Source of the DNA: Salinimicrobium catena
GTDB lineage: Bacteria; Bacteroidota; Bacteroidia; Flavobacteriales; Flavobacteriaceae
Length of the DNA stretch: 52,337 nucleotides
Direction of reading: 5' to 3'
Assembly (NCBI RefSeq): GCF_900102915.1
Contig: NZ_FNGG01000011.1
Coordinates: 1 to 52,337 of the forward strand
Made by a program: the position numbers and the translations under genes. Of the stretch, positions 1 to 52,337 are shown one piece after another. How positions within the stretch are numbered: position 1 is the first letter of the stretch; the number at the start of each line of letters is the position of its first letter. The notes below the pieces were generated by a model, which was given only the letters and a program-made list of their open reading frames with translations, was not told the DNA's origin and made no database searches.

Positions 1-1
1 G

Positions 2-328
2 GCGGGTTTCACAGCATTTAAAACCTGGCGAAAATTCGCTTCCTATTGTGGAATTGCTCCTTTTCCTCATCAATCTGGTACAAGTATTAGGGGAAAAACA
101 AAAGTTAGTCGCTTAGCTCAAAAGGAAGGCAAGACTTTATTGAGTTTATGCGCAACAACAGCAATCCAATACAATCCGGAGATAAAGACTTTTTATGAGA
201 GAAGAGTGCAAATGGGAAAAAATAAAATGAGTACAATTAACATCATCAGGAACAAGTTATTAGCGCGAGCCTTTGCTGTCATTAAGAGAGGAACTCCTTA
301 TGTCAATACAATGAAATTTGCCTCCTGA
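2..328 (+). CDS. IS110-family transposase, C-terminal part (5' end outside window)
   Basis: The reading frame is open from base 2 to the TGA at 326-328 and gives about 108 residues. It resembles the C-terminal Transposase_20 domain of IS110-family transposases: an FASYCGIAPFPHQSG block followed by a basic GKTKVSRLA stretch, then a helical tail. In that family the conserved Ser of the P-x4-SG motif is part of the catalytic site; it is visible here in HQSG. IS110 elements are excised and inserted with the help of a bridge RNA encoded in a non-coding end of the element. Only the 3' part is present, so intactness cannot be judged. The ATG at 140 is internal. Family assignment is fairly sure; activity is unknown. 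Confidence 0.75.
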   Translation, partial: AGFTAFKTWRKFASYCGIAPFPHQSGTSIRGKTKVSRLAQKEGKTLLSLCATTAIQYNPEIKTFYERRVQMGKNKMSTINIIRNKLLARAFAVIKRGTPYVNTMKFAS

Positions 329-410
329 AAATAAAAAAAAACTATAATAAATAATTTGCTTTAACCATAGGATACAGGCAGGTTCGAAATGACAAAAGTT
401 CTTGGTATAA

Positions 411-459
411 AATAAACCAAAAACAAGAAACCACAAACCACAAACAACAAACAAAAAAC
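411..459 (-). repeat. Degenerate heptamer array directly after the lptB stop codon
   Basis: Read on the minus strand, the bases after the lptB TAG are seven consecutive 7-mers: GTTTTTT, GTTTGTT, GTTTGTG, GTTTGTG, GTTTCTT, GTTTTTG, GTTTATT. The period is exactly 7 throughout and stops at about 411. The array fills most of the gap between lptB and the IS110 remnant. Confidence 0.85.
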
Positions 460-1200
460 CTAACTAAACAGTTTCTTCTTCCGTAATTCGAAGTTCTGAC
501 CTAAATATACTTTTCGCACCATCTCATCTTCAGCCAGTTCCTCAGGAATACCGGCTTTTAGAATGCGGCCCTCAAACATGAGGTATGTTCTGTCGGTGAT
601 GGCAAGGGTTTCCTGTACGTTGTGGTCAGTGATTAAGATCCCGATATTCTTATCCTTCAGCTGCGCCACGATTCGCTGAATATCTTCCACCGCCACAGGA
701 TCCACCCCCGCGAAAGGTTCATCAAGAAGAATGAAATGAGGGTCGGTGGCCAGGGCCCGAGCGATCTCAGTTCTTCGGCGCTCTCCACCACTTAAAAGAT
801 CTCCCCGGTTCTTCCGAATATGTCCAAGGCTGAATTCCTCTATGAGCGACTCCATCTTCATCTGCCGCTCTTTTTTGGAAAGATCGGTTAATTCCAGCAC
901 GCTCATGATGTTGTCTTCAATGCTCAGCTTCCTGAATACCGAAGCCTCCTGCGCGAGATATCCTATTCCGTACTGGGCACGTTTGTACATAGGAAACTTG
1001 GTGATATTCTCCCTGTCCAGAAAGATCCTGCCACCGTTAGGTTTGATCAGGCCAACGATCATATAAAAAGAAGTGGTCTTCCCGGCTCCGTTGGGACCGA
1101 GCAATCCCACGATCTCTCCCTGGTTCACTTCCAGCGAGATCCCTTTTACAACTTCCCGGCCTTTATAGGACTTTATAAGATTTTCTGCGCGTAGTTTCAT
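460..1200 (-). CDS. lptB: LptB, ATPase of the LPS export ABC transporter
   Basis: A 246-residue ABC ATPase, the usual LptB length. Walker [10 protein letters not shown] at about 35-43, Q-loop Q84, signature LSGGE at 136-140, Walker B ILLDEP at 157-162 and H-loop H193 are all intact. LptB sits on the cytoplasmic face with LptFG and powers extraction of lipopolysaccharide from the inner membrane toward LptA/LptD. It is the last gene of a minus-strand cluster that includes kdsD, needed for the Kdo part of LPS, which supports the assignment over other ABC ATPases. Nothing appears broken. The stop codon is immediately followed by a heptamer repeat array. Confidence 0.93.
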
Positions 1201-1267
1201 ATTGTTGTCTTTAAAAGAAGAGCATCGTGCTGATTTTTATTTCGGCTTTTTAAAAGATCCTTGAGAG

Positions 1268-1299
1268 GAAAAGTGGTCAGAGGACAGAGGTCAGTTTAC
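1268..1299 (-). repeat. Heptamer array after the four-helix-bundle gene stop
   Basis: On the minus strand the bases following the TAA (1298-1296) read ACTGACC, TCTGTCC, TCTGACC, ACTTTTC, a short period-7 array. It resembles the complement of the array on the other side of the same gene (1689-1716), so the gene is bracketed by inverted, related repeats. Confidence 0.75.
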
Positions 1300-1670
1300 T
1301 CTTTGCCCTTTGATCGCAAATACCTTTGTAAGCTTTTGATCATTTTAAAGATTTCCAGCAATAAAATCCTTGATTTCTGATTCTCTTGCTGGGTAATATA
1401 ACCTCTACGGAAGGCTATTGTGGAACAAGTTACACATTCTCTTAATGAATCATCTGCGGTTTGTAAATATTTATGGAATTGAGCGTCTGTATTTCCTGAA
1501 CCTTCCGAAGTGTTCAAAGCCATAGAAACTGCAGCACGGATAAATTGAGAAGTAAGTCCGTAAATTTCAGTTTTTGGAAATTTTGCAGCTAACTCATAAG
1601 CATGATCTGTAAAGTCCAGAGCTTTTTGATAAACTTTCAGATCTTCAAAATTAAAATGTACTTCCTCCAT
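1296..1670 (-). CDS. Four helix bundle protein (23S rRNA intervening-sequence-type family)
   Basis: A 124-residue protein if started at the ATG 1670-1668. An upstream in-frame ATG at 1748 would add 26 residues that read through a heptamer array and into the preceding gene, so the shorter start is preferred; 124 residues also suits the family. Features of the family are FEDLKVYQKALDF near the N-terminus, then FPKTEIYGLTSQFIRAAVSMALNTSEGSG and a long helical C-terminus. These small helical proteins occur inside 23S rRNA intervening sequences and as free-standing genes in many Bacteroidota; their molecular role is not known. It lies between the CMD-like gene and lptB, with period-7 repeats on both sides, and looks like an insertion into an otherwise continuous operon. 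Confidence 0.8.
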   Translation of the reverse strand: MEEVHFNFEDLKVYQKALDFTDHAYELAAKFPKTEIYGLTSQFIRAAVSMALNTSEGSGNTDAQFHKYLQTADDSLRECVTCSTIAFRRGYITQQENQKSRILLLEIFKMIKSLQRYLRSKGKE

Positions 1671-1688
1671 AACTTCAGATTCAAAATT

Positions 1689-1716
1689 CTGTCCTCTTTC
1701 CTCTGTCCACCGTCCA
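1689..1716 (-). repeat. Heptamer array directly after the CMD-gene stop codon
   Basis: Following the TAG at 1719-1717 the minus strand reads TGGACGG, TGGACAG, AGGAAAG, AGGACAG: four 7-mers, then the sequence leads into the start region of the four-helix-bundle gene. Confidence 0.75.
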
Positions 1717-2058
1717 CTAACTCTGTTCGAGTTCCTCCCAATACTCATATGCTCTCCTAAGGTGAGGGATCACTATTGTGCCGCCGACCAGGGTGGCGAT
1801 GCTAAGTGCTTCCATCACTTCCTCTTTTGTAAGGCCTTCCTTGTAGCTGGTCTCCAGATGGTATTTTACGCAATCATCACACCTAAGCACAGTAGAGGCA
1901 ACAAGACCTAATAATTCTTTGGTCTTTACATCCAGGGCACCGGCAGCAAAAGCGTTAGTGTCAAGGTTGAATATGCGTTTTATGATCTTATTGTTGTCGC
2001 CGAGGATCTTATCGTTCATCTTTTGGCGGTATTCATTGAATTCTTCTACTTGATTCAT
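1717..2058 (-). CDS. Carboxymuconolactone decarboxylase / AhpD-like family protein
   Basis: A 113-residue all-helical protein of the CMD family. The AhpD-type redox motif is visible as C-D-D-C followed by a His three residues later (RCDDCVKYH, about residues 59-67), preceded by LVASTVL and followed by GLTKEEVMEALSIATLVGG. Members with this CxxC..H motif are usually thiol-dependent peroxidase-like or disulfide reductases; the decarboxylase activity of the name-giving enzyme is not implied. The ATG overlaps the tatC stop in an ATGA, so the two are translationally coupled in the kdsD-tatC operon. The exact substrate is unknown. Confidence 0.85.
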   Translation of the reverse strand: MNQVEEFNEYRQKMNDKILGDNNKIIKRIFNLDTNAFAAGALDVKTKELLGLVASTVLRCDDCVKYHLETSYKEGLTKEEVMEALSIATLVGGTIVIPHLRRAYEYWEELEQS

Positions 2059-2888
2059 CTTTTTTGTTTTCTTAGCTTTCTATCTTCTTTTTTGGTCACT
2101 ATCCTGGCAATAATAATGCTGATCTCGTAAAGCACCAGTACAGGAATGGCCACAATGATCTGACTTAAGATATCCGGCGGGGTAATGATCGCCGATAGGA
2201 TAAGCACAATGACCAAAGCGAATTTTCGGTATTTCCGAAGGAATTCGGGAGTGACAAGACCTATTTTTGTCAGGAAATAAATGATGATGGGCAGCTCAAA
2301 GATCAGGCCAGAAGCCACGACCGAGGACCTGACAAGTGAGATATAGCTGCCAATGTCAAATTCGTTCAACACCACATCACTTACCTGGTATTTTCCGAGG
2401 AAATTGATAGACAGCGGTGTAACGAGATAATATCCAAAAAGCACTCCTAAAAAGAACAGCAACGAAGAGATGAAAATGAAGCCCCTGGCAGTGTTCCGTT
2501 CATTGGTGTACATAGCCGGAGCAATGAATTTCCAGAATTCGTATAGAACGTAAGGGAATGATATGATGAAGCCTGCCGTAATGGAGGTCCAGATATGCGC
2601 GGAAAATTGTCCGCCCATGGTCCTTGACTGGATGGTAAAAGGCATCTCCTCAAAGCAGAAGCCTCCTTCAACACCTACCATGGTCGATAACCTGCACAGG
2701 ATGTCATAAGTGAAAAAATCGGGATGGGTTGGACCGAAAAGGAGGATGTCAAAAATAAATCCTTTGGCAAGGAAAGCCCCTGTAGCGGCTATGACCACGG
2801 CAAGCGTGGCCCTGATAAGGTGCCAGCGCAGCTCCTCCAGGTGGTCCAGAAATGACATTTCCCCGGCATTGTTCTCTACTTTCGCCAT
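2055..2888 (-). CDS. tatC: TatC, twin-arginine protein translocase subunit
   Basis: A 277-residue polytopic membrane protein. The N-terminal signature SFLDHLEELRWHL (about 12-24), with the Glu/Arg pair used in twin-arginine signal recognition, is present, followed by six predicted hydrophobic segments, including PYVLYEFWKFIAPAMY and the late SAIITPPDILSQ motif. TatC is the receptor component that binds folded, signal-peptide-bearing substrates and works with TatA in the inner membrane. The central periplasmic loop is longer than in E. coli TatC, with two Cys residues. It lies 4 nt downstream of kdsD and overlaps the next gene. No tatA is visible in the window. Confidence 0.93.
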   Translation of the reverse strand: MAKVENNAGEMSFLDHLEELRWHLIRATLAVVIAATGAFLAKGFIFDILLFGPTHPDFFTYDILCRLSTMVGVEGGFCFEEMPFTIQSRTMGGQFSAHIWTSITAGFIISFPYVLYEFWKFIAPAMYTNERNTARGFIFISSLLFFLGVLFGYYLVTPLSINFLGKYQVSDVVLNEFDIGSYISLVRSSVVASGLIFELPIIIYFLTKIGLVTPEFLRKYRKFALVIVLILSAIITPPDILSQIIVAIPVLVLYEISIIIARIVTKKEDRKLRKQKR

Positions 2889-2892
2889 TCTT

Positions 2893-3858
2893 CTAGATGA
2901 TTCCTTCTCTAATTAGGTTATGCAGGTGCACCACCCCGTAATATTTTCCGTTCTTAACAGCCAATAACTGTGAGATCTTGTTCTCCTCCAAAACATCAAG
3001 CGCGTCAACTGCCATGGCATTGTGGTCTATGATCTTGGGGTTTTCGCTCATGATATCTTTGGCTTCCAACCCTGAGATGTCGGTGCTTTTATAAAGCATT
3101 CTTCTAATATCCCCATCTGTGACTATCCCCAGGATCTTGTCATTTTCAACCACTGCGGCTACTCCCAGCATCTTTTCGGAGATCTCGACGATCACCTTAG
3201 GAATAGGGGTATTGGGAGATACCACTGGTTTTTGATTTTGTTCCGCAATATCGCTCACCCGCAGGTACAGCTTTTTACCGAGTGCTCCTCCCGGATGGTA
3301 CTTTGCAAAGTCTCTGCTTGAAAAACCACGCAGGTCCAAAAGGCACACTGCCAGGGCGTCTCCCAATACCAGTTGGGCGGTGGTGCTGGTGGTAGGAGCC
3401 AGGTTGTTAGGGCAAGCTTCCTTTTCTACAAATGAATTCAGGGTGAAGTCTGCCTGCTGACCCAAAAATGAATCCTTATTTCCGGTTATGGCGATAAGGG
3501 TGTTCTTGAAATTTTTGATAAGTGGGACTAGCACTTTGATCTCGGGAGTATTTCCGCTTTTTGAGATGCAGATCACCACATCATCCTTAAGAATAGTGCC
3601 CAGATCTCCGTGTATGGCATCGGCGGCATGCATGAAAACCGCAGGCGTTCCCGTCGAGTTCAGCGTGGCAACAATTTTTGTAGCAATTACAGCACTTTTT
3701 CCAATTCCTGTAATAATAACTCTACCTTTGCTTTTGTAGATGGTCTCTACGGCCATGGCAAAATTTTGGTCTAATAATTGCTCTAGATTGGCTATGGCTT
3801 TAGCTTCAGTTAAAATGGTTTCTTTGGCAACAGAGAGGATTTTTTCTTGAGGTGTCAA
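2893..3858 (-). CDS. kdsD: Arabinose-5-phosphate isomerase KdsD (KpsF/GutQ family)
   Basis: 321 residues: an SIS domain (about 40-190) with GIGKS at 51-55, HAADAIHGDLG at 77-87 and CISKSGNTPE at 97-106, followed by a pair of CBS domains (about 205-321). This is the architecture of D-arabinose 5-phosphate isomerases, which convert ribulose 5-phosphate to arabinose 5-phosphate, the first committed step to Kdo in LPS core synthesis. It is the first gene of the minus-strand operon kdsD-tatC-CMD-(four-helix)-lptB and faces recQ. A TAnnTTTG promoter element lies about 55 nt upstream of its start. Confidence 0.9.
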   Translation of the reverse strand: MTPQEKILSVAKETILTEAKAIANLEQLLDQNFAMAVETIYKSKGRVIITGIGKSAVIATKIVATLNSTGTPAVFMHAADAIHGDLGTILKDDVVICISKSGNTPEIKVLVPLIKNFKNTLIAITGNKDSFLGQQADFTLNSFVEKEACPNNLAPTTSTTAQLVLGDALAVCLLDLRGFSSRDFAKYHPGGALGKKLYLRVSDIAEQNQKPVVSPNTPIPKVIVEISEKMLGVAAVVENDKILGIVTDGDIRRMLYKSTDISGLEAKDIMSENPKIIDHNAMAVDALDVLEENKISQLLAVKNGKYYGVVHLHNLIREGII

Positions 3859-3911
3859 ATTTGTAGAATTATGAATTGCATGACTTAAAGAAAAACGTAT
3901 CTTTAATTGTG

Positions 3912-3937
3912 CAAATGTATGTAAAATTGTAACACAA
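3912..3937 (-). promoter_or_regulatory. Promoter of the kdsD operon
   Basis: On the minus strand TACATTTG (3919-3912) matches the Bacteroidota -7 consensus TAnnTTTG. A TTG (3937-3935) lies 15 nt upstream, closer than the usual -33 spacing. The element lies in the 83-nt gap between kdsD and recQ. Confidence 0.55.
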
Positions 3938-3941
3938 TTGA

Positions 3942-6140
3942 ATGACTTCGCAGGAAATCAACTTACACGAACAGCTTAAAAAATACTTTGGTTTCAGCCA
4001 GTTCAAAGGCCTTCAGGAAGAGGTTATTAAGAGTATCGTGAATGACCATAATACCTTTGTGGTCATGCCTACCGGAGGTGGTAAATCCCTATGTTATCAA
4101 CTGCCCGCCTTGATCAAAGACGGGACGGCAATTGTGGTTTCCCCCCTAATAGCCCTGATGAAAAACCAGGTAGATGCCATCCGCGGAATTTCTTCGGAAA
4201 ACGGCATCGCGCATGTGCTGAATTCTTCCCTGAACAAGACAGAAGTAAAACAGGTGAAGGAAGACATTACGAACGGAATCACGAAATTGTTGTACGTTGC
4301 CCCCGAATCCCTTACAAAAGAAGAGAACGTTGAGTTTTTAAGAAGCGTAAAAATATCGTTTTTGGCGATAGATGAAGCGCACTGTATAAGTGAGTGGGGC
4401 CACGACTTCAGGCCCGAGTACCGTAATCTTAGGAACATTGTAAAAAGAATAGGAGAGAATATTCCCATTATTGGGCTAACGGCTACGGCTACGCCCAAGG
4501 TGCAGGAAGACATCCTGAAGAACCTGGGCATCACTGATGCCCGTACGTTCAAGGCTTCTTTTAACAGGCCAAACCTTTATTACGAGATACGCCCAAAGAC
4601 CAAGAATGTCGATGCCGATATCATTCGGTTCGTCAAGCAAAATCAGGGAAAGACGGGAATTATCTACTGCCTTAGCCGAAAGCGAGTGGAAGAACTCGCC
4701 CAAACCCTGCAGGTGAACGGAATTTCGGCAGTGCCCTATCATGCCGGACTTGACGCGAAAACTAGGTCTAAACACCAGGACATGTTCCTTATGGAAGATG
4801 TAGATGTGGTGGTGGCCACGATCGCCTTCGGAATGGGGATCGATAAACCGGATGTGCGCTTCGTGATCCACCATGATATTCCCAAGAGTATAGAAAGTTA
4901 TTATCAGGAGACCGGCCGTGCCGGAAGAGATGGAGGAGAAGGGCATTGCCTCGCCTTCTATTCCTATAAAGATATCGAGAAACTGGAGAAGTTCATGAGC
5001 GGAAAACCCGTTGCAGAACAGGAGATTGGCCATGCCCTATTACAGGAGGTGGTGGCTTTTGCCGAAACTTCGGTTTCCAGGAGAAAGTTCATCCTGCACT
5101 ATTTTGGAGAGGAATTCGATGAGAAGACCGGTGAAGGTGCAGACATGGATGACAATGTTCGAAATCCGAAGAAACAGCATGAAGCCGGCTCTGAACTTGA
5201 GCTGTTGCTGAAGACGGTGAGAGAGACAAAAGAGCTGTATAAATCCAAGGAGGTGGTAAACACCCTGGTTGGGAAATCAAATGCCGTTATCAAGTCGCAC
5301 AAGACCGATGAGCATGAACTTTTTGGAAAAGGTAAAGAAAAAGATTCCAAGTATTGGATGGCGCTGTTACGCCAGGCTCTGGTTGCAGGTTATCTGCGGA
5401 AGGATATCGAATCCTACGGGGTGGTGAAACTGACTAAGAAAGGCGCCAAATTCCTTGAGAAGCCCTATTCCTTCATGATGAGTGAAGACCATACTTATGA
5501 AGTCGATGGTCATGATGGCATTGTGACCGCTGCCAAAGGAGGAGGTGGTACAGATGAGAGGCTGGTGAAGATGCTGAAGGAATTGCGTAAGAAAGTCGCT
5601 AAAAAATTGGGAGTGCCACCATTCGTGGTGTTCCAGGATCCGTCCATTGAAGATATGGCGCTCAAGTATCCTGTTTCAGTTGATGAACTGAGCAATATCC
5701 ATGGAGTAGGAGAAGGAAAGGCCAAGAAATACGGAAAAGATTTCGTGGAGCTCATTGGACGTTACGTGGAAGAGAACGATATTACTCGCCCCGATGACCT
5801 GGTGGTAAAAACCACCGGCGCCAACAGCGGACTTAAATTATACATCATTCAGAACGTAGACCGTAAATTGCCTTTAGATGATATCGCTGCCGCCAAGGGC
5901 ATGGAAATGCCCGACTTCATCAAAGAGATGGAAGCCATTGTCTACAGCGGTACTAAACTGAACATCAATTACTGGATCGACGAGATCCTGGATGAAGACC
6001 AGCAGGAAGAGATCCACGAATATTTCATCGATGCAGAATCTGACAGGATAGAAGAAGCCCTTGAAGAATTCGACGGAGATTATGACGAAGAAGAATTAAG
6101 GCTATACCGCATCAAATTCATCAGTGAAGTAGCGAATTAA
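3942..6140 (+). CDS. recQ: RecQ-type ATP-dependent DNA helicase
   Basis: 732 residues. Superfamily 2 helicase core with TGGGKS (44-49), DEAH (144-147), GLTATATP and the C-terminal helicase motif QETGRAGRDG; then the RecQ-Ct/winged-helix region; then an HRDC domain at about 540-612; then an acidic C-terminal extension. RecQ unwinds DNA 3' to 5' in recombination and repair. Odd point: where E. coli RecQ has its four zinc-ligand cysteines (CRR...YFGE...CGNCDIC), this protein reads SRR...YFGEEF...GEGADMDDNV, so all four Cys are absent although the surrounding YFGE motif is kept. No frameshift is seen. It is divergent from the kdsD operon and ends in a hairpin terminator. Confidence 0.93.
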   Translation: MTSQEINLHEQLKKYFGFSQFKGLQEEVIKSIVNDHNTFVVMPTGGGKSLCYQLPALIKDGTAIVVSPLIALMKNQVDAIRGISSENGIAHVLNSSLNKTEVKQVKEDITNGITKLLYVAPESLTKEENVEFLRSVKISFLAIDEAHCISEWGHDFRPEYRNLRNIVKRIGENIPIIGLTATATPKVQEDILKNLGITDARTFKASFNRPNLYYEIRPKTKNVDADIIRFVKQNQGKTGIIYCLSRKRVEELAQTLQVNGISAVPYHAGLDAKTRSKHQDMFLMEDVDVVVATIAFGMGIDKPDVRFVIHHDIPKSIESYYQETGRAGRDGGEGHCLAFYSYKDIEKLEKFMSGKPVAEQEIGHALLQEVVAFAETSVSRRKFILHYFGEEFDEKTGEGADMDDNVRNPKKQHEAGSELELLLKTVRETKELYKSKEVVNTLVGKSNAVIKSHKTDEHELFGKGKEKDSKYWMALLRQALVAGYLRKDIESYGVVKLTKKGAKFLEKPYSFMMSEDHTYEVDGHDGIVTAAKGGGGTDERLVKMLKELRKKVAKKLGVPPFVVFQDPSIEDMALKYPVSVDELSNIHGVGEGKAKKYGKDFVELIGRYVEENDITRPDDLVVKTTGANSGLKLYIIQNVDRKLPLDDIAAAKGMEMPDFIKEMEAIVYSGTKLNINYWIDEILDEDQQEEIHEYFIDAESDRIEEALEEFDGDYDEEELRLYRIKFISEVAN

Positions 6141-6170
6141 ATGTATAAGGTTAAAGGATTTATGAATAAC

Positions 6171-6198
6171 AGCCGGGACGAGAGTTTCGGCTTTTTTT
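6171..6198 (+). terminator. Terminator after recQ
   Basis: AGCCG ... CGGCT stem (6171-6175 / 6188-6192) followed by a T-run, 30 nt downstream of the recQ stop. Confidence 0.6.
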
Positions 6199-6296
6199 AA
6201 TGTGCTGTCTGTCATTCATAGCGGAATCAGGCCTTTTTTACCCCTCCACTCCGCTCGAGGAGAAATACTGCAAAAAATTTTAATTTCCTTCAAATC

Positions 6297-6358
6297 GATC
6301 CCGTAGGGATCAGATTTTGGTAGAACGAATTTCCATTCCCAAAAAGTCCCTTAGGGAC
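6297..6358 (+). repeat. Two REP-like palindromes left of the RAYT gene
   Basis: GATCCC-GTA-GGGATC (6297-6311) and GTCCC-TTA-GGGAC (6346-6358). Both share the core CCC-nnA-GGG with a 3-nt loop and are oriented alike. They lie just 3' of the transposase gene, which reads leftwards. Confidence 0.8.
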
Positions 6359-6364
6359 GGAAGA

Positions 6365-6826
6365 TCATTCCGGATCATTAAAGATATATCGCTCATCATA
6401 TTCTATGGAATTTTCTTGCAAAAATCTCAGATATTCCTTCCGAAATGATCTTTTTAAATGATGCTCCTCCTGATTTGCTATGTAGGAAATTATTCGGGGG
6501 ATCTGTTGTTTTGAATAAGAAAATGCACCATACCCTTCCTGCCATGCAAACTTTTTATTTGTCAGCTTTTGCTCATTTATCCACTTTGAGGAGCTACCTT
6601 TAATATCCTGCAGGAGGTCAGAAATAGATTGATTCGGTCGCATTCCCACGAGGATGTGCAAATGATCTGCCATGCCATTAATGATGATCATTTTATGACC
6701 ATTCCGCTGAACGATACCCGTAATATATTGATAAAGGCGATCTTTCCATTCTTGCTTGATCAATGATTCTCTGTACTTAACGGCGAAAATAAACTGTATG
6801 TGGATCTGTGTGTATGTATTTGGCAT
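6365..6826 (-). CDS. REP-associated tyrosine transposase (RAYT, IS200-like Y1 TnpA)
   Basis: 153 residues of the Y1_Tnp family. The HUH metal-binding motif is H55-L56-H57 in MADHLHILV and the likely nucleophile is Y115 in RIISYIANQEEHH; MRPNQSISDLLQDIKGSSSKW is the usual family linker. Such domesticated single-copy relatives of IS200/IS605 transposases cut and rejoin single-stranded REP hairpins and are thought to spread REP sequences through the genome. The context fits: the gene sits between six short palindromes with the core CCCGTAGGG, two on its left and four on its right, in both orientations. The frame is intact. No flanking IS ends or companion gene were seen. Confidence 0.9.
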   Translation of the reverse strand: MPNTYTQIHIQFIFAVKYRESLIKQEWKDRLYQYITGIVQRNGHKMIIINGMADHLHILVGMRPNQSISDLLQDIKGSSSKWINEQKLTNKKFAWQEGYGAFSYSKQQIPRIISYIANQEEHHLKRSFRKEYLRFLQENSIEYDERYIFNDPE

Positions 6827-6877
6827 GGTTTAGATGGTTCGCAAATCTGAATTTACTATATTTTAGGATATCCTTTC

Positions 6878-7047
6878 GTCCCTACGGGACTTTATTTGGT
6901 TTTACCATTACTTCCTACCCATGTCTTGTCCCTACGGGACTGCGATAAAAAATAATCTTATTCAACACTTTAATTTTCATCTTAATCCCGTAGGGGTTAA
7001 AGATCTGTAGTAGAAACAATCTGCAGACCCTTTTAGTCCCGTAGGGA
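6878..7047. repeat. Four REP-like palindromes right of the RAYT gene
   Basis: GTCCC-TAC-GGGAC at 6878-6890 and 6928-6940, AATCCC-GTA-GGGGTT at 6984-6998 and TCCC-GTA-GGGA at 7037-7047. The first two are in the opposite orientation to the last two, giving inverted REP pairs about 45-55 nt apart. Together they fill most of the 422-nt gap 6827-7248, which has no gene. Confidence 0.8.
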
Positions 7048-7218
7048 AGGCAGATATTAAATTAAGATTTAAATTAAACTGCATAAGAGCTAAATAGTAG
7101 TTTTAGCTTGTAAAAAAGTTTATGAGAATAGAAATTCATTTCTTTTAATATAAAATCTTCATTCTCCTAATTTCCCTCCTTTCACTATTCCTTATACCTT
7201 AAACATTATTCATTTCTT

Positions 7219-7226
7219 TATCTTTG
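7219..7226 (+). promoter_or_regulatory. Promoter of the cyclophilin-FKBP gene
   Basis: TATCTTTG matches the -7 consensus TAnnTTTG, 22 nt upstream of the ATG at 7249. No clear TTG at -33. Confidence 0.6.
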
Positions 7227-7248
7227 CCTTTTAACTTAAAACAACGAC

Positions 7249-8181
7249 ATGAACGACGGATTATATGCAAAATTCCATACCTCTAAAGGAGAGATCCTGG
7301 TAGAGCTTGAATATGATAAAACACCGGGAACAGTTGGGAACTTCGTAGGCCTTGCAGAAGGAAACCTGGAGAACGAAGCAAAACCCCAGGGAAATCCATA
7401 TTATGACGGACTGATCTTTCACCGTGTGATCCCCGATTTTATGATACAGGGAGGAGATCCTAAAGGAACAGGAGTAGGTGGTCCCGGATATCAATTCGAA
7501 GATGAGATCCACCCCGACCTGAAGCACGACCGCCCCGGAATCCTTTCTATGGCGAACGCTGGGCCGGGAACCAACGGAAGCCAGTTCTTTATCACGCATG
7601 TGGCAACGCCATGGTTGGATGGGAAACATACTGTCTTTGGACATGTGATCGAAGGGCAGGATGTGGTTGATGCCATTAAGCAGGGAGACAAGATCGAGAA
7701 GCTGGAGATCATAAGAGAAGGAGAAGCTGCAAAGAATTTCAATGCCGTGGAGACCTTCAGACAGTTCAATGGTGCAAAAGCAGAAAGAGAAGCCGCAGCC
7801 AAAAGGCAGCAGGAAGAACTAATGGGCGAACTGGCACAGGGATTTGAAAAGACCAGCAGCGGACTTCGTTATAAAATGGTTTCTGAAGGGAACGGTAAAA
7901 AAGCCGAAAAAGGTAAAACAGTGTCTGTTCATTATAAAGGAATGCTGGCAGACGGAACAGTTTTCGATTCCTCGTACAAAAGAAAACAACCTATTGAATT
8001 TCCTTTGGGAAAAGGACATGTTATTGAAGGTTGGGATGAAGGAATCCAGTTATTGAAAGAAGGTGATAAGGCACGCTTCGTGATCCCTTCTCATCTTGGT
8101 TACGGCGCGAGAGGTGCTGGCGGAGTGATACCTCCAAACGCTACTCTTGTTTTCGACGTTGAGTTGATGAAGGTAAAGTAA
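7249..8181 (+). CDS. Dual peptidyl-prolyl isomerase: cyclophilin fused to FKBP
   Basis: 310 residues in one uninterrupted frame. Residues 1 to about 150 are a bacterial cyclophilin ([46 protein letters not shown]). Residues about 155-200 are a charged helical linker rich in Ala and Glu. Residues about 200-310 are an FKBP domain ([33 protein letters not shown]). There is no signal peptide or lipobox, so it should act in the cytoplasm as a proline-isomerase folding catalyst. The order cyclophilin then FKBP matches dual-family immunophilins known from flavobacteria. Monocistronic: its own promoter and a strong terminator follow. Confidence 0.9.
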
Positions 8182-8205
8182 GAAGCACTCAATAAAATAA
8201 AATGA

Positions 8206-8240
8206 AACCTCAGTTTCCGTAAGGGAGCTGAGGTTTTTTT
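8206..8240 (+). terminator. Terminator after the cyclophilin-FKBP gene
   Basis: AACCTCAG (8206-8213) pairs with CTGAGGTT (8228-8235), followed by a run of T. Confidence 0.85.
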
Positions 8241-8245
8241 AATTT

Positions 8246-8301
<56 letters not shown>

Positions 8302-8346
8302 TTACTTTTACTGATCACCAATCTCCAATTAACCGTTCTCAAGGAA

Positions 8347-8973
8347 TTAATCCGGTTGCGGGGTTAATTTTAAATAAGGTTTTACTTCTTTATAACCTTT
8401 TGGGAACATGGATTTTGCCTCTTCGTTCGAAACTGATGTGCTAATTACCACGTCATCACCTTCTTCCCAGTCTGCAGGAGTGGAAACCTTGAACTTCCGG
8501 GTGAGCTGTAGCGATTTTATCACTCGCAGTAATTCCTTGAAATTTCTTCCGGTACTGGCGGGATAGGTGATCATAAGCTTTATGGTCTTTTCCGGATCGA
8601 TCACATAAACAGATCGTACGGTTTGCGTATCGTCCTCTTCTGGGTGGATCATATCGTAAAGTCTTGAAACTTTTTTATCCTCATCGGCAATAATGGGAAA
8701 ATTCACGGTTGTCTTTTGGGTCTCATTGATGTCATGGATCCAATCCTTGTGAGATTCCAAGCCATCCACGCTCAGTGCAACCACTTTTACATTTAGCTTA
8801 TCAAATTCTTCCTTGTATTTTGCTGCAGCTCCAAGTTCAGTGGTGCAGACCGGGGTGAAATCGGCGGGGTGCGAAAAAAGAATTCCCCAGCTGTCTCCCA
8901 GGTAGTCGTAAAAATTCATCTTTCCTTCTGAAGTTTCCGCGTCAAAATTGGGTGCCTTATCTCCTAATTTCAT
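8347..8973 (-). CDS. 1-Cys peroxiredoxin (Prx6-type)
   Basis: 208 residues, AhpC/TSA fold with a C-terminal extension typical of the Prx6 subfamily. The peroxidatic motif is T40-P41-V42-C43 within ADFTPVCTTELG; a conserved Arg is in TVRSVYVIDP. C43 is the only cysteine in the protein, so no internal resolving Cys exists and an outside thiol must regenerate it. It reduces hydrogen peroxide and organic peroxides in the cytoplasm. It is followed on the same strand at higher coordinates by a thioredoxin-like gene (9072-9635), suggesting a peroxide/thiol pair. Apparently transcribed alone. Confidence 0.92.
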   Translation of the reverse strand: MKLGDKAPNFDAETSEGKMNFYDYLGDSWGILFSHPADFTPVCTTELGAAAKYKEEFDKLNVKVVALSVDGLESHKDWIHDINETQKTTVNFPIIADEDKKVSRLYDMIHPEEDDTQTVRSVYVIDPEKTIKLMITYPASTGRNFKELLRVIKSLQLTRKFKVSTPADWEEGDDVVISTSVSNEEAKSMFPKGYKEVKPYLKLTPQPD

Positions 8974-9071
8974 GATAATTTCTTTTTGTGGTTATTCAGT
9001 TTAAAATTACAGAATAAACAGGTCAACACCCTGAAGTTCAGGGATTAAAATTATCATAAAAAGAAGGGTGG

Positions 9072-9635
9072 TTAAGGCCTGTATTTCCATTTGATCCCGC
9101 AGCCTACACTGGGTTTCTGAGGTCCGGGGACCGGGCGGCTGTTCAGGATGGCATCCAGGGCTTCCCGTAGCTCCCTACCGTTAACCGGAATCCCGTTTCC
9201 GGGGCGGGAACTATCCAGCTGCCCGTGGTAGATCAGGGCAAGGTCCTCGTCAAAAACATAAAAATCAGGCGTACACTCTGCCTTGTAATCCCAGGCTACT
9301 GCCTGGTCACGATCATATAAATAAGGGAAGGTGAAGTTGTGTTTACGGGCGAATTGCCACATGAGATCGGGGTGATCTTCAGGATATTGTTCCACATCGT
9401 TGCTGCTGATAGCGGCAAAACCAAAGCCCAGCACGCGATAATCGTTGGCGACCCGCACCATTTCGTCAACCACATGTTTCACAAAAGGACAATGGTTGCA
9501 AATGAACATGATCACGGTACCTTTTTCGCCCCTAACATCCTCCAGGGAATAAAGGTTAGCCGTGACTGCGTCAGGTAGTTCAAAATCTGCAGCTTTAGAG
9601 CCAAGTGGAAGTTTATTTGATGCTGTTTCAGCCAT
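9072..9635 (-). CDS. Thioredoxin-family protein (AhpC/TSA-like, CNHC active site)
   Basis: 187 residues with a thioredoxin fold. The active-site CxxC is C46-N-H-C49 in MFICNHCPFVKHV, a motif typical of a widespread family of soluble thioredoxin-like proteins. Further Cys occur in ECTPDFYVF and near the C-terminus (VGCGIKWK), both conserved in the family as I know it. No signal peptide is evident. The likely role is thiol-disulfide exchange or peroxide reduction in the cytoplasm; the precise partner is unknown. It lies immediately upstream, in transcription order, of the Prx6 gene, with a gap of 98 nt that may hold a separate promoter. Confidence 0.85.
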   Translation of the reverse strand: MAETASNKLPLGSKAADFELPDAVTANLYSLEDVRGEKGTVIMFICNHCPFVKHVVDEMVRVANDYRVLGFGFAAISSNDVEQYPEDHPDLMWQFARKHNFTFPYLYDRDQAVAWDYKAECTPDFYVFDEDLALIYHGQLDSSRPGNGIPVNGRELREALDAILNSRPVPGPQKPSVGCGIKWKYRP

Positions 9636-9722
9636 TTCTTCGGAAATTATCGGGTCTTGAAAATACGAATTTCTACCGGAATTTTTTAAAATTCCTATCT
9701 TGTTCAGGTTAAACTGAAAAAT

Positions 9723-10181
9723 ATGAGAACATTAGACGAGTGGTTCTCGGAATATGCCGTGAGCCACCAGAACGAGACCAATAAGGCCATACACTATATT
9801 TGTGTACCAGCTATTTTCTTTTCCATTGTAGGTTTGTTGATGAGCATTCCGCCGGGCCCCTTAACAGATATCTTCCCAATGTATATTCCTTTTTTGGAGA
9901 ACTGGGCTGTGGTAGTGCTGGTTCTGGTGCTACTGTTCTATTTTAGGCTCTCGGTGAGTATGGGTTTCAAGATCCTGATCTTTGCCGGACTGTGCATAGC
10001 CGGGAATTACTATTTGTCAATGGTCGCGCCGCTGTGGATAGCTTCTTTGATTATATTCGTCGTCGCCTGGATCGGTCAGTTCTACGGACATATAATAGAG
10101 GGCAAGAAACCTTCATTTTTGAAGGATATTCAGTTTCTGCTTATCGGTCCGGCCTGGGTGATCAAGAAGGTTTTTGGGTGA
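9723..10181 (+). CDS. DUF962 / Mpo1-like membrane protein
   Basis: 152 residues with four hydrophobic segments (about 25-45, 57-75, 82-100, 102-120). The N-terminal block LDEWFSEYAVSHQNETNKAIHYICVP and the C-terminal FYGHIIEGKKPSFLKDIQFLLIGPAWV are hallmarks of DUF962, the family of yeast Mpo1 (YGL010w), an iron-dependent dioxygenase acting on 2-hydroxy fatty acids. Conserved His residues (HQN, HYICVP, GHIIEGKKP) could be metal ligands. Function in bacteria is not established. The TGA is immediately followed by an eleven-unit heptamer array. Confidence 0.85.
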   Translation: MRTLDEWFSEYAVSHQNETNKAIHYICVPAIFFSIVGLLMSIPPGPLTDIFPMYIPFLENWAVVVLVLVLLFYFRLSVSMGFKILIFAGLCIAGNYYLSMVAPLWIASLIIFVVAWIGQFYGHIIEGKKPSFLKDIQFLLIGPAWVIKKVFG

Positions 10182-10258
10182 AGGTAGATTTTAGAAGTAC
10201 GAAGTTAGAAGTGGGAAGTCAGAAGCTAGAAGCTGGAAGCTGGAAGCTGGAAGTTGGA
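10182..10258 (+). repeat. Eleven-unit heptamer array directly after the DUF962 stop
   Basis: Units from the first base after TGA: AGGTAGA, TTTTAGA, AGTACGA, AGTTAGA, AGTGGGA, AGTCAGA, AGCTAGA, AGCTGGA three times, AGTTGGA. Period is exactly 7 over 77 nt. Units drift at internal positions while the trailing GA stays fixed. Confidence 0.92.
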
Positions 10259-10525
10259 ATCCAATTCCCGTCAGAGACTTGAATCTCTTCGTGCTCTTCA
10301 TTTTAAACTTTTTGAACTTCGTGTTATTTTTTGTGCGCCCTTTGCGGGAGCTTTTGCGGTCTTTGCGTGAAAAAATCTTTGCTTTCCTCTATGATGGATA
10401 GAAATTTCGTGCTTATCTGCAGGTAACGAGTGATCGTACTTCTTTATAATTCGTGGATTCGTGGCAAAACTCAAAACACTTCTAAAAACGCTATTTTTGA
10501 AAGGAACCCAAAAACTTAAAAAACC
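10259..10525. repeat. Mosaic of degenerate short repeats (CTTTGCG / TTCGTGG type)
   Basis: No gene is visible here. The stretch repeats motifs such as CTTTGCG (10340, 10361), TTTTGCGG and ATTCGTGG (10450 and 10458 area), unevenly spaced. Related motifs recur at about 46080-46160. These look like decayed dispersed repeats. With the array at 10182 they account for the whole 344-nt gap before csaA. Confidence 0.5.
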
Positions 10526-10867
10526 GTGAGCGAACATATTACTTGGAATGACTTCGAAAAAGTAGAAATGCGGGTAGGTACCGTACTCGAAGTTTCAGAT
10601 TTTCCCGAAGCCCGAAACCCCGCGTATCAATTAAAGATAGATTTTGGTCCGGAGATCGGCATTTTGAAATCCTCTGCCCAGATCACCCGTCGCTACTCCA
10701 AAGATGATCTTTTAAACAGGCAAATCGTTGCTGTTGTGAACTTTCCGAAGAAACAGATCGCCAACTTCATGAGCGAATGCCTGGTGCTGGGAGCGGTGGG
10801 CAAGGAGAACGATATAGTGCTTCTTAACACTGATTTTGAGGTGGAAAATGGCTTGAGAGTGGGTTAA
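10526..10867 (+). CDS. csaA: CsaA-like tRNA-binding / secretion chaperone protein
   Basis: 113 residues, matching the CsaA family length. It starts at GTG (10526). It is a stand-alone tRNA-binding OB fold: WNDFEKVEMRVGTV at the N-terminus, LKSSAQITRRY in the middle, the NFPKKQIANFMSECLVLGA motif, and a closing ENGLRVG. In Bacillus CsaA has chaperone-like activity in protein export and the fold binds tRNA; the role in Bacteroidota is not settled. No Shine-Dalgarno sequence and no clear promoter were found in the repeat-rich gap upstream. Confidence 0.88.
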   Translation: MSEHITWNDFEKVEMRVGTVLEVSDFPEARNPAYQLKIDFGPEIGILKSSAQITRRYSKDDLLNRQIVAVVNFPKKQIANFMSECLVLGAVGKENDIVLLNTDFEVENGLRVG

Positions 10868-10882
10868 ACCCTCAGCCTTTTT

Positions 10883-10890
10883 TATATTTG
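10883..10890 (+). promoter_or_regulatory. Promoter of the DUF6660-TonB receptor operon
   Basis: TATATTTG matches TAnnTTTG and ends only 5 nt before the ATG at 10896, so the transcript is probably leaderless or nearly so. Confidence 0.65.
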
Positions 10891-10895
10891 CCGCT

Positions 10896-11198
10896 ATGAA
10901 GATTGCCGGGATCATTCTTTCCATACTTGTTTTAATGCTGAATGCCGTTCCCTGTTGTTGGGACAGTGATTCAAAGGAGGAACCTTTGGAACAACATTCG
11001 GGTGAGGCATCCTGTTCGCCCTTTCTAAGCTGTGGGAGCTGTACAGGTTTTGTGCTGCAGGAAGAGCTTCCCGGGATAGATCTCTATGCTCAGCCATCTG
11101 TTTCAGAAACCATCTTTCCTGAAACCCCGTTTCAATCAGATTTTTCTGAAGCCATCTGGCAGCCGCCACGCTTCATTAATGAACTTCCGTTTTCCTAG
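10896..11198 (+). CDS. DUF6660-like small exported Cys-rich protein
   Basis: 100 residues. The first about 20 form a hydrophobic export signal (MKIAGIILSILVLMLNAVP) followed by CCW and later CSPFLSCGSCTGF, giving six Cys in the mature half; the tail reads WQPPRFINELPFS. This layout, directly before a TonB-dependent receptor gene, is that of the small proteins grouped as DUF6660 in flavobacteria, which often sit with metal (Cu/Co/Zn) transport genes. Metal binding is an inference from the cysteines and context. A probable leaderless promoter precedes it, and the receptor follows after 49 nt. Assignment to DUF6660 is by memory of the pattern. Confidence 0.55.
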   Translation: MKIAGIILSILVLMLNAVPCCWDSDSKEEPLEQHSGEASCSPFLSCGSCTGFVLQEELPGIDLYAQPSVSETIFPETPFQSDFSEAIWQPPRFINELPFS

Positions 11199-11247
11199 AC
11201 CGAAGGTCATAGCCTTCTCAATTACCACAATTATTTAAACAAAGAAC

Positions 11248-13419
11248 ATGAATCTTAAACACTTTACGGTGTTTGCCGTGATGCTGATATCATCACTGGT
11301 GAATGCCCAAAACAGGTTTGAAGCGCATATTTATGACGCCCAAACCAATAGCCCGTTAACAGGGGCAAATGCAGCAATAAAAGGTACCACCCTTGGTGCA
11401 ACAACCAATAAGGAAGGATTGATCGTCCTTGATAATGTACCTGATGGAAAACAAACCATCGTCATCAGTTTTGTAGGATATGAAACCCGTGAGATGGAGT
11501 TTGAATTTTCTATGGAAGCCAAAGAGCCGGTAGTGATCTATCTTTTTCCGAAGGGGGAGGAGATGGATGAGGTGATCATCTCTGCCACCCGTTCCAGGAG
11601 AACCATTGCCGATCTGCCAACCCGGGTAGAAGTGATCTCGGGTGAGGAACTTGGCGAAAAAGGGAATATGAAGCCCGGCGACATCAGGATGTTGCTGAAT
11701 GAAACTACCGGGATCAGGACCCAGCAAACCTCTGCCACGTCCTATAATTCCAGCATAAGGATACAGGGACTTGACGGAAAATACACTCAGCTGCTAAAAG
11801 ATGGATATCCCTTATACTCCGGATTTTCCGGGGGCTTGAGCCTTTTACAGATCGTACCGCTTGACCTGCAGCAAGTAGAAGTGATTAAGGGAGCCTCCTC
11901 AACTTTATACGGGGGAGGGGCTATTGCCGGACTGGTGAACCTGGTTTCCAAAAAGCCCACAGAAGAGGGGGAGCTTAACTTTTTGCTGAACGGAACATCT
12001 GCCCTGGGGCTTGACGTGAGCTCATTTTATTCCAACAAATGGGATAAGATAGGAACCACCGTGTTTGCTTCCTATAATTACGGGAATCCTTATGATCCTG
12101 CCGACACTGGTCTTACAGCGATTCCGGAGTTTAATCGGTATACAATTAATCCACGACTGTTCTATTATTTCAACGATCGCACCACTCTTGAAGTAGGGGT
12201 GAACACTGTGATAGAGGAAAGAACCGGCGGAAATATCGATTTTATTGAAGGTGAACAGGTGCAGGATCCTTATTTTGAACGCAACAACACCGAACGTATT
12301 ACCACCCGTGCAGGATTTGACCAGTATTACCTGGATGGTTCCTATTTGAGTGTCAAGAACAGTTTCAGCTTTTTTGAAAGGAAGATCGAGATCCCAGACT
12401 TTGTCTTTTCCGGGGATCAATTCGCTTCATTCAATGAGGTGGCTTATAACTTCGGAAGCCCTGACCTGGAATGGATCGCAGGGCTTAACCTGAATGTTGA
12501 CAGCTTTGAGGAAGATCCCAATCCGCAATCTCAGGTTGTGGATTACAACCATATTACCTACGGTGCTTTCCTGCAGAACAACTGGAGCGTTTCCCAAACC
12601 TTTAGCCTGGAAACAGGATTACGGGCAGATTATCAGAACGAATACGGGTTCTTCCTGTTGCCGCGACTTTCGGCCATGTTCGATTTTTCTGAAAATGTCA
12701 CCGCCAGGGTAGGCGGAGGCCTGGGGTATAAGACTCCATCTATTTTTACTGAAGATGCCGAAAGGATACAGTTCCAGAATGTATTGCCGATCGATGTTTC
12801 TCAAACCGAAGCCGAAAGATCTACCGGACTTAACCTGGATGTGAACTATCGAACCGAACTTTTCGAAACGGTAGATTTTAGCCTGAATACTTTGCTTTTC
12901 TATACCAGGGTTGACGATCCGTTGATCTTGAGTAATGCAGGAGGAGAATTCTATGAGTACACTCAGCCGGAAGGTTATATTGATACCAAGGGACTGGAGG
13001 CCAATATGAGGTTTGGATATGGTAATTTTAAACTTTTCACCGGCTATACGCTGGCTGATGTCAACAGGCATTACGGCGGAGAGACAACCGAGATGCCTTT
13101 GGTAGCACAGCACCGTCTTAACAATGTGCTGGTGTATGAAATCGAGGAAAGTCTGGTAATTGGTCTTGAGGGATATTATTATGGTCCGCAGGAGCTCGGT
13201 GACGGTACTACCGGGCAGGATTACTGGATCTTTGGTTTAATGACCGAAAAGAAATGGGAGGATTTTTCCATCTTCCTGAACTTCGAGAACTTTACCGATA
13301 CCCGCCAAACCGGTTTTGACACGATCTATACCGGTTCTATCTCAGATCCTCAGTTCAGGGATATCTACGCTCCCGTTGATGGTTTTATTATCAATGGAGG
13401 TGTAAAGATCAGGTTGTAA
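11248..13419 (+). CDS. TonB-dependent outer membrane receptor
   Basis: 723 residues. Signal peptide 1-21 (ending VNAQ), then a CarboxypepD_reg-like beta-sandwich domain (about 24-105), a plug domain (about 115-230, with LPTRVEVISGEEL, IRIQGLDGKYTQLLKDG and VEVIKGASSTLYGGGAIAGLVNLVSK), then a beta-barrel. The plug and the VEVIKG.SS.LYG block are diagnostic of TonB-dependent transporters. There is no SusD partner, so polysaccharide import is unlikely; the size and the neighbouring DUF6660 and CDF-like genes suggest metal or metal-chelate uptake. Substrate is unknown. A long perfect hairpin terminator follows. Confidence 0.9.
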   Translation: MNLKHFTVFAVMLISSLVNAQNRFEAHIYDAQTNSPLTGANAAIKGTTLGATTNKEGLIVLDNVPDGKQTIVISFVGYETREMEFEFSMEAKEPVVIYLFPKGEEMDEVIISATRSRRTIADLPTRVEVISGEELGEKGNMKPGDIRMLLNETTGIRTQQTSATSYNSSIRIQGLDGKYTQLLKDGYPLYSGFSGGLSLLQIVPLDLQQVEVIKGASSTLYGGGAIAGLVNLVSKKPTEEGELNFLLNGTSALGLDVSSFYSNKWDKIGTTVFASYNYGNPYDPADTGLTAIPEFNRYTINPRLFYYFNDRTTLEVGVNTVIEERTGGNIDFIEGEQVQDPYFERNNTERITTRAGFDQYYLDGSYLSVKNSFSFFERKIEIPDFVFSGDQFASFNEVAYNFGSPDLEWIAGLNLNVDSFEEDPNPQSQVVDYNHITYGAFLQNNWSVSQTFSLETGLRADYQNEYGFFLLPRLSAMFDFSENVTARVGGGLGYKTPSIFTEDAERIQFQNVLPIDVSQTEAERSTGLNLDVNYRTELFETVDFSLNTLLFYTRVDDPLILSNAGGEFYEYTQPEGYIDTKGLEANMRFGYGNFKLFTGYTLADVNRHYGGETTEMPLVAQHRLNNVLVYEIEESLVIGLEGYYYGPQELGDGTTGQDYWIFGLMTEKKWEDFSIFLNFENFTDTRQTGFDTIYTGSISDPQFRDIYAPVDGFIINGGVKIRL

Positions 13420-13441
13420 ATTCGAAATCAAATTCGGTTAA

Positions 13442-13509
13442 CCCCCGGCTTCAGCCGTGGGTAAAAAGAAAAGGTGTCAAAAATTCCATTTTTGACACCT
13501 TTTCTTTTT
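13442..13509 (+). terminator. Mini-palindrome plus long perfect hairpin after the TonB receptor
   Basis: GGCTTCAGCC (13447-13456) inside a larger imperfect palindrome, a 6-nt gap, then a perfect hairpin of about 22 bp (13463-13484 / 13488-13509). Its arms are A-rich 5' and T-rich 3', so it can end transcription in either direction. The same arrangement recurs at 14246-14301. Confidence 0.8.
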
Positions 13510-13553
13510 AATCAATTCTGGAATTCCAGTAGAGAAATCTTAAATTTAAAGCT

Positions 13554-14195
13554 ATGGACAACAAGTTCAAAAAACGGCTTAATTATGCTCTCATTCTCAG
13601 CATGATCACTATAGGTTACAACACCCTGGAAGGTGCGATTTCCACTTTCTTTGGTGCCAGCGATGAGACTTTAGCACTCTTCGGGTTTGGGCTGGACAGT
13701 TTTGTGGAAGTACTCTCGGGTGTAGGGATCGCGCATATGATCTACAGGATGAAAAAACGGTCCGTGGTGGAACGCGACAGCTTTGAGGTGACCGCGCTAA
13801 AAATAACCGGCACAGCTTTGTACATCCTTGCCGCCGGACTGGTAGTGGGAGCCGTACTGGCAGTGGTCAATCGGTCTGAACCCGAGACAACCCTGGCCGG
13901 GATCATCATTGCAGTTCTGTCTATACTTACCATGTACTTTTTATACCGGGAGAAGATCAAGGTGGGGAAAAAGCTGGACAGCCAGCCCATTATTTCAGAT
14001 GCCAAATGCACCAAAACCTGTTTTTATCTTTCATTCATTCTGCTAACGTCAAGTCTGCTTTATGAACTTTGGGAGATCCCGTATGTGGATGCCCTGGGAA
14101 GTATCGGGATCGCATGGTACGCGTGGAAAGAAGGCAAAGAAGCCTGGGAGAACGCCAGGACAAAAAGCCTGAGCTGCAGCAGTGATTGTTGTTAG
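13554..14195 (+). CDS. CDF-like cation transporter without cytoplasmic domain
   Basis: 213 residues with six predicted membrane segments. The first two resemble cation diffusion facilitators (NTLEGAISTFFGASDETLALFGFGLDSFVEVLSG), with an Asp in TM2, and an Asp also occurs in TM5 (PYVDALGSIGIAWYAWKEG). CDF exporters usually have about 300 residues with a C-terminal metal-sensing domain; this protein ends after TM6 and instead carries a short tail with three Cys (SCSSDCC), plus C-T-K-T-C before TM5. Zinc-type HxxxD motifs are not intact, so the substrate could differ from Zn/Fe. It sits between two near-identical hairpin structures, separate from the TonB receptor transcript. Confidence 0.75.
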   Translation: MDNKFKKRLNYALILSMITIGYNTLEGAISTFFGASDETLALFGFGLDSFVEVLSGVGIAHMIYRMKKRSVVERDSFEVTALKITGTALYILAAGLVVGAVLAVVNRSEPETTLAGIIIAVLSILTMYFLYREKIKVGKKLDSQPIISDAKCTKTCFYLSFILLTSSLLYELWEIPYVDALGSIGIAWYAWKEGKEAWENARTKSLSCSSDCC

Positions 14196-14202
14196 AACAG
14201 CC

Positions 14203-14301
14203 CTCGGCTTCCCGGGGATTTAATATTAATTATAACATATTTTACGGGCTTTAGCCCAAAAAAGAGAGGCTCTAAAAATCGCATTTTTGGAGCCTCTCTT
14301 T
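14203..14301 (+). terminator. Mini-palindromes plus long hairpin after the CDF-like gene
   Basis: GGGCTTTAGCCC (14246-14257), a 3-nt gap, then a hairpin of about 19 bp (14261-14279 / 14283-14301) whose apex is A5T-N3-AT5, as at 13463-13509. A degenerate GGCTTC copy lies at 14203-14219. It also serves as a terminator for the opposing M14 peptidase gene. Confidence 0.8.
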
Positions 14302-14311
14302 ATTTGAGATA

Positions 14312-14346
14312 ATCTCAATACTCAATACTAACTACTCAATACTACA
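14312..14346 (-). repeat. Heptamer array directly after the M14 peptidase stop
   Basis: On the minus strand, after the TGA (14349-14347): TGTAGTA, TTGAGTA, GTTAGTA, TTGAGTA, TTGAGAT. Five period-7 units. Confidence 0.85.
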
Positions 14347-16860
14347 TCACATTTCGTCCCCAAAGAAGATCGCGTTCATGAGCAGTTTATTGGTGCCATA
14401 CCAGAACGCCCTGAAGTTTGTGTTATCGGTGAACAGGATCACATTTCCTCTGCCAATGGAGGTGTGCTTGAACGGCACAGTTCCCGGAAGAAGTTCCAGG
14501 TTCTCTTCACTGATATATCCGCTTAATAGCGGTTCTTCGGTATATTTTATAGGGTTCTTATAAGAGGTGGAATCTGCTTTGACAAAAATGGTAGTGTCTC
14601 TGAAAAGGGCCAGTTTATCATCCTTATACCCGAAGTTGATAGGGTGGGAGCGGTCCAGTTTGGCTTCAAAAATAGCACCGCCTATTCCCTGTGCGCCATG
14701 GAAATCCCGCCGCTGCTCAAAAGAGACATTTTTGGCAGTAATTTCATTTTCTTCGAACTCCAGGTCCATGAACTCATTCTTGTCCAGCCAGTTCGCGGCA
14801 TTTTTATAACCTATCAGAGTTCCGCCATTCCTGACCCATTCCTTTAATTTTCCGGCTTCTTTTCCACCCACGGCGCTGCCCCAGGAGTTCGGAAGAATGA
14901 TATCGGTATACCTGCTAAGGTCTGCCCTCGAAAAATCGGAAAGGTCGAGTTTGGTGATCTTCATATCGTACCGCTGATCGAACAGGTGCCACATTTCTCC
15001 CGCGTCATAAGGAGTAATTCCGTCACCTACGATCATGGCCACCTTTTGAGGCTCCAGCGCCCTGAACTGGTTGCTTCCTAAATTTACTCCGCCGGTGAGA
15101 CCCGTATTGACAGCTGAGATCTCCACGTTGGCCGATCTTGACGCTTTTTCTATGATCTCATAGATCTCATCAGGATTGAGTTTCTGGTTTTGGGCCGGGA
15201 TAAGAATGCTTCCGTAATCATATTCTCTGTCACCTGCCCAGAATTGCTGCATGGCTACCTTGGCCCGTAATCCCTTATTTAGGATCTCGTTCAATACTTT
15301 TGGCGCTTCGTAAGGATGCCACTCCATTAAATAAGCGTACTCGCTTTTTTCAGGAGTTGCAATTTCGGGCTTAGTGAGTTTGTCGATCTTTTGACCGGCG
15401 TATTTCATAGAAGCTTCTTCTGTAAAATCTACATTGAAGGCCAGTGGAAAAGACCAGGCAGAAATGTCATAGAAGAGGCTGTCTTCAAAAGTGGTCCTTC
15501 TTTCGAACATGGCTTTTAAAAGCCTGTTGTGTTTTTGTTGCTTCGGGACAAGATAACTGCTTCCGGTCTTAAAGGTCTTCCCATTTTTGCTGAACTGTTC
15601 TTTTACCTCGTGCAACTCCACCTGGTGGCGCTTCAGGATTTCAGCAAGATGATAAGCTGAAGCAGCGTCTTTAGGATTTCCGAAGGCGTAGGCACCCTTC
15701 TCAGCTTCATTGCGGGCGTTCTTATAGAAGTTTCTTTGATAATCTAAGAGTTCCGTCCTCATTTCCTGCGCGGCTTTCAAGGTAGAAAGCGCTGCGGTGA
15801 ACTGGTTGCGGATGGTGAACGGGAAGGTCAGGATGCCGTTGTCGGTTTCCTGGGCGTGGCCCCTGGAGCTGCCCTGTTCAAAAAGAATCCCAATACTTCC
15901 CTGGATATCAGGGAAGGTAGAACCTTTTCCGTAGTAGAAATCGTCATAGTTTTCCTCAGTATAATACAAAGAGCCTATATCATCAAAAGCGGCCGCGTGG
16001 TAGGTGCCGATCTCCTTTGTGAGCTCCTGGTTAAGATCGGGAGTGAGGGGATGGGTCCTTGAGGGAATTCCCGGCTGAAAGAAGAACGAGGAGTTCTTCC
16101 CCATTTCGTGATGATCTGTAAGGATGTTGGGATACCAATTGTGAAAGGTCTCGATCCTGGCCTGGCTTTCTGGTAATTGTACCGGAAGCCAATCGCGGTT
16201 CATGTCAAACCAGTAGTGGTTGGTTCTTCCTCCGGGCCATACTTCGCTGTATTCCCTGTCTTGCGGATCAGGATTAATGTTCTCGCTCTTGTTGGTATTA
16301 GCCCAGTATGAGAATCTTTGCAGCCCGTCCGGATTGAAGACCGGGTCGAAAAGGATCACGGTATTTTTGAGCATTTCTTCTATTTCAGGACCTTCGGCCG
16401 CTGCTAAATGATAAGCGACAAGAATTCCGGCGTTCGCGCCACTGGCTTCATTTCCGTGGATGGAGAACCCCTGGTTTACCACAATGGGCATTTCTGAAGT
16501 GTTCAGTTTTTCAGCTCCCGGCTCGGTAAGGGCCACATGTTGTTTACGGATCTCTTCCAGATTGGCGTGATTGGCTTCCGAAGTGATCGTCAACAGGATC
16601 AAAGGACGGCCTTCATAGGTGGTGCCGCGGTTTTCCAAAGTGATCCTGGGTGAACTTTCGGCAAGTGCTCTCATGTAATTGAGGATCTGGTCATGGCTGG
16701 CGTGCCATTCTCCAGGAATGTATCCCAGTACTTCCTGGGCTTTTGGAATTTCATCATTATAGGTTACACCTTTTGGCAGGTAATAGGAAAGATCGAGCTT
16801 TTCCTGGGCAACAGCATTAAAAGCGAGCAGGAAGCTCAATGCAAATAACAGTTTTTTCAT
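14347..16860 (-). CDS. M14-family zinc carboxypeptidase, secreted
   Basis: 837 residues with an N-terminal signal peptide (MKKLLFALSFLLAFNAVAQ). Catalytic domain at about 50-400: zinc ligands H135 and E138 in SIHGNEASGA, a later His in TDHHEMG (H250/H251), and the catalytic Glu near E328 in GILFEQGS. The C-terminal half contains a glutamine-amidotransferase-like fold region (VGDGITPYDAGEMWHLFDQRYDM ... LPNSWGSAVGGKEAGKLKEWV), as in other large Bacteroidota M14 proteins. It should trim C-terminal residues from peptides in the periplasm or outside the cell. No T9SS tail is seen. Expressed singly. Confidence 0.88.
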   Translation of the reverse strand: MKKLLFALSFLLAFNAVAQEKLDLSYYLPKGVTYNDEIPKAQEVLGYIPGEWHASHDQILNYMRALAESSPRITLENRGTTYEGRPLILLTITSEANHANLEEIRKQHVALTEPGAEKLNTSEMPIVVNQGFSIHGNEASGANAGILVAYHLAAAEGPEIEEMLKNTVILFDPVFNPDGLQRFSYWANTNKSENINPDPQDREYSEVWPGGRTNHYWFDMNRDWLPVQLPESQARIETFHNWYPNILTDHHEMGKNSSFFFQPGIPSRTHPLTPDLNQELTKEIGTYHAAAFDDIGSLYYTEENYDDFYYGKGSTFPDIQGSIGILFEQGSSRGHAQETDNGILTFPFTIRNQFTAALSTLKAAQEMRTELLDYQRNFYKNARNEAEKGAYAFGNPKDAASAYHLAEILKRHQVELHEVKEQFSKNGKTFKTGSSYLVPKQQKHNRLLKAMFERRTTFEDSLFYDISAWSFPLAFNVDFTEEASMKYAGQKIDKLTKPEIATPEKSEYAYLMEWHPYEAPKVLNEILNKGLRAKVAMQQFWAGDREYDYGSILIPAQNQKLNPDEIYEIIEKASRSANVEISAVNTGLTGGVNLGSNQFRALEPQKVAMIVGDGITPYDAGEMWHLFDQRYDMKITKLDLSDFSRADLSRYTDIILPNSWGSAVGGKEAGKLKEWVRNGGTLIGYKNAANWLDKNEFMDLEFEENEITAKNVSFEQRRDFHGAQGIGGAIFEAKLDRSHPINFGYKDDKLALFRDTTIFVKADSTSYKNPIKYTEEPLLSGYISEENLELLPGTVPFKHTSIGRGNVILFTDNTNFRAFWYGTNKLLMNAIFFGDEM

Positions 16861-16885
16861 GAAATAAATTTTTGGAGCCTAAATA

Positions 16886-16917
16886 TAAAAAAACCGCCCT
16901 AATTGCTCAGGACGGTT
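16886..16917 (-). terminator. Terminator after the PUR-alpha-like gene
   Basis: On the minus strand AACCGtCCT pairs with AGGgCGGTT, followed by a T-run (A-run at 16886-16893 on the plus strand). It separates DUF3276 from the M14 gene. Confidence 0.75.
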
Positions 16918-16937
16918 CAGATTATTGAAAGTATCAA

Positions 16938-17318
16938 TTAAATATCGTCGAAACTAATGTCAGTGAAATTTGCGGCAGAAGCGGTTTCAGCCGTTTTCTC
17001 CTCATCATACTCCTTCTTGAAGTTCTTTTGGTGGCGCTCGCTGATCACTTCTTCTCCTTTTTCCTCAAGAATATAATCGGTCATTTCTTGAAGGATTTCG
17101 TTGAATCCGGCAAAATCTTCTTTATAAAGGTAGATCTTATGCTTTTTGTAGTGGAAAGACCCGTCTTCGTTGGTGAATTTTTTACTCTCTGTGATAGTTA
17201 GATAGTAATCGTTAGCCTTGGTAGCCCTAACATCAAAAAAATAGGTGCGTCTTCCGGCTCTTAAGACTTTGGAAAAAATCTCTTCTTTTTCAATCGTTCC
17301 ATTGTCGCTCATAATCAA
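16938..17318 (-). CDS. PUR-alpha-like nucleic-acid-binding protein (DUF3276)
   Basis: 126 residues. The PUR repeat is seen as EIFSKVLRAGRRTYFFDVRATKANDYYLTITESKKF followed by FHYKKHKIYLYKEDFAGFNEIL; an acidic, probably disordered tail follows. Bacterial members are the counterpart of eukaryotic Pur-alpha and bind single-stranded DNA and RNA as dimers; a Borrelia member is known as a transcription regulator. It is highly conserved in Bacteroidota. It lies downstream of the ABC exporter gene (66-nt gap) and ends in its own terminator. Confidence 0.88.
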   Translation of the reverse strand: MIMSDNGTIEKEEIFSKVLRAGRRTYFFDVRATKANDYYLTITESKKFTNEDGSFHYKKHKIYLYKEDFAGFNEILQEMTDYILEEKGEEVISERHQKNFKKEYDEEKTAETASAANFTDISFDDI

Positions 17319-17383
17319 ATGTCTTTTACGGTTTGTAACTCACTTCAAAAATCCAAAAAAAATTAACATTCCGCAACAAATTT

Positions 17384-19141
17384 TTACATTTCTTTTTCAC
17401 TTAGTTGTTTCAGGTAAAGTTCTTTGTAGTAGCCATCTGTGCTCAATAATTCCTGATGCGTGCCTTGTTGTACGATTTTTCCGCCTTCCAAAATTATGAT
17501 CTTATCGGCATTTTTTATAGAAGATATTCGATGGCTCACAATGATGGTGGTCTTATTTCGGGAGATCTTGAAGAGATTTCCGAGGATTTCTTCCTCAGTC
17601 TCAGTGTCTACTGCGGAAAGAGAATCGTCAAAAAGCAGGATCTGCGGATCATGAATGATCGCCCTGGCAATGGAGACCCTTTGTTTTTGTCCGCCCGAAA
17701 GGGTGATACCTCTTTCTCCCAGAACAGTATCATAGCCTTTGCTGAAGCCTACGATGTTGCGGTGAACCGCGGCGTTCTTCGCCGCTTCAATGATCTCCTT
17801 CACGGTAGCATCGGCCTTCCCGAACCTGATGTTGTTCTTGATGGAATCGCTGAAGAGGAAAGCATCCTGCGGTACATAGCCAATGCTGTCGCGCAGGTCC
17901 TTGAGGTTAATGTTCCTGATGTCCTTTCCATCAATGCTTATCTCACCTTCGGTCACATCATAAAGCCGGCCAATAAGTTCCAGAATAGTGGATTTTCCTG
18001 AACCGGTCTTCCCAATGATCGCGAGGGTCTGACCTTTTTCCACTTCAAAAGAGACATTTTTCAAAGCGGTGATATTGGTGTCCTCATAGGTGAAAGTGAC
18101 ATTTTTAAAAGCCACTGTTCCAACCACTTTTTCGGGTTTGGTGGTTGGGTTAAGTATCTGCGGAATTTCCTTCAGGAACTCATTGATCCTTTTCTGAGAG
18201 GCTTCGGCCTGCTGCACTATAGAAGTAACCCAGCCTACGGTAGCTACCGGCCAGGTAAGCATGTTCACGTACAGCAAAAATTCCACGATGATCCCCAGGT
18301 TATCTATTTCGCCGTTGATGAACTTGCGGCCGCCAATGTAGATGACCAGGATGTTACTGGCGCCTATCAACAATATCATAAGGGGAAAGAAGAATGCCTG
18401 CACCTTCACCAGGTCGATGTTCTTTTCTTTGCTGCCGTTGGAAAGTTCAACAAAGCCTGTGTTGGTCTGTGGTTCCAGCCCATAGGATTTGATAACCGAG
18501 ATTCCGCTGAAGCTTTCTTGTGTAAATGTGTTCAGCTTTGACAGGTATTGTTGTACAATAGTGCTGCGCTTATTGATGGCCACGCTCAGCTTATAAATGG
18601 CAAAAGAGAGGATAGGCAGGGGCGCGATGGTGTACATCGTTAATTCAGGAGCCTGGGAGAACATGTATGGGATCACCACAATGAAAAGAACCCCGGTCTG
18701 CACGCTGTACATGATTGCAGGGCCCAGGTACATCCGCACTTTAGAGACATCTTCGCTTATGCGGTTCATAAGATCGCCGGTACGGTTCTTTTTGTAAAAG
18801 TTCAGGGAAAGGTCTTCGTACTTCTGAAAAACCTCATTTTTAAGGTCGAATTCGATATGCCGCGAAACCACGATAAAGGTCTGCCGCATCAAAAACGTAA
18901 AAAAAGCAGCCAGTAAAGTAGCTCCTAAAATGAGCAGGATATTGGTCATCAGCTCAGATTTTACTTCAGCAGCAGAGATAATTTCCCCGTTCACGTATTT
19001 TTCGATCGCGTTTGTGGATTCTCCTATGAACCTGGGCGTCAGGATCGCGAAAATACGGGCGGCAATGGTGATGAAGAGCCCCACAATGAGGTGCCATTTA
19101 TATTTGACAAAATATTTATTTAGATGCTTTAATTCTTTCAT
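17384..19141 (-). CDS. ABC exporter, fused permease and ATPase
   Basis: 585 residues: six-helix transmembrane domain (about 15-315) and nucleotide-binding domain (about 340-585) with Walker A GKTGSGKST, Q-loop YVPQDAF, signature LSGGQKQR, Walker B ILLFDDSLSAVD and H-loop SHRISS. This is the half-transporter type of MdlB/MsbA-like multidrug or lipid exporters, working as a homo- or heterodimer in the inner membrane. No partner half-transporter is adjacent, so a homodimer is likely. The substrate cannot be told from sequence. It is divergent from leucine dehydrogenase, an arrangement I recall as common in flavobacteria. Confidence 0.9.
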   Translation of the reverse strand: MKELKHLNKYFVKYKWHLIVGLFITIAARIFAILTPRFIGESTNAIEKYVNGEIISAAEVKSELMTNILLILGATLLAAFFTFLMRQTFIVVSRHIEFDLKNEVFQKYEDLSLNFYKKNRTGDLMNRISEDVSKVRMYLGPAIMYSVQTGVLFIVVIPYMFSQAPELTMYTIAPLPILSFAIYKLSVAINKRSTIVQQYLSKLNTFTQESFSGISVIKSYGLEPQTNTGFVELSNGSKEKNIDLVKVQAFFFPLMILLIGASNILVIYIGGRKFINGEIDNLGIIVEFLLYVNMLTWPVATVGWVTSIVQQAEASQKRINEFLKEIPQILNPTTKPEKVVGTVAFKNVTFTYEDTNITALKNVSFEVEKGQTLAIIGKTGSGKSTILELIGRLYDVTEGEISIDGKDIRNINLKDLRDSIGYVPQDAFLFSDSIKNNIRFGKADATVKEIIEAAKNAAVHRNIVGFSKGYDTVLGERGITLSGGQKQRVSIARAIIHDPQILLFDDSLSAVDTETEEEILGNLFKISRNKTTIIVSHRISSIKNADKIIILEGGKIVQQGTHQELLSTDGYYKELYLKQLSEKEM

Positions 19142-19216
19142 AGCGGAGGAAACCTCTTAATTTTCGCAATTCCTTATTTATCAAAGGAAATAATCAATTC
19201 AAATTGAAATATTGCT

Positions 19217-19224
19217 TATTTTTG
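19217..19224 (+). promoter_or_regulatory. Promoter of leucine dehydrogenase
   Basis: TATTTTTG fits TAnnTTTG, 51 nt before the ATG. Confidence 0.55.
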
Positions 19225-19275
19225 CCCTATAAATTTTTCGATTCACGAAAATCCAACATTTTTTAATTTAAAGTT

Positions 19276-20373
19276 ATGACAGTGGATGTTCTAAAGGCAA
19301 ATGAACTTAAAAAAGCCGCTCCGGTCTTTGGGCAGCTTTCTTTTGATGACCACGAACAAGTGGTTTTTTGCAATGACAAAGATACAGGTTTAAAGGCAAT
19401 TATTGGAATTCACAACACAGTTTTGGGGCCTGCCCTGGGTGGAACCCGTATGTGGAACTACAACAGTGAATGGGATGCTTTGAATGATGTGCTAAGGCTT
19501 TCCCGCGGAATGACCTTTAAAAGTGCCGTTACCGGATTAAACCTTGGTGGTGGTAAGGCTGTGATCATAGGAGATGCCAAAACCCAGAAGACGCCTGAGC
19601 TGATGCGCAAATTCGGAGAGTTTGTTCACTCTTTAAGCGGAAAGTATATCACTGCGGAAGATGTTGGAATGGAAACTGCCGATATGGATACTGTTCGCGA
19701 AGTGACTCCTTATGTCACCGGAATTTCTGAAGATAAGGGAGGTGCTGGAAATCCTTCTCCTATCACTGCTTACGGTGTTTATATGGGAATGAAGGCTGCT
19801 GCCAAGTTCAAATATGGTTCAGAAAATCTTGAAGGTAAATCTGTACTGGTGCAGGGGATAGGTCACGTTGGAGAATCTCTTGTAGATCATCTTTCAAAAG
19901 AGGGAGCTAAAGTATTGATCAGCGATATCAATGAAGAGCGCCTGCAGCAGGTGAGCAAGCAATATGGTGCTGTTATCTTTGAAGGTGCAGATGTGTATGG
20001 TGCCAATGTTGATATCTACGCGCCATGTGCTTTAGGAGCTACCGTAAATGATGATACCATTGACCGCTTCAAGGCTTCTATCATTGCCGGTGCTGCCAAC
20101 AATCAGCTGGCCGATGATACCAAACACGGGATCATCCTAAGGGAAAAAGGAATTGTATACGCACCGGATTTCCTTATTAATGCCGGAGGGATCATCAATG
20201 TTTATGCTGAACTTGAAGGATATGGAAAGAAGGAGATCATGGAAAAGACAGAGAATATTTACAATACAACTCTTGAGATCCTTAATAATGCAGATGCCAA
20301 CGGCATCTCCACTCATGAGGCTGCATTGAAAGTTGCCCAACAGCGAATCGCCGACAGAAAAAATCAGCGATAA
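19276..20373 (+). CDS. Leucine (branched-chain amino acid) dehydrogenase
   Basis: 365 residues of the Glu/Leu/Phe/Val dehydrogenase family. The catalytic Lys block GLNLGGGKAV (K94) and K82 (TFKSAV) are intact, as are a Rossmann nucleotide-binding motif GIGHVGESLVDHL (about 195-207) and AGAANNQLAD. The length agrees with octameric leucine dehydrogenases rather than the 450-residue glutamate enzymes. The enzyme reversibly deaminates leucine, valine and isoleucine to keto acids with NAD+, feeding branched-chain acyl-CoA and iso-fatty acid synthesis; the HMG-CoA lyase gene at 26079 acts later in leucine breakdown. Confidence 0.88.
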   Translation: MTVDVLKANELKKAAPVFGQLSFDDHEQVVFCNDKDTGLKAIIGIHNTVLGPALGGTRMWNYNSEWDALNDVLRLSRGMTFKSAVTGLNLGGGKAVIIGDAKTQKTPELMRKFGEFVHSLSGKYITAEDVGMETADMDTVREVTPYVTGISEDKGGAGNPSPITAYGVYMGMKAAAKFKYGSENLEGKSVLVQGIGHVGESLVDHLSKEGAKVLISDINEERLQQVSKQYGAVIFEGADVYGANVDIYAPCALGATVNDDTIDRFKASIIAGAANNQLADDTKHGIILREKGIVYAPDFLINAGGIINVYAELEGYGKKEIMEKTENIYNTTLEILNNADANGISTHEAALKVAQQRIADRKNQR

Positions 20374-20398
20374 GCTAAGGCCTTTTTCAATTTAATAG

Positions 20399-20406
20399 TA
20401 TTTTTG
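20399..20406 (+). promoter_or_regulatory. Promoter element of nusB
   Basis: TATTTTTG fits TAnnTTTG. It directly precedes a 12-bp hairpin (20408-20434), so the start site would fall in or next to the hairpin. Confidence 0.45.
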
Positions 20407-20407
20407 C

Positions 20408-20434
20408 GGGGCGAAAGGATTTTCCTTTCGCCCC
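20408..20434 (+). terminator. Hairpin between leucine dehydrogenase and nusB
   Basis: GGGGCGAAAGGA pairs perfectly with TCCTTTCGCCCC over a 3-nt loop. There is no uninterrupted T-run after it. It may end the dehydrogenase transcript or be a 5' structure of the nusB mRNA. Confidence 0.6.
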
Positions 20435-20464
20435 CTATAATTTTAAAAAAGTTCTTTTACAGCT

Positions 20465-21403
20465 ATGTTGACCAGAAGACATATCCGGGTTAAAGTAATG
20501 CAGTCTTTGTACGCCTACTCCCAAAGTGAAAATGATGAAATGAGGTCAGAGGAAAAATTTCTTCTGAAAAGTATGGATGAGATGTACGATCTGTATCTTT
20601 TGCTCCTTGATCTGTTCGTAGAGATACGGGATCATGCAGCCGATTACATTGAGAAATCTCAGCAGAAACATTTGCCTTCTGAAGAAGACAGGGATCCGAA
20701 CCGCAGGTTCGTAGACAACGAGATCTTTGCCCTATTAGACCAGAATACCGGTTTGCAGAACGGGCTGGAAGCAAGGAAGCTCAATAACTGGAAGCATGAT
20801 GATGAGTACGTGGGAATCCTGTGGAATGAGATCAGGAACAGCGAGATCTACAATGAATACATGGCCTCCAGGACCGGAACCTTTCAGGAAGACAAGGATT
20901 TTGTGATAAGGATCTTCAAAGAGGTGATCGCTCCCAATGAAAAGCTGTACGACTATCTTGAGGACAAGAAGATCACCTGGGTAGACGATCTGCCGCTGGT
21001 GAATACGGCCATAGTGAAGATGCTTCAGAAGCTAAAATCGGGAAAAGAACATGCGCTTTCCCGTCTTTTCAAGAATTCAGACGACAAAGAGTACGCTGTT
21101 CAGCTTTTCAGAAAGACATTGCTGAACGATGAAAGCCTCGCGGCCGAGATGGAAGGCAAGACCCCCAACTGGGATAAGGAGCGTATAGCAGACCTTGATA
21201 CTATTCTAATAAAGATGGCGATCTGTGAATTTTTAAAATTTCCATCCATTCCGGTGAAGGTGACTATTAACGAATATTTAGAAATTGCCAAGGAATACAG
21301 TACTCCTAAAAGTAGTATTTTTATCAACGGGATCCTTGATAAACTCTCAAAAGAGTATAAAGAGGAAGGCAAACTGAACAAAATAGGCAGGGGTCTTATG
21401 TAG
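20465..21403 (+). CDS. nusB: NusB, transcription antitermination factor (long Bacteroidota form)
   Basis: 312 residues, about twice the length of E. coli NusB. The N-terminus begins LTRRHIRVKVMQSLYAYSQ, as in classical NusB, and the C-terminal part (about 175-305) holds the helical NusB domain with DTILIKMAICEFLKFPSIPVKVTINEYLEIAKEYST and INGILDKL; a long charged helical segment lies between. NusB with NusE (S10) binds boxA RNA in rRNA antitermination. Such long forms are, from memory, standard in this phylum. It is followed by the DUF1573 lipoprotein (49 nt) and yajC (30 nt), probably one transcript. Confidence 0.88.
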   Translation: MLTRRHIRVKVMQSLYAYSQSENDEMRSEEKFLLKSMDEMYDLYLLLLDLFVEIRDHAADYIEKSQQKHLPSEEDRDPNRRFVDNEIFALLDQNTGLQNGLEARKLNNWKHDDEYVGILWNEIRNSEIYNEYMASRTGTFQEDKDFVIRIFKEVIAPNEKLYDYLEDKKITWVDDLPLVNTAIVKMLQKLKSGKEHALSRLFKNSDDKEYAVQLFRKTLLNDESLAAEMEGKTPNWDKERIADLDTILIKMAICEFLKFPSIPVKVTINEYLEIAKEYSTPKSSIFINGILDKLSKEYKEEGKLNKIGRGLM

Positions 21404-21452
21404 TCCTGAATATTTTTATAATTTTATCACTTTTAACCATTAAATGTAAATC

Positions 21453-21908
21453 ATGAAAAAAGGAATCTTATTTTTAGCAGTCGTTGCAGCGATGGTCTTC
21501 ACTTCGTGCAAAGATAATGCAACCGACAAAGTGAAAGCAGAGAATGTTGAGGAAGCTGCGGCACGTGACGCACAGGAAGTTGTGTATCCTGCAATGACTT
21601 TTGACGAAACAGAACACGATTTTGGAACTATCGAGCAGGGTACTAATGTAGAGCATACCTTTACTTTTACCAATACCGGTAAAGCTCCATTGGTGATCAC
21701 CAATGCGACCAGCTCTTGCGGGTGTACCGTTCCTACCTGGACAAAAGAACCTATCGCTCCCGGTGAAAAAGGAGAAATGGTTGTGAAGTTCAACGGTAGC
21801 GGACAAAACCAGGTTACCAAGACCGTAAACATTACTGCGAATACCGAGGCCGGTAAAGAACAATTAAAAATCAAAGCTTTCGTGAATCCTAAAGACACTC
21901 AGTCTTAA
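21453..21908 (+). CDS. DUF1573 lipoprotein
   Basis: 151 residues. Lipoprotein signal with lipobox FTSC (Cys near residue 20). The mature part holds a single DUF1573 immunoglobulin-like module: FDETEHDFGTIEQGTNVEHTF, then TFTNTGKAPLVITNATSSCGCTVPTW and PGEKGEMVVKFN. The CGC pair is a family trait. These proteins lie in the periplasm or at the surface and their role is unknown. Placement between nusB and yajC is, from memory, common in flavobacteria. Confidence 0.88.
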   Translation: MKKGILFLAVVAAMVFTSCKDNATDKVKAENVEEAAARDAQEVVYPAMTFDETEHDFGTIEQGTNVEHTFTFTNTGKAPLVITNATSSCGCTVPTWTKEPIAPGEKGEMVVKFNGSGQNQVTKTVNITANTEAGKEQLKIKAFVNPKDTQS

Positions 21909-21938
21909 TAACAGGATTACCAGAGCAACACCTTATCT

Positions 21939-22229
21939 ATGGATCAATTAACCCAGTTTGCCCCAATTATTTTAATGTTCATTGTGGTGTATTTTTTTAT
22001 GATACGCCCGCAAATGAAACGTGCAAAACAAGAAAAACAATTTTCTTCTGAACTAAAAAAAGGAGACCGCATAGTTACTAAAAGCGGGATGCACGGAAAA
22101 ATAATTGATTTTAGTGAAAAACAGAATGCTGTAATTATTGAAACCGGAGCAGGAAAGATCACTTTTGACCGTTCTTCCATTTCTATGGAAATGAGTCGTA
22201 AGCTGAACGAACCTGCAAAGGAGAAATAA
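21939..22229 (+). CDS. yajC: YajC, Sec translocon accessory subunit
   Basis: 96 residues, one N-terminal membrane segment (FAPIILMFIVVYFFMIRPQMKR), then the conserved cytoplasmic part with LKKGDRIVTKSGMHGKIIDF. It associates with SecDF and assists preprotein export. It ends in a strong bidirectional terminator. Confidence 0.93.
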   Translation: MDQLTQFAPIILMFIVVYFFMIRPQMKRAKQEKQFSSELKKGDRIVTKSGMHGKIIDFSEKQNAVIIETGAGKITFDRSSISMEMSRKLNEPAKEK

Positions 22230-22248
22230 TCATTTCACAGTTAAGCAT

Positions 22249-22279
22249 AAAAAAAGGCCGGATCTTCCGGCCTTTTTTT
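22249..22279. terminator. Bidirectional terminator after yajC
   Basis: A-run, GGCCGGA / TTCCGGCC stem, T-run; symmetric, so usable from both sides. Confidence 0.9.
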
Positions 22280-22323
22280 GTGAATGAATTTTTCATCATA
22301 CCTGATATGATTCTTTCATTGTA

Positions 22324-22358
22324 CAACCCTGACAGGGGTTTGGAACCCTGTCAGGGTT
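22324..22358. repeat. REP-like palindrome AACCCTGACAGGG / CCCTGTCAGGGTT
   Basis: Two 13-nt arms in inverted orientation around GTTTGGAA. Each arm is itself a CCCTGNCAGGG palindrome. The element differs from the CCCGTAGGG elements at 6297-7047 and has no transposase next to it. It lies between converging genes yajC and the YdeI-like gene. Confidence 0.8.
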
Positions 22359-22363
22359 AATTC

Positions 22364-22957
22364 TTAACAGTTCTTGTACTTGTCATGAAGTCCCTGCCCC
22401 GACTTGATCATGGGAGTTATCTTTGTCAACCGGCTTAACTTTGTAGCTTCCCTTTTGGCTTCAGCAATGTGGTCACAATATTCCCTTTGCCTACCCGGAG
22501 TGAGTTCCAGGAAAGCTTTTTTGAGGATGTTGTCCTTCTCAAAAGCGGTTTCCAGTAAGGGTGGGATCTCCACCTCCTTGTTTTTTACCGGTTTTAGTTC
22601 CTTTCCTTCCTTTTGATTCTGAATAGCTTCCTGCACATATTTCTGAAGAACATCTATAGATGGCAGATCACCTTTTTCGAACCTTATTTGTCGCAGGGCC
22701 TTTGTTTTGCCTTCCTGCGCATTCTGAAGTAGCGCAGTATTCTCTCTTAGCAGTGCTCCCTGGAAGAACCAGAGGGCGCAGTGGTTTTTAAAAGCTCCGA
22801 TTCCCACCACGTTCTTTCCGTTAAGGGTATAGACAGGGCCGCCCCACTTTATGGCTTCCTCAAGCTCTGTGGAAAGCAGCATCTCCCTAAGGGATGCGAT
22901 CTCCTCTTCCCATTGGGGGTGCTTCTCGATGTATTCTGCAACTGATTTGATGACCAC
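22364..22957 (-). CDS. YdeI/OmpD-associated family protein (DUF1801 + OmdA)
   Basis: 197 residues. N-terminal DUF1801 domain (about 8-110: EEAIKWGGPVYTLNGKNVVGIGAFKNHCALWFF) and C-terminal OmdA/YdeI segment (about 130-190: FLELTPGRQREYCDHIAEAKREATKLSRL). Members are small cytoplasmic proteins, some linked to resistance to bacteriocins or cationic peptides; biochemical role unknown. The gene follows pepT with a 10-nt gap and is probably cotranscribed with it. Confidence 0.88.
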   Translation of the reverse strand: MVIKSVAEYIEKHPQWEEEIASLREMLLSTELEEAIKWGGPVYTLNGKNVVGIGAFKNHCALWFFQGALLRENTALLQNAQEGKTKALRQIRFEKGDLPSIDVLQKYVQEAIQNQKEGKELKPVKNKEVEIPPLLETAFEKDNILKKAFLELTPGRQREYCDHIAEAKREATKLSRLTKITPMIKSGQGLHDKYKNC

Positions 22958-22967
22958 TTTCTTATTT

Positions 22968-24212
22968 CTATTTGCTGTACTTTTCTGCCGTTAGCTCGGC
23001 GATCTTTACGATCACTTCCACCGCTTTCTGCATGCTTTCTACAGGGACATACTCGTATTTTCCGTGGAAGTTATGGCCACCCGCAAAGATATTGGGGCAG
23101 GGAAGTCCCATGAAGCTGAGTTGTGCGCCGTCAGTTCCGCCGCGAATGGGCTTGATCACCGGGGTGATGTCGAGTTGTTTCATGGCTTCTTCGGCAATGT
23201 CAACAATGTGCTTCACCGGCTCCACTTTCTCACGCATATTAAAATACTGATCCTTGATCTCTACCGTTACGCAATCCCGTTCATATTGATCACAAATTTC
23301 TTTTGCCAGGTTTTGCATTACCTGCTTACGGGCTTCAAAGTGGTTGCGGTCGTGATCTCTTATGATGTAGTGCAGCTTTGTTTCTTCAACATCGCCTTCC
23401 ATTCCGTTGAGGTGAAAGAAACCTTGTCTTCCTTCTGTATGTTCGGGAGTTTCAAGCCTGGGTAGGGAATTGATGAAATCCTGGGCAATGTACATGCTGT
23501 TGATCATTTTGTCTTTAGCATAACCCGGGTGCACGCTTTTTCCGGTGACGGTAACCACCGCTCCGGCCGCATTGAAGTTCTCGTACTCCAGTTCGCCTAT
23601 CTGGCTGCCGTCCATGGTGTAAGCCCATTCGGCACCGAATTTTTTCACGTCGAACTTATGAGCCCCGCGGCCAATTTCTTCATCGGGAGTAAAACATACC
23701 CTGATCTTGCCATGTTTTACCTCGGGATGCTGCAGTAAATATTTCATGGCTTCCATGATCTCGGTAAGTCCGGCCTTGTCGTCTGCGCCAAGAAGAGTGG
23801 TACCATCTGTAGTGATCAGCGTATGGCCTTTATACTGAAGCAGGTCTTCGAAATAATCTGGGGAAAGAATGATATTCTTTTCCTTGTTCAAAACAATGTC
23901 TCCGCCATCGTAGTTTTCTATAAGCTGCGGATTCACGTTGGTTCCTGAAAAATCAGGCGTGGTGTCAAAATGTGCCACGAAACCTATGACCGGCACCTCA
24001 TGGTCTACGTTTGAAGGAAGGGTCGCCATCACATAAGCGTGTTCATCTATGCTCACCTCCTGCATGCCCATCTCTTCGAGTTCCGCTTTTAATTTATTGG
24101 CAAGGTCCCATTGTTTTTGAGTGCTGGGCGTGGTTTCACTGTTCTCGTCACTCTGGGTATCAATTTTCACATAACTGATGAAGCGATCTATAAGTTCCTG
24201 TTTATTGGTCAT
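22968..24212 (-). CDS. pepT: Peptidase T (tripeptide aminopeptidase)
   Basis: 414 residues, M20B metallopeptidase. The dinuclear zinc site is visible: HFDT ([14 protein letters not shown]), [39 protein letters not shown] and a C-terminal [12 protein letters not shown] His. It removes the N-terminal residue from tripeptides in the cytoplasm. Length and motif order agree with PepT rather than dipeptidase PepD. It is divergent from pyrD (110-nt gap to the revised pyrD start). Confidence 0.93.
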
Positions 24213-24299
24213 TTTTGCTGAAATTTCACCAAAATTAAGGAACTAATGACCAGCTTCAAAACCTTTTATGTTTTAGGATGATTTTCTTCGGGTTTGTGT

Positions 24300-24307
24300 T
24301 ACTTTTG
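24300..24307 (+). promoter_or_regulatory. Promoter of pyrD-LysE
   Basis: TACTTTTG matches TAnnTTTG. It lies downstream of an in-frame ATG at 24278 and 15 nt before the ATG at 24323, which supports the latter as the pyrD start. Confidence 0.6.
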
Positions 24308-24322
24308 CCGAAAACCAGTTCC

Positions 24323-25342
24323 ATGTACAAAACCCTGATTCAGCCGCTACTGTTTAAAATAGATCCTGAAACAGTACATCACTTCACCTTTTCTATGCTT
24401 CGGAAGTTGTTCAAACTTCCCATGGTAGAGCGGTTTGTAAAGTACAGGTTTCAGGTCGAAGACCCTCGGCTGGAAAGGGAGGTCTTCGGATTAAAATTCA
24501 AGAATCCTGTAGGACTGGCCGCCGGATTTGACAAGGACGCGAAATTGTTCAGGGAGCTTTCGGCCTTTGGCTTCGGATTTATAGAAATTGGAACCCTAAC
24601 TCCCAAACCGCAACCCGGAAACGAAAAGAAAAGACTATTCAGGCTTAAAAGTGACAAAGCCATCATTAACCGCATGGGTTTTAATAATGGCGGAGTGGCA
24701 GAAGCAGTGGAGCGTCTGAAAAAGAATAAAAATGTATTGATTGGGGGTAATATTGGAAAGAATAAAGTGACTCCTAATGATAGGGCGGTAGAGGATTATA
24801 TCATTTGCTTTGATGCCCTTTTTGATCATGTGGATTATTTCGTGGTGAACGTGAGTTCACCGAATACGCCAAACCTTCGGGAGCTGCAGGATAAGGAACC
24901 TTTGACCCGCTTGCTGAACACTCTGCAGGAGCGGAATGCTGCAAGACCTGTTCAAAAACCCATCCTATTAAAGATCGCACCGGACCTTACTGATTCGCAG
25001 TTACTGGATATCATTGATATTGTAAAGGAGACGAGGATCGCCGGGGTCATTGCAACAAATACCACAATTTCCCGAGAAGGACTTACTTCCGAAGAAAAGG
25101 ATGAGGTAGGAGGCTTGAGCGGAAAACCACTTACGAACAGAGCTACAGAAGTGATCAGGTTCCTTTCGGAAAAAAGCGGTAAAGCCTTCCCGATCATTGG
25201 TGTGGGTGGGATCATGTCGGCTGAAGATGCCATGGAAAAACTGGAGGCGGGTGCCAGCCTGGTGCAGTTGTATACCGGCTTTATTTATGAAGGGCCTGAA
25301 TTGATCAAAGAGATCAACAAAGAAATCTTAAGACGGTCGTAG
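24323..25342 (+). CDS. pyrD: Dihydroorotate dehydrogenase, quinone-dependent (class 2)
   Basis: 339 residues from the ATG at 24323. An in-frame ATG at 24278 lies upstream of the promoter and would add 15 residues not expected in the family, so it was rejected. N-terminal helices ([21 protein letters not shown]) mark the membrane-associated class 2 enzymes. [17 protein letters not shown], the [18 protein letters not shown] block, [14 protein letters not shown] (catalytic Ser region) and [28 protein letters not shown] (FMN phosphate site) are present. It oxidises dihydroorotate to orotate in pyrimidine synthesis, passing electrons to the quinone pool. The stop overlaps the GTG start of the LysE gene (TAGTG). 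Confidence 0.93.
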
Positions 25343-25959
25343 TGCTTGAGCAGATCATCCCTTTCTTAACTGCTTCTATCCTCCTCACTATCTCACCGGG
25401 ACCCGACATAATCTACGTGCTGGTACAGGGGATGACCAATGGGAAAAAGTACGGAGTGATGACCGCCTTTGGGCTGGTCTCCGGAATAATTGTTCATACC
25501 AGCCTGGTGGCGTTCGGGATCTCTGCAATTCTAAAGCAATCGGAAATTTTATTTTTGATCATTAAACTTTTTGGTGCGGGTTACCTGTTGTATCTCGCAT
25601 ACCAGGTGTACAAGAGCGATCCTTCTATTAAGGTGAACTCAGAAAACGGAGGGCTAAAGAAGGGCCTGTCGTCCCTATACAAGAGGGGATTTTTAATGAA
25701 CGTGTTAAATCCAAAGGTAGCCATCTTTTTCCTGGCTTTCTTTCCGGGTTTTCTATGGGAACCCTCCGGTAATACCGTCGCACAGTTCTATTTGCTGGGA
25801 TTCCTCTTCATGCTGCAGGCTTTTTTGATCTTTTCTACAGTGGCCGTCCTGGCGGGAAAGATCTCGGGGTATTTACAAAAGCACCCTCATTCTGGTGTTG
25901 TTTTCAAATGGCTCCAGGTCATTGTGTTCCTGGGAATAGCCGGATTTATTCTAATATAA
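25342..25959 (+). CDS. LysE/RhtB-family amino acid exporter
   Basis: 205 residues, GTG start overlapping the pyrD stop. Six hydrophobic segments and the family motif SPGPDIIYVLVQGMTNGKKYGVMTAFGL near the N-terminus; GFLMNVLNPKVAIFFLAFFPGF in the middle. LysE-type proteins export amino acids or related small molecules. Substrate unknown. The stop is followed by 21 nt and then a long heptamer array. Confidence 0.9.
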   Translation: MLEQIIPFLTASILLTISPGPDIIYVLVQGMTNGKKYGVMTAFGLVSGIIVHTSLVAFGISAILKQSEILFLIIKLFGAGYLLYLAYQVYKSDPSIKVNSENGGLKKGLSSLYKRGFLMNVLNPKVAIFFLAFFPGFLWEPSGNTVAQFYLLGFLFMLQAFLIFSTVAVLAGKISGYLQKHPHSGVVFKWLQVIVFLGIAGFILI

Positions 25960-26043
25960 ATTCCAGATCCCCATCCTAAAGACTACAGACTACAGACTAC
26001 GAACCATAAACAATAAACAATAAACAATAAACAATAAACAAGA
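25960..26043 (+). repeat. Heptamer array with drifting unit after the LysE-family gene
   Basis: From 25981: GACTACA twice, GACTACG, AACCATA, AACAATA four times, AACAAGA. The unit changes from GACTACA to AACAATA inside one array without losing the 7-nt phase. The first clear unit lies exactly 21 nt (three periods) after the TAA. Confidence 0.92.
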
Positions 26044-26065
26044 TTTACCAGTTTTCCTAAAATCG

Positions 26066-26073
26066 TATATTTG
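26066..26073 (+). promoter_or_regulatory. Promoter of the HMG-CoA lyase gene
   Basis: TATATTTG matches TAnnTTTG and ends 5 nt before the ATG at 26079, implying a leaderless transcript. Confidence 0.65.
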
Positions 26074-26078
26074 AGCCT

Positions 26079-26942
26079 ATGGGGAAAATTAAGATTATCG
26101 AATGCCCGCGCGACGCCATGCAGGGAATAAAGGATTTCATTCCGACCGAGAAAAAGGTCCAATACATACAATCTCTATTGCGTTGCGGATTTGATACCAT
26201 TGACTTCGGAAGTTTTGTTTCTCCCAAAGCCATTCCGCAAATGGCCGATACCGCCGAAGTCCTCTCCAAACTTGACCTTTCCAGAACCAAAAGCAAGTTG
26301 CTGGCCATTGTGGCCAATACGCGTGGCGCACAGGATGCCTCACAGCATCCGGAGATCGATTACCTGGGCTATCCTTTTTCCATTTCAGAGAACTTCCAGA
26401 TGCGAAACACCCATAAGACCATTACCCAATCGGTAGAGACCCTGCAGGAGATCCTTGATATTGCCGACAGTAAGAATAAAGAGGTGGTCGCTTACCTTTC
26501 CATGGGCTTCGGAAATCCTTACGGGGACCCGTGGAACGTTGAGATCGTGGGCGAATGGACCGAAAAGTTATCGGGAATGGGAGTGAAGATCCTTTCGCTT
26601 TCTGATACCATAGGCAGTTCCACTCCCGAAGTGATCGAATATCTTTTTTCGAATCTTATTCCGAAGTATCCAAAAATAGAATTCGGGGCGCACCTTCATA
26701 CCACCCCTACAAAATGGTTTGAAAAGGTAGACGCGGCCTACAGGTCGGGCTGTGTGCGCTTTGACGGAGCCATCCAGGGTTTTGGTGGTTGCCCCATGGC
26801 CAAGGACGAACTCACCGGGAATATGCCTACAGAAAAGCTGCTTTCTTACTTCACTTCCCGAAAAGCAGATACTCATGTCAAGATGATGAGTTTTGAATCT
26901 GCTCATAATGAGGCAACTAAGGTTTTTTCTGCGTACCATTAG
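26079..26942 (+). CDS. Hydroxymethylglutaryl-CoA lyase
   Basis: 287 residues, HMGL-like TIM barrel. N-terminal ECPRDAMQGIKDFIPTEKKVQYI (substrate/metal site, Arg and Asp retained), GFDTIDFGSFVSPKAIPQMADT, the metal-binding HLHTT, and the C-terminal catalytic loop GGCPMAKDELTGNMPTE with its Cys. It cleaves HMG-CoA to acetoacetate and acetyl-CoA, the last step of leucine breakdown. The probable promoter sits so close that the mRNA has no or almost no leader. Related family members (citramalate or homocitrate synthases) are larger. Confidence 0.9.
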   Translation: MGKIKIIECPRDAMQGIKDFIPTEKKVQYIQSLLRCGFDTIDFGSFVSPKAIPQMADTAEVLSKLDLSRTKSKLLAIVANTRGAQDASQHPEIDYLGYPFSISENFQMRNTHKTITQSVETLQEILDIADSKNKEVVAYLSMGFGNPYGDPWNVEIVGEWTEKLSGMGVKILSLSDTIGSSTPEVIEYLFSNLIPKYPKIEFGAHLHTTPTKWFEKVDAAYRSGCVRFDGAIQGFGGCPMAKDELTGNMPTEKLLSYFTSRKADTHVKMMSFESAHNEATKVFSAYH

Positions 26943-27005
26943 TAAATACAATGGTTTCGGCGGCTTTCCATTAAAATATTTTATTTGAATTTAATCTAAA
27001 TAAGC

Positions 27006-27036
27006 TTGGGCGATAGATGCTGCTAGCCTATATTTG
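27006..27036 (+). promoter_or_regulatory. Promoter of the 27070 porin gene
   Basis: TTG at 27006-27008, 20 nt, TATATTTG at 27029-27036; ATG 33 nt downstream. Both elements and spacing fit the Bacteroidota consensus. Confidence 0.7.
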
Positions 27037-27069
27037 CGCCATTATTTTAAACAAGTCTAAATAAGAATC

Positions 27070-28236
27070 ATGAAAAAGTTTTTACTTTCATTAGCGATTG
27101 GAGCCACTACTGCAGTTTCAGTTGCGCAAACCCAGCAGGATTCCATCACTTTTGATCCTCAATATCAACAAAACTCTGCTCAAAGGGTTCTGTCTGCGAA
27201 CAATGACGCGGTAACTCTTGGGGCTTACGGAGAGGTGACCTATAACCAGCCTGAAGGTGACAACGGAGAGCTGGATGTGCAGCGCCTTGTTATGCTGTTA
27301 GGGTACCAGTTCACAGATAAGGTGCAGTTCTTCACCGAGATCGAATTTGAACATGTGGAAGAAGTGTATGTAGAGCAAGCATTTGTGAACTATAACATTG
27401 CCAACAATGTTAATTTAAGAGCCGGTCTTATGTTAGTGCCAATGGGTATCATAAATGAGTACCACGAGCCAACTACTTTTAACGGGGTGGAAAGACCAGC
27501 CATCGCCGGATCTATCGTGCCTACCACCTGGAGAGAGATCGGGGTTGGGGTGAACGGAAGGATCAATTCGGCTTCTCTTGCTTACCAGGCTTATATTTTT
27601 AACGGTTTCCAGTCTACCACTTCAGATGGAACAGGCCTTCTTAAGGGAAGCAACGGACTTCGCGGCGGACGTCAAAAAGGGATAAAATCTACAGTGAATA
27701 CGCCAAACCTTTCTGCTAAATTGGAATACTTCGGAATTCTTGGAATGAGACTGGGCCTTGCCGGTTACTTCGGAAGAACTCAGGCTGCAGATGAAGTTGA
27801 CATGCTTGACGGTGCCGACATAGGAATGTCTATGGTAGGTCTGGATGCGCGTTATGTGTACCAGCGTTTCACTGCGAGAGGTGAGTTCATCTACGCTTCA
27901 CTTACAGATACCGACGATTATAACGCCCTTACCGGAAGAGATCTTGGAAGTGCACTTTCTGGCTGGTATGCAGAGGCAGCTTATAACCTGTTGCCAATGA
28001 CCAACAAGCAAAAGCTTTTCGCCTTTGCACGTTATGAAGATTATGATACTCATGCTGATACTGCCGGAAGCCTGGTTGAAAATCCTGCTTACGACAGAAA
28101 TGATATCACCATGGGACTTAGCTATCACATTGCGCCGGGTGTGGTTTTCAAAGGAGATTACCAGATCAAGGACAATGCTGTTGAAGGGGCAGATGCCAAG
28201 AATCAGCTCAACTTTGGAGTTGGGGTATGGTTCTAA
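27070..28236 (+). CDS. Outer membrane porin
   Basis: 388 residues. Signal peptide 1-20 (MKKFLLSLAIGATTAVSVAQ). The rest is a beta-barrel with alternating strands and turn-rich loops: VTLGAYGEVTYNQPEGDNGELDVQRLVMLLGYQF, FFTEIEFEHVEEVYVEQAFVNYNIANNVNLRAGLMLVPMGIINEYHEP, ending FGVGVWF with a C-terminal Phe as in outer membrane proteins. It belongs to the porin type common in Bacteroidota, related to the OprO/OprP group. Substrate not known. It lies upstream of the FMN-binding protein gene but is separated by a hairpin and a second promoter, so joint function is only suggested. Confidence 0.8.
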   Translation: MKKFLLSLAIGATTAVSVAQTQQDSITFDPQYQQNSAQRVLSANNDAVTLGAYGEVTYNQPEGDNGELDVQRLVMLLGYQFTDKVQFFTEIEFEHVEEVYVEQAFVNYNIANNVNLRAGLMLVPMGIINEYHEPTTFNGVERPAIAGSIVPTTWREIGVGVNGRINSASLAYQAYIFNGFQSTTSDGTGLLKGSNGLRGGRQKGIKSTVNTPNLSAKLEYFGILGMRLGLAGYFGRTQAADEVDMLDGADIGMSMVGLDARYVYQRFTARGEFIYASLTDTDDYNALTGRDLGSALSGWYAEAAYNLLPMTNKQKLFAFARYEDYDTHADTAGSLVENPAYDRNDITMGLSYHIAPGVVFKGDYQIKDNAVEGADAKNQLNFGVGVWF

Positions 28237-28258
28237 ACCAATAAAGTTGATAGTGCTG

Positions 28259-28289
28259 CAGTCGGGGAGAAGCTGGTTCTTCCCGACTG
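28259..28289 (+). terminator. Hairpin after the porin gene
   Basis: CAGTCGGG (28259-28266) pairs with CCCGACTG (28282-28289), extended by GAGAA/TTCTT. No T-run follows, so it is either a weak terminator or an mRNA 3' stabiliser. Confidence 0.6.
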
Positions 28290-28301
28290 TTGGCATATAA
28301 T

Positions 28302-28333
28302 TTGCCCAAAGAGGGAATAAATACTTAATTTTG
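28302..28333 (+). promoter_or_regulatory. Promoter of the FMN-binding protein gene
   Basis: TTG (28302-28304), 21 nt, TAATTTTG (28326-28333); ends 5 nt before the ATG at 28339, implying a leaderless transcript. Confidence 0.7.
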
Positions 28334-28338
28334 CAGCG

Positions 28339-28863
28339 ATGAAAAAATTTGGAATTCTTACCGCACTTTTGTTGATCCTGCCTTTTGTGCTGTCTTTTGC
28401 AGTCCTGAATGGCCTGGATAAAAAGATAGATCGTGAGATCAAAGAGGAGTTCGAAGTTACCGATTATTCTCATGAAGGGGTAGAGGTTTCAAAGGAACTG
28501 CACCAAAAGTTGCCTTCAAGAGTTTCAAAAGACAATTTTTTCAGGCTAAAAAATAACGGGGAACTTCTTGGCTATGCCTATCTTGATCGGGCACCAAGCA
28601 AGACGGCAGAATTCGATTACCTGGTGATCTTTGATAAAGACCTGGCTATTGCCCGCACCAAAGTGCTGGTCTACCGCGAGGAATATGGCGGGGAGATTGG
28701 CAGCAGACGGTGGCTGCGACAGTTCACCGGAAAGTCTAAAGCCAGTGAGCTGGACCATATAGCCGCTATCTCCGGTGCTACCATTTCGGTGAGATCCATG
28801 AAGAATGCCGTGAAGGATATTCTTGTCAGTGTGGAGATCCTTCAAAAAAATAATGCGCTTTAA
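28339..28863 (+). CDS. FMN-binding domain protein, membrane-anchored
   Basis: 174 residues. One N-terminal membrane anchor (about 5-25), then a domain of about 120 residues ending in SGATISVRSMKNAVKDIL. SGATIS fits the [S/D]GA[T/S]xS/T motif where FMN is attached covalently to Thr in NqrC, RnfG and related proteins by the flavin transferase ApbE. Preceding blocks (LGYAYLDRAP, FDYLVIFDKDLAIARTKVLVYREEYG, GGEIGSRRWLRQFTGK) are typical of this domain. It should carry electrons on the periplasmic side. Its stop overlaps the start of a four-TM protein (TAATG), so the two are coupled. No apbE was found in the window. Confidence 0.85.
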   Translation: MKKFGILTALLLILPFVLSFAVLNGLDKKIDREIKEEFEVTDYSHEGVEVSKELHQKLPSRVSKDNFFRLKNNGELLGYAYLDRAPSKTAEFDYLVIFDKDLAIARTKVLVYREEYGGEIGSRRWLRQFTGKSKASELDHIAAISGATISVRSMKNAVKDILVSVEILQKNNAL

Positions 28864-29372
28864 TGCAATATAACGGGCTACTTTTAACACTTCCGCGGGA
28901 AATAAGATCTTTCCTGGCTGTCTTTGTAATGGTGTTGAGCGTAGGCTATTTTACAGGTTTGCTTTTTGTAGGTCAAACGGAAACTACCACTCCTGCAGGG
29001 ATCGAAGAAAATTACCTGGGTAACGAGGAAGATCTCGATGCAGAAGTGATGAAATTCAAGAAAGGTGAGCGCGAAATGCTCACCATCATCCATACGCACA
29101 TCCTGTCAATGTCTTTTATCTTCTTTCTTTTGGGAGGGATAGTGCTGCTGACAAAGTTGCCAAAAGGCTTTAAATTCATCCTTATCCTTGAACCTTTCTT
29201 TTCCATTCTTGCCACGTTCGGCGGGATCTATTTTGTCTGGAAAGGAGTAGAATGGGTCAAGTACCTGGTGCTGGTTTCCGGAATTTTAATGACCGCTATC
29301 TTCATTACTTCGGTGGTCATTGTGCTTTACCAGTTGCTTTTCAAAAAAGGCAAAACAGAGGCTTCTTTCTAA
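28863..29372 (+). CDS. Four-TM membrane protein coupled to the FMN-binding protein
   Basis: 169 residues, not recognised. Hydrophobic segments at about 15-36, 75-97, 103-125 and 131-160, with a charged acidic loop (about 37-72, rich in Glu) between TM1 and TM2. Two His at the start of TM2 (TIIHTHILSMSF) could be metal or haem ligands, but there is no further haem motif. It starts inside the stop of the FMN-binding gene. An inner membrane electron-transfer partner for the flavoprotein is a reasonable guess from the coupling alone. It is followed by guaB with its own promoter. Confidence 0.75.
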   Translation: MQYNGLLLTLPREIRSFLAVFVMVLSVGYFTGLLFVGQTETTTPAGIEENYLGNEEDLDAEVMKFKKGEREMLTIIHTHILSMSFIFFLLGGIVLLTKLPKGFKFILILEPFFSILATFGGIYFVWKGVEWVKYLVLVSGILMTAIFITSVVIVLYQLLFKKGKTEASF

Positions 29373-29441
29373 GCTTTCAGCTAAATGCTGGAAAAGCAAA
29401 TAATTACCGCTCTTATTTCCATTATTGTTATTTAAAGAACG

Positions 29442-29449
29442 TATATTTG
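29442..29449 (+). promoter_or_regulatory. Promoter of guaB
   Basis: TATATTTG matches TAnnTTTG, 23 nt before the ATG; a TTG lies 14 nt upstream, a short spacing. Confidence 0.6.
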
Positions 29450-29460
29450 CACGCAATTAA

Positions 29461-30945
<1,485 letters not shown>

Positions 30946-30961
30946 TTAGAAACCACAGCAT

Positions 30962-30994
30962 AAAAAAAGGCTTTATCAAATGATAAAGCCTTTT
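30962..30994. terminator. Bidirectional terminator between guaB and ompH
   Basis: A-run, GGCTTTATCA / TGATAAAGCC stem, T-run. Shared by the converging genes. Confidence 0.9.
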
Positions 30995-31014
30995 CTGTTT
31001 TTTGGCTGAAAAGA

Positions 31015-31524
31015 TTATTCTTTAGGAGTGATTCCGAGTTTTGTCAGCACCTTGATTGTAATGTCATGTTCTTCGGAAGCGAAGGCCAGCGCATTTCCGC
31101 CTGCGTGCAGGATCTGGGTATAACCTTCTTCCTGGATCACCTGCAGCATGGCAGTGTTGATCTTCTCGTATAGCGGCTGTGTGAGTTCGTTCCTTTTCAT
31201 TTGCATCATTACCGAAGCTTTTTGCCTGAAGTTCTTTATGTCATTTTCAAGGCTGATGATCTCTGTTTCCTTGGTTTTCTTTTCTTCTTCGGAATAGGTG
31301 CTGTTGTTTTCCTGGTAATCTTTTACCAGCGCCTCATAATTTGCGATGGTGGTTTCCAGGTCTTTCTGAAGTTCGGTGTTGTAGGTTTTTAAGCCTTCAT
31401 TTACCTCCGTCATTTCCGGAAGCTGATTAAGAATGTAATCTGCATCAATGGTTCCCACTTTGGTTTGCGCGAATGAAGCCAGGGAAAGAAGGACAAAACT
31501 GAAGGTGAATATTAGTTTTTTCAT
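31015..31524 (-). CDS. OmpH/Skp-family periplasmic chaperone
   Basis: About 169 residues from the ATG at 31524-31522, where a clear signal peptide begins (MKKLIFTFSFVLLSLASFAQ). An in-frame ATG at 31590 would place 22 unrelated residues before the signal and was rejected. The mature protein has a beta segment (TKVGTIDADYILNQLPE), a long coiled coil (about 45-115, rich in Glu and Lys) and a C-terminal beta segment, the jellyfish-tentacle layout of Skp. It should carry unfolded outer membrane proteins across the periplasm, in line with the SurA-like genes nearby. Confidence 0.88.
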   Translation of the reverse strand: MKKLIFTFSFVLLSLASFAQTKVGTIDADYILNQLPEMTEVNEGLKTYNTELQKDLETTIANYEALVKDYQENNSTYSEEEKKTKETEIISLENDIKNFRQKASVMMQMKRNELTQPLYEKINTAMLQVIQEEGYTQILHAGGNALAFASEEHDITIKVLTKLGITPKE

Positions 31525-31603
31525 GAAAAAGTTATTTGTTAGTGCAGCAAATATAATCGGGCGGGCTGATTTATCGGGATTTATGCCCAACTTTTTTGCT
31601 TTT

Positions 31604-31858
31604 CTATCCGTTATAGACCTGTCCGCGATGAGGCTTCAGGGCATCCCTTACCGGCGGCATCAGCTTTTCTTCGATCACCAGGTAGGCGATAAAGTGGTTG
31701 TCTGAAACGCTTTCAGAACCTGAAATATTTGATGAAGATCCATTCTTAAGGAGGTATTCCTTCAGGTGGATTGCATGGTGCTGGGCAGTACGTTCGGCAT
31801 CGGGGCCGTGAAAATCCCAGATCAGTTTGAGTTTTCGGTTTTCAGGTCGTTTTTCCAT
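31604..31858 (-). CDS. Small conserved protein of unknown function (84 aa)
   Basis: 84 residues: KLIWDFHGPDAERTAQHHAIHLKEYLLKNG, a short Ser-rich linker, then NHFIAYLVIEEKLMPPVRDALKPHRG. I recall similar short proteins in flavobacteria but know no function. It is His-rich (six His), has no signal peptide, and is predicted alpha/beta, in the manner of small ferredoxin-like folds. It lies upstream of ompH on the same strand (79-nt gap). The composition and an even spread of conserved-looking residues suggest a real gene rather than a chance frame. Confidence 0.65.
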   Translation of the reverse strand: MEKRPENRKLKLIWDFHGPDAERTAQHHAIHLKEYLLKNGSSSNISGSESVSDNHFIAYLVIEEKLMPPVRDALKPHRGQVYNG

Positions 31859-31915
31859 TCAAAAATCATTTCGGCAAAGGTAATTTTTATTCCCTGGTTT
31901 CGTTAGTCTAAGAAG

Positions 31916-31945
31916 TTGGTAAACATACCAGAATTCTTATTTTTG
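31916..31945 (+). promoter_or_regulatory. Promoter of the PpiC-like / SurA operon
   Basis: TTG (31916-31918), 19 nt, TATTTTTG (31938-31945), 26 nt before the TTG start codon at 31972. Confidence 0.7.
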
Positions 31946-31971
31946 CCTACACACTAATTCAGAAGGAACAG

Positions 31972-32832
31972 TTGACGAGACTTGTTAAATTTACCATTGC
32001 AGCTATTTTAGGAACTTTGTTCACCGGCTGTGACCTTTTTGAAAAGACCGAAGACAGAGTTGTGATCGCCAGGGTCAATGACTCTTACCTCTATAAGGAA
32101 GATGTCGCATCTCTTATTGCTGAAAATACTTCTCCCGAGGACAGTGCGCTTATCGTTTCCAGTTTCATCAACAGGTGGGCCACTCAAAGGCTGCTGATTG
32201 ACAGGGCAAAAGTGAACCTGAGCGAGCGGCAGCAGCGGGAATTTGATCAGCTGGTGCAGAATTACAAGAATGAGCTTTATGCCAAGGCGTATACAGATGT
32301 GATCGTGGGCAGGGAGCTGGACACTGCCGTCAATCTAAATGAAGCAGAGGAGTATTACCAAAAGAACGGGGAAAATTTCCTTCTTAATGAAAACCTCCTT
32401 AAATTGAGGTATATCAACCTGACCAAAGACAATAAGGATTTCGATCTTATCAAGACCCGCTTCAGGAGGTTCAATAATGAAGATAAGGAAGCACTTCTGG
32501 AAATGGCCATTCAGTTCAATTCCTATTCACTGAATGATTCGGTTTGGGTAAAAAGCAAGCAGGTTTATGACAAGATCAGGCCGCTTACCCCCGAAAATGA
32601 TGATGATTTATTAAAAAAACAGAATTTTTTACAGCTTGAAGACTCATTAGGAGTATATTTGATCTCTGTTGAAGACGTTAAATTACGCAACGAGCAGGCT
32701 CCTCTGGAATACTCTTTGCCAAGTGTGAAGCAGATCCTTCTCAACAAAAGAAAGCTGGAGCTCATAAAGAAATTAGAAAAAGACATTACTCAAGATGCTA
32801 TTAAAAACGACAAATTTGAAATCTATAATTAA
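31972..32832 (+). CDS. PpiC/SurA-like peptidyl-prolyl isomerase lipoprotein
   Basis: 286 residues from a TTG start at 31972, preceded by AGAAGGAAC, one of the few Shine-Dalgarno-like sites in the window. Lipoprotein signal with lipobox FTGC. The body resembles the N-terminal SurA_N helical chaperone fold (IARVNDSYLYKEDVASLIA..., then long helices) and the end has a parvulin-like SLPSVKQILLNKRKLELIKKLEKDI. A complete parvulin catalytic domain is not evident, so it may be a chaperone without isomerase activity. It overlaps the SurA-like gene that follows, and both probably assist outer membrane protein folding. Confidence 0.75.
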   Translation: MTRLVKFTIAAILGTLFTGCDLFEKTEDRVVIARVNDSYLYKEDVASLIAENTSPEDSALIVSSFINRWATQRLLIDRAKVNLSERQQREFDQLVQNYKNELYAKAYTDVIVGRELDTAVNLNEAEEYYQKNGENFLLNENLLKLRYINLTKDNKDFDLIKTRFRRFNNEDKEALLEMAIQFNSYSLNDSVWVKSKQVYDKIRPLTPENDDDLLKKQNFLQLEDSLGVYLISVEDVKLRNEQAPLEYSLPSVKQILLNKRKLELIKKLEKDITQDAIKNDKFEIYN

Positions 32833-34243
32833 TCAGGCCGCGGCCCTTTTATTTACTGCAGCAGTAGGTACTGCCAACGCCCAGGAGGTTGTGGTGACTG
32901 ACAGTACTGCGATCAACGACCGCGTAGAGGTGGAAAAGGACACCGTGAAACCTTTTCAAAAGTTCAAGGTAGATGGTGTGGCAGCCGTAGTTGGAGATTT
33001 TGTTGTTCTTGAAAGTGATATTGACAAGATGTACATTGAGCTTCAAAGCCAGGGAGTTTCCATTAAAGATGTGACCAACTGCAACCTGGCAGGAAGGCTG
33101 ATGGAAAACAAACTTTATGCCCACCACGCCATCCAGGACAGTATCATGGTCAATGATTCTGAAGTGAACGCCCAGGTAGACCAGCAGCTGGCTTATATGA
33201 CCCAGCAGGTAGGTTCTATGGAAAAGGTGCTGGAGTTCTATAAAAAGGATAATGAAGCCGAATTCAGGGCAGAACTTTTCGAGATCAACAGGCAGAACAA
33301 ACTGGCTTCAGAAATGCAGCGCAAGATCGTTGATGCCGTAGAGATCACTCCTGAAGAAGTACGCGAATTCTTTCGGTCTATTCCCGAAGATGAGCGTCCG
33401 GTGTTTGGAGATGAGGTGGAGCTTGCCCAGATCATCGTAAAACCTGAAATTCCGCAGAGCGAAAAGCAAAAGATCATCAACCGTCTTAAGGAGATGCGCG
33501 AGGATGTGGTGGAGAACGGAGCCAGCTTTAACACCAAGGCGGTACTGTATTCACAGGATCCCGGTTCAAAATCTTCAGGAGGAAAGATTTCTCTTTCCCG
33601 AAAAGATCCTTTTGTAAAGGAATTCAAGGATGTGGCCTTCAGCCTTCAGGAAGGGGAAGTAAGTCAGCCATTTGAAACCATGTTCGGATACCACATTTTG
33701 ACCGTGGATAAGATCCGTGGGCAGCAGGTAGATGTGAGACACATTCTTTTGATCCCGGATGTGACCGAAGCTACCAAAGATGAGGCTTACGAAGAGATCA
33801 AGAAAGTACGGGAAAAGATCCTTGCCGACGAGATCACTTTTACCGCAGCAGCCAAGGAAGTATCAGATGAGGAAGAGACAAGAGAAAGCGGCGGACAACT
33901 GGTAAACCCTACCACGGGAGATACACGATTTGAACTCACCAAGATAGATCCTCTACTATACGAGCAGGTGGCAAATCTTAAAGAAGGAGAAGTTTCTCCT
34001 ATACTTACAGATCAGGATCAAACGGGAAGGCCATTTTACAAGATCATTACCGTGACCGATCGTTATGAAGAGCACGAAGCAGATTATGCCCGTGACTACA
34101 ACAAGATCAAGGAACTTGCCCTTCGTGACAAGCAATTGAAAGCTATTGAAAAGTGGCAGAAGGAGAAGATCATGGAAACCTACATAAAGGTTAACGGAGA
34201 GTACAGGGAGTGCGATTATAGCAGCAACTGGTTGAAGAAATAA
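32795..34243 (+). CDS. SurA-like periplasmic chaperone with two parvulin domains
   Basis: 482 residues from the ATG at 32795. A TTG at 32816 is an alternative start, giving a tighter signal peptide and a smaller overlap (17 rather than 38 nt) with the upstream gene. Signal peptide to about residue 29 (GTANAQ), SurA_N helical region (about 50-190), first parvulin domain (about 205-310: ELAQIIVKPEIP ... GFGYHIL-type end FETMFGYHILTVDKI), second parvulin domain (about 314-420: DVRHILLIPDV ... RPFYKIITV), then a C-terminal helix. It folds outer membrane proteins in the periplasm. Followed by moxR after 6 nt. Confidence 0.88.
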   Translation: MLLKTTNLKSIINQAAALLFTAAVGTANAQEVVVTDSTAINDRVEVEKDTVKPFQKFKVDGVAAVVGDFVVLESDIDKMYIELQSQGVSIKDVTNCNLAGRLMENKLYAHHAIQDSIMVNDSEVNAQVDQQLAYMTQQVGSMEKVLEFYKKDNEAEFRAELFEINRQNKLASEMQRKIVDAVEITPEEVREFFRSIPEDERPVFGDEVELAQIIVKPEIPQSEKQKIINRLKEMREDVVENGASFNTKAVLYSQDPGSKSSGGKISLSRKDPFVKEFKDVAFSLQEGEVSQPFETMFGYHILTVDKIRGQQVDVRHILLIPDVTEATKDEAYEEIKKVREKILADEITFTAAAKEVSDEEETRESGGQLVNPTTGDTRFELTKIDPLLYEQVANLKEGEVSPILTDQDQTGRPFYKIITVTDRYEEHEADYARDYNKIKELALRDKQLKAIEKWQKEKIMETYIKVNGEYRECDYSSNWLKK

Positions 34244-34249
34244 AAAAAT

Positions 34250-35203
34250 ATGTCAGACGTAGAAGCGGTAAAGAATCTGGTTACCCGGCACCAACAGCTC
34301 AGGCGTGAGATCGCCAGGAGAATTGTGGGGCAGCAGGAGGTTGTGGACCAGATACTTTTATCCGTCTTCTCCGGTGGACATTCTTTGCTGATAGGCGTTC
34401 CCGGGCTGGCAAAAACCTTAATGGTGAATACCATTGCCCAGGCGCTGGGATTGAACTTTAAGAGAATTCAGTTCACGCCCGATCTTATGCCGAGTGATAT
34501 TTTGGGATCTGAGATCCTGGATGAGAACCGGCAGTTCAAATTTATCAAAGGTCCGGTCTTTGGAAACATTATTCTGGCCGATGAGATAAACAGGACGCCT
34601 CCAAAAACTCAAGCAGCTTTACTTGAAGCCATGCAGGAAAGAGCCGTTACCGTGGCCGGGCAGCACTACAAGCTCAATCTTCCTTACTTTGTGCTGGCCA
34701 CGCAGAACCCTATCGAACAGGAGGGAACCTATCCTTTACCAGAGGCACAGCTTGACAGGTTCATGTTCGCGATCAAACTGGATTATCCCAATTTTCAGGA
34801 GGAAGTTGAGGTGGTGAAAAATACCACTTCAGATGAAGAAGTGACCATAGAACCTCTTTTCACGGCCAGTGAGATCGTCGATTTTCAGCATCTTATTCGA
34901 CGCATCCCGGTAGCCGACAATGTGGTAGAGTATGCTGTTAACCTGGTAAGCAAAACCCGCCCTGCAGGAGACAAGGCGACAGACCTGGTGAAGGAGTTCG
35001 TAGATTGGGGGGCAGGACCAAGGGCTTCCCAAAACCTGGTTTTAGCGGCTAAGGCAAACGCAGCGGTAAATGGCAAATTCTCGCCTGATATTGAAGATGT
35101 ACAGGCGGTGGCGCTAGGGATCCTTAGACACAGGGTGATCAAGAACTACAAGGCCGAAGCCGAAGGTATTTCCGAAGAAAAGATCATAAAAAGCTTATTT
35201 TAA
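34250..35203 (+). CDS. MoxR-family AAA+ ATPase
   Basis: 317 residues. AAA_3 domain with Walker A GVPGLAKT (about 48-55), Walker B NIILADEINRTPPK, sensor 1 LATQNPIEQEGTYPLPEAQLDRF, and AAA_lid_2 at the C-terminus (AGPRASQNLVLAAKANA). MoxR proteins act as chaperones, usually together with VWA-domain proteins; none is found downstream here, where only a small membrane protein follows. It belongs to the same transcript as the SurA-like pair (6-nt gap). Confidence 0.92.
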   Translation: MSDVEAVKNLVTRHQQLRREIARRIVGQQEVVDQILLSVFSGGHSLLIGVPGLAKTLMVNTIAQALGLNFKRIQFTPDLMPSDILGSEILDENRQFKFIKGPVFGNIILADEINRTPPKTQAALLEAMQERAVTVAGQHYKLNLPYFVLATQNPIEQEGTYPLPEAQLDRFMFAIKLDYPNFQEEVEVVKNTTSDEEVTIEPLFTASEIVDFQHLIRRIPVADNVVEYAVNLVSKTRPAGDKATDLVKEFVDWGAGPRASQNLVLAAKANAAVNGKFSPDIEDVQAVALGILRHRVIKNYKAEAEGISEEKIIKSLF

Positions 35204-35228
35204 AAGCTTTTCCTATATTTACTTTACC

Positions 35229-35540
35229 ATGACGGGTTTCCTGATAAAATATCGGTTCGCGGTAATTATCCTGTTCTACCTATTCCAATTTACCTGGTTC
35301 TATACCAGTAGCAGTCTACTGGCTCTTGAGGAGATCGGCTTCCCAGCATGGGTGAGCCTCATTTTTCTTGTAACCATCTGGCTTAGTCTTCTTTTCGACA
35401 TGATGAGGCGAGAGACCGGCAACAAAACTTTCTGGTTATTATCCATGTTGATTTTTCCCTGGCTTGCCCCGGCCATCTATTTATTTCAGCGGAAAAAGAC
35501 CTATGCACCTACACCTTCTTTCTTCGGCCGGAGAAAATAG
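35229..35540 (+). CDS. Small membrane protein, unknown (103 aa)
   Basis: 103 residues with three hydrophobic segments (about 8-26, 36-56, 64-84) and a basic tail (FQRKKTYAPTPSFFGRRK). The third segment, FWLLSMLIFPWLAPAIYLFQRKK, resembles PLDc_N-type small membrane proteins, though this is weak. It lies 25 nt after moxR and may be cotranscribed. No function can be given. Confidence 0.65.
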   Translation: MTGFLIKYRFAVIILFYLFQFTWFYTSSSLLALEEIGFPAWVSLIFLVTIWLSLLFDMMRRETGNKTFWLLSMLIFPWLAPAIYLFQRKKTYAPTPSFFGRRK

Positions 35541-35685
35541 TAGAGGATGAAATTGTGATATTCTTAATTTTAACCGGATATTATGTATTGTGCTTATTTT
35601 TCGATTATGAAAATTGAGAAATGCTAAATTATATTCAGTGAAATTTCAATTCTGGTTGTAATTTTTAATATCCGATGAGAATTAG

Positions 35686-35693
35686 TAATTTTG
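35686..35693 (+). promoter_or_regulatory. Promoter of aconitase
   Basis: TAATTTTG matches TAnnTTTG, 31 nt before the ATG. Confidence 0.6.
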
Positions 35694-35724
35694 CAGGACT
35701 TTCAGATTAAAAAAATTCAAGACT

Positions 35725-37992
35725 ATGGCTTACGATATTGATATGATCAAGAAGGTTTACAGCCAGATGGCAGAACGCGTAAATGCTGCGCGCGAAGCTA
35801 CGGGTAAACCTCTAACTCTTTCAGAAAAGATCCTTTATTCGCATTTATGGGATGGAAACCCTACAAAAGGTTTTACCCGCGGAAAAGATTATGTTGAATT
35901 CTCTCCAGACAGGATCGCCTGCCAGGATGCCACCGCGCAGATGGCTTTGTTGCAGTTCATGCAGGCTGGTAAGAAAAATGTGGCGGTGCCAACTACCGTG
36001 CATTGTGACCACCTTATCCAGGCCAAACTGGGGGCGCAGTTCGACCTTCCTAGCGCGCAAAAATCCAGTAATGAGGTATTCGACTTTCTTGAATCTGTTT
36101 CTAACAAATATGGGATAGGGTTCTGGAAACCGGGTGCAGGGATCATTCACCAGGTAGTTCTTGAAAATTACGCATTCCCTGGAGGAATGATGATCGGTAC
36201 CGATTCTCACACAGTGAATGCCGGAGGACTTGGAATGGTGGCTATTGGAGTTGGTGGTGCAGATGCCGTTGACGTAATGGCGGGAATGCCATGGGAACTT
36301 AAATTCCCAAAATTGATCGGGGTGAAGTTGACCGGAAAACTTTCCGGATGGACCGCTCCAAAAGACGTTATTTTGAAGGTAGCCGGAATACTTACCGTAA
36401 AAGGAGGAACCGGTGCCATTATTGAATATTTTGGTGAAGGTGCCGAATCTATGTCAGCTACCGGAAAAGGGACCATTTGTAACATGGGGGCTGAAGTAGG
36501 GGCTACCACTTCTACCTTTGGTTATGATGAGTCTATGGCGCGCTACCTGCGTGCTACCAACCGTGCCGATGTAGCCGAAGCTGCCGATGCAGTGAAGGAG
36601 CACCTTACGGGAGACGCTGAGGTATATGCTAACCCTGAGCAGTATTTTGACCAGGTGATCGAGATCGATCTTTCAGAATTGAAACCTCACCTTAACGGGC
36701 CGTTCACACCAGACCTTGCTACCCCAATTTCAGAAATGGGTAAAAAAGCCAAGGAAAACGACTGGCCTATCAATGTTGACTGGGGACTTATCGGGTCCTG
36801 TACCAACTCTTCTTATGAAGATCTTACCCGCGCGGCATCTATTGCCAAGCAGGCAGTAGACAAAAAACTGAAAGCAAAATCAGATTTCGGGATCAATCCT
36901 GGTTCTGAGCAGATCAGGTACACTGCGGAAAGAGATGGTTTGTTGCAGATCTTTGAAGACCTTGACGCGACAATCTTTACCAATGCCTGCGGACCATGTA
37001 TCGGTCAGTGGGATAGAAGTGACCGAAAGGGAGAGGAAAAGAACACTATTGTTCACTCTTTCAACCGAAACTTCTCGAAGAGAGCAGACGGTAACCCGAA
37101 TACCCACGCCTTTGTAGGTTCTCCTGAAATGGTAGCTGCGATAGCGATCTCGGGAAGACTTGATTTTGATCCTACTACAGACGAGTTGCTGAATGAAGAC
37201 GGGCAATATGTAAAACTTGATGAGCCAACAGGTATTGAGCTTCCTCCAAAAGGATTTGACGTGGAAGATCCAGGATATGTAGCGCCAACCGAAGACGGAG
37301 CTTCTGTACAGGTTAAAGTGAATCCGGAATCAGAAAGACTTCAATTGCTGGAGCCATTCGAACCATGGGACGGTAAGAACCTGATGGGAGCAAAACTCCT
37401 TATCAAGGCCTTCGGAAAATGTACTACAGACCACATTTCTATGGCTGGACCCTGGCTGCGCTTCAGAGGGCATCTTGACAACATTTCGAACAACTGTTTG
37501 ATTGGAGCTGTTAATGCCTTTAACCAGAAGACCAACTTCGTTAAGAACCAGATCACCGGGGAATATGACGGAGTGCCTAATGTACAGAGAAAATATAAAG
37601 GGGCAGGAATCCCTACTGTAGTGGTGGGAGACCATAACTACGGGGAAGGTTCTTCAAGGGAACATGCGGCCATGGAGCCAAGACACCTTGGAGTGAAAGT
37701 AGTGTTGGTGAAGTCTTTTGCCAGGATCCACGAGACAAACCTTAAGAAACAAGGGATGCTTGGGATCACTTTCGCGAACGAGAACGATTATGACCTTATC
37801 CAGGAAGACGATACCTTCAACTTCATCGATCTTGAAGAATTCGCACCGGACAAGCCATTGACGATCGAGATCGTTCATGCAGACGGATCAAAAGATACCA
37901 TTAAAGCGAACCATACTTACAATCAGCCACAGATCGAGTGGTTCAAAGAAGGTTCAGCTCTAAACCTGATCAAGAAGCAGAACGCGGCCTAA
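35725..37992 (+). CDS. acn: Aconitate hydratase, mitochondrial-type
   Basis: 755 residues, the size of mitochondrial aconitase rather than AcnA (about 890) or AcnB (about 865). The three [4Fe-4S] ligands are C359 (GSCTNSS), C422 and C425 (ACGPCIGQW). The active-site blocks [21 protein letters not shown] and the swivel-domain [15 protein letters not shown] are intact. It interconverts citrate and isocitrate in the TCA cycle. Monocistronic with its own promoter and two tandem terminator hairpins. Confidence 0.95.
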
Positions 37993-38020
37993 CAGCTGTA
38001 GCTTTTATAAATGAATAATA

Positions 38021-38089
38021 AACTCCCGTCTGATGGCGGGAGTTTTTGTTTGTAATAAGAAAGGCAATCCCCGAAGGGATTGCCTTTTC
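38021..38089 (+). terminator. Two tandem terminator hairpins after aconitase
   Basis: ACTCCCG/CGGGAGT stem followed by T5 (38022-38047), then AAGGCAATCCC/GGGATTGCCTT followed by TTCA (38061-38090). Confidence 0.85.
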
Positions 38090-38136
38090 AAAAGTAGATG
38101 AGAAACCCCAATGTTTTACCACCGGGGTGTTCTATC

Positions 38137-38168
38137 AAGTAATTTTTGCCCCCCAGTAAAAATTACTT
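38137..38168 (-). terminator. Hairpin at the 3' end of the 38184 gene
   Basis: AAGTAATTTTT (38137-38147) pairs perfectly with AAAAATTACTT (38158-38168) around GCCCCCCAGT. It lies 16 nt past the stop of the minus-strand ORF. Confidence 0.6.
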
Positions 38169-38183
38169 TTAATCTCTCATCTA

Positions 38184-38606
38184 TTATGGTAGGGATTCCA
38201 GTTTCCTCTTTTGGTTCAAAAGAACATCTAAAGTGGAAGATGGAATATTTTGTTGATAAAGGGTTTCGTAATACAGCTTTATGTTTTGTCGTTCTTTTTT
38301 GTAACAGGATTCCAGATCGGCAGTGTCAAAGGTATTGCGTGCAAGGTATTCCAGTTTGAGAAAAACCGGCAGAAAACCAAGAATAGTACTGCTGAATTTG
38401 GTTGTCTGTATGGCGTTTTTGAGGTTGAACAAATGCCTCCTTAATTCCAGTTTGATCTTTTCCCTGATCTCAATAAGTCGGTCTATCTTGTCGGTCATCT
38501 CACTATCATCCGGCTTCAGGTCATAGTACAGCGCATAATACATTTGTAGCAAATGATCATTAGCCAGGTCCAGACGAAGAAGTTGAGAGTAAAGGTGGAA
38601 TTGCAT
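38184..38606 (-). CDS. Hypothetical helical protein (140 aa)
   Basis: 140 residues, not recognised. Predicted almost entirely helical: LYSQLLRLDLANDHLLQMYYALYYDLKPDDSEMTDKIDRLIEIREKIKLELRRHLFNLKNAI, then a short hydrophobic stretch (FSSTILGFLPVFLKLEYLA) and a second charged helix. No signal peptide. A hairpin terminator follows its stop and the frame is uninterrupted, which supports it as a gene, but no promoter is clear. It stands alone between aconitase and the sigZ region in AT-rich DNA, so recent acquisition is possible. Confidence 0.55.
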   Translation of the reverse strand: MQFHLYSQLLRLDLANDHLLQMYYALYYDLKPDDSEMTDKIDRLIEIREKIKLELRRHLFNLKNAIQTTKFSSTILGFLPVFLKLEYLARNTFDTADLESCYKKERQNIKLYYETLYQQNIPSSTLDVLLNQKRKLESLP

Positions 38607-38691
38607 ACGCTTGAGTTAAATGATTGATGATAAATTTCGGAGGCTCAGGCAATAAAAATAAAAATTATCTCGGCTTAAAGCTTTCCTAATG

Positions 38692-38934
38692 TTGTGATTA
38701 ACAGAAATTTAGCTTTACCTTTAAAATTTCTGTCAGAAAGGTGAAAATTTTAACAGCGTCTCTGAGAAAGGAGAATTGCACCGCTCTTTGGCTTTAATTT
38801 TTTCTTAAAGATTGGCGTGTCAGCACCTGTTTTTTGTCATTTTCTTTTCTTTTCCCCGGCTCCTGAGAATGACACCTTTTTAATCCTGAGAAGAAAAAAA
38901 TGCAAAGTTACTTTGCGTCTTTTTTCTTCTTTTA
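38692..38934 (+). ncRNA. Candidate small RNA or structured leader before the 51-codon ORF and sigZ
   Basis: The 353-nt stretch 38607-38959 has no gene. It contains a near-consensus promoter (TTG 38692-38694, 21 nt, TACCTTTA 38716-38723), then a 10-bp hairpin (38835-38844 / 38865-38874) followed by CC and T5, then a second hairpin of about 17 bp (38891-38908 / 38911-38928) with a T-rich 3' arm. Both look like intrinsic terminators, yet no plus-strand gene precedes them: aconitase has already been terminated. A transcript of about 150 or 205 nt, or an attenuated leader for the genes downstream, would explain this. Entirely predicted from sequence. Confidence 0.4.
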
Positions 38935-38959
38935 GAGTCCTGATATAAAACAGAAACAA

Positions 38960-39115
38960 ATGGAAAATTGTTGTATTTATTCAGAAGCCGAAACAAGGAA
39001 TTTTGATCAGTCTCTTATCCAGAGAGCAGGCAGGCTCAGCCTCGAAGACCGGGTGGTGAAACTATTTAAGAACTTCCCCACCATCAGCATAGAATGGCTG
39101 CATTATAAAATGTAA
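38960..39115 (+). CDS. Small ORF, 51 aa, upstream of sigZ
   Basis: ATG at 38960, TAA at 39113-39115. The product begins MENCCIYSEAETRNFDQSL, continues with a basic, amphipathic stretch (IQRAGRLSLEDRVVKLFKNF) and ends ISIEWLHYKM. The N-terminal Cys pair recalls the Cys-rich tail of SigZ next door (39179). It has no signal peptide. Not recognised as any family. Codon choice looks like that of neighbouring genes, and its location between a terminator-like hairpin and sigZ makes a real small protein plausible. Confidence 0.5.
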   Translation: MENCCIYSEAETRNFDQSLIQRAGRLSLEDRVVKLFKNFPTISIEWLHYKM

Positions 39116-39121
39116 AATTTC

Positions 39122-39160
39122 AGAACCGGAATAAGGAAAAATTCTCGAAATTAGAACCGG
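39122..39160 (+). repeat. Direct repeat AGAACCGG upstream of sigZ
   Basis: AGAACCGG occurs at 39122-39129 and 39153-39160, 31 nt apart, the second 18 nt before the sigZ ATG. Possible regulator or autoregulatory sigma-factor site; not tested. Confidence 0.45.
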
Positions 39161-39178
39161 TTTCTTAATTCGTTTCTA

Positions 39179-39754
39179 ATGACAGAACTTAAAAAATATG
39201 AGCAGATCTCCGGTTTTTGGGCGAGCTATAAAGACGCCCTTTATAATTACATTCTTAAACTGGTAAAGGATCCCGACACTGCCAATGAGTTGTCGCACGA
39301 GGTTTTGATGAAGGTATACGGTGCCTGCTGCTCGGGCAGACCGGTGAGGAACGTCAGGTCATGGCTGTTCCAGATCGCTTACAATACGTGCATGGATCAC
39401 TTCAATAAAAGCGGCCGCACCGCAAAATTAAAAGAAGATGTGGCCGCAGATGAAGAAGATCTGGTGTACCGGGAGGCTGCGGAATTCGTGAAACCCCTAT
39501 TACAGCTTCTTCCGAAGAAATATGCAGAACCCCTCGAACTTTCGGACATTGATGGTTTGAAACAGCAGGAGGTGGCCGAGCGACTAGGATTGAGCCATAC
39601 AGCCGCCAAAACCCGGATCCAGCGGGCGCGAAAATTGCTGAAAGACCAGATCACCGAATGTGTGCACCTGGAGGTGGATAAAGATGGACAGCTAACAGCT
39701 TTCCAGGTAAAAGGTTCTTGTGCCGCATTGCAGGCTCATTGCACCAAATGTTGA
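39179..39754 (+). CDS. sigZ: RNA polymerase sigma factor SigZ (ECF type)
   Basis: 191 residues. Region 2 at about 10-80 (WASYKDALYNYILKLVKDPDTANELSHEVLMKVYG ... RNVRSWLFQIAYNTCMDHFNKSGR) and region 4 at about 100-155 (LLQLLPKKYAEPLELSDIDGLKQQEVAERLGLSHTAAKTRIQRARKLLKDQI). A C-terminal extension with four Cys (TECVHLEVDKDGQL ... GSCAALQAHCTKC) is typical of the SigZ subgroup and could bind zinc or sense redox state. No anti-sigma factor gene is adjacent, which also fits SigZ. The converging TsdA-like/porin operon on the opposite strand ends just past it. Regulon unknown. Confidence 0.9.
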   Translation: MTELKKYEQISGFWASYKDALYNYILKLVKDPDTANELSHEVLMKVYGACCSGRPVRNVRSWLFQIAYNTCMDHFNKSGRTAKLKEDVAADEEDLVYREAAEFVKPLLQLLPKKYAEPLELSDIDGLKQQEVAERLGLSHTAAKTRIQRARKLLKDQITECVHLEVDKDGQLTAFQVKGSCAALQAHCTKC

Positions 39755-39790
39755 CCTAACTGGAAAGGGTGTTACAAAATAGGTGTAGCC

Positions 39791-41137
39791 TTAGAAATTG
39801 TAGTTCAGGATCAGGTCGATGTGGAACAGGTCTGTTTTATTTAAATAGAAATTTGGGTTATCGGGAAAATGGCTGGAAGCGAACTTTCCTACCAGCAAAA
39901 GTTCAGCCTTTAAGTTTTTCCATTTCTCGAAATCAAAGAACAGGTCTAAATTTACTTGCGTATAATCGGGTACCGCATATTTGTTCAGGCGAGGATCCAG
40001 TACTGAAGGTTTCCACTGGTGCCCCACGCTTAAAATGCTGCGCACATTGGTACCGATTTCTTCGAGCGGAATATTGGTGTTATAATAGGCCACCAGGGCA
40101 TGGTTATCAGCCGAACCTTCGCTGCGCTCCCTCTTTTGAAAACTGAACAGGAATTCACGCCCCCATTCCCTGGGAAAGATGAATTGCCCGTGAGGCAAAA
40201 TGCGGTTATAGGAGAGGGCAAGGGAAGAGCGATCCCATTTATAATTAATGCGGGTACCCAATACATCTGAAGAATTTCCTTCGAAATACCTGAACTCTTC
40301 CAAAGCATTACCACCGTCACCTACACGTTCCTGGTGCACCCACTCCATTTCAAGCGAGTACTGCTCGTTGATATACCACTCCGGGTTGAGGTAGGAGGTG
40401 TTGAAAACGTTATCAGCATAATAATTCCAGAAGTCAACGTTGAGCTGCTCCAGCAAATTAAAATTGGCGTGGGCGGTGATCAGGAAATCAGAGTGGGTGT
40501 TGCCGGCGTATTCAGCCGGTTCTCCAAGCCAGTTCCTTCCCGTGCCGTAGGTGCCAATGCTCTCGCCAATGGAATAAAATCCTCCGGTAGAGCGGGGGGC
40601 GATCTCATTAAGGATCCCGGCTTCAAAAAGGGATTTTTCAGCCGGCTTCCAGGAATAGTGAAACCCTTGTACAAAAGTGGGGATCATCCTTCCATCTTCA
40701 GGATTGACCAAAGGGGAAACAAACTTCATTCTTCCCAGCCTCCATTCATGTTCCTTCAATTTATAGCGGGCGAAGAGTTCGCCGGCCACGAACAGGAACT
40801 TCTCATCCAGGTCCAGCCTATTAAAAAGACCTTCTTCATATCGGCTTCGTTTCCCGGTGATGGGATCTGGAATGGTAAGATCCTGGATCCAGGTGTTGAC
40901 CGAGGTGTGAACGGCACCGGTTACCGAAAATTGTGGAGTGAACCGATAAGCATATTTTAAATGTCCACCCGTAGCCAGGGCAGTAAAATCCTTCAGCTCC
41001 TCTTTGTTGAAGGTGTTCATATAATAATTCCTCCATTGCCCGGTTAGTTTGCCTTTAGGATCCACCTGCAGGCTGTCTTGTGCCAGGAGGGTCAAGGGTA
41101 GTAATAAGATTAACAGTAGGGAATTTCTTTTCAGCAT
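39791..41137 (-). CDS. OprD-like outer membrane porin next to the TsdA-like cytochrome
   Basis: 448 residues with a signal peptide (MLKRNSLLLILLLPLTLLAQ). The rest is a beta-barrel of about 18 strands with an N-terminal WRNYYMNTFNKEELKDFTALATGGHLKYAYRFTPQF and the typical terminal ...FHIDLILNYNF ending in Phe. It resembles the OprD-family outer membrane channels of Bacteroidota. Its ATG shares a base with the stop of the cytochrome gene (41137), so the two are translationally coupled; a channel for the cytochrome's substrate is a fair inference. The gene converges on sigZ with a 36-nt gap. Confidence 0.75.
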   Translation of the reverse strand: MLKRNSLLLILLLPLTLLAQDSLQVDPKGKLTGQWRNYYMNTFNKEELKDFTALATGGHLKYAYRFTPQFSVTGAVHTSVNTWIQDLTIPDPITGKRSRYEEGLFNRLDLDEKFLFVAGELFARYKLKEHEWRLGRMKFVSPLVNPEDGRMIPTFVQGFHYSWKPAEKSLFEAGILNEIAPRSTGGFYSIGESIGTYGTGRNWLGEPAEYAGNTHSDFLITAHANFNLLEQLNVDFWNYYADNVFNTSYLNPEWYINEQYSLEMEWVHQERVGDGGNALEEFRYFEGNSSDVLGTRINYKWDRSSLALSYNRILPHGQFIFPREWGREFLFSFQKRERSEGSADNHALVAYYNTNIPLEEIGTNVRSILSVGHQWKPSVLDPRLNKYAVPDYTQVNLDLFFDFEKWKNLKAELLLVGKFASSHFPDNPNFYLNKTDLFHIDLILNYNF

Positions 41138-42201
41138 TATTTCGATTTCTTGATTCCGTATTCTTCCATATAAAATTCAGCAATAGGCCCGTAAGGTCCG
41201 TACTTATGTTGTTCTGCAGAGAAATTATCAGCCCATGGCCCGTATGGCGTTGACATCGGCTTCAGCTTGCGGTCAGGAAAGTCAGCTTCTTTAATTGGTT
41301 TCTCGGGCCTGGTAAAGCTATTGATATATCCTGCCACATGATAGGCTTCCTCATCGGTAAGCTTTGGCTCTTCCCAGGTTGCGACCCCAAAAGGCATATT
41401 TGCTTTGATGAACTGCGCGGCAGTGATGACCCGGTGCATTCCGGCGCCGTCATTATAAGTATCGTCACCCCACAATGGAGGATAAACCCAGGCACCACCT
41501 GAACCGGCTGCGGCAACTCCCTGACCGTTATCCTGATGACACACTGCACATTCTTTGGTGTAGATGGCTTTTCCGCGTTCCAGGTCTACAGCTTCTTCGG
41601 GAAGTTCAACGCTTACAAATCCTTTGTACATCTTTTCTTTTTCTTTTGGCAGGTCTTCTCCCAGCCAGGACATATAGGCGACTATGGCCTTCATGGCTTT
41701 AGAATCTTCGGGAAGGGCGTTCCCGTTCATACTGCGCTGCATACAGCCGTTGATCCTGTCCTCAATAGTTCCTTCCCGGTTCTCTCTTCCGCGGAACTGA
41801 GGAAAACGATCAACCATGCCTACCCAGGAGGCAGAACCGGGTTTGGTACCATAATCAAGATGACAGTTGGTACAGGAAAGGGTATTGCCGGCAAACTGCA
41901 TTGCAGGGTCTTCAGCATTGGGTCCCATATACCTGGCACTTTCAGCCACCAGGTGATAACCGTATTCCACCATCTCATCCATCTCCCCCGAAGTGAGGGC
42001 GGCCTGCACGTCTTTTGGAGCCCATTCTGTTTCGGTTTCAGCTTCGGTTTCTGGAGATATCTCTGCCATTTTCTGTTTTACACTGAACAATGACGGATCT
42101 TCAGAATAAAGAAATACCCCCACAAAAAGAAGCACAATAAGCCCAAGAAAAGCGCTGAAGGCATAAAACAATGGGGCTGCAAGCGATCTTATTTCTTTCA
42201 T
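41137..42201 (-). CDS. Dihaem cytochrome c, thiosulfate dehydrogenase (TsdA)-like
   Basis: 354 residues. N-terminal membrane anchor (about 10-32), then two cytochrome c domains. Haem 1 site C110-T-N-C113-H114 with a downstream C153 in DRINGCMQRSMNG, the unusual haem-ligating Cys segment seen in TsdA thiosulfate dehydrogenases. Haem 2 site C218-A-V-C221-H222 with a probable Met ligand in ANMPFGVA. TsdA joins two thiosulfates into tetrathionate (or the reverse) in the periplasm. Assignment rests on C153 and domain order. A 9+9 bp inverted repeat lies about 90 nt upstream. Coupled to a porin gene. Confidence 0.8.
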   Translation of the reverse strand: MKEIRSLAAPLFYAFSAFLGLIVLLFVGVFLYSEDPSLFSVKQKMAEISPETEAETETEWAPKDVQAALTSGEMDEMVEYGYHLVAESARYMGPNAEDPAMQFAGNTLSCTNCHLDYGTKPGSASWVGMVDRFPQFRGRENREGTIEDRINGCMQRSMNGNALPEDSKAMKAIVAYMSWLGEDLPKEKEKMYKGFVSVELPEEAVDLERGKAIYTKECAVCHQDNGQGVAAAGSGGAWVYPPLWGDDTYNDGAGMHRVITAAQFIKANMPFGVATWEEPKLTDEEAYHVAGYINSFTRPEKPIKEADFPDRKLKPMSTPYGPWADNFSAEQHKYGPYGPIAEFYMEEYGIKKSK

Positions 42202-42287
42202 ATTCAGTAAATTAAATGGTCAATTAACAGCTTCAGTTTTTGCGTGTTAAAAACGAACCGATAAACCTAAAATTTATCTCCGTAACC

Positions 42288-42309
42288 CTCTGTAACCAAT
42301 GTTACAGAG
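42288..42309. promoter_or_regulatory. Inverted-repeat operator between tsdA-like and nucleotidase genes
   Basis: CTCTGTAAC and GTTACAGAG are exact 9-nt inverted arms around CAAT. The inner TGTAAC-N4-GTTACA has the spacing of a Crp/Fnr-family dimer site. Located about 87 nt upstream of the TsdA-like start and 98 nt upstream of the nucleotidase start. Confidence 0.6.
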
Positions 42310-42342
42310 TCAGATTTTAAATAATTCTATTTTGGATTTTTT

Positions 42343-42362
42343 GCAATACTATAAGGTATTGC
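42343..42362 (+). promoter_or_regulatory. Hairpin in the nucleotidase leader
   Basis: GCAATAC (42343-42349) pairs with GTATTGC (42356-42362) around TATAAG, 45 nt upstream of the revised ATG at 42407. Role unknown. Confidence 0.35.
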
Positions 42363-42406
42363 AGATCCTGATCATAAATAATGACAAAACGCATAATTCA
42401 GTTACA

Positions 42407-44017
42407 ATGAAAAAGAGAAAACTTGTATTAGGAAGTCTGCTGTTGGGGCTTTTAATTACCGGCTGTGATTCCTCGAAGAAATCAGCAAACAATTCGACGT
42501 CAGCTGCGGAACCTGCCGTGAGGAGCATTTCCATTTTGCATACCAATGACATGCACGGTTCTTATATGCCATTTACGACCACGACCGACAATGCCACTGC
42601 TCAAACCGGTGATTCCATAGATAACCTGGTGAGATTTGACCGGGCAGAAGAGATCGGGGGATTTGCCTGGTTAGCCGGGGCGATTAAATCCGTGAGGGAA
42701 AAAAGAGGAGAGGACATGGTGATCCTGCTTGATGGTGGTGACACTTTTGGTGATGACCAGCTGGGGAATCTCACCAAAGGAGAGGCCATGATAAAAATGA
42801 TGAATCTGGTGGATTATGACCTTATGGCCCTTGGAAACCACGACTTTGATTATGGCCTGGAGCAGACCCGCAACCTGGAGCAACTTGCCAACTTTCCCAT
42901 GCGGGCAGCAAATATAAAAGAAGAGGATACCCATAAACCCATTTTTGGGGAAGCCTACGTCATTATCGAAAAACAAGGTCTTAAAATTGGCCTGCTGCCT
43001 TTGAGTTACCGCAATACGCCTCTTACCGGAAATCCTGCGAACATCAAAGGCCTCAGGTTTGAGACAGGGATCAATGCCATAATGGAGCAACTTCCAAAAC
43101 TTGAAGAGGAAGCAGACATTATAGTGGTGCTTTCGCATGAAGGCATGGCCGTTGACAAGCTTATTGCTGAAGAGGTCGAGGGCGTAGACCTTATTGTGGG
43201 AGCGCACAGTCATGATGTGATCTATCCACCCATGAAGATCAATGATACCTACATAGTGCAGGCACTTTCGGACGCTTCGGTATTAGGAGAGACTACAGTG
43301 AGCCTTGAGGAAGGTAAAATAAGTAATGTAGAAGCCAACTATCACTATCTGTGGCATGATGAAGTAGAACCCGATCCTGAAGTAAAAGAGCTTATTTCAC
43401 AGCTAAGGTCAGAGTATCGTTCGAAGCTCGAAGAAAAAGTGACCGTAGCCGATACCATCATTGGCAGGCAGTACAAATCTGAAAGCCCTTTTGATAAGGT
43501 AGTGAACAATCTTATGAGAGAGAATTATGATACCGAAGTGGCCTTTATGCCGGGGGTGGGCTATGGAATTTCCCTGCAAGACGAGGTGAAGAGCGAAGAT
43601 GTTTACAAGCTTTTGCCGCATCCTGCAAAGATCATCACGCTGGAGCTTTCTGGGGAACAGATCAAAGCTACGCTGGAGCAAAGCGCGGCCAATATCAAGC
43701 CGAAGGATAAACTGAAGACGGTAGGCGGACTCATCCAAACTTGCGGAATAAGCTATGAGCTGGATTTTAACAAGCCGGTAGGACAGAGAATTTCAGATCT
43801 GAAGGTCAACGGGCAGGAAATAGAACCCTCTCGAAGTTACACAGTGGCCACTCACAGCGGAATGCTCAACGGGATCCACAACTATACAGAATTTAAAAAG
43901 GGTAAGAACCTTGAAAAGACCGGAAAGCCTCTCAACGAGTTTATAGTGGAACAGCTCAAGAAAAATGAGGTGCTGAGTTTTCCTGAAAATATGGGAGAGG
44001 TAATGATCGTTCAATGA
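42407..44017 (+). CDS. 5'-nucleotidase / metallophosphatase lipoprotein
   Basis: 536 residues from the ATG at 42407; an in-frame ATG at 42299 adds 36 residues before the lipoprotein signal and overlaps the inverted repeat, so it was rejected. Lipobox ITGC. Calcineurin-like domain with HTNDMHGSY, LDGGDTFGDDQLG, ALGNHDFDYG, VLSHEG and VGAHSHD; C-terminal 5'_nucleotid_C domain (about 340-520). It hydrolyses extracellular or periplasmic nucleotides such as AMP or UDP-sugars to scavenge phosphate and nucleosides. It is divergent from the TsdA-like gene and ends in a strong terminator. Confidence 0.9.
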   Translation: MKKRKLVLGSLLLGLLITGCDSSKKSANNSTSAAEPAVRSISILHTNDMHGSYMPFTTTTDNATAQTGDSIDNLVRFDRAEEIGGFAWLAGAIKSVREKRGEDMVILLDGGDTFGDDQLGNLTKGEAMIKMMNLVDYDLMALGNHDFDYGLEQTRNLEQLANFPMRAANIKEEDTHKPIFGEAYVIIEKQGLKIGLLPLSYRNTPLTGNPANIKGLRFETGINAIMEQLPKLEEEADIIVVLSHEGMAVDKLIAEEVEGVDLIVGAHSHDVIYPPMKINDTYIVQALSDASVLGETTVSLEEGKISNVEANYHYLWHDEVEPDPEVKELISQLRSEYRSKLEEKVTVADTIIGRQYKSESPFDKVVNNLMRENYDTEVAFMPGVGYGISLQDEVKSEDVYKLLPHPAKIITLELSGEQIKATLEQSAANIKPKDKLKTVGGLIQTCGISYELDFNKPVGQRISDLKVNGQEIEPSRSYTVATHSGMLNGIHNYTEFKKGKNLEKTGKPLNEFIVEQLKKNEVLSFPENMGEVMIVQ

Positions 44018-44038
44018 TCTAAAGAAGGATATTACTAG

Positions 44039-44076
44039 AAAAAGGCTGTTCTGGAATTCCTGAACAGCCTTTTTTA
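44039..44076 (+). terminator. Terminator after the nucleotidase
   Basis: AAGGCTGTTC/GAACAGCCTT stem followed by T6. Confidence 0.9.
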
Positions 44077-44108
44077 ATCAACCGTATTACACGGTGTAGG
44101 GGGAGATC

Positions 44109-44303
44109 TTAATGAACAGAGCTCATATTGAGTTTTTCTTTGATAGTGTCTTCGTTCTTGCGGTAGTATTTGTACCCCAGGTAACCGGCTCCGGCAACAG
44201 CACCCCACTTAAGAAGGCTTCCAGTCCATTGCAGGCCTTTTTTGGCCACCCACAGTTTTGCTACTTTTTCTCCGGCTTCCTTTGCGTTTCTTTTTAAGTC
44301 CAT
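44109..44303 (-). CDS. Small membrane-associated protein (64 aa)
   Basis: 64 residues: a basic helix (LKRNAKEAGEKVAKLWVAKKGLQW), a Gly/Ala-rich membrane-like segment (GSLLKWGAVAGAGYLGYKYY) and a charged tail. Not recognised as a named family. The upstream sequence is A-rich with no Shine-Dalgarno, as for other genes here. Being isolated, with a strong terminator on one side, it may be a short transcript by itself. Probability of being a real gene is moderate. Confidence 0.5.
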   Translation of the reverse strand: MDLKRNAKEAGEKVAKLWVAKKGLQWTGSLLKWGAVAGAGYLGYKYYRKNEDTIKEKLNMSSVH

Positions 44304-44417
44304 TTTTGTTTAGTTTTTTAGATTCCTTTTCAAATTCCGAAAGAATCGCTTCTTTTTGCGTTAAAGCCTTTCCAAATAACATCAGTTTAACTGATTTTCA
44401 GAATCTTTTAGAAATGA

Positions 44418-45149
44418 TCAGGCCTTCCCTGTGGGTTTGATCAGCAATTCGTTCACATTTACATTGTCGGGTTGGGTAAGGGCGTAGATCACCGCATCGG
44501 CAATATTCTCAGGGCTTAATTTGGGTTCGTTATCTGAGTAATGTTTGTCGCCCAACAATTCCTGATCAGTAATATCATCTCTCAGGTTGGTCGCCACCGT
44601 ACCGGGTTCAATGGCGGTCACCCTAATGTTGAATTCGGGGGAGAGCTCCATACGCATGGCTCGGGACAGGGCGATCACCGCGGCTTTGGAAGCCCCATAC
44701 ACCGCGCCGCCTTCAAAGATCTCCCGTCCGTCTACAGATGCGATGTTGATAATGTGCCCGTTCTTTTGGGTCTTCATGGCCGGCAGTACCTCATTGATGC
44801 ACCTTAGCGTCCCTTTTACATTCACTTCAATTGTCTCCAGCCACTCATCAAGATGTCGGTTCTTTAAATAGGTGAGCGGCATCACACCGGCGGAATTTAC
44901 CAGGATATCCACCTGGCCAAAACGTTCCCAAATATCATGGAAACAGCCGGTAACGCTTTCGGTATTGCTCACGTCCATATCGGCTACCATGGTTTCATTT
45001 TTAAGCTCTTCCTGAAGCTCGATCAATTTCTCCACACTACGGCTGGCCAGTACCACTTTACAGCCTTCTGCGGAAAGTCTTTTCGCAATGGCCTTCCCTA
45101 TTCCGCTGCTGGCGCCGGTCACTACTGCTACTTTATCCTTTATTTTCAT
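44418..45149 (-). CDS. Short-chain dehydrogenase/reductase
   Basis: 244 residues from the ATG at 45149-45147. An in-frame ATG at 45224 would add 25 residues before the Rossmann fold and was rejected. Cofactor motif TGASSGIG (about 12-19), NSAG, and catalytic Tyr/Lys in GGAVYGASKAAV. Classical SDR; basic residues after the glycine motif (ASRS) suggest NADP(H). Substrate not predictable. Proteins close to this one are annotated as general oxidoreductases of the YdfG type. Confidence 0.88.
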   Translation of the reverse strand: MKIKDKVAVVTGASSGIGKAIAKRLSAEGCKVVLASRSVEKLIELQEELKNETMVADMDVSNTESVTGCFHDIWERFGQVDILVNSAGVMPLTYLKNRHLDEWLETIEVNVKGTLRCINEVLPAMKTQKNGHIINIASVDGREIFEGGAVYGASKAAVIALSRAMRMELSPEFNIRVTAIEPGTVATNLRDDITDQELLGDKHYSDNEPKLSPENIADAVIYALTQPDNVNVNELLIKPTGKA

Positions 45150-45355
45150 TTTGGCGGTTTTGTTTCTATACAATATCGGAGTTTCAGGAGGATTTTCAGA
45201 ATTCAGCAGCCTAAATAACATCATTTTAACTGCTGATTATGAGAGGTGTAAGCCATTTGCCTGTTAAATCACGTATTTTGTCTAATTTTTAAGGTGGTCT
45301 TTAAATAAATATCTGTTTATTAGTAAATTAGATGGTAATTTTTAAAAACTGATCT

Positions 45356-45871
45356 ATGAAAATGTATAAGTTGTTACCCTTTTTAGGGCTGTTGCTAGTA
45401 TTTGGAGCATGCCAGGACAGGGAAAGAGAAGAAGTGGCTGAAGAAGAAGAAGTAATGGTCGAGGATACCTGGGATTCTGATGAAGCCATGGCCGACTGGC
45501 GCGATGCCTGGAACCAGAACGATGCGCAAAGCCTGGAAGCTGCCACGGCCGATGATGTCGTGCTTATGTTCAATGGAAAAGCCCACAGGCAGGACAGTGT
45601 AACCTCCTGGATCCAAAACAGCGCTTCCTGGATGAAGAATTTGCGCACCACTTCTGTAATGAAGAAAAAAGGCGAAGACTTCGCTTATGAAACGGGTACC
45701 TATACCCATGCGACAACAGAGAACGATACCATGCAAATGGCCGGAACCTATACCGTGATCTGGGAACGCAGTGGGGATCAAAACGAGTGGGCTATAAAAT
45801 TAATGGATATTACCCCGGAAACGCAGATGGATAGCATGCCGATGCCAAAGCAGGACATGCGGCCAGAATAA
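45356..45871 (+). CDS. NTF2-like (DUF4440/SnoaL) lipoprotein
   Basis: 171 residues. Lipobox FGAC at the end of the signal peptide. A very acidic linker (EEVAEEEEVMVEDTW) precedes an NTF2-like domain (about 50-160) with ADWRDAWNQNDAQSLEAATADDVVLMFNGKAH and a final WAIKLMDITPE. The NTF2 fold is often catalytic, but no catalytic set is evident here; such lipoproteins are common in Bacteroidota and their function is unknown. Monocistronic with a terminator hairpin. Confidence 0.8.
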   Translation: MKMYKLLPFLGLLLVFGACQDREREEVAEEEEVMVEDTWDSDEAMADWRDAWNQNDAQSLEAATADDVVLMFNGKAHRQDSVTSWIQNSASWMKNLRTTSVMKKKGEDFAYETGTYTHATTENDTMQMAGTYTVIWERSGDQNEWAIKLMDITPETQMDSMPMPKQDMRPE

Positions 45872-45888
45872 GGTTTTACTAACCGCCA

Positions 45889-45927
45889 AAAAAGAGGCCT
45901 TTCGTTATCGAGGGGCCTTTTCTTTTT
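45889..45927 (+). terminator. Terminator after the NTF2-like gene
   Basis: GAGGCCTTTCG pairs (with G-T wobbles) with CGAGGGGCCTTT around TTAT, followed by a T-run. Confidence 0.75.
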
Positions 45928-45946
45928 GATAATTCATATATCAAAT

Positions 45947-46170
45947 ACCACGTATTCAAGATTCAAAACCTGATATTCAAGATTTCCAAAACTTTACAAT
46001 CCTTTCTTTCAGGATTCTCATCACACGCTTATTTTGGAAGTTGGGAGCTTGCTGTTGATATTTCAGGTTTTACGGTCCTAGCGCGACCTTTGCGAGAAAG
46101 TCTGCGACAATCAGCATCTCTGTGCACTTAATCAAATTTTCGTGGTCTTTGTGTGAAATACCTGGCACTA
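45947..46170. repeat. Degenerate heptamer array and mosaic of short repeats
   Basis: ATTCAAG (45954), ATTCAAA (45961), ACCTGAT (45968), ATTCAAG (45975), ATTTCCA (45982) keep a 7-nt period. Farther on, GGAAGTT GGGAGCT and CCTTTGCG, TTCGTGGTCTTTGTG resemble the arrays at 10182-10475. No gene is visible. Confidence 0.6.
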
Positions 46171-46171
46171 A

Positions 46172-46927
46172 TTACATATTATATATGCTGATGAATGTAA
46201 GCGTATCTATAAGGCCGTGCACCAGGATGAGGGGCCAAATTCTGCGGCCGTTGAGGATATAAGCTATGCCAAAGACCAGGCCTACAAAACCGGTGATGAG
46301 GATGCCCGTGATACCCTGATGCGCGTACACCCCCGCGAAAATGATCGCGCTGGCGAGTACTGCGACCCACAGCGACCATCCCGTCTTTCCCAGAAGCGAA
46401 TCTAAGGCTCTTATAAGGAATGCCCTGAAGACGAGCTCCTGCAAAAAGGCCGCCGTGATCCACATGGTGAGGGTGCTGGTGATCAAGAGGCTTAGATTGT
46501 CTTTTATGGCTAAAACATGACTTACGTTCTGGTGTTTTCCAAAAGTTTCAATTATATCAGGCCTTACCAGTCTTGAGAAGAGAAGAAGGGCTCCAGAGGT
46601 GACCAGAGTGATCACGAGCGGCTGCCACCAATTAACAGGTTTTCCAAGGCCAAGGTCGCTCCAGGACCAGTTCATGACCCGCTTATTGAAAAAAACAAGG
46701 GAAGCTAAAAAGATATTATTTAAAATGAAGATCCAGTAGCCCATTGTTTTCATGCTCAAGAGGTCTTCTGCATAATAGGTGAAGGTAAGGTAATTTAGGG
46801 TAAAGTGTACCGCGAGTAATAACCACAGGGATAGGCCCAGGGTGGTCTTTTGTTCAATATTCAGCTCTTCTGGTTCTACCGGACGGCTTGTAACCTTTTT
46901 CATATGTAGGGGGACATTTTGTTTCAA
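46172..46927 (-). CDS. CPBP-family intramembrane protein (Rce1-like)
   Basis: 251 residues from the ATG at 46927; the ATG at 46903 is an alternative start (243 residues) since the first eight residues are not typical. About seven hydrophobic segments. CPBP motifs: FLQELVFRAFL (motif 1, normally EExxxR), VYAHQGITGILI (motif 2, His) and LVHGLID (motif 3, His). In motif 1 the first Glu is replaced by Gln, so the predicted metal-dependent protease site may be incomplete. Members process prenylated or bacteriocin-related proteins, or act without known substrate. Single gene with a clear promoter. Confidence 0.85.
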   Translation of the reverse strand: MKQNVPLHMKKVTSRPVEPEELNIEQKTTLGLSLWLLLAVHFTLNYLTFTYYAEDLLSMKTMGYWIFILNNIFLASLVFFNKRVMNWSWSDLGLGKPVNWWQPLVITLVTSGALLLFSRLVRPDIIETFGKHQNVSHVLAIKDNLSLLITSTLTMWITAAFLQELVFRAFLIRALDSLLGKTGWSLWVAVLASAIIFAGVYAHQGITGILITGFVGLVFGIAYILNGRRIWPLILVHGLIDTLTFISIYNM

Positions 46928-46964
46928 TGACTGGTATTTACATCTAAAGACAGTTAATATGTGA

Positions 46965-46997
46965 CAAAGTTACAGAAGTATGAACGTTTACAGTCAA
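46965..46997 (-). promoter_or_regulatory. Promoter of the CPBP gene
   Basis: On the minus strand TTG (46997-46995), 22 nt, TAACTTTG (46972-46965). Both elements fit the consensus; about 38 nt before the ATG at 46927. Confidence 0.65.
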
Positions 46998-47329
46998 TAC
47001 CTGTCTTTTACTAAAAAGAACTACTTTTTATTTGAAGAATACGAAATTATAAAAATGTCATGGCTTTAAAAATTTTGTGAGACTTCTTTTGAAAAATCTG
47101 CTTCTGAGGGCTTTTCCTGCCTGGGGTCAGAGTTATTTTTTTCCTACATAAAAGGTTACGCTCTTAGCTTTAGTAAAAGATTGTCATTTTTAACCTCGAT
47201 TTCCGGGAATTACATGCTCTGTTTGAGTCTTTTTTTATCTTTACGTGCGGTATTTTTAAAGTCATTTGTAAGGCTAAAAAAACAAATCTAAGTATCTGAA
47301 AATAAATAATTTAAAGTATATTTATAGTG
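46998..47329. other. Gene-free AT-rich stretch before the SprB leader
   Basis: No gene was found. It holds near-consensus TATCTTTA (47236) and TATATTTA (47317 area) elements that may contribute to the promoter of the SprB gene, but none match TAnnTTTG exactly. Confidence 0.4.
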
Positions 47330-47610
47330 TCTGAAAAATCCCCTTTTTCAGATATAAAATTGAAGTTCTTCTACCGCCACTCAGGGCGGAAATATGAAAT
47401 CCTTCCCCCAAACAGGATCCGGTTTTTCCCCCAAATGGCACCTGCCATTTTAGAAGTTTTCCTTTTTCCATCCCTAAGGAAAAAGTTGTTTCCCCTTTAT
47501 AAAGAAAAATTGCTCCGTTTTTTACGGACGGGATCGCCCTGGTCTGCTTCGAAATTAAATTACCCACTATTGTTTTGGTGCTCAATAATAACCAAAAACA
47601 ATTTAGAATT
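47330..47610 (+). promoter_or_regulatory. Long leader of the first SprB gene, conserved with the second
   Basis: This 281-nt stretch shares blocks in the same order with the leader of the tandem paralogue at 50700-50941: TTCCTTTTTCCA (47459-47470 vs 50805-50816), AAAGTT after it, a TCGCCC-GG-TCTGC segment (about 47534-47547 vs 50873-50886), GAAATTA, and a hairpin TGTTTTGGT / ACCAAAAACA (47571-47579 / 47591-47600) ending 10 nt before the ATG. Also unusually C-rich tracts (TTTCCCCC). Likely transcribed as an mRNA leader. Confidence 0.55.
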
Positions 47611-50580
47611 ATGAGACTTACTACATTAACGGGGAAATACTTCTCCGCAATTTCGGAACCAAAAGACGGTAAGGCTTTAAAAGGATTGCCTTACACTATG
47701 ATGGCATTAGTTCTGATCTTCTTTGTCGGAATTAATGGTATGAATGCTCAGGAAACGGTAGAAGATATTTTCGATCTTCCGGCTCCGGAAAGATGCGTTT
47801 CTGAAGATCTCCAGGTTGTTGGAGCGACTCTGGATATTGATCCTTGCGGCCCGGCAGACTGTGTGGATGTTGAATACTATGACCTTATTCTAGCTATAGA
47901 CAATACTACAGGGTCTGAAAGGACTTCCTTTGCATTTTATGCTCGGCTGGAACAGTATAATCCGGATGGAACCCTTGCGGCCACTTATTTTGTAAGTGGA
48001 TGTAAAGGACCTGTACCTCCCAATCAAATCACCTCGCTCACTTTTGATGAGTCTTTGGAAGTTTTGGATGAAAACGGAGATCCCACCGGTTTTCCGGGCA
48101 TTCCATATCTCTGTGGAGGCGGTCTGAAACTTGTCAATCTATATGAGGCCTGGACTGATGCTTCAGATAATGAAAACAGGCAGTGTCCGCTTGATGCTTC
48201 TAAAATTGCACCTAAGTGTGATGTGCTTCCAATGATCGAGATTCAGACTCCTATAAATGCTTATGTTGAAGATACCACACCTGTGAGCTGCTTCGGTTAT
48301 GCAGATGGTGCCATAGATATCACCGTTAGTGGAGGAGAAACACCTTATACCTATGTCTGGTCTAAAGTGGGAGGTGGCTTTAGTGCCACAACTCAAGATG
48401 TGAGCGGGCTATATGCAGGTACTTACAACGTAACCATTACAGATGCGAATGACTGTCCATTTACTATAGAAGGAATAGTGATCACTCAGCCCACCGAGTT
48501 ACAGGCAACCCAGGGTACAGTAGTTGCTGCCAGTTGTTACGGTTATGCTGATGGTTCCATTGCTATAAGCGTGGCTGGAGGAACTCCTCCCTATACTTTC
48601 GCCTGGACAGGACCTGATGGATATACCGCAATGACAGAAGATATCTCAGGATTAGAAGCCGGTTCCTATTCTGTAACTGTGACCGATGCCAATGATTGTA
48701 CAGATACTCTTTCTGCAATTCTTGTAGGGGAGCCAGATGAATTGGTGGCCACTTTAGATGAAGCAGTAGATGCCAGTTGTTATGGATACTCTGATGGTTC
48801 AATCACTATAGATGTGGTGGGAGGAACTCCTGATTATACCTATGCCTGGACTGGTCCTGATGGCTTTACTGCCTCAACACAGGATATTTCGGGATTAGCA
48901 GCCGGTTCTTATTCTGTTACCGTTACCGATGAGAATGATTGTGAAGATACCATCACCGGTATCCTGGTAGGTGAACCAGCCGAACTTGTTGCAACTGTAG
49001 CTGCTATTACCGATGCCACCTGCGCAGGATTTGCAAATGGTGCCATAGATATTAGTGTGACAGGCGGAACAGCACCTTATACTTATTTATGGAGCAATGG
49101 AGCTACCACTCAGGATATTTCAGGAATTAGTGCGGGATCCTATTCAGTTACCGTGACTGATGCAAATGACTGCGAGGACACCATAAGTGGAATCGAAGTA
49201 GACGATCCTTCCAACCTGGAGGCTACTGCGACAACTGTAACAGATGTAAGTTGTTACGGATTTGAAGATGGAGCGATCGATATTACCGTAACCGGAGGAA
49301 CACCGCCTTATTCTTTTGAATGGAGCAACGGAGCAACAACCGAGGATGTGTCCGGTCTGGATGCTGGTACCTACTGGGTAACTGTTACAGATGACAATGA
49401 GTGTGAATATACTTTGAGCGATATCACAGTTGGAGAGCCTACTGAAGTTCCTATGCCTGATGTGCAGGTAGCACCCGCAGATTGCTTCCAGACTTCAGGA
49501 TCATTCAGTATCGTTAATGCACCGGCAGATTTTGAGTATAGCCTTGATGGAGGAGATTGGTTCTCTTATACAGGAACCATTACAGGAGTTACACCTGGTC
49601 CACATAGTTTAGTGGCCAGAGATGCTAATGGATGTGAATCTCAACCACGCAATTTTGATGTTCCTCAGCCATTTGAAACTCCGGCCGCACCAACTTTAGA
49701 GGCTGTACAACCAGATTGTGATACTCTTACAGGAGCTATTATTGTTACCTCCTCAACTGTGGGTTATATGTTTAGTATTAATGGCGCTGACTTTGTTGCC
49801 TATCCAATGGGCGGATTCACAGGTTTGGCACCCGGTGATTACCAAGTGAGAGTTAGAAGCAATGACGGATGTATCTCTGATATTAGCTACATTACTTTGG
49901 AAGAGCCTATCTGTGAGGACTTTGTAGGATGTACCCTTGGTTATTGGAAAAACCATACTGACAGATGGTGTAGTGAGTATCAAACCTGTGATTACTATGG
50001 TGATGTTTTCGAAGGTGCACCAGAAGAACTTGCAGGAGAATACTTGATCGACGTGCTCAACATGGGCGGCGGCGGCATCTATAACTTAGGACGCCAATCT
50101 GTTGCGGCCCTTCTAAATGCTTGCAGCGAAGAAGTTAATTATGAACTCGCTACTCCTCAGGACGTGATAGATTATGTTACTGCTAACTTTGACAATGCAG
50201 GTGAAGCAGGAAGTTATCTGGATATGCTTAACAATACCGGAGAATGTCCTATGGGAGGTTCAAGGGCTACTACTGCACCAAGTCCAGGTTGTGAAGTCAA
50301 TGGAGCTTCAATGGATGCCTCAGCCGGTATCAGTGTATCGCCTGTTCCATTCAAAGATCAGCTTAATATCAAATACGAATTCGATTATGAGTCAGCAGCC
50401 GATATTCATATCTTCGATATGAGAGGAAATCTTGTGAAATCACACAGAGAATCTAACGCCGGAAAAGGTAAGGTGACAACGATCAATGCCGATTTCGTTC
50501 GTGGAGAGCAGATGTATATTATTAAAGTAACTACAGATCAAGGTACTTACACCAAGAATGTAGTTTCTGGAAAAAAATAA
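47611..50580 (+). CDS. SprB-repeat surface protein with T9SS sorting tail
   Basis: 989 residues from the ATG at 47611 (an in-frame GTG/ATG a few codons earlier is in the hairpin region). Atypical long signal peptide (about 45 residues ending GMNAQ). N-terminal domain (about 50-215, with eight Cys) shared with the next protein. Five SprB repeats of 77-82 residues at 48271-49440 with the pattern C-[YF/A]G[YF]xDG.I.I.V.GGT.PY.[FY].W and GTYSVTVTDANDC. Two domains follow (DC...G.I.I..A), a GYWKNH-type Cys-rich module (49927-50290) and a C-terminal Por_Secre_tail (about 50330-50580). A secreted adhesin exported by T9SS is likely. Not shown to be linked to gliding. Confidence 0.85.
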   Translation: MRLTTLTGKYFSAISEPKDGKALKGLPYTMMALVLIFFVGINGMNAQETVEDIFDLPAPERCVSEDLQVVGATLDIDPCGPADCVDVEYYDLILAIDNTTGSERTSFAFYARLEQYNPDGTLAATYFVSGCKGPVPPNQITSLTFDESLEVLDENGDPTGFPGIPYLCGGGLKLVNLYEAWTDASDNENRQCPLDASKIAPKCDVLPMIEIQTPINAYVEDTTPVSCFGYADGAIDITVSGGETPYTYVWSKVGGGFSATTQDVSGLYAGTYNVTITDANDCPFTIEGIVITQPTELQATQGTVVAASCYGYADGSIAISVAGGTPPYTFAWTGPDGYTAMTEDISGLEAGSYSVTVTDANDCTDTLSAILVGEPDELVATLDEAVDASCYGYSDGSITIDVVGGTPDYTYAWTGPDGFTASTQDISGLAAGSYSVTVTDENDCEDTITGILVGEPAELVATVAAITDATCAGFANGAIDISVTGGTAPYTYLWSNGATTQDISGISAGSYSVTVTDANDCEDTISGIEVDDPSNLEATATTVTDVSCYGFEDGAIDITVTGGTPPYSFEWSNGATTEDVSGLDAGTYWVTVTDDNECEYTLSDITVGEPTEVPMPDVQVAPADCFQTSGSFSIVNAPADFEYSLDGGDWFSYTGTITGVTPGPHSLVARDANGCESQPRNFDVPQPFETPAAPTLEAVQPDCDTLTGAIIVTSSTVGYMFSINGADFVAYPMGGFTGLAPGDYQVRVRSNDGCISDISYITLEEPICEDFVGCTLGYWKNHTDRWCSEYQTCDYYGDVFEGAPEELAGEYLIDVLNMGGGGIYNLGRQSVAALLNACSEEVNYELATPQDVIDYVTANFDNAGEAGSYLDMLNNTGECPMGGSRATTAPSPGCEVNGASMDASAGISVSPVPFKDQLNIKYEFDYESAADIHIFDMRGNLVKSHRESNAGKGKVTTINADFVRGEQMYIIKVTTDQGTYTKNVVSGKK
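48271..49440 (+). repeat. Five in-frame SprB repeats
   Basis: Landmark Cys codons at 48289, 48535, 48778, 49021 and 49252 give periods of 246, 243, 243 and 231 nt. Nucleotide identity between repeats is moderate, protein identity higher, indicating old duplications. Confidence 0.85.
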
Positions 50581-50602
50581 TTTATAAATAACCTTATAAA
50601 AG

Positions 50603-50634
50603 AAAGCAGCCGGAAACGGCTGCTTTTGTTTTTT
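50603..50634 (+). terminator. Terminator after the first SprB gene
   Basis: AAAGCAGCCG/CGGCTGCTTT stem with GAAA loop, followed by TTGTTTTTT. It separates the two paralogues into different transcripts. Confidence 0.9.
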
Positions 50635-50699
50635 AACAAATTTCGTTTAGAAATTTTTAGCGTATAATATGCTGTATATCATAAATTTATGTAAATTTA

Positions 50700-50941
50700 A
50701 AACAGTTAAGAGCCGGAGAGGCAGAAGTTTATCTTCTTCTGTAAATCCCGGTAACTCTTTTCACTTCCCTCATAAATTTTAGGCGCCCCCGCCTTTAGAT
50801 GTTGTTCCTTTTTCCACCCCCGGAGAAAGTTATCCCTTACATGACTATTTTCTTTGAACTCCCCCGCAGTCTTCGCCCGGATCTGCAATGAAATTATTCT
50901 CCTTTTGTTCTGGTTTTTTATTAACCAAAACATTATTAATT
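50700..50941 (+). promoter_or_regulatory. Long leader of the second SprB gene
   Basis: Conserved counterpart of 47330-47610. Contains TTCCTTTTTCCA (50805-50816), TCGCCCGGATCTGC (50873-50886) and a hairpin GTTCTGGTT / AACCAAAAC (50907-50915 / 50923-50931) 10 nt before the ATG at 50942. The last 20 nt, TAACCAAAA then A/T-rich and AATTATG, nearly match the first leader. Confidence 0.55.
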
Positions 50942-52337
50942 ATGAAAGAATTTACGATCAGGGGAAGTTCAAAACAACCAACCTTCAGCTTAGGTGAAAA
51001 TTCGGGAATAAAAACTACTTTTTTCCTAATATGTATGATTATGTGGTTATTACCATTTACAACTGCAGCTCAGAATGGAGCACCCGACATGACGGTCCAA
51101 GAAAAATTTGATTTACCTGACCCAGCCCGTTGCACCTCGAATGATCTGGATATCATTAGTGCAGATCTTGATTTGGAAACCTGTGATTGTGATGAAGCAG
51201 GACCAACAATTGAAGCAGGTCTAACGCTAGGAGTTCGCAATAATACGGAATCATTGAGGACTTCTTTTGCTTTTTGGGCTGCCTTAACTGTCACGGATCC
51301 TAAGGATGTTAACGACCCTAATGATGATACTAAAACATACTATTTAGTTGAAGGCTGCGAAGCTGAAATTCTACCGGGGAGTATGTATGGGCCTGGAACG
51401 AACAATCCTGACAATCCGCCAAGGACAAAACTTGCCAACTTTGAAGAGTACTTCAGGATTTATATTTGGAATGGCAGTAGTTACCAATTAATGATTGAGC
51501 GTGATGAGAATGGTAATCCGGTATTAGATGAAGACCAGCTAGTAATTCCTATTGAGGAAATACCTTATGACTGCGGAACTAGCCTTGAATTAACCAATAT
51601 TTATCAAGCTTGGACCGATGCTTCTACAAATGAAAGCCGGCAGTGTCCTTTGGATCCCACAAAAATCAATCCTAAATGTGGAATCATCCCGGTTTTGGCT
51701 GTTGGAGTTGGTCTTAGTGCAAGTGCTTCAACTACAGACGTTAGTTGTTACGGCGAATCTGATGGATCTATTGAAATTACATTCAGTGGAGGAGAAGCTC
51801 CTTATTACTTAGACTCTGGTGATGGAAATGGATTTAGTTCTACTCCAATTGATCTTACAGATGAGCAGGGAGAACCACTTGATCCTCCTTATAAGGTAAC
51901 TATATCCAACCTATCTGGGAGTGCTTCAGGAATTGAATATACATGGAGAATTAAAGATTCTTCTAAAGAGCCATGTATACAGGATGACACCGTACAAATA
52001 TTGGAGCCAGATGCTTTGAGTTTATCCATTTTGGGCACCAGCATTTCTTGTTATGGTTCTTCTGATGGTTATCTTTCCTTGAATCCTAACGCAGATCCTG
52101 AGAACAGTGCTTTCACTCAGTATGATCTTTACAAGGTAGACGGTGATCCTGATAGTCTTGCCGAGATATTAGATGGTAGCGGAGATGATGATTTAGTAAC
52201 TTCTGATATTACGGAGACTGATGGTGTATTTGCACCTGCATTAGGAGAAGGGAAATACCTGATATTAGGCAGTAAAGCCTCTCCTTATCAGACCGGAGTA
52301 GATTGTTATGCTTTGAGTAATGCTGTTGAGATCCAGG
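50942..52337 (+). CDS. SprB-repeat surface protein paralogue (3' end outside window)
   Basis: ATG at 50942; the frame stays open to the window end, giving at least 465 residues. Long signal peptide ending TTAAQ (about residue 42). The N-terminal domain matches the first protein: DLPDPARCTSNDL, LRTSFAFWAAL, YFLVEGC-type YLVEGC, and IYQAWTDASTNESRQCPLDPTKINPKCG. SprB-type repeats then begin (TDVSCYGESDGSIEITFSGGEAPYYLDSG ... ISCYGSSDGYLSLN) but are more divergent and longer than those of the first protein. A T9SS tail is expected beyond the window. Tandem duplication of the first gene followed by divergence is the simplest history. Confidence 0.8.
   Translation, partial: MKEFTIRGSSKQPTFSLGENSGIKTTFFLICMIMWLLPFTTAAQNGAPDMTVQEKFDLPDPARCTSNDLDIISADLDLETCDCDEAGPTIEAGLTLGVRNNTESLRTSFAFWAALTVTDPKDVNDPNDDTKTYYLVEGCEAEILPGSMYGPGTNNPDNPPRTKLANFEEYFRIYIWNGSSYQLMIERDENGNPVLDEDQLVIPIEEIPYDCGTSLELTNIYQAWTDASTNESRQCPLDPTKINPKCGIIPVLAVGVGLSASASTTDVSCYGESDGSIEITFSGGEAPYYLDSGDGNGFSSTPIDLTDEQGEPLDPPYKVTISNLSGSASGIEYTWRIKDSSKEPCIQDDTVQILEPDALSLSILGTSISCYGSSDGYLSLNPNADPENSAFTQYDLYKVDGDPDSLAEILDGSGDDDLVTSDITETDGVFAPALGEGKYLILGSKASPYQTGVDCYALSNAVEIQ

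Follow-up and report, generated by a model that had tools for sequence, protein, structure and literature searches.

Introduction

Tandem repeats with a unit of seven nucleotides have been described in unrelated bacteria, and no mechanism for them is generally accepted; those of heterocystous cyanobacteria are known as STRR. The DNA analysed here (the window) is a stretch of 52,337 nucleotides of the marine bacterium Salinimicrobium catena (Flavobacteriaceae), and it raises the question of which process keeps the period of intergenic arrays at 7 nt while the repeated unit changes from array to array. A preliminary description had listed eight such arrays and knew of no mechanism described for them in flavobacteria. 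A heptamer excess had already been recorded, for bacteria generally and weakly for Bacteroidetes, heptamers of Gramella forsetii included (passages in PMC4060949, PMC4692102, and PMC4679880).

Period-7 Arrays and Their Units

All eight arrays with a 7-nt lag were recovered where the preliminary description had placed them (Table 1). When the 1.2 kb surrounding each array was dinucleotide-shuffled 400 times, seven were never reached and the weakest (45954-45988) was reached once. Scanned over its full length at lags 1-30 (score >=11), the window yielded seven arrays, every one with period 7, 14 or 21, and 20 shuffled windows gave 0.1 arrays at lag 7 per window. The coordinates and the period thus stand, but the arrays are not eight separate ones, as 1268-1299 and 1689-1716 are two arms around a single gene, and neither do they all have one unit each, as the unit changes inside 10182-10258 and 25981-26043.

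Table 1. Heptamer arrays and the S23 gene of the window
Feature	Position	Strand	Remarks
Solo array GTTTGTG (sense strand of gene 460-1200)	411-459	-	score 21; abuts that gene's stop codon; G-strand outward
S23 element 3' arm	1268-1299	-	reverse complement of 5' arm (CTGACCTCTGTCC); overlaps S23 stop; lag-7 score 7
S23 / 23S_rRNA_IVP four-helix-bundle protein gene (TIGR02436, PF05635), 124 aa	1296-1670	-	ORF inside element
S23 element 5' arm (GGACAGA)n, S23 sense strand	1689-1716	-	lag-7 score 11; inverted score 14.5
Solo array TAGCCAC/TAGCCAT	8246-8301		score 42; between convergent genes, beside terminator-like hairpin
Array after stop of gene 9723-10181	10182-10258	+	proximal portion shared with relatives, distal portion enlarged in S. 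catena
Array, TTGAGTA family	14312-14346	-	near stop of gene 14347-16860; contains dispersed 16-mer AGTAGTTAGTATTGAG
Compound array GACTACA then AACAATA	25976-26041	+	between co-directional genes
Weak array ATTCAAG, marginal	45954-45988		lag-7 score 6; 1/400 shuffles

The same holds on a larger scale. In 747,270 bp of the S. catena genome (a sample that counts L032, which consists of N only and was left out of later counts), 53 of 66 intergenic tandem arrays had a period of 7, 14 or 21 (36, 15 and 2, respectively). None arose at these periods in five shuffles of the intergenic pieces, and the coding DNA of the sample had no excess at them. The period scan that the preliminary description had proposed thus places the enrichment in intergenic DNA, at lag 7 and multiples of it. 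Eleven other genera of Flavobacteriaceae have almost no such arrays; the count outside the genus is 19/25 and not 21/27, because L147, L149 and L150 show one array at a conserved site. Octamer arrays, similarly placed, occur in some other genera and in one Salinimicrobium genome (G008).

The idea of a fixed period with varying units was borne out insofar as the period is nearly constant and the units differ, but the units are not unrelated. The canonical units of 37 S. catena arrays comprise 29 distinct sequences where 36 were expected, and about 27 loci in 8/12 genomes have a copy of one degenerate 16-mer. Ten arrays share the unit AACCGAC; they come from six sequence sets, which are not always six species since G006 and the row Ssedim are one genome. 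Relatives share the unit in the orthologous gap 14196-14346, while at the gap 8182-8346 arrays of period 7 occur in five relatives with other units (two share CCTTAAA) and are absent from three. Across 30 arrays, 109 columns were invariant versus 107 expected; array columns thus vary as evenly as chance, and a conserved motif inside the units is therefore unsupported.

These observations bear on neutral slippage, in which the polymerase would set 7-nt (sometimes 8-nt) steps and arrays would build up wherever selection is weak, S23 genes merely lying in such gaps. Slippage with preferred 7-nt steps is a hypothesis credited to Mrazek in a passage of PMC4692102, and it would agree with the heptamer excess recorded in many bacteria, which is almost exclusive in the present genome, with the large differences in array length between 90%-identical relatives, with the missing motif and with the low array density at divergent promoters (0.04-0.25 per kb vs 0.45-1.4). 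However, it predicts neither the polarity of the arrays nor the dispersal of one degenerate cassette, nor does it predict the matched reverse-complementary arms around S23 genes or the arrays at S23 genes in otherwise array-poor genera that are described below, and we regard it as rather unlikely.

An S23 Element at 1230-1720

The ORF between the two arms matches TIGR02436 (E=1.6e-25) and the structure PDB 2gsc (Xanthomonas XCC0516; E=1.3e-12), and the longer ORF 1296-1748 matches PF05635 (E=2.8e-26); genes were called with a home-made hexamer caller, with which start codons are uncertain. Structures of S23 proteins exist and their function is not known (passages in PMC4990558); the S23 structure 2gsc comes from Xanthomonas. 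The 5' arm separates the S23 start from the stop codon of gene 1717-2058. Folding of 1230-1760 predicts that the arms pair (z=-3.2), as they do in the predicted folds of two further S23 elements (z -5.9 and -4.4). An Rfam search of the window gave no match.

The element is present in S. catena, G007 and G010 and absent in G009, G002, G005, G006, G004 and G011; at the empty site G006 reads AGAGGACAGTGG. A check for target-site duplication covered this one site with its six empty relatives, which are too diverged to define the element ends.

Arrays and Matched Arms at S23 Genes

The association of arrays with S23 genes extends well beyond this locus. In S. catena, where 15 of 16 S23 matches were read among the matches listed, 12/15 S23 genes have a lag-7 array (score >=8) within 140 nt, compared with 54/622 other genes (p=2e-10). 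In five genera that are nearly free of arrays, the figures are 7/10 S23 genes versus 14/356 genes (p=8e-8), and arrays on both flanks occur at 3/10 versus 0/356 (nine of these ten loci were picked among the matches listed, and one is another locus).

Moreover, the two arms match each other. The median reverse-complement score of the arms was 13.0 at 33 S23 loci, versus 7.5 for 383 permuted partners (p=6e-14) and 8.0 for 331 other genes, two S23 genes being among the latter (p=3e-11). The permuted 95th percentile (11.0) was exceeded by 22/33 S23 loci, and the 95th and 99th percentiles of the other genes by 17/33 (12.5) and 9/33, respectively; among S23 loci of other genera, 6/10 lie above 11.0. 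The 33 loci represent 24 sites, and with one locus per site the median remains 13.0 vs 8.0, and 17/24 sites exceed the 95th percentile (p=2e-12). For S23 loci on plasmids of cyanobacteria and Azospirillum, the arm median is 12.75 vs 7.5 (p=6e-5), with 9/20 over the permuted 95th percentile, and plain arm pairs are found there, e.g., (AGGGAAC)n, S23, (GTTCCCT)n. A pair of loci from two genera, L067:5191 and L290, have both neighbours in common and changed units; in this one pair the own arms score 13.0 and 10.5, and crossed arms 7.5 and 8.0.

The match is not universal. It is absent at the S23 genes L279, L291, G007 258969 and G005 63611, and at the loci L289, G007 334141, G002 92260, G010 52407 and L293 the arms score better in direct than in inverted orientation. 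One site, with an S23 gene between the same pair of neighbours, is common to S. catena, G017 and G023 (L067:6858, L285, and L244), L285 having poorly matching arms of its own (8.0), and another to S. catena and G024. Such shared neighbours point to long residence and not to frequent movement. Neighbours, where called or annotated, are protein genes and not 23S rRNA, and they lie on the same strand on both sides at 21/28 S23 genes versus 319/608 genes (p=0.02). A further set of 122 other stretches (2.23 Mb) held no S23 gene at E<=1e-3, and phages held none at E<=1e-5.

Placement and Polarity of Arrays

Three points go beyond the preliminary description, namely the S23 genes, the abutment of stop codons and the polarity of the arrays. 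In 39/147 arrays a stop codon is found no more than 5 nt from the 5' end of the G-richer strand, and in 4/147 no more than 5 nt from its 3' end; like the promoter densities and the unit recurrence given above, these counts include repeated related loci (G005 and G007 are 90% alike). Arrays tend to point away from adjoining genes, with the G-richer strand outward, and their orientation follows the gap edge at starts as well as at stops. The array at 25976-26041 breaks this rule, as its G-richer strand has its 3' end 16 nt from a stop and its 5' end 37 nt from a start. Replication-strand bias is ruled out, the stop-edge polarity being 20:5 where outward is leading and 20:1 where it is lagging.

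Abutment of starts and stops in a fixed orientation is what would be expected if the arrays were RNA sites for a post-transcriptional regulator, as MacGregor proposed for TAACTGA repeats, and passages of PMC4679880 describe this same orientation for the repeats in F. litoralis and in one Beggiatoaceae genome. Against this stand the different units in orthologous gaps, the unconserved columns, the lack of arrays at most genes and an orientation set by the gap edge at starts and stops alike, which together make such sites quite improbable.

Alternatively, arrays might creep, i.e., expand in a polar manner on a G-rich template into flanking DNA until coding constraint stops them, the S23 association being secondary. 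The 5' ends against coding edges would be in keeping with this, as would the irrelevance of the replication strand, the frequency of TAG among stops at array edges (21/48 vs 347/1524, p=0.0015) and the final stop-codon base being in array phase (0.52 vs 0.35). However, the arrays at genes 9723-10181 and 13554-14195 stand between the stop and a flank kept in relatives, and thus look inserted rather than eaten in, and creeping leaves the S23 arms unexplained; we consider it unlikely. An age gradient within arrays from the gene outward was not seen (17 vs 22 of 47, with 8 ties). Stop codons within the units, present in 22/48, are not convincing as a cause of position, and erosion of gene C-termini by arrays was not seen, C-terminus length differing in 1/14 array pairs vs 23/144 others.

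Solo Arrays

Most arrays are solo, only 16/161 lying within 200 nt of an S23 gene among the matches listed. They share the polarity of element arms (G-richer strand away from the host gene) and lie beside host stop or start codons. That they might be inverted pairs is unsupported, as no reverse-complement partner was found in their own gap for 75 solo arrays (median 6.0 vs null 6.0, p=0.45). Nor does S23 dosage predict array density: across 14 genomes rho is 0.41 (p=0.14), and it is about 0 when the genus is left out. G017 has 11 S23 genes and G020 eight, among the matches listed, yet few or no solo arrays. Other candidate sources were likewise set aside. For reverse transcriptase, G000 has no RVT_1 match and six further Salinimicrobium genomes have one, and DinB-type and MutS-type proteins are found in 38/40 and 40/40 genomes, respectively. 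RAYT belongs to a separate palindromic system (palindromy of array units was judged by eye) and has no match in the array-bearing G004; the 7 Y1_Tnp loci have no heptamer array within 170 nt.

A Proposed S23 Element System

We consider it probable that heptamer arrays and S23 (TIGR02436/PF05635) genes form one system of IVS-like elements between protein genes. The period, position, polarity, cassette dispersal, S23-side arrays and pairwise arm matching on which this rests were observed in Bacteroidota, Cyanobacteria and at one Azospirillum locus. A complete element would consist of an S23 ORF with a heptamer array on either side, the two arrays being reverse complements, and would be bordered by host genes. 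In RNA, its arms would form a long stem closing a loop that contains the S23 ORF, as in those 23S rRNA IVS elements that encode S23 proteins. Selection would act on arm complementarity and not on arm sequence, and the unit would be free to drift or be swapped provided that both arms follow, so that the period would stay fixed while units change. Arms that change sequence while staying complementary would thus explain a constant length rather than a constant sequence. Solo arrays would be derivatives that lack the S23 gene, having been copied or enlarged through the same process (slippage or template switching) and confined to the coding edge by purifying selection; the partner test on 75 solo arrays does not support such a derivation. 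Beyond the observed features we infer stem formation in vivo, cutting by RNase III, mobility, this origin of solo arrays and the reason for seven.

More tentatively, S23 four-helix-bundle proteins may be the factor that maintains or mobilises heptanucleotide arrays in bacteria, with S23 elements as the autonomous form and solo arrays as their non-autonomous offspring. If this were true, it would account for the heptamer repeats of Bacteroidota, Cyanobacteria, Xanthomonas and Beggiatoaceae, and the 23S rRNA IVS would become a particular instance of an element carried on mRNA. Matched heptamer arms around S23 offer a common, testable frame for heptamer repeats and S23 proteins.

Relation to Known Systems

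The 23S rRNA IVS is located inside the 23S rRNA gene and is excised by RNase III. As in Coxiella and Leptospira, the elements described here have an S23-family ORF between complementary, stem-capable ends. An S23-family protein is encoded at 1296-1670, a feature of the full element and not of solo arrays, and most S23 elements have a complementary terminal stem as judged by sequence and predicted fold. In contrast, the present elements are found between protein genes; they are frequently flanked by heptamer arrays on either side, and the unit varies from one element to the next. Tandem heptamers of varying copy number precede the S23 ORF in the Coxiella IVS (passages in PMC4990558). Terminal inverted repeats, a criterion for IS and MITE, are present in S23 elements in the form of heptamer arms and lacking in solo arrays.

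The G-rich heptamers of Xanthomonas and Nostoc resemble the present arrays in their period of 7, their mostly intergenic location and their closeness to the ORF on the 5' side of the repeat (28 nt vs 160 nt), with convergent pairs (70 and 75) in two Xanthomonas species; they differ in having few, G-quadruplex units where many units are found here, and in the small number of inverted pairs in Nostoc (Rehm 2015; passages in PMC4692102). The relevant passages of PMC4692102, in which Calothrix is a cited example of heptanucleotide repeats, hold no link of the Xanthomonas and Nostoc heptamers to S23. TAACTGA heptamers of Beggiatoaceae, Cyanobacteria and Bacteroidetes, read as a regulator site, are alike in that the AAC-type strand faces starts and, in F. 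litoralis, is turned round behind a stop, and unlike in having a single unit and a mixed orientation in Microcystis (MacGregor 2015; passages in PMC4679880).

STRR of heterocystous cyanobacteria share the period of 7 and the several units. To our knowledge, they have no link to S23. REP sequences are palindromes, dispersed and intergenic, on which a RAYT transposase gene may act in trans. The likeness lies in dispersed intergenic repeats and a gene possibly acting in trans, whereas the Y1_Tnp gene of the window is flanked by palindromes (GTCCCGTAGGGAC) and not by heptamers.

Extent, units and range of the arrays

The eight intergenic arrays of the preliminary description were all recovered, each with a 7-nt lag. 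None of 400 local dinucleotide shuffles reached the score of seven of them, and one of 400 reached that of 45954-45988. A neutral scan of the whole window (lags 1-30) returned periods 7, 14 and 21 only, and the enrichment at these periods extends to 747 kb of the 3.26-Mb draft genome containing the window, where they account for 53 of 66 intergenic arrays. Score thresholds from 10 to 18 give the same picture, other periods being more numerous at 10. Five stretches of this genome with a GC content below 38% contained no arrays. In the relative G009, 12 of 15 arrays in 200 kb have period 7, 14 or 21, and in G024, from another genus, one of seven. Eleven further genera of the family were scanned (G012-G017, G019-G023; 60-80 kb each); among these, only G023 (one 7, one 14) and G015 (one 14) had arrays of these periods at score 11. 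The accessible parts of two surveys report a bacterial heptamer excess as such, with a weak median excess in Bacteroidetes (PMC4060949, PMC4692102).

Units differ between arrays as first described, but they are not all unrelated, since some recur. One 16-mer, AGTAGTTAGTATTGAG, extends across two different units; it matched 36 times, at about 27 loci distributed over 8 of 12 genomes (reversed control, 0 matches). Of 22 loci read, 15 have the beginning of the 16-mer no more than 16 nt from a stop and two no more than 14 nt from a start; for the remaining five the reference point is a start (34, 66 and 67 nt away), a stop (566 nt away) or a contig end. Arrays at orthologous gaps are kept in some cases, changed in others and absent in others. 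Behind gene 9723-10181, three of the eight genomes shown carry a TTGAGTA-type array; it separates the stop from a degenerate stretch of heptamers that is conserved. An octamer array, ATTGGTGA (L007 of G008, 1087-1174), occupies a gap where several relatives carry heptamer arrays.

Placement and polarity

Arrays are scarce in divergent gaps (0.04-0.25 per kb) compared with co-directional (0.45-0.9) and convergent ones (1.1-1.4). In co-directional gaps, 20 of 69 arrays are no more than 5 nt away from the upstream stop and 11 are equally close to the downstream start (2.9 expected for each); in convergent gaps, 23 of 39 have a stop that close (4.9 expected). Over 690 gene ends, mean lag-7 identity in the first 25 nt behind the stop is 0.32-0.35, versus 0.25-0.29 at lags 5, 6, 8 and 9; gene starts show little of this signal.

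Arrays are also oriented. For 147 arrays whose G and C contents differ, the two ends of the G-richer strand were compared: its 5' end comes within 5 nt of a stop in 39 arrays and a start in 10, its 3' end in four and two, respectively. In 109 of the 147 it is the 5' end that is nearer to coding sequence. Neighbouring arrays within one gap are convergent in 14 cases, divergent in two and in the same direction in 24. Array-free edges after stops show no comparable G/C skew; those before starts are skewed in the same direction, though less strongly, and the polarity result is therefore weaker at starts. Replication strand had no influence on array polarity. The rule also holds for 19 of the 25 independent arrays of 7- or 8-nt period found beyond the genus and, as far as the accessible parts of the reports go, for published Xanthomonas heptamer repeats and some TAACTGA repeats (PMC4692102 and PMC4679880, respectively). 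The window array 25976-26041 is an exception.

S23 genes and their array arms

Two of the arrays enclose an ORF for an S23 protein (PF05635), a family known from intervening sequences (IVS) of 23S rRNA.

Small ORFs of the window associated with repeats
Feature	Position	Strand	Remark
S23/23S_rRNA_IVP protein ORF	1296-1670		between two arrays of the preliminary description
IS200-like Y1_Tnp gene	6365-6826	-	palindromes GTCCCGTAGGGAC on its flanks

PF05635 copies number 9-16 in nine of ten nearly complete Salinimicrobium genomes and three in the tenth (G003), and five and none in the partial genomes G008 (75% complete) and G001 (74%). Other genera have 0-11 copies, and 14 control genomes lack the family. 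We read 33 S23 loci (15 from this genome, among the matches listed, 8 from relatives and 10 from other genera). Their flanks are mutually reverse-complementary far above permuted partners and above other genes, and remain so when each site is represented once (24 sites, p=2e-12). The match stays at or below the permuted 95th percentile at 11 of the 33; direct instead of inverted arrays occur at some loci. An array adjoins 12 of 15 S23 genes of this genome versus 54 of 622 other genes and, in genera nearly free of other arrays, 7 of 10 versus 14 of 356. Seven Y1_Tnp genes, taken as a control, had no adjoining heptamer arrays. Among the S23 elements, one (L276) is set amid ATP synthase genes and one (L277) separates two CoA-transferase genes. 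Plain matched heptamer arms also flank plasmid S23 genes of Nostoc, Calothrix, Geminocystis and Azospirillum (20 of 26 plasmid records with an S23 match were read), some plasmid S23 genes lying within CRISPR or transfer operons. Within the open-access literature alone, as far as its texts were accessible, no link between heptamer arrays and S23 was found except in the Coxiella IVS, so the absence of an earlier report is no proof of novelty.

Proposed maintenance and origin

With its arms paired, an element would hold the S23 ORF in a loop within the host transcript. rRNA IVS elements have this arrangement and are cut by RNase III according to the accessible part of PMC4990558. If pairing is what counts, the unit sequence would be free to change provided that both arms follow, and slippage together with copying between arms (template switching in the hairpin) could keep them alike and in register. 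We infer that pairing keeps the arms matched while the unit changes. One case fits such concerted change: elements at L067:5191 and in L290, from another genus, share the same two neighbouring genes, and their arms match better within elements (13.0, 10.5) than crossed (7.5, 8.0). Predicted folds of elements (z -3.2, -5.9, -4.4) agree with arm pairing.

Most arrays, 145 of 161 (90%), lie away from any listed S23 gene, solo arrays show no inverted partner, and S23 copy number did not predict array load; the possible descent of solo arrays from S23 elements is therefore suggested by shared period, units and polarity only. One presence/absence site and the copy numbers suggest that the elements may be mobile. 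At L067:6858, L285 and L244, from three genera, an S23 gene lies between the same two host genes, which suggests long residence; this site could hold an old insertion that was kept or be a preferred one.

Other repeats and small ORFs

The window Y1_Tnp gene, with its palindromes, is a RAYT/REP-like system that recurs at the corresponding position in G007 and G010. Small GIY-YIG and PDDEXK_3 ORFs (L038:1880-2179, minus strand, and L062:9899-10234, plus strand) lie between inverted repeats scoring 16 and 19, and other small nucleases may thus ride in similar elements. The sequence TGTGGAGTCCTAAATAGGGTTGAC, common to L038, L044 and L049 and adjoining several arrays, is perhaps an insertion-sequence end. 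The 16-mer GCTATTTGCTCGTTAA, at nine places, occurs on the low-GC contigs L046 and L039; our guess is a cassette array of integron type. A tandem pair of about 243 bp (window 48528-49000) within the large ORF 47611-50580 perhaps encodes repeated protein domains. On the cyanobacterial plasmids L293, L299 and L300, the S23 genes within CRISPR operons sit at the cas6/cas4 junction or at that of cas10 and a Cmr3-type gene.
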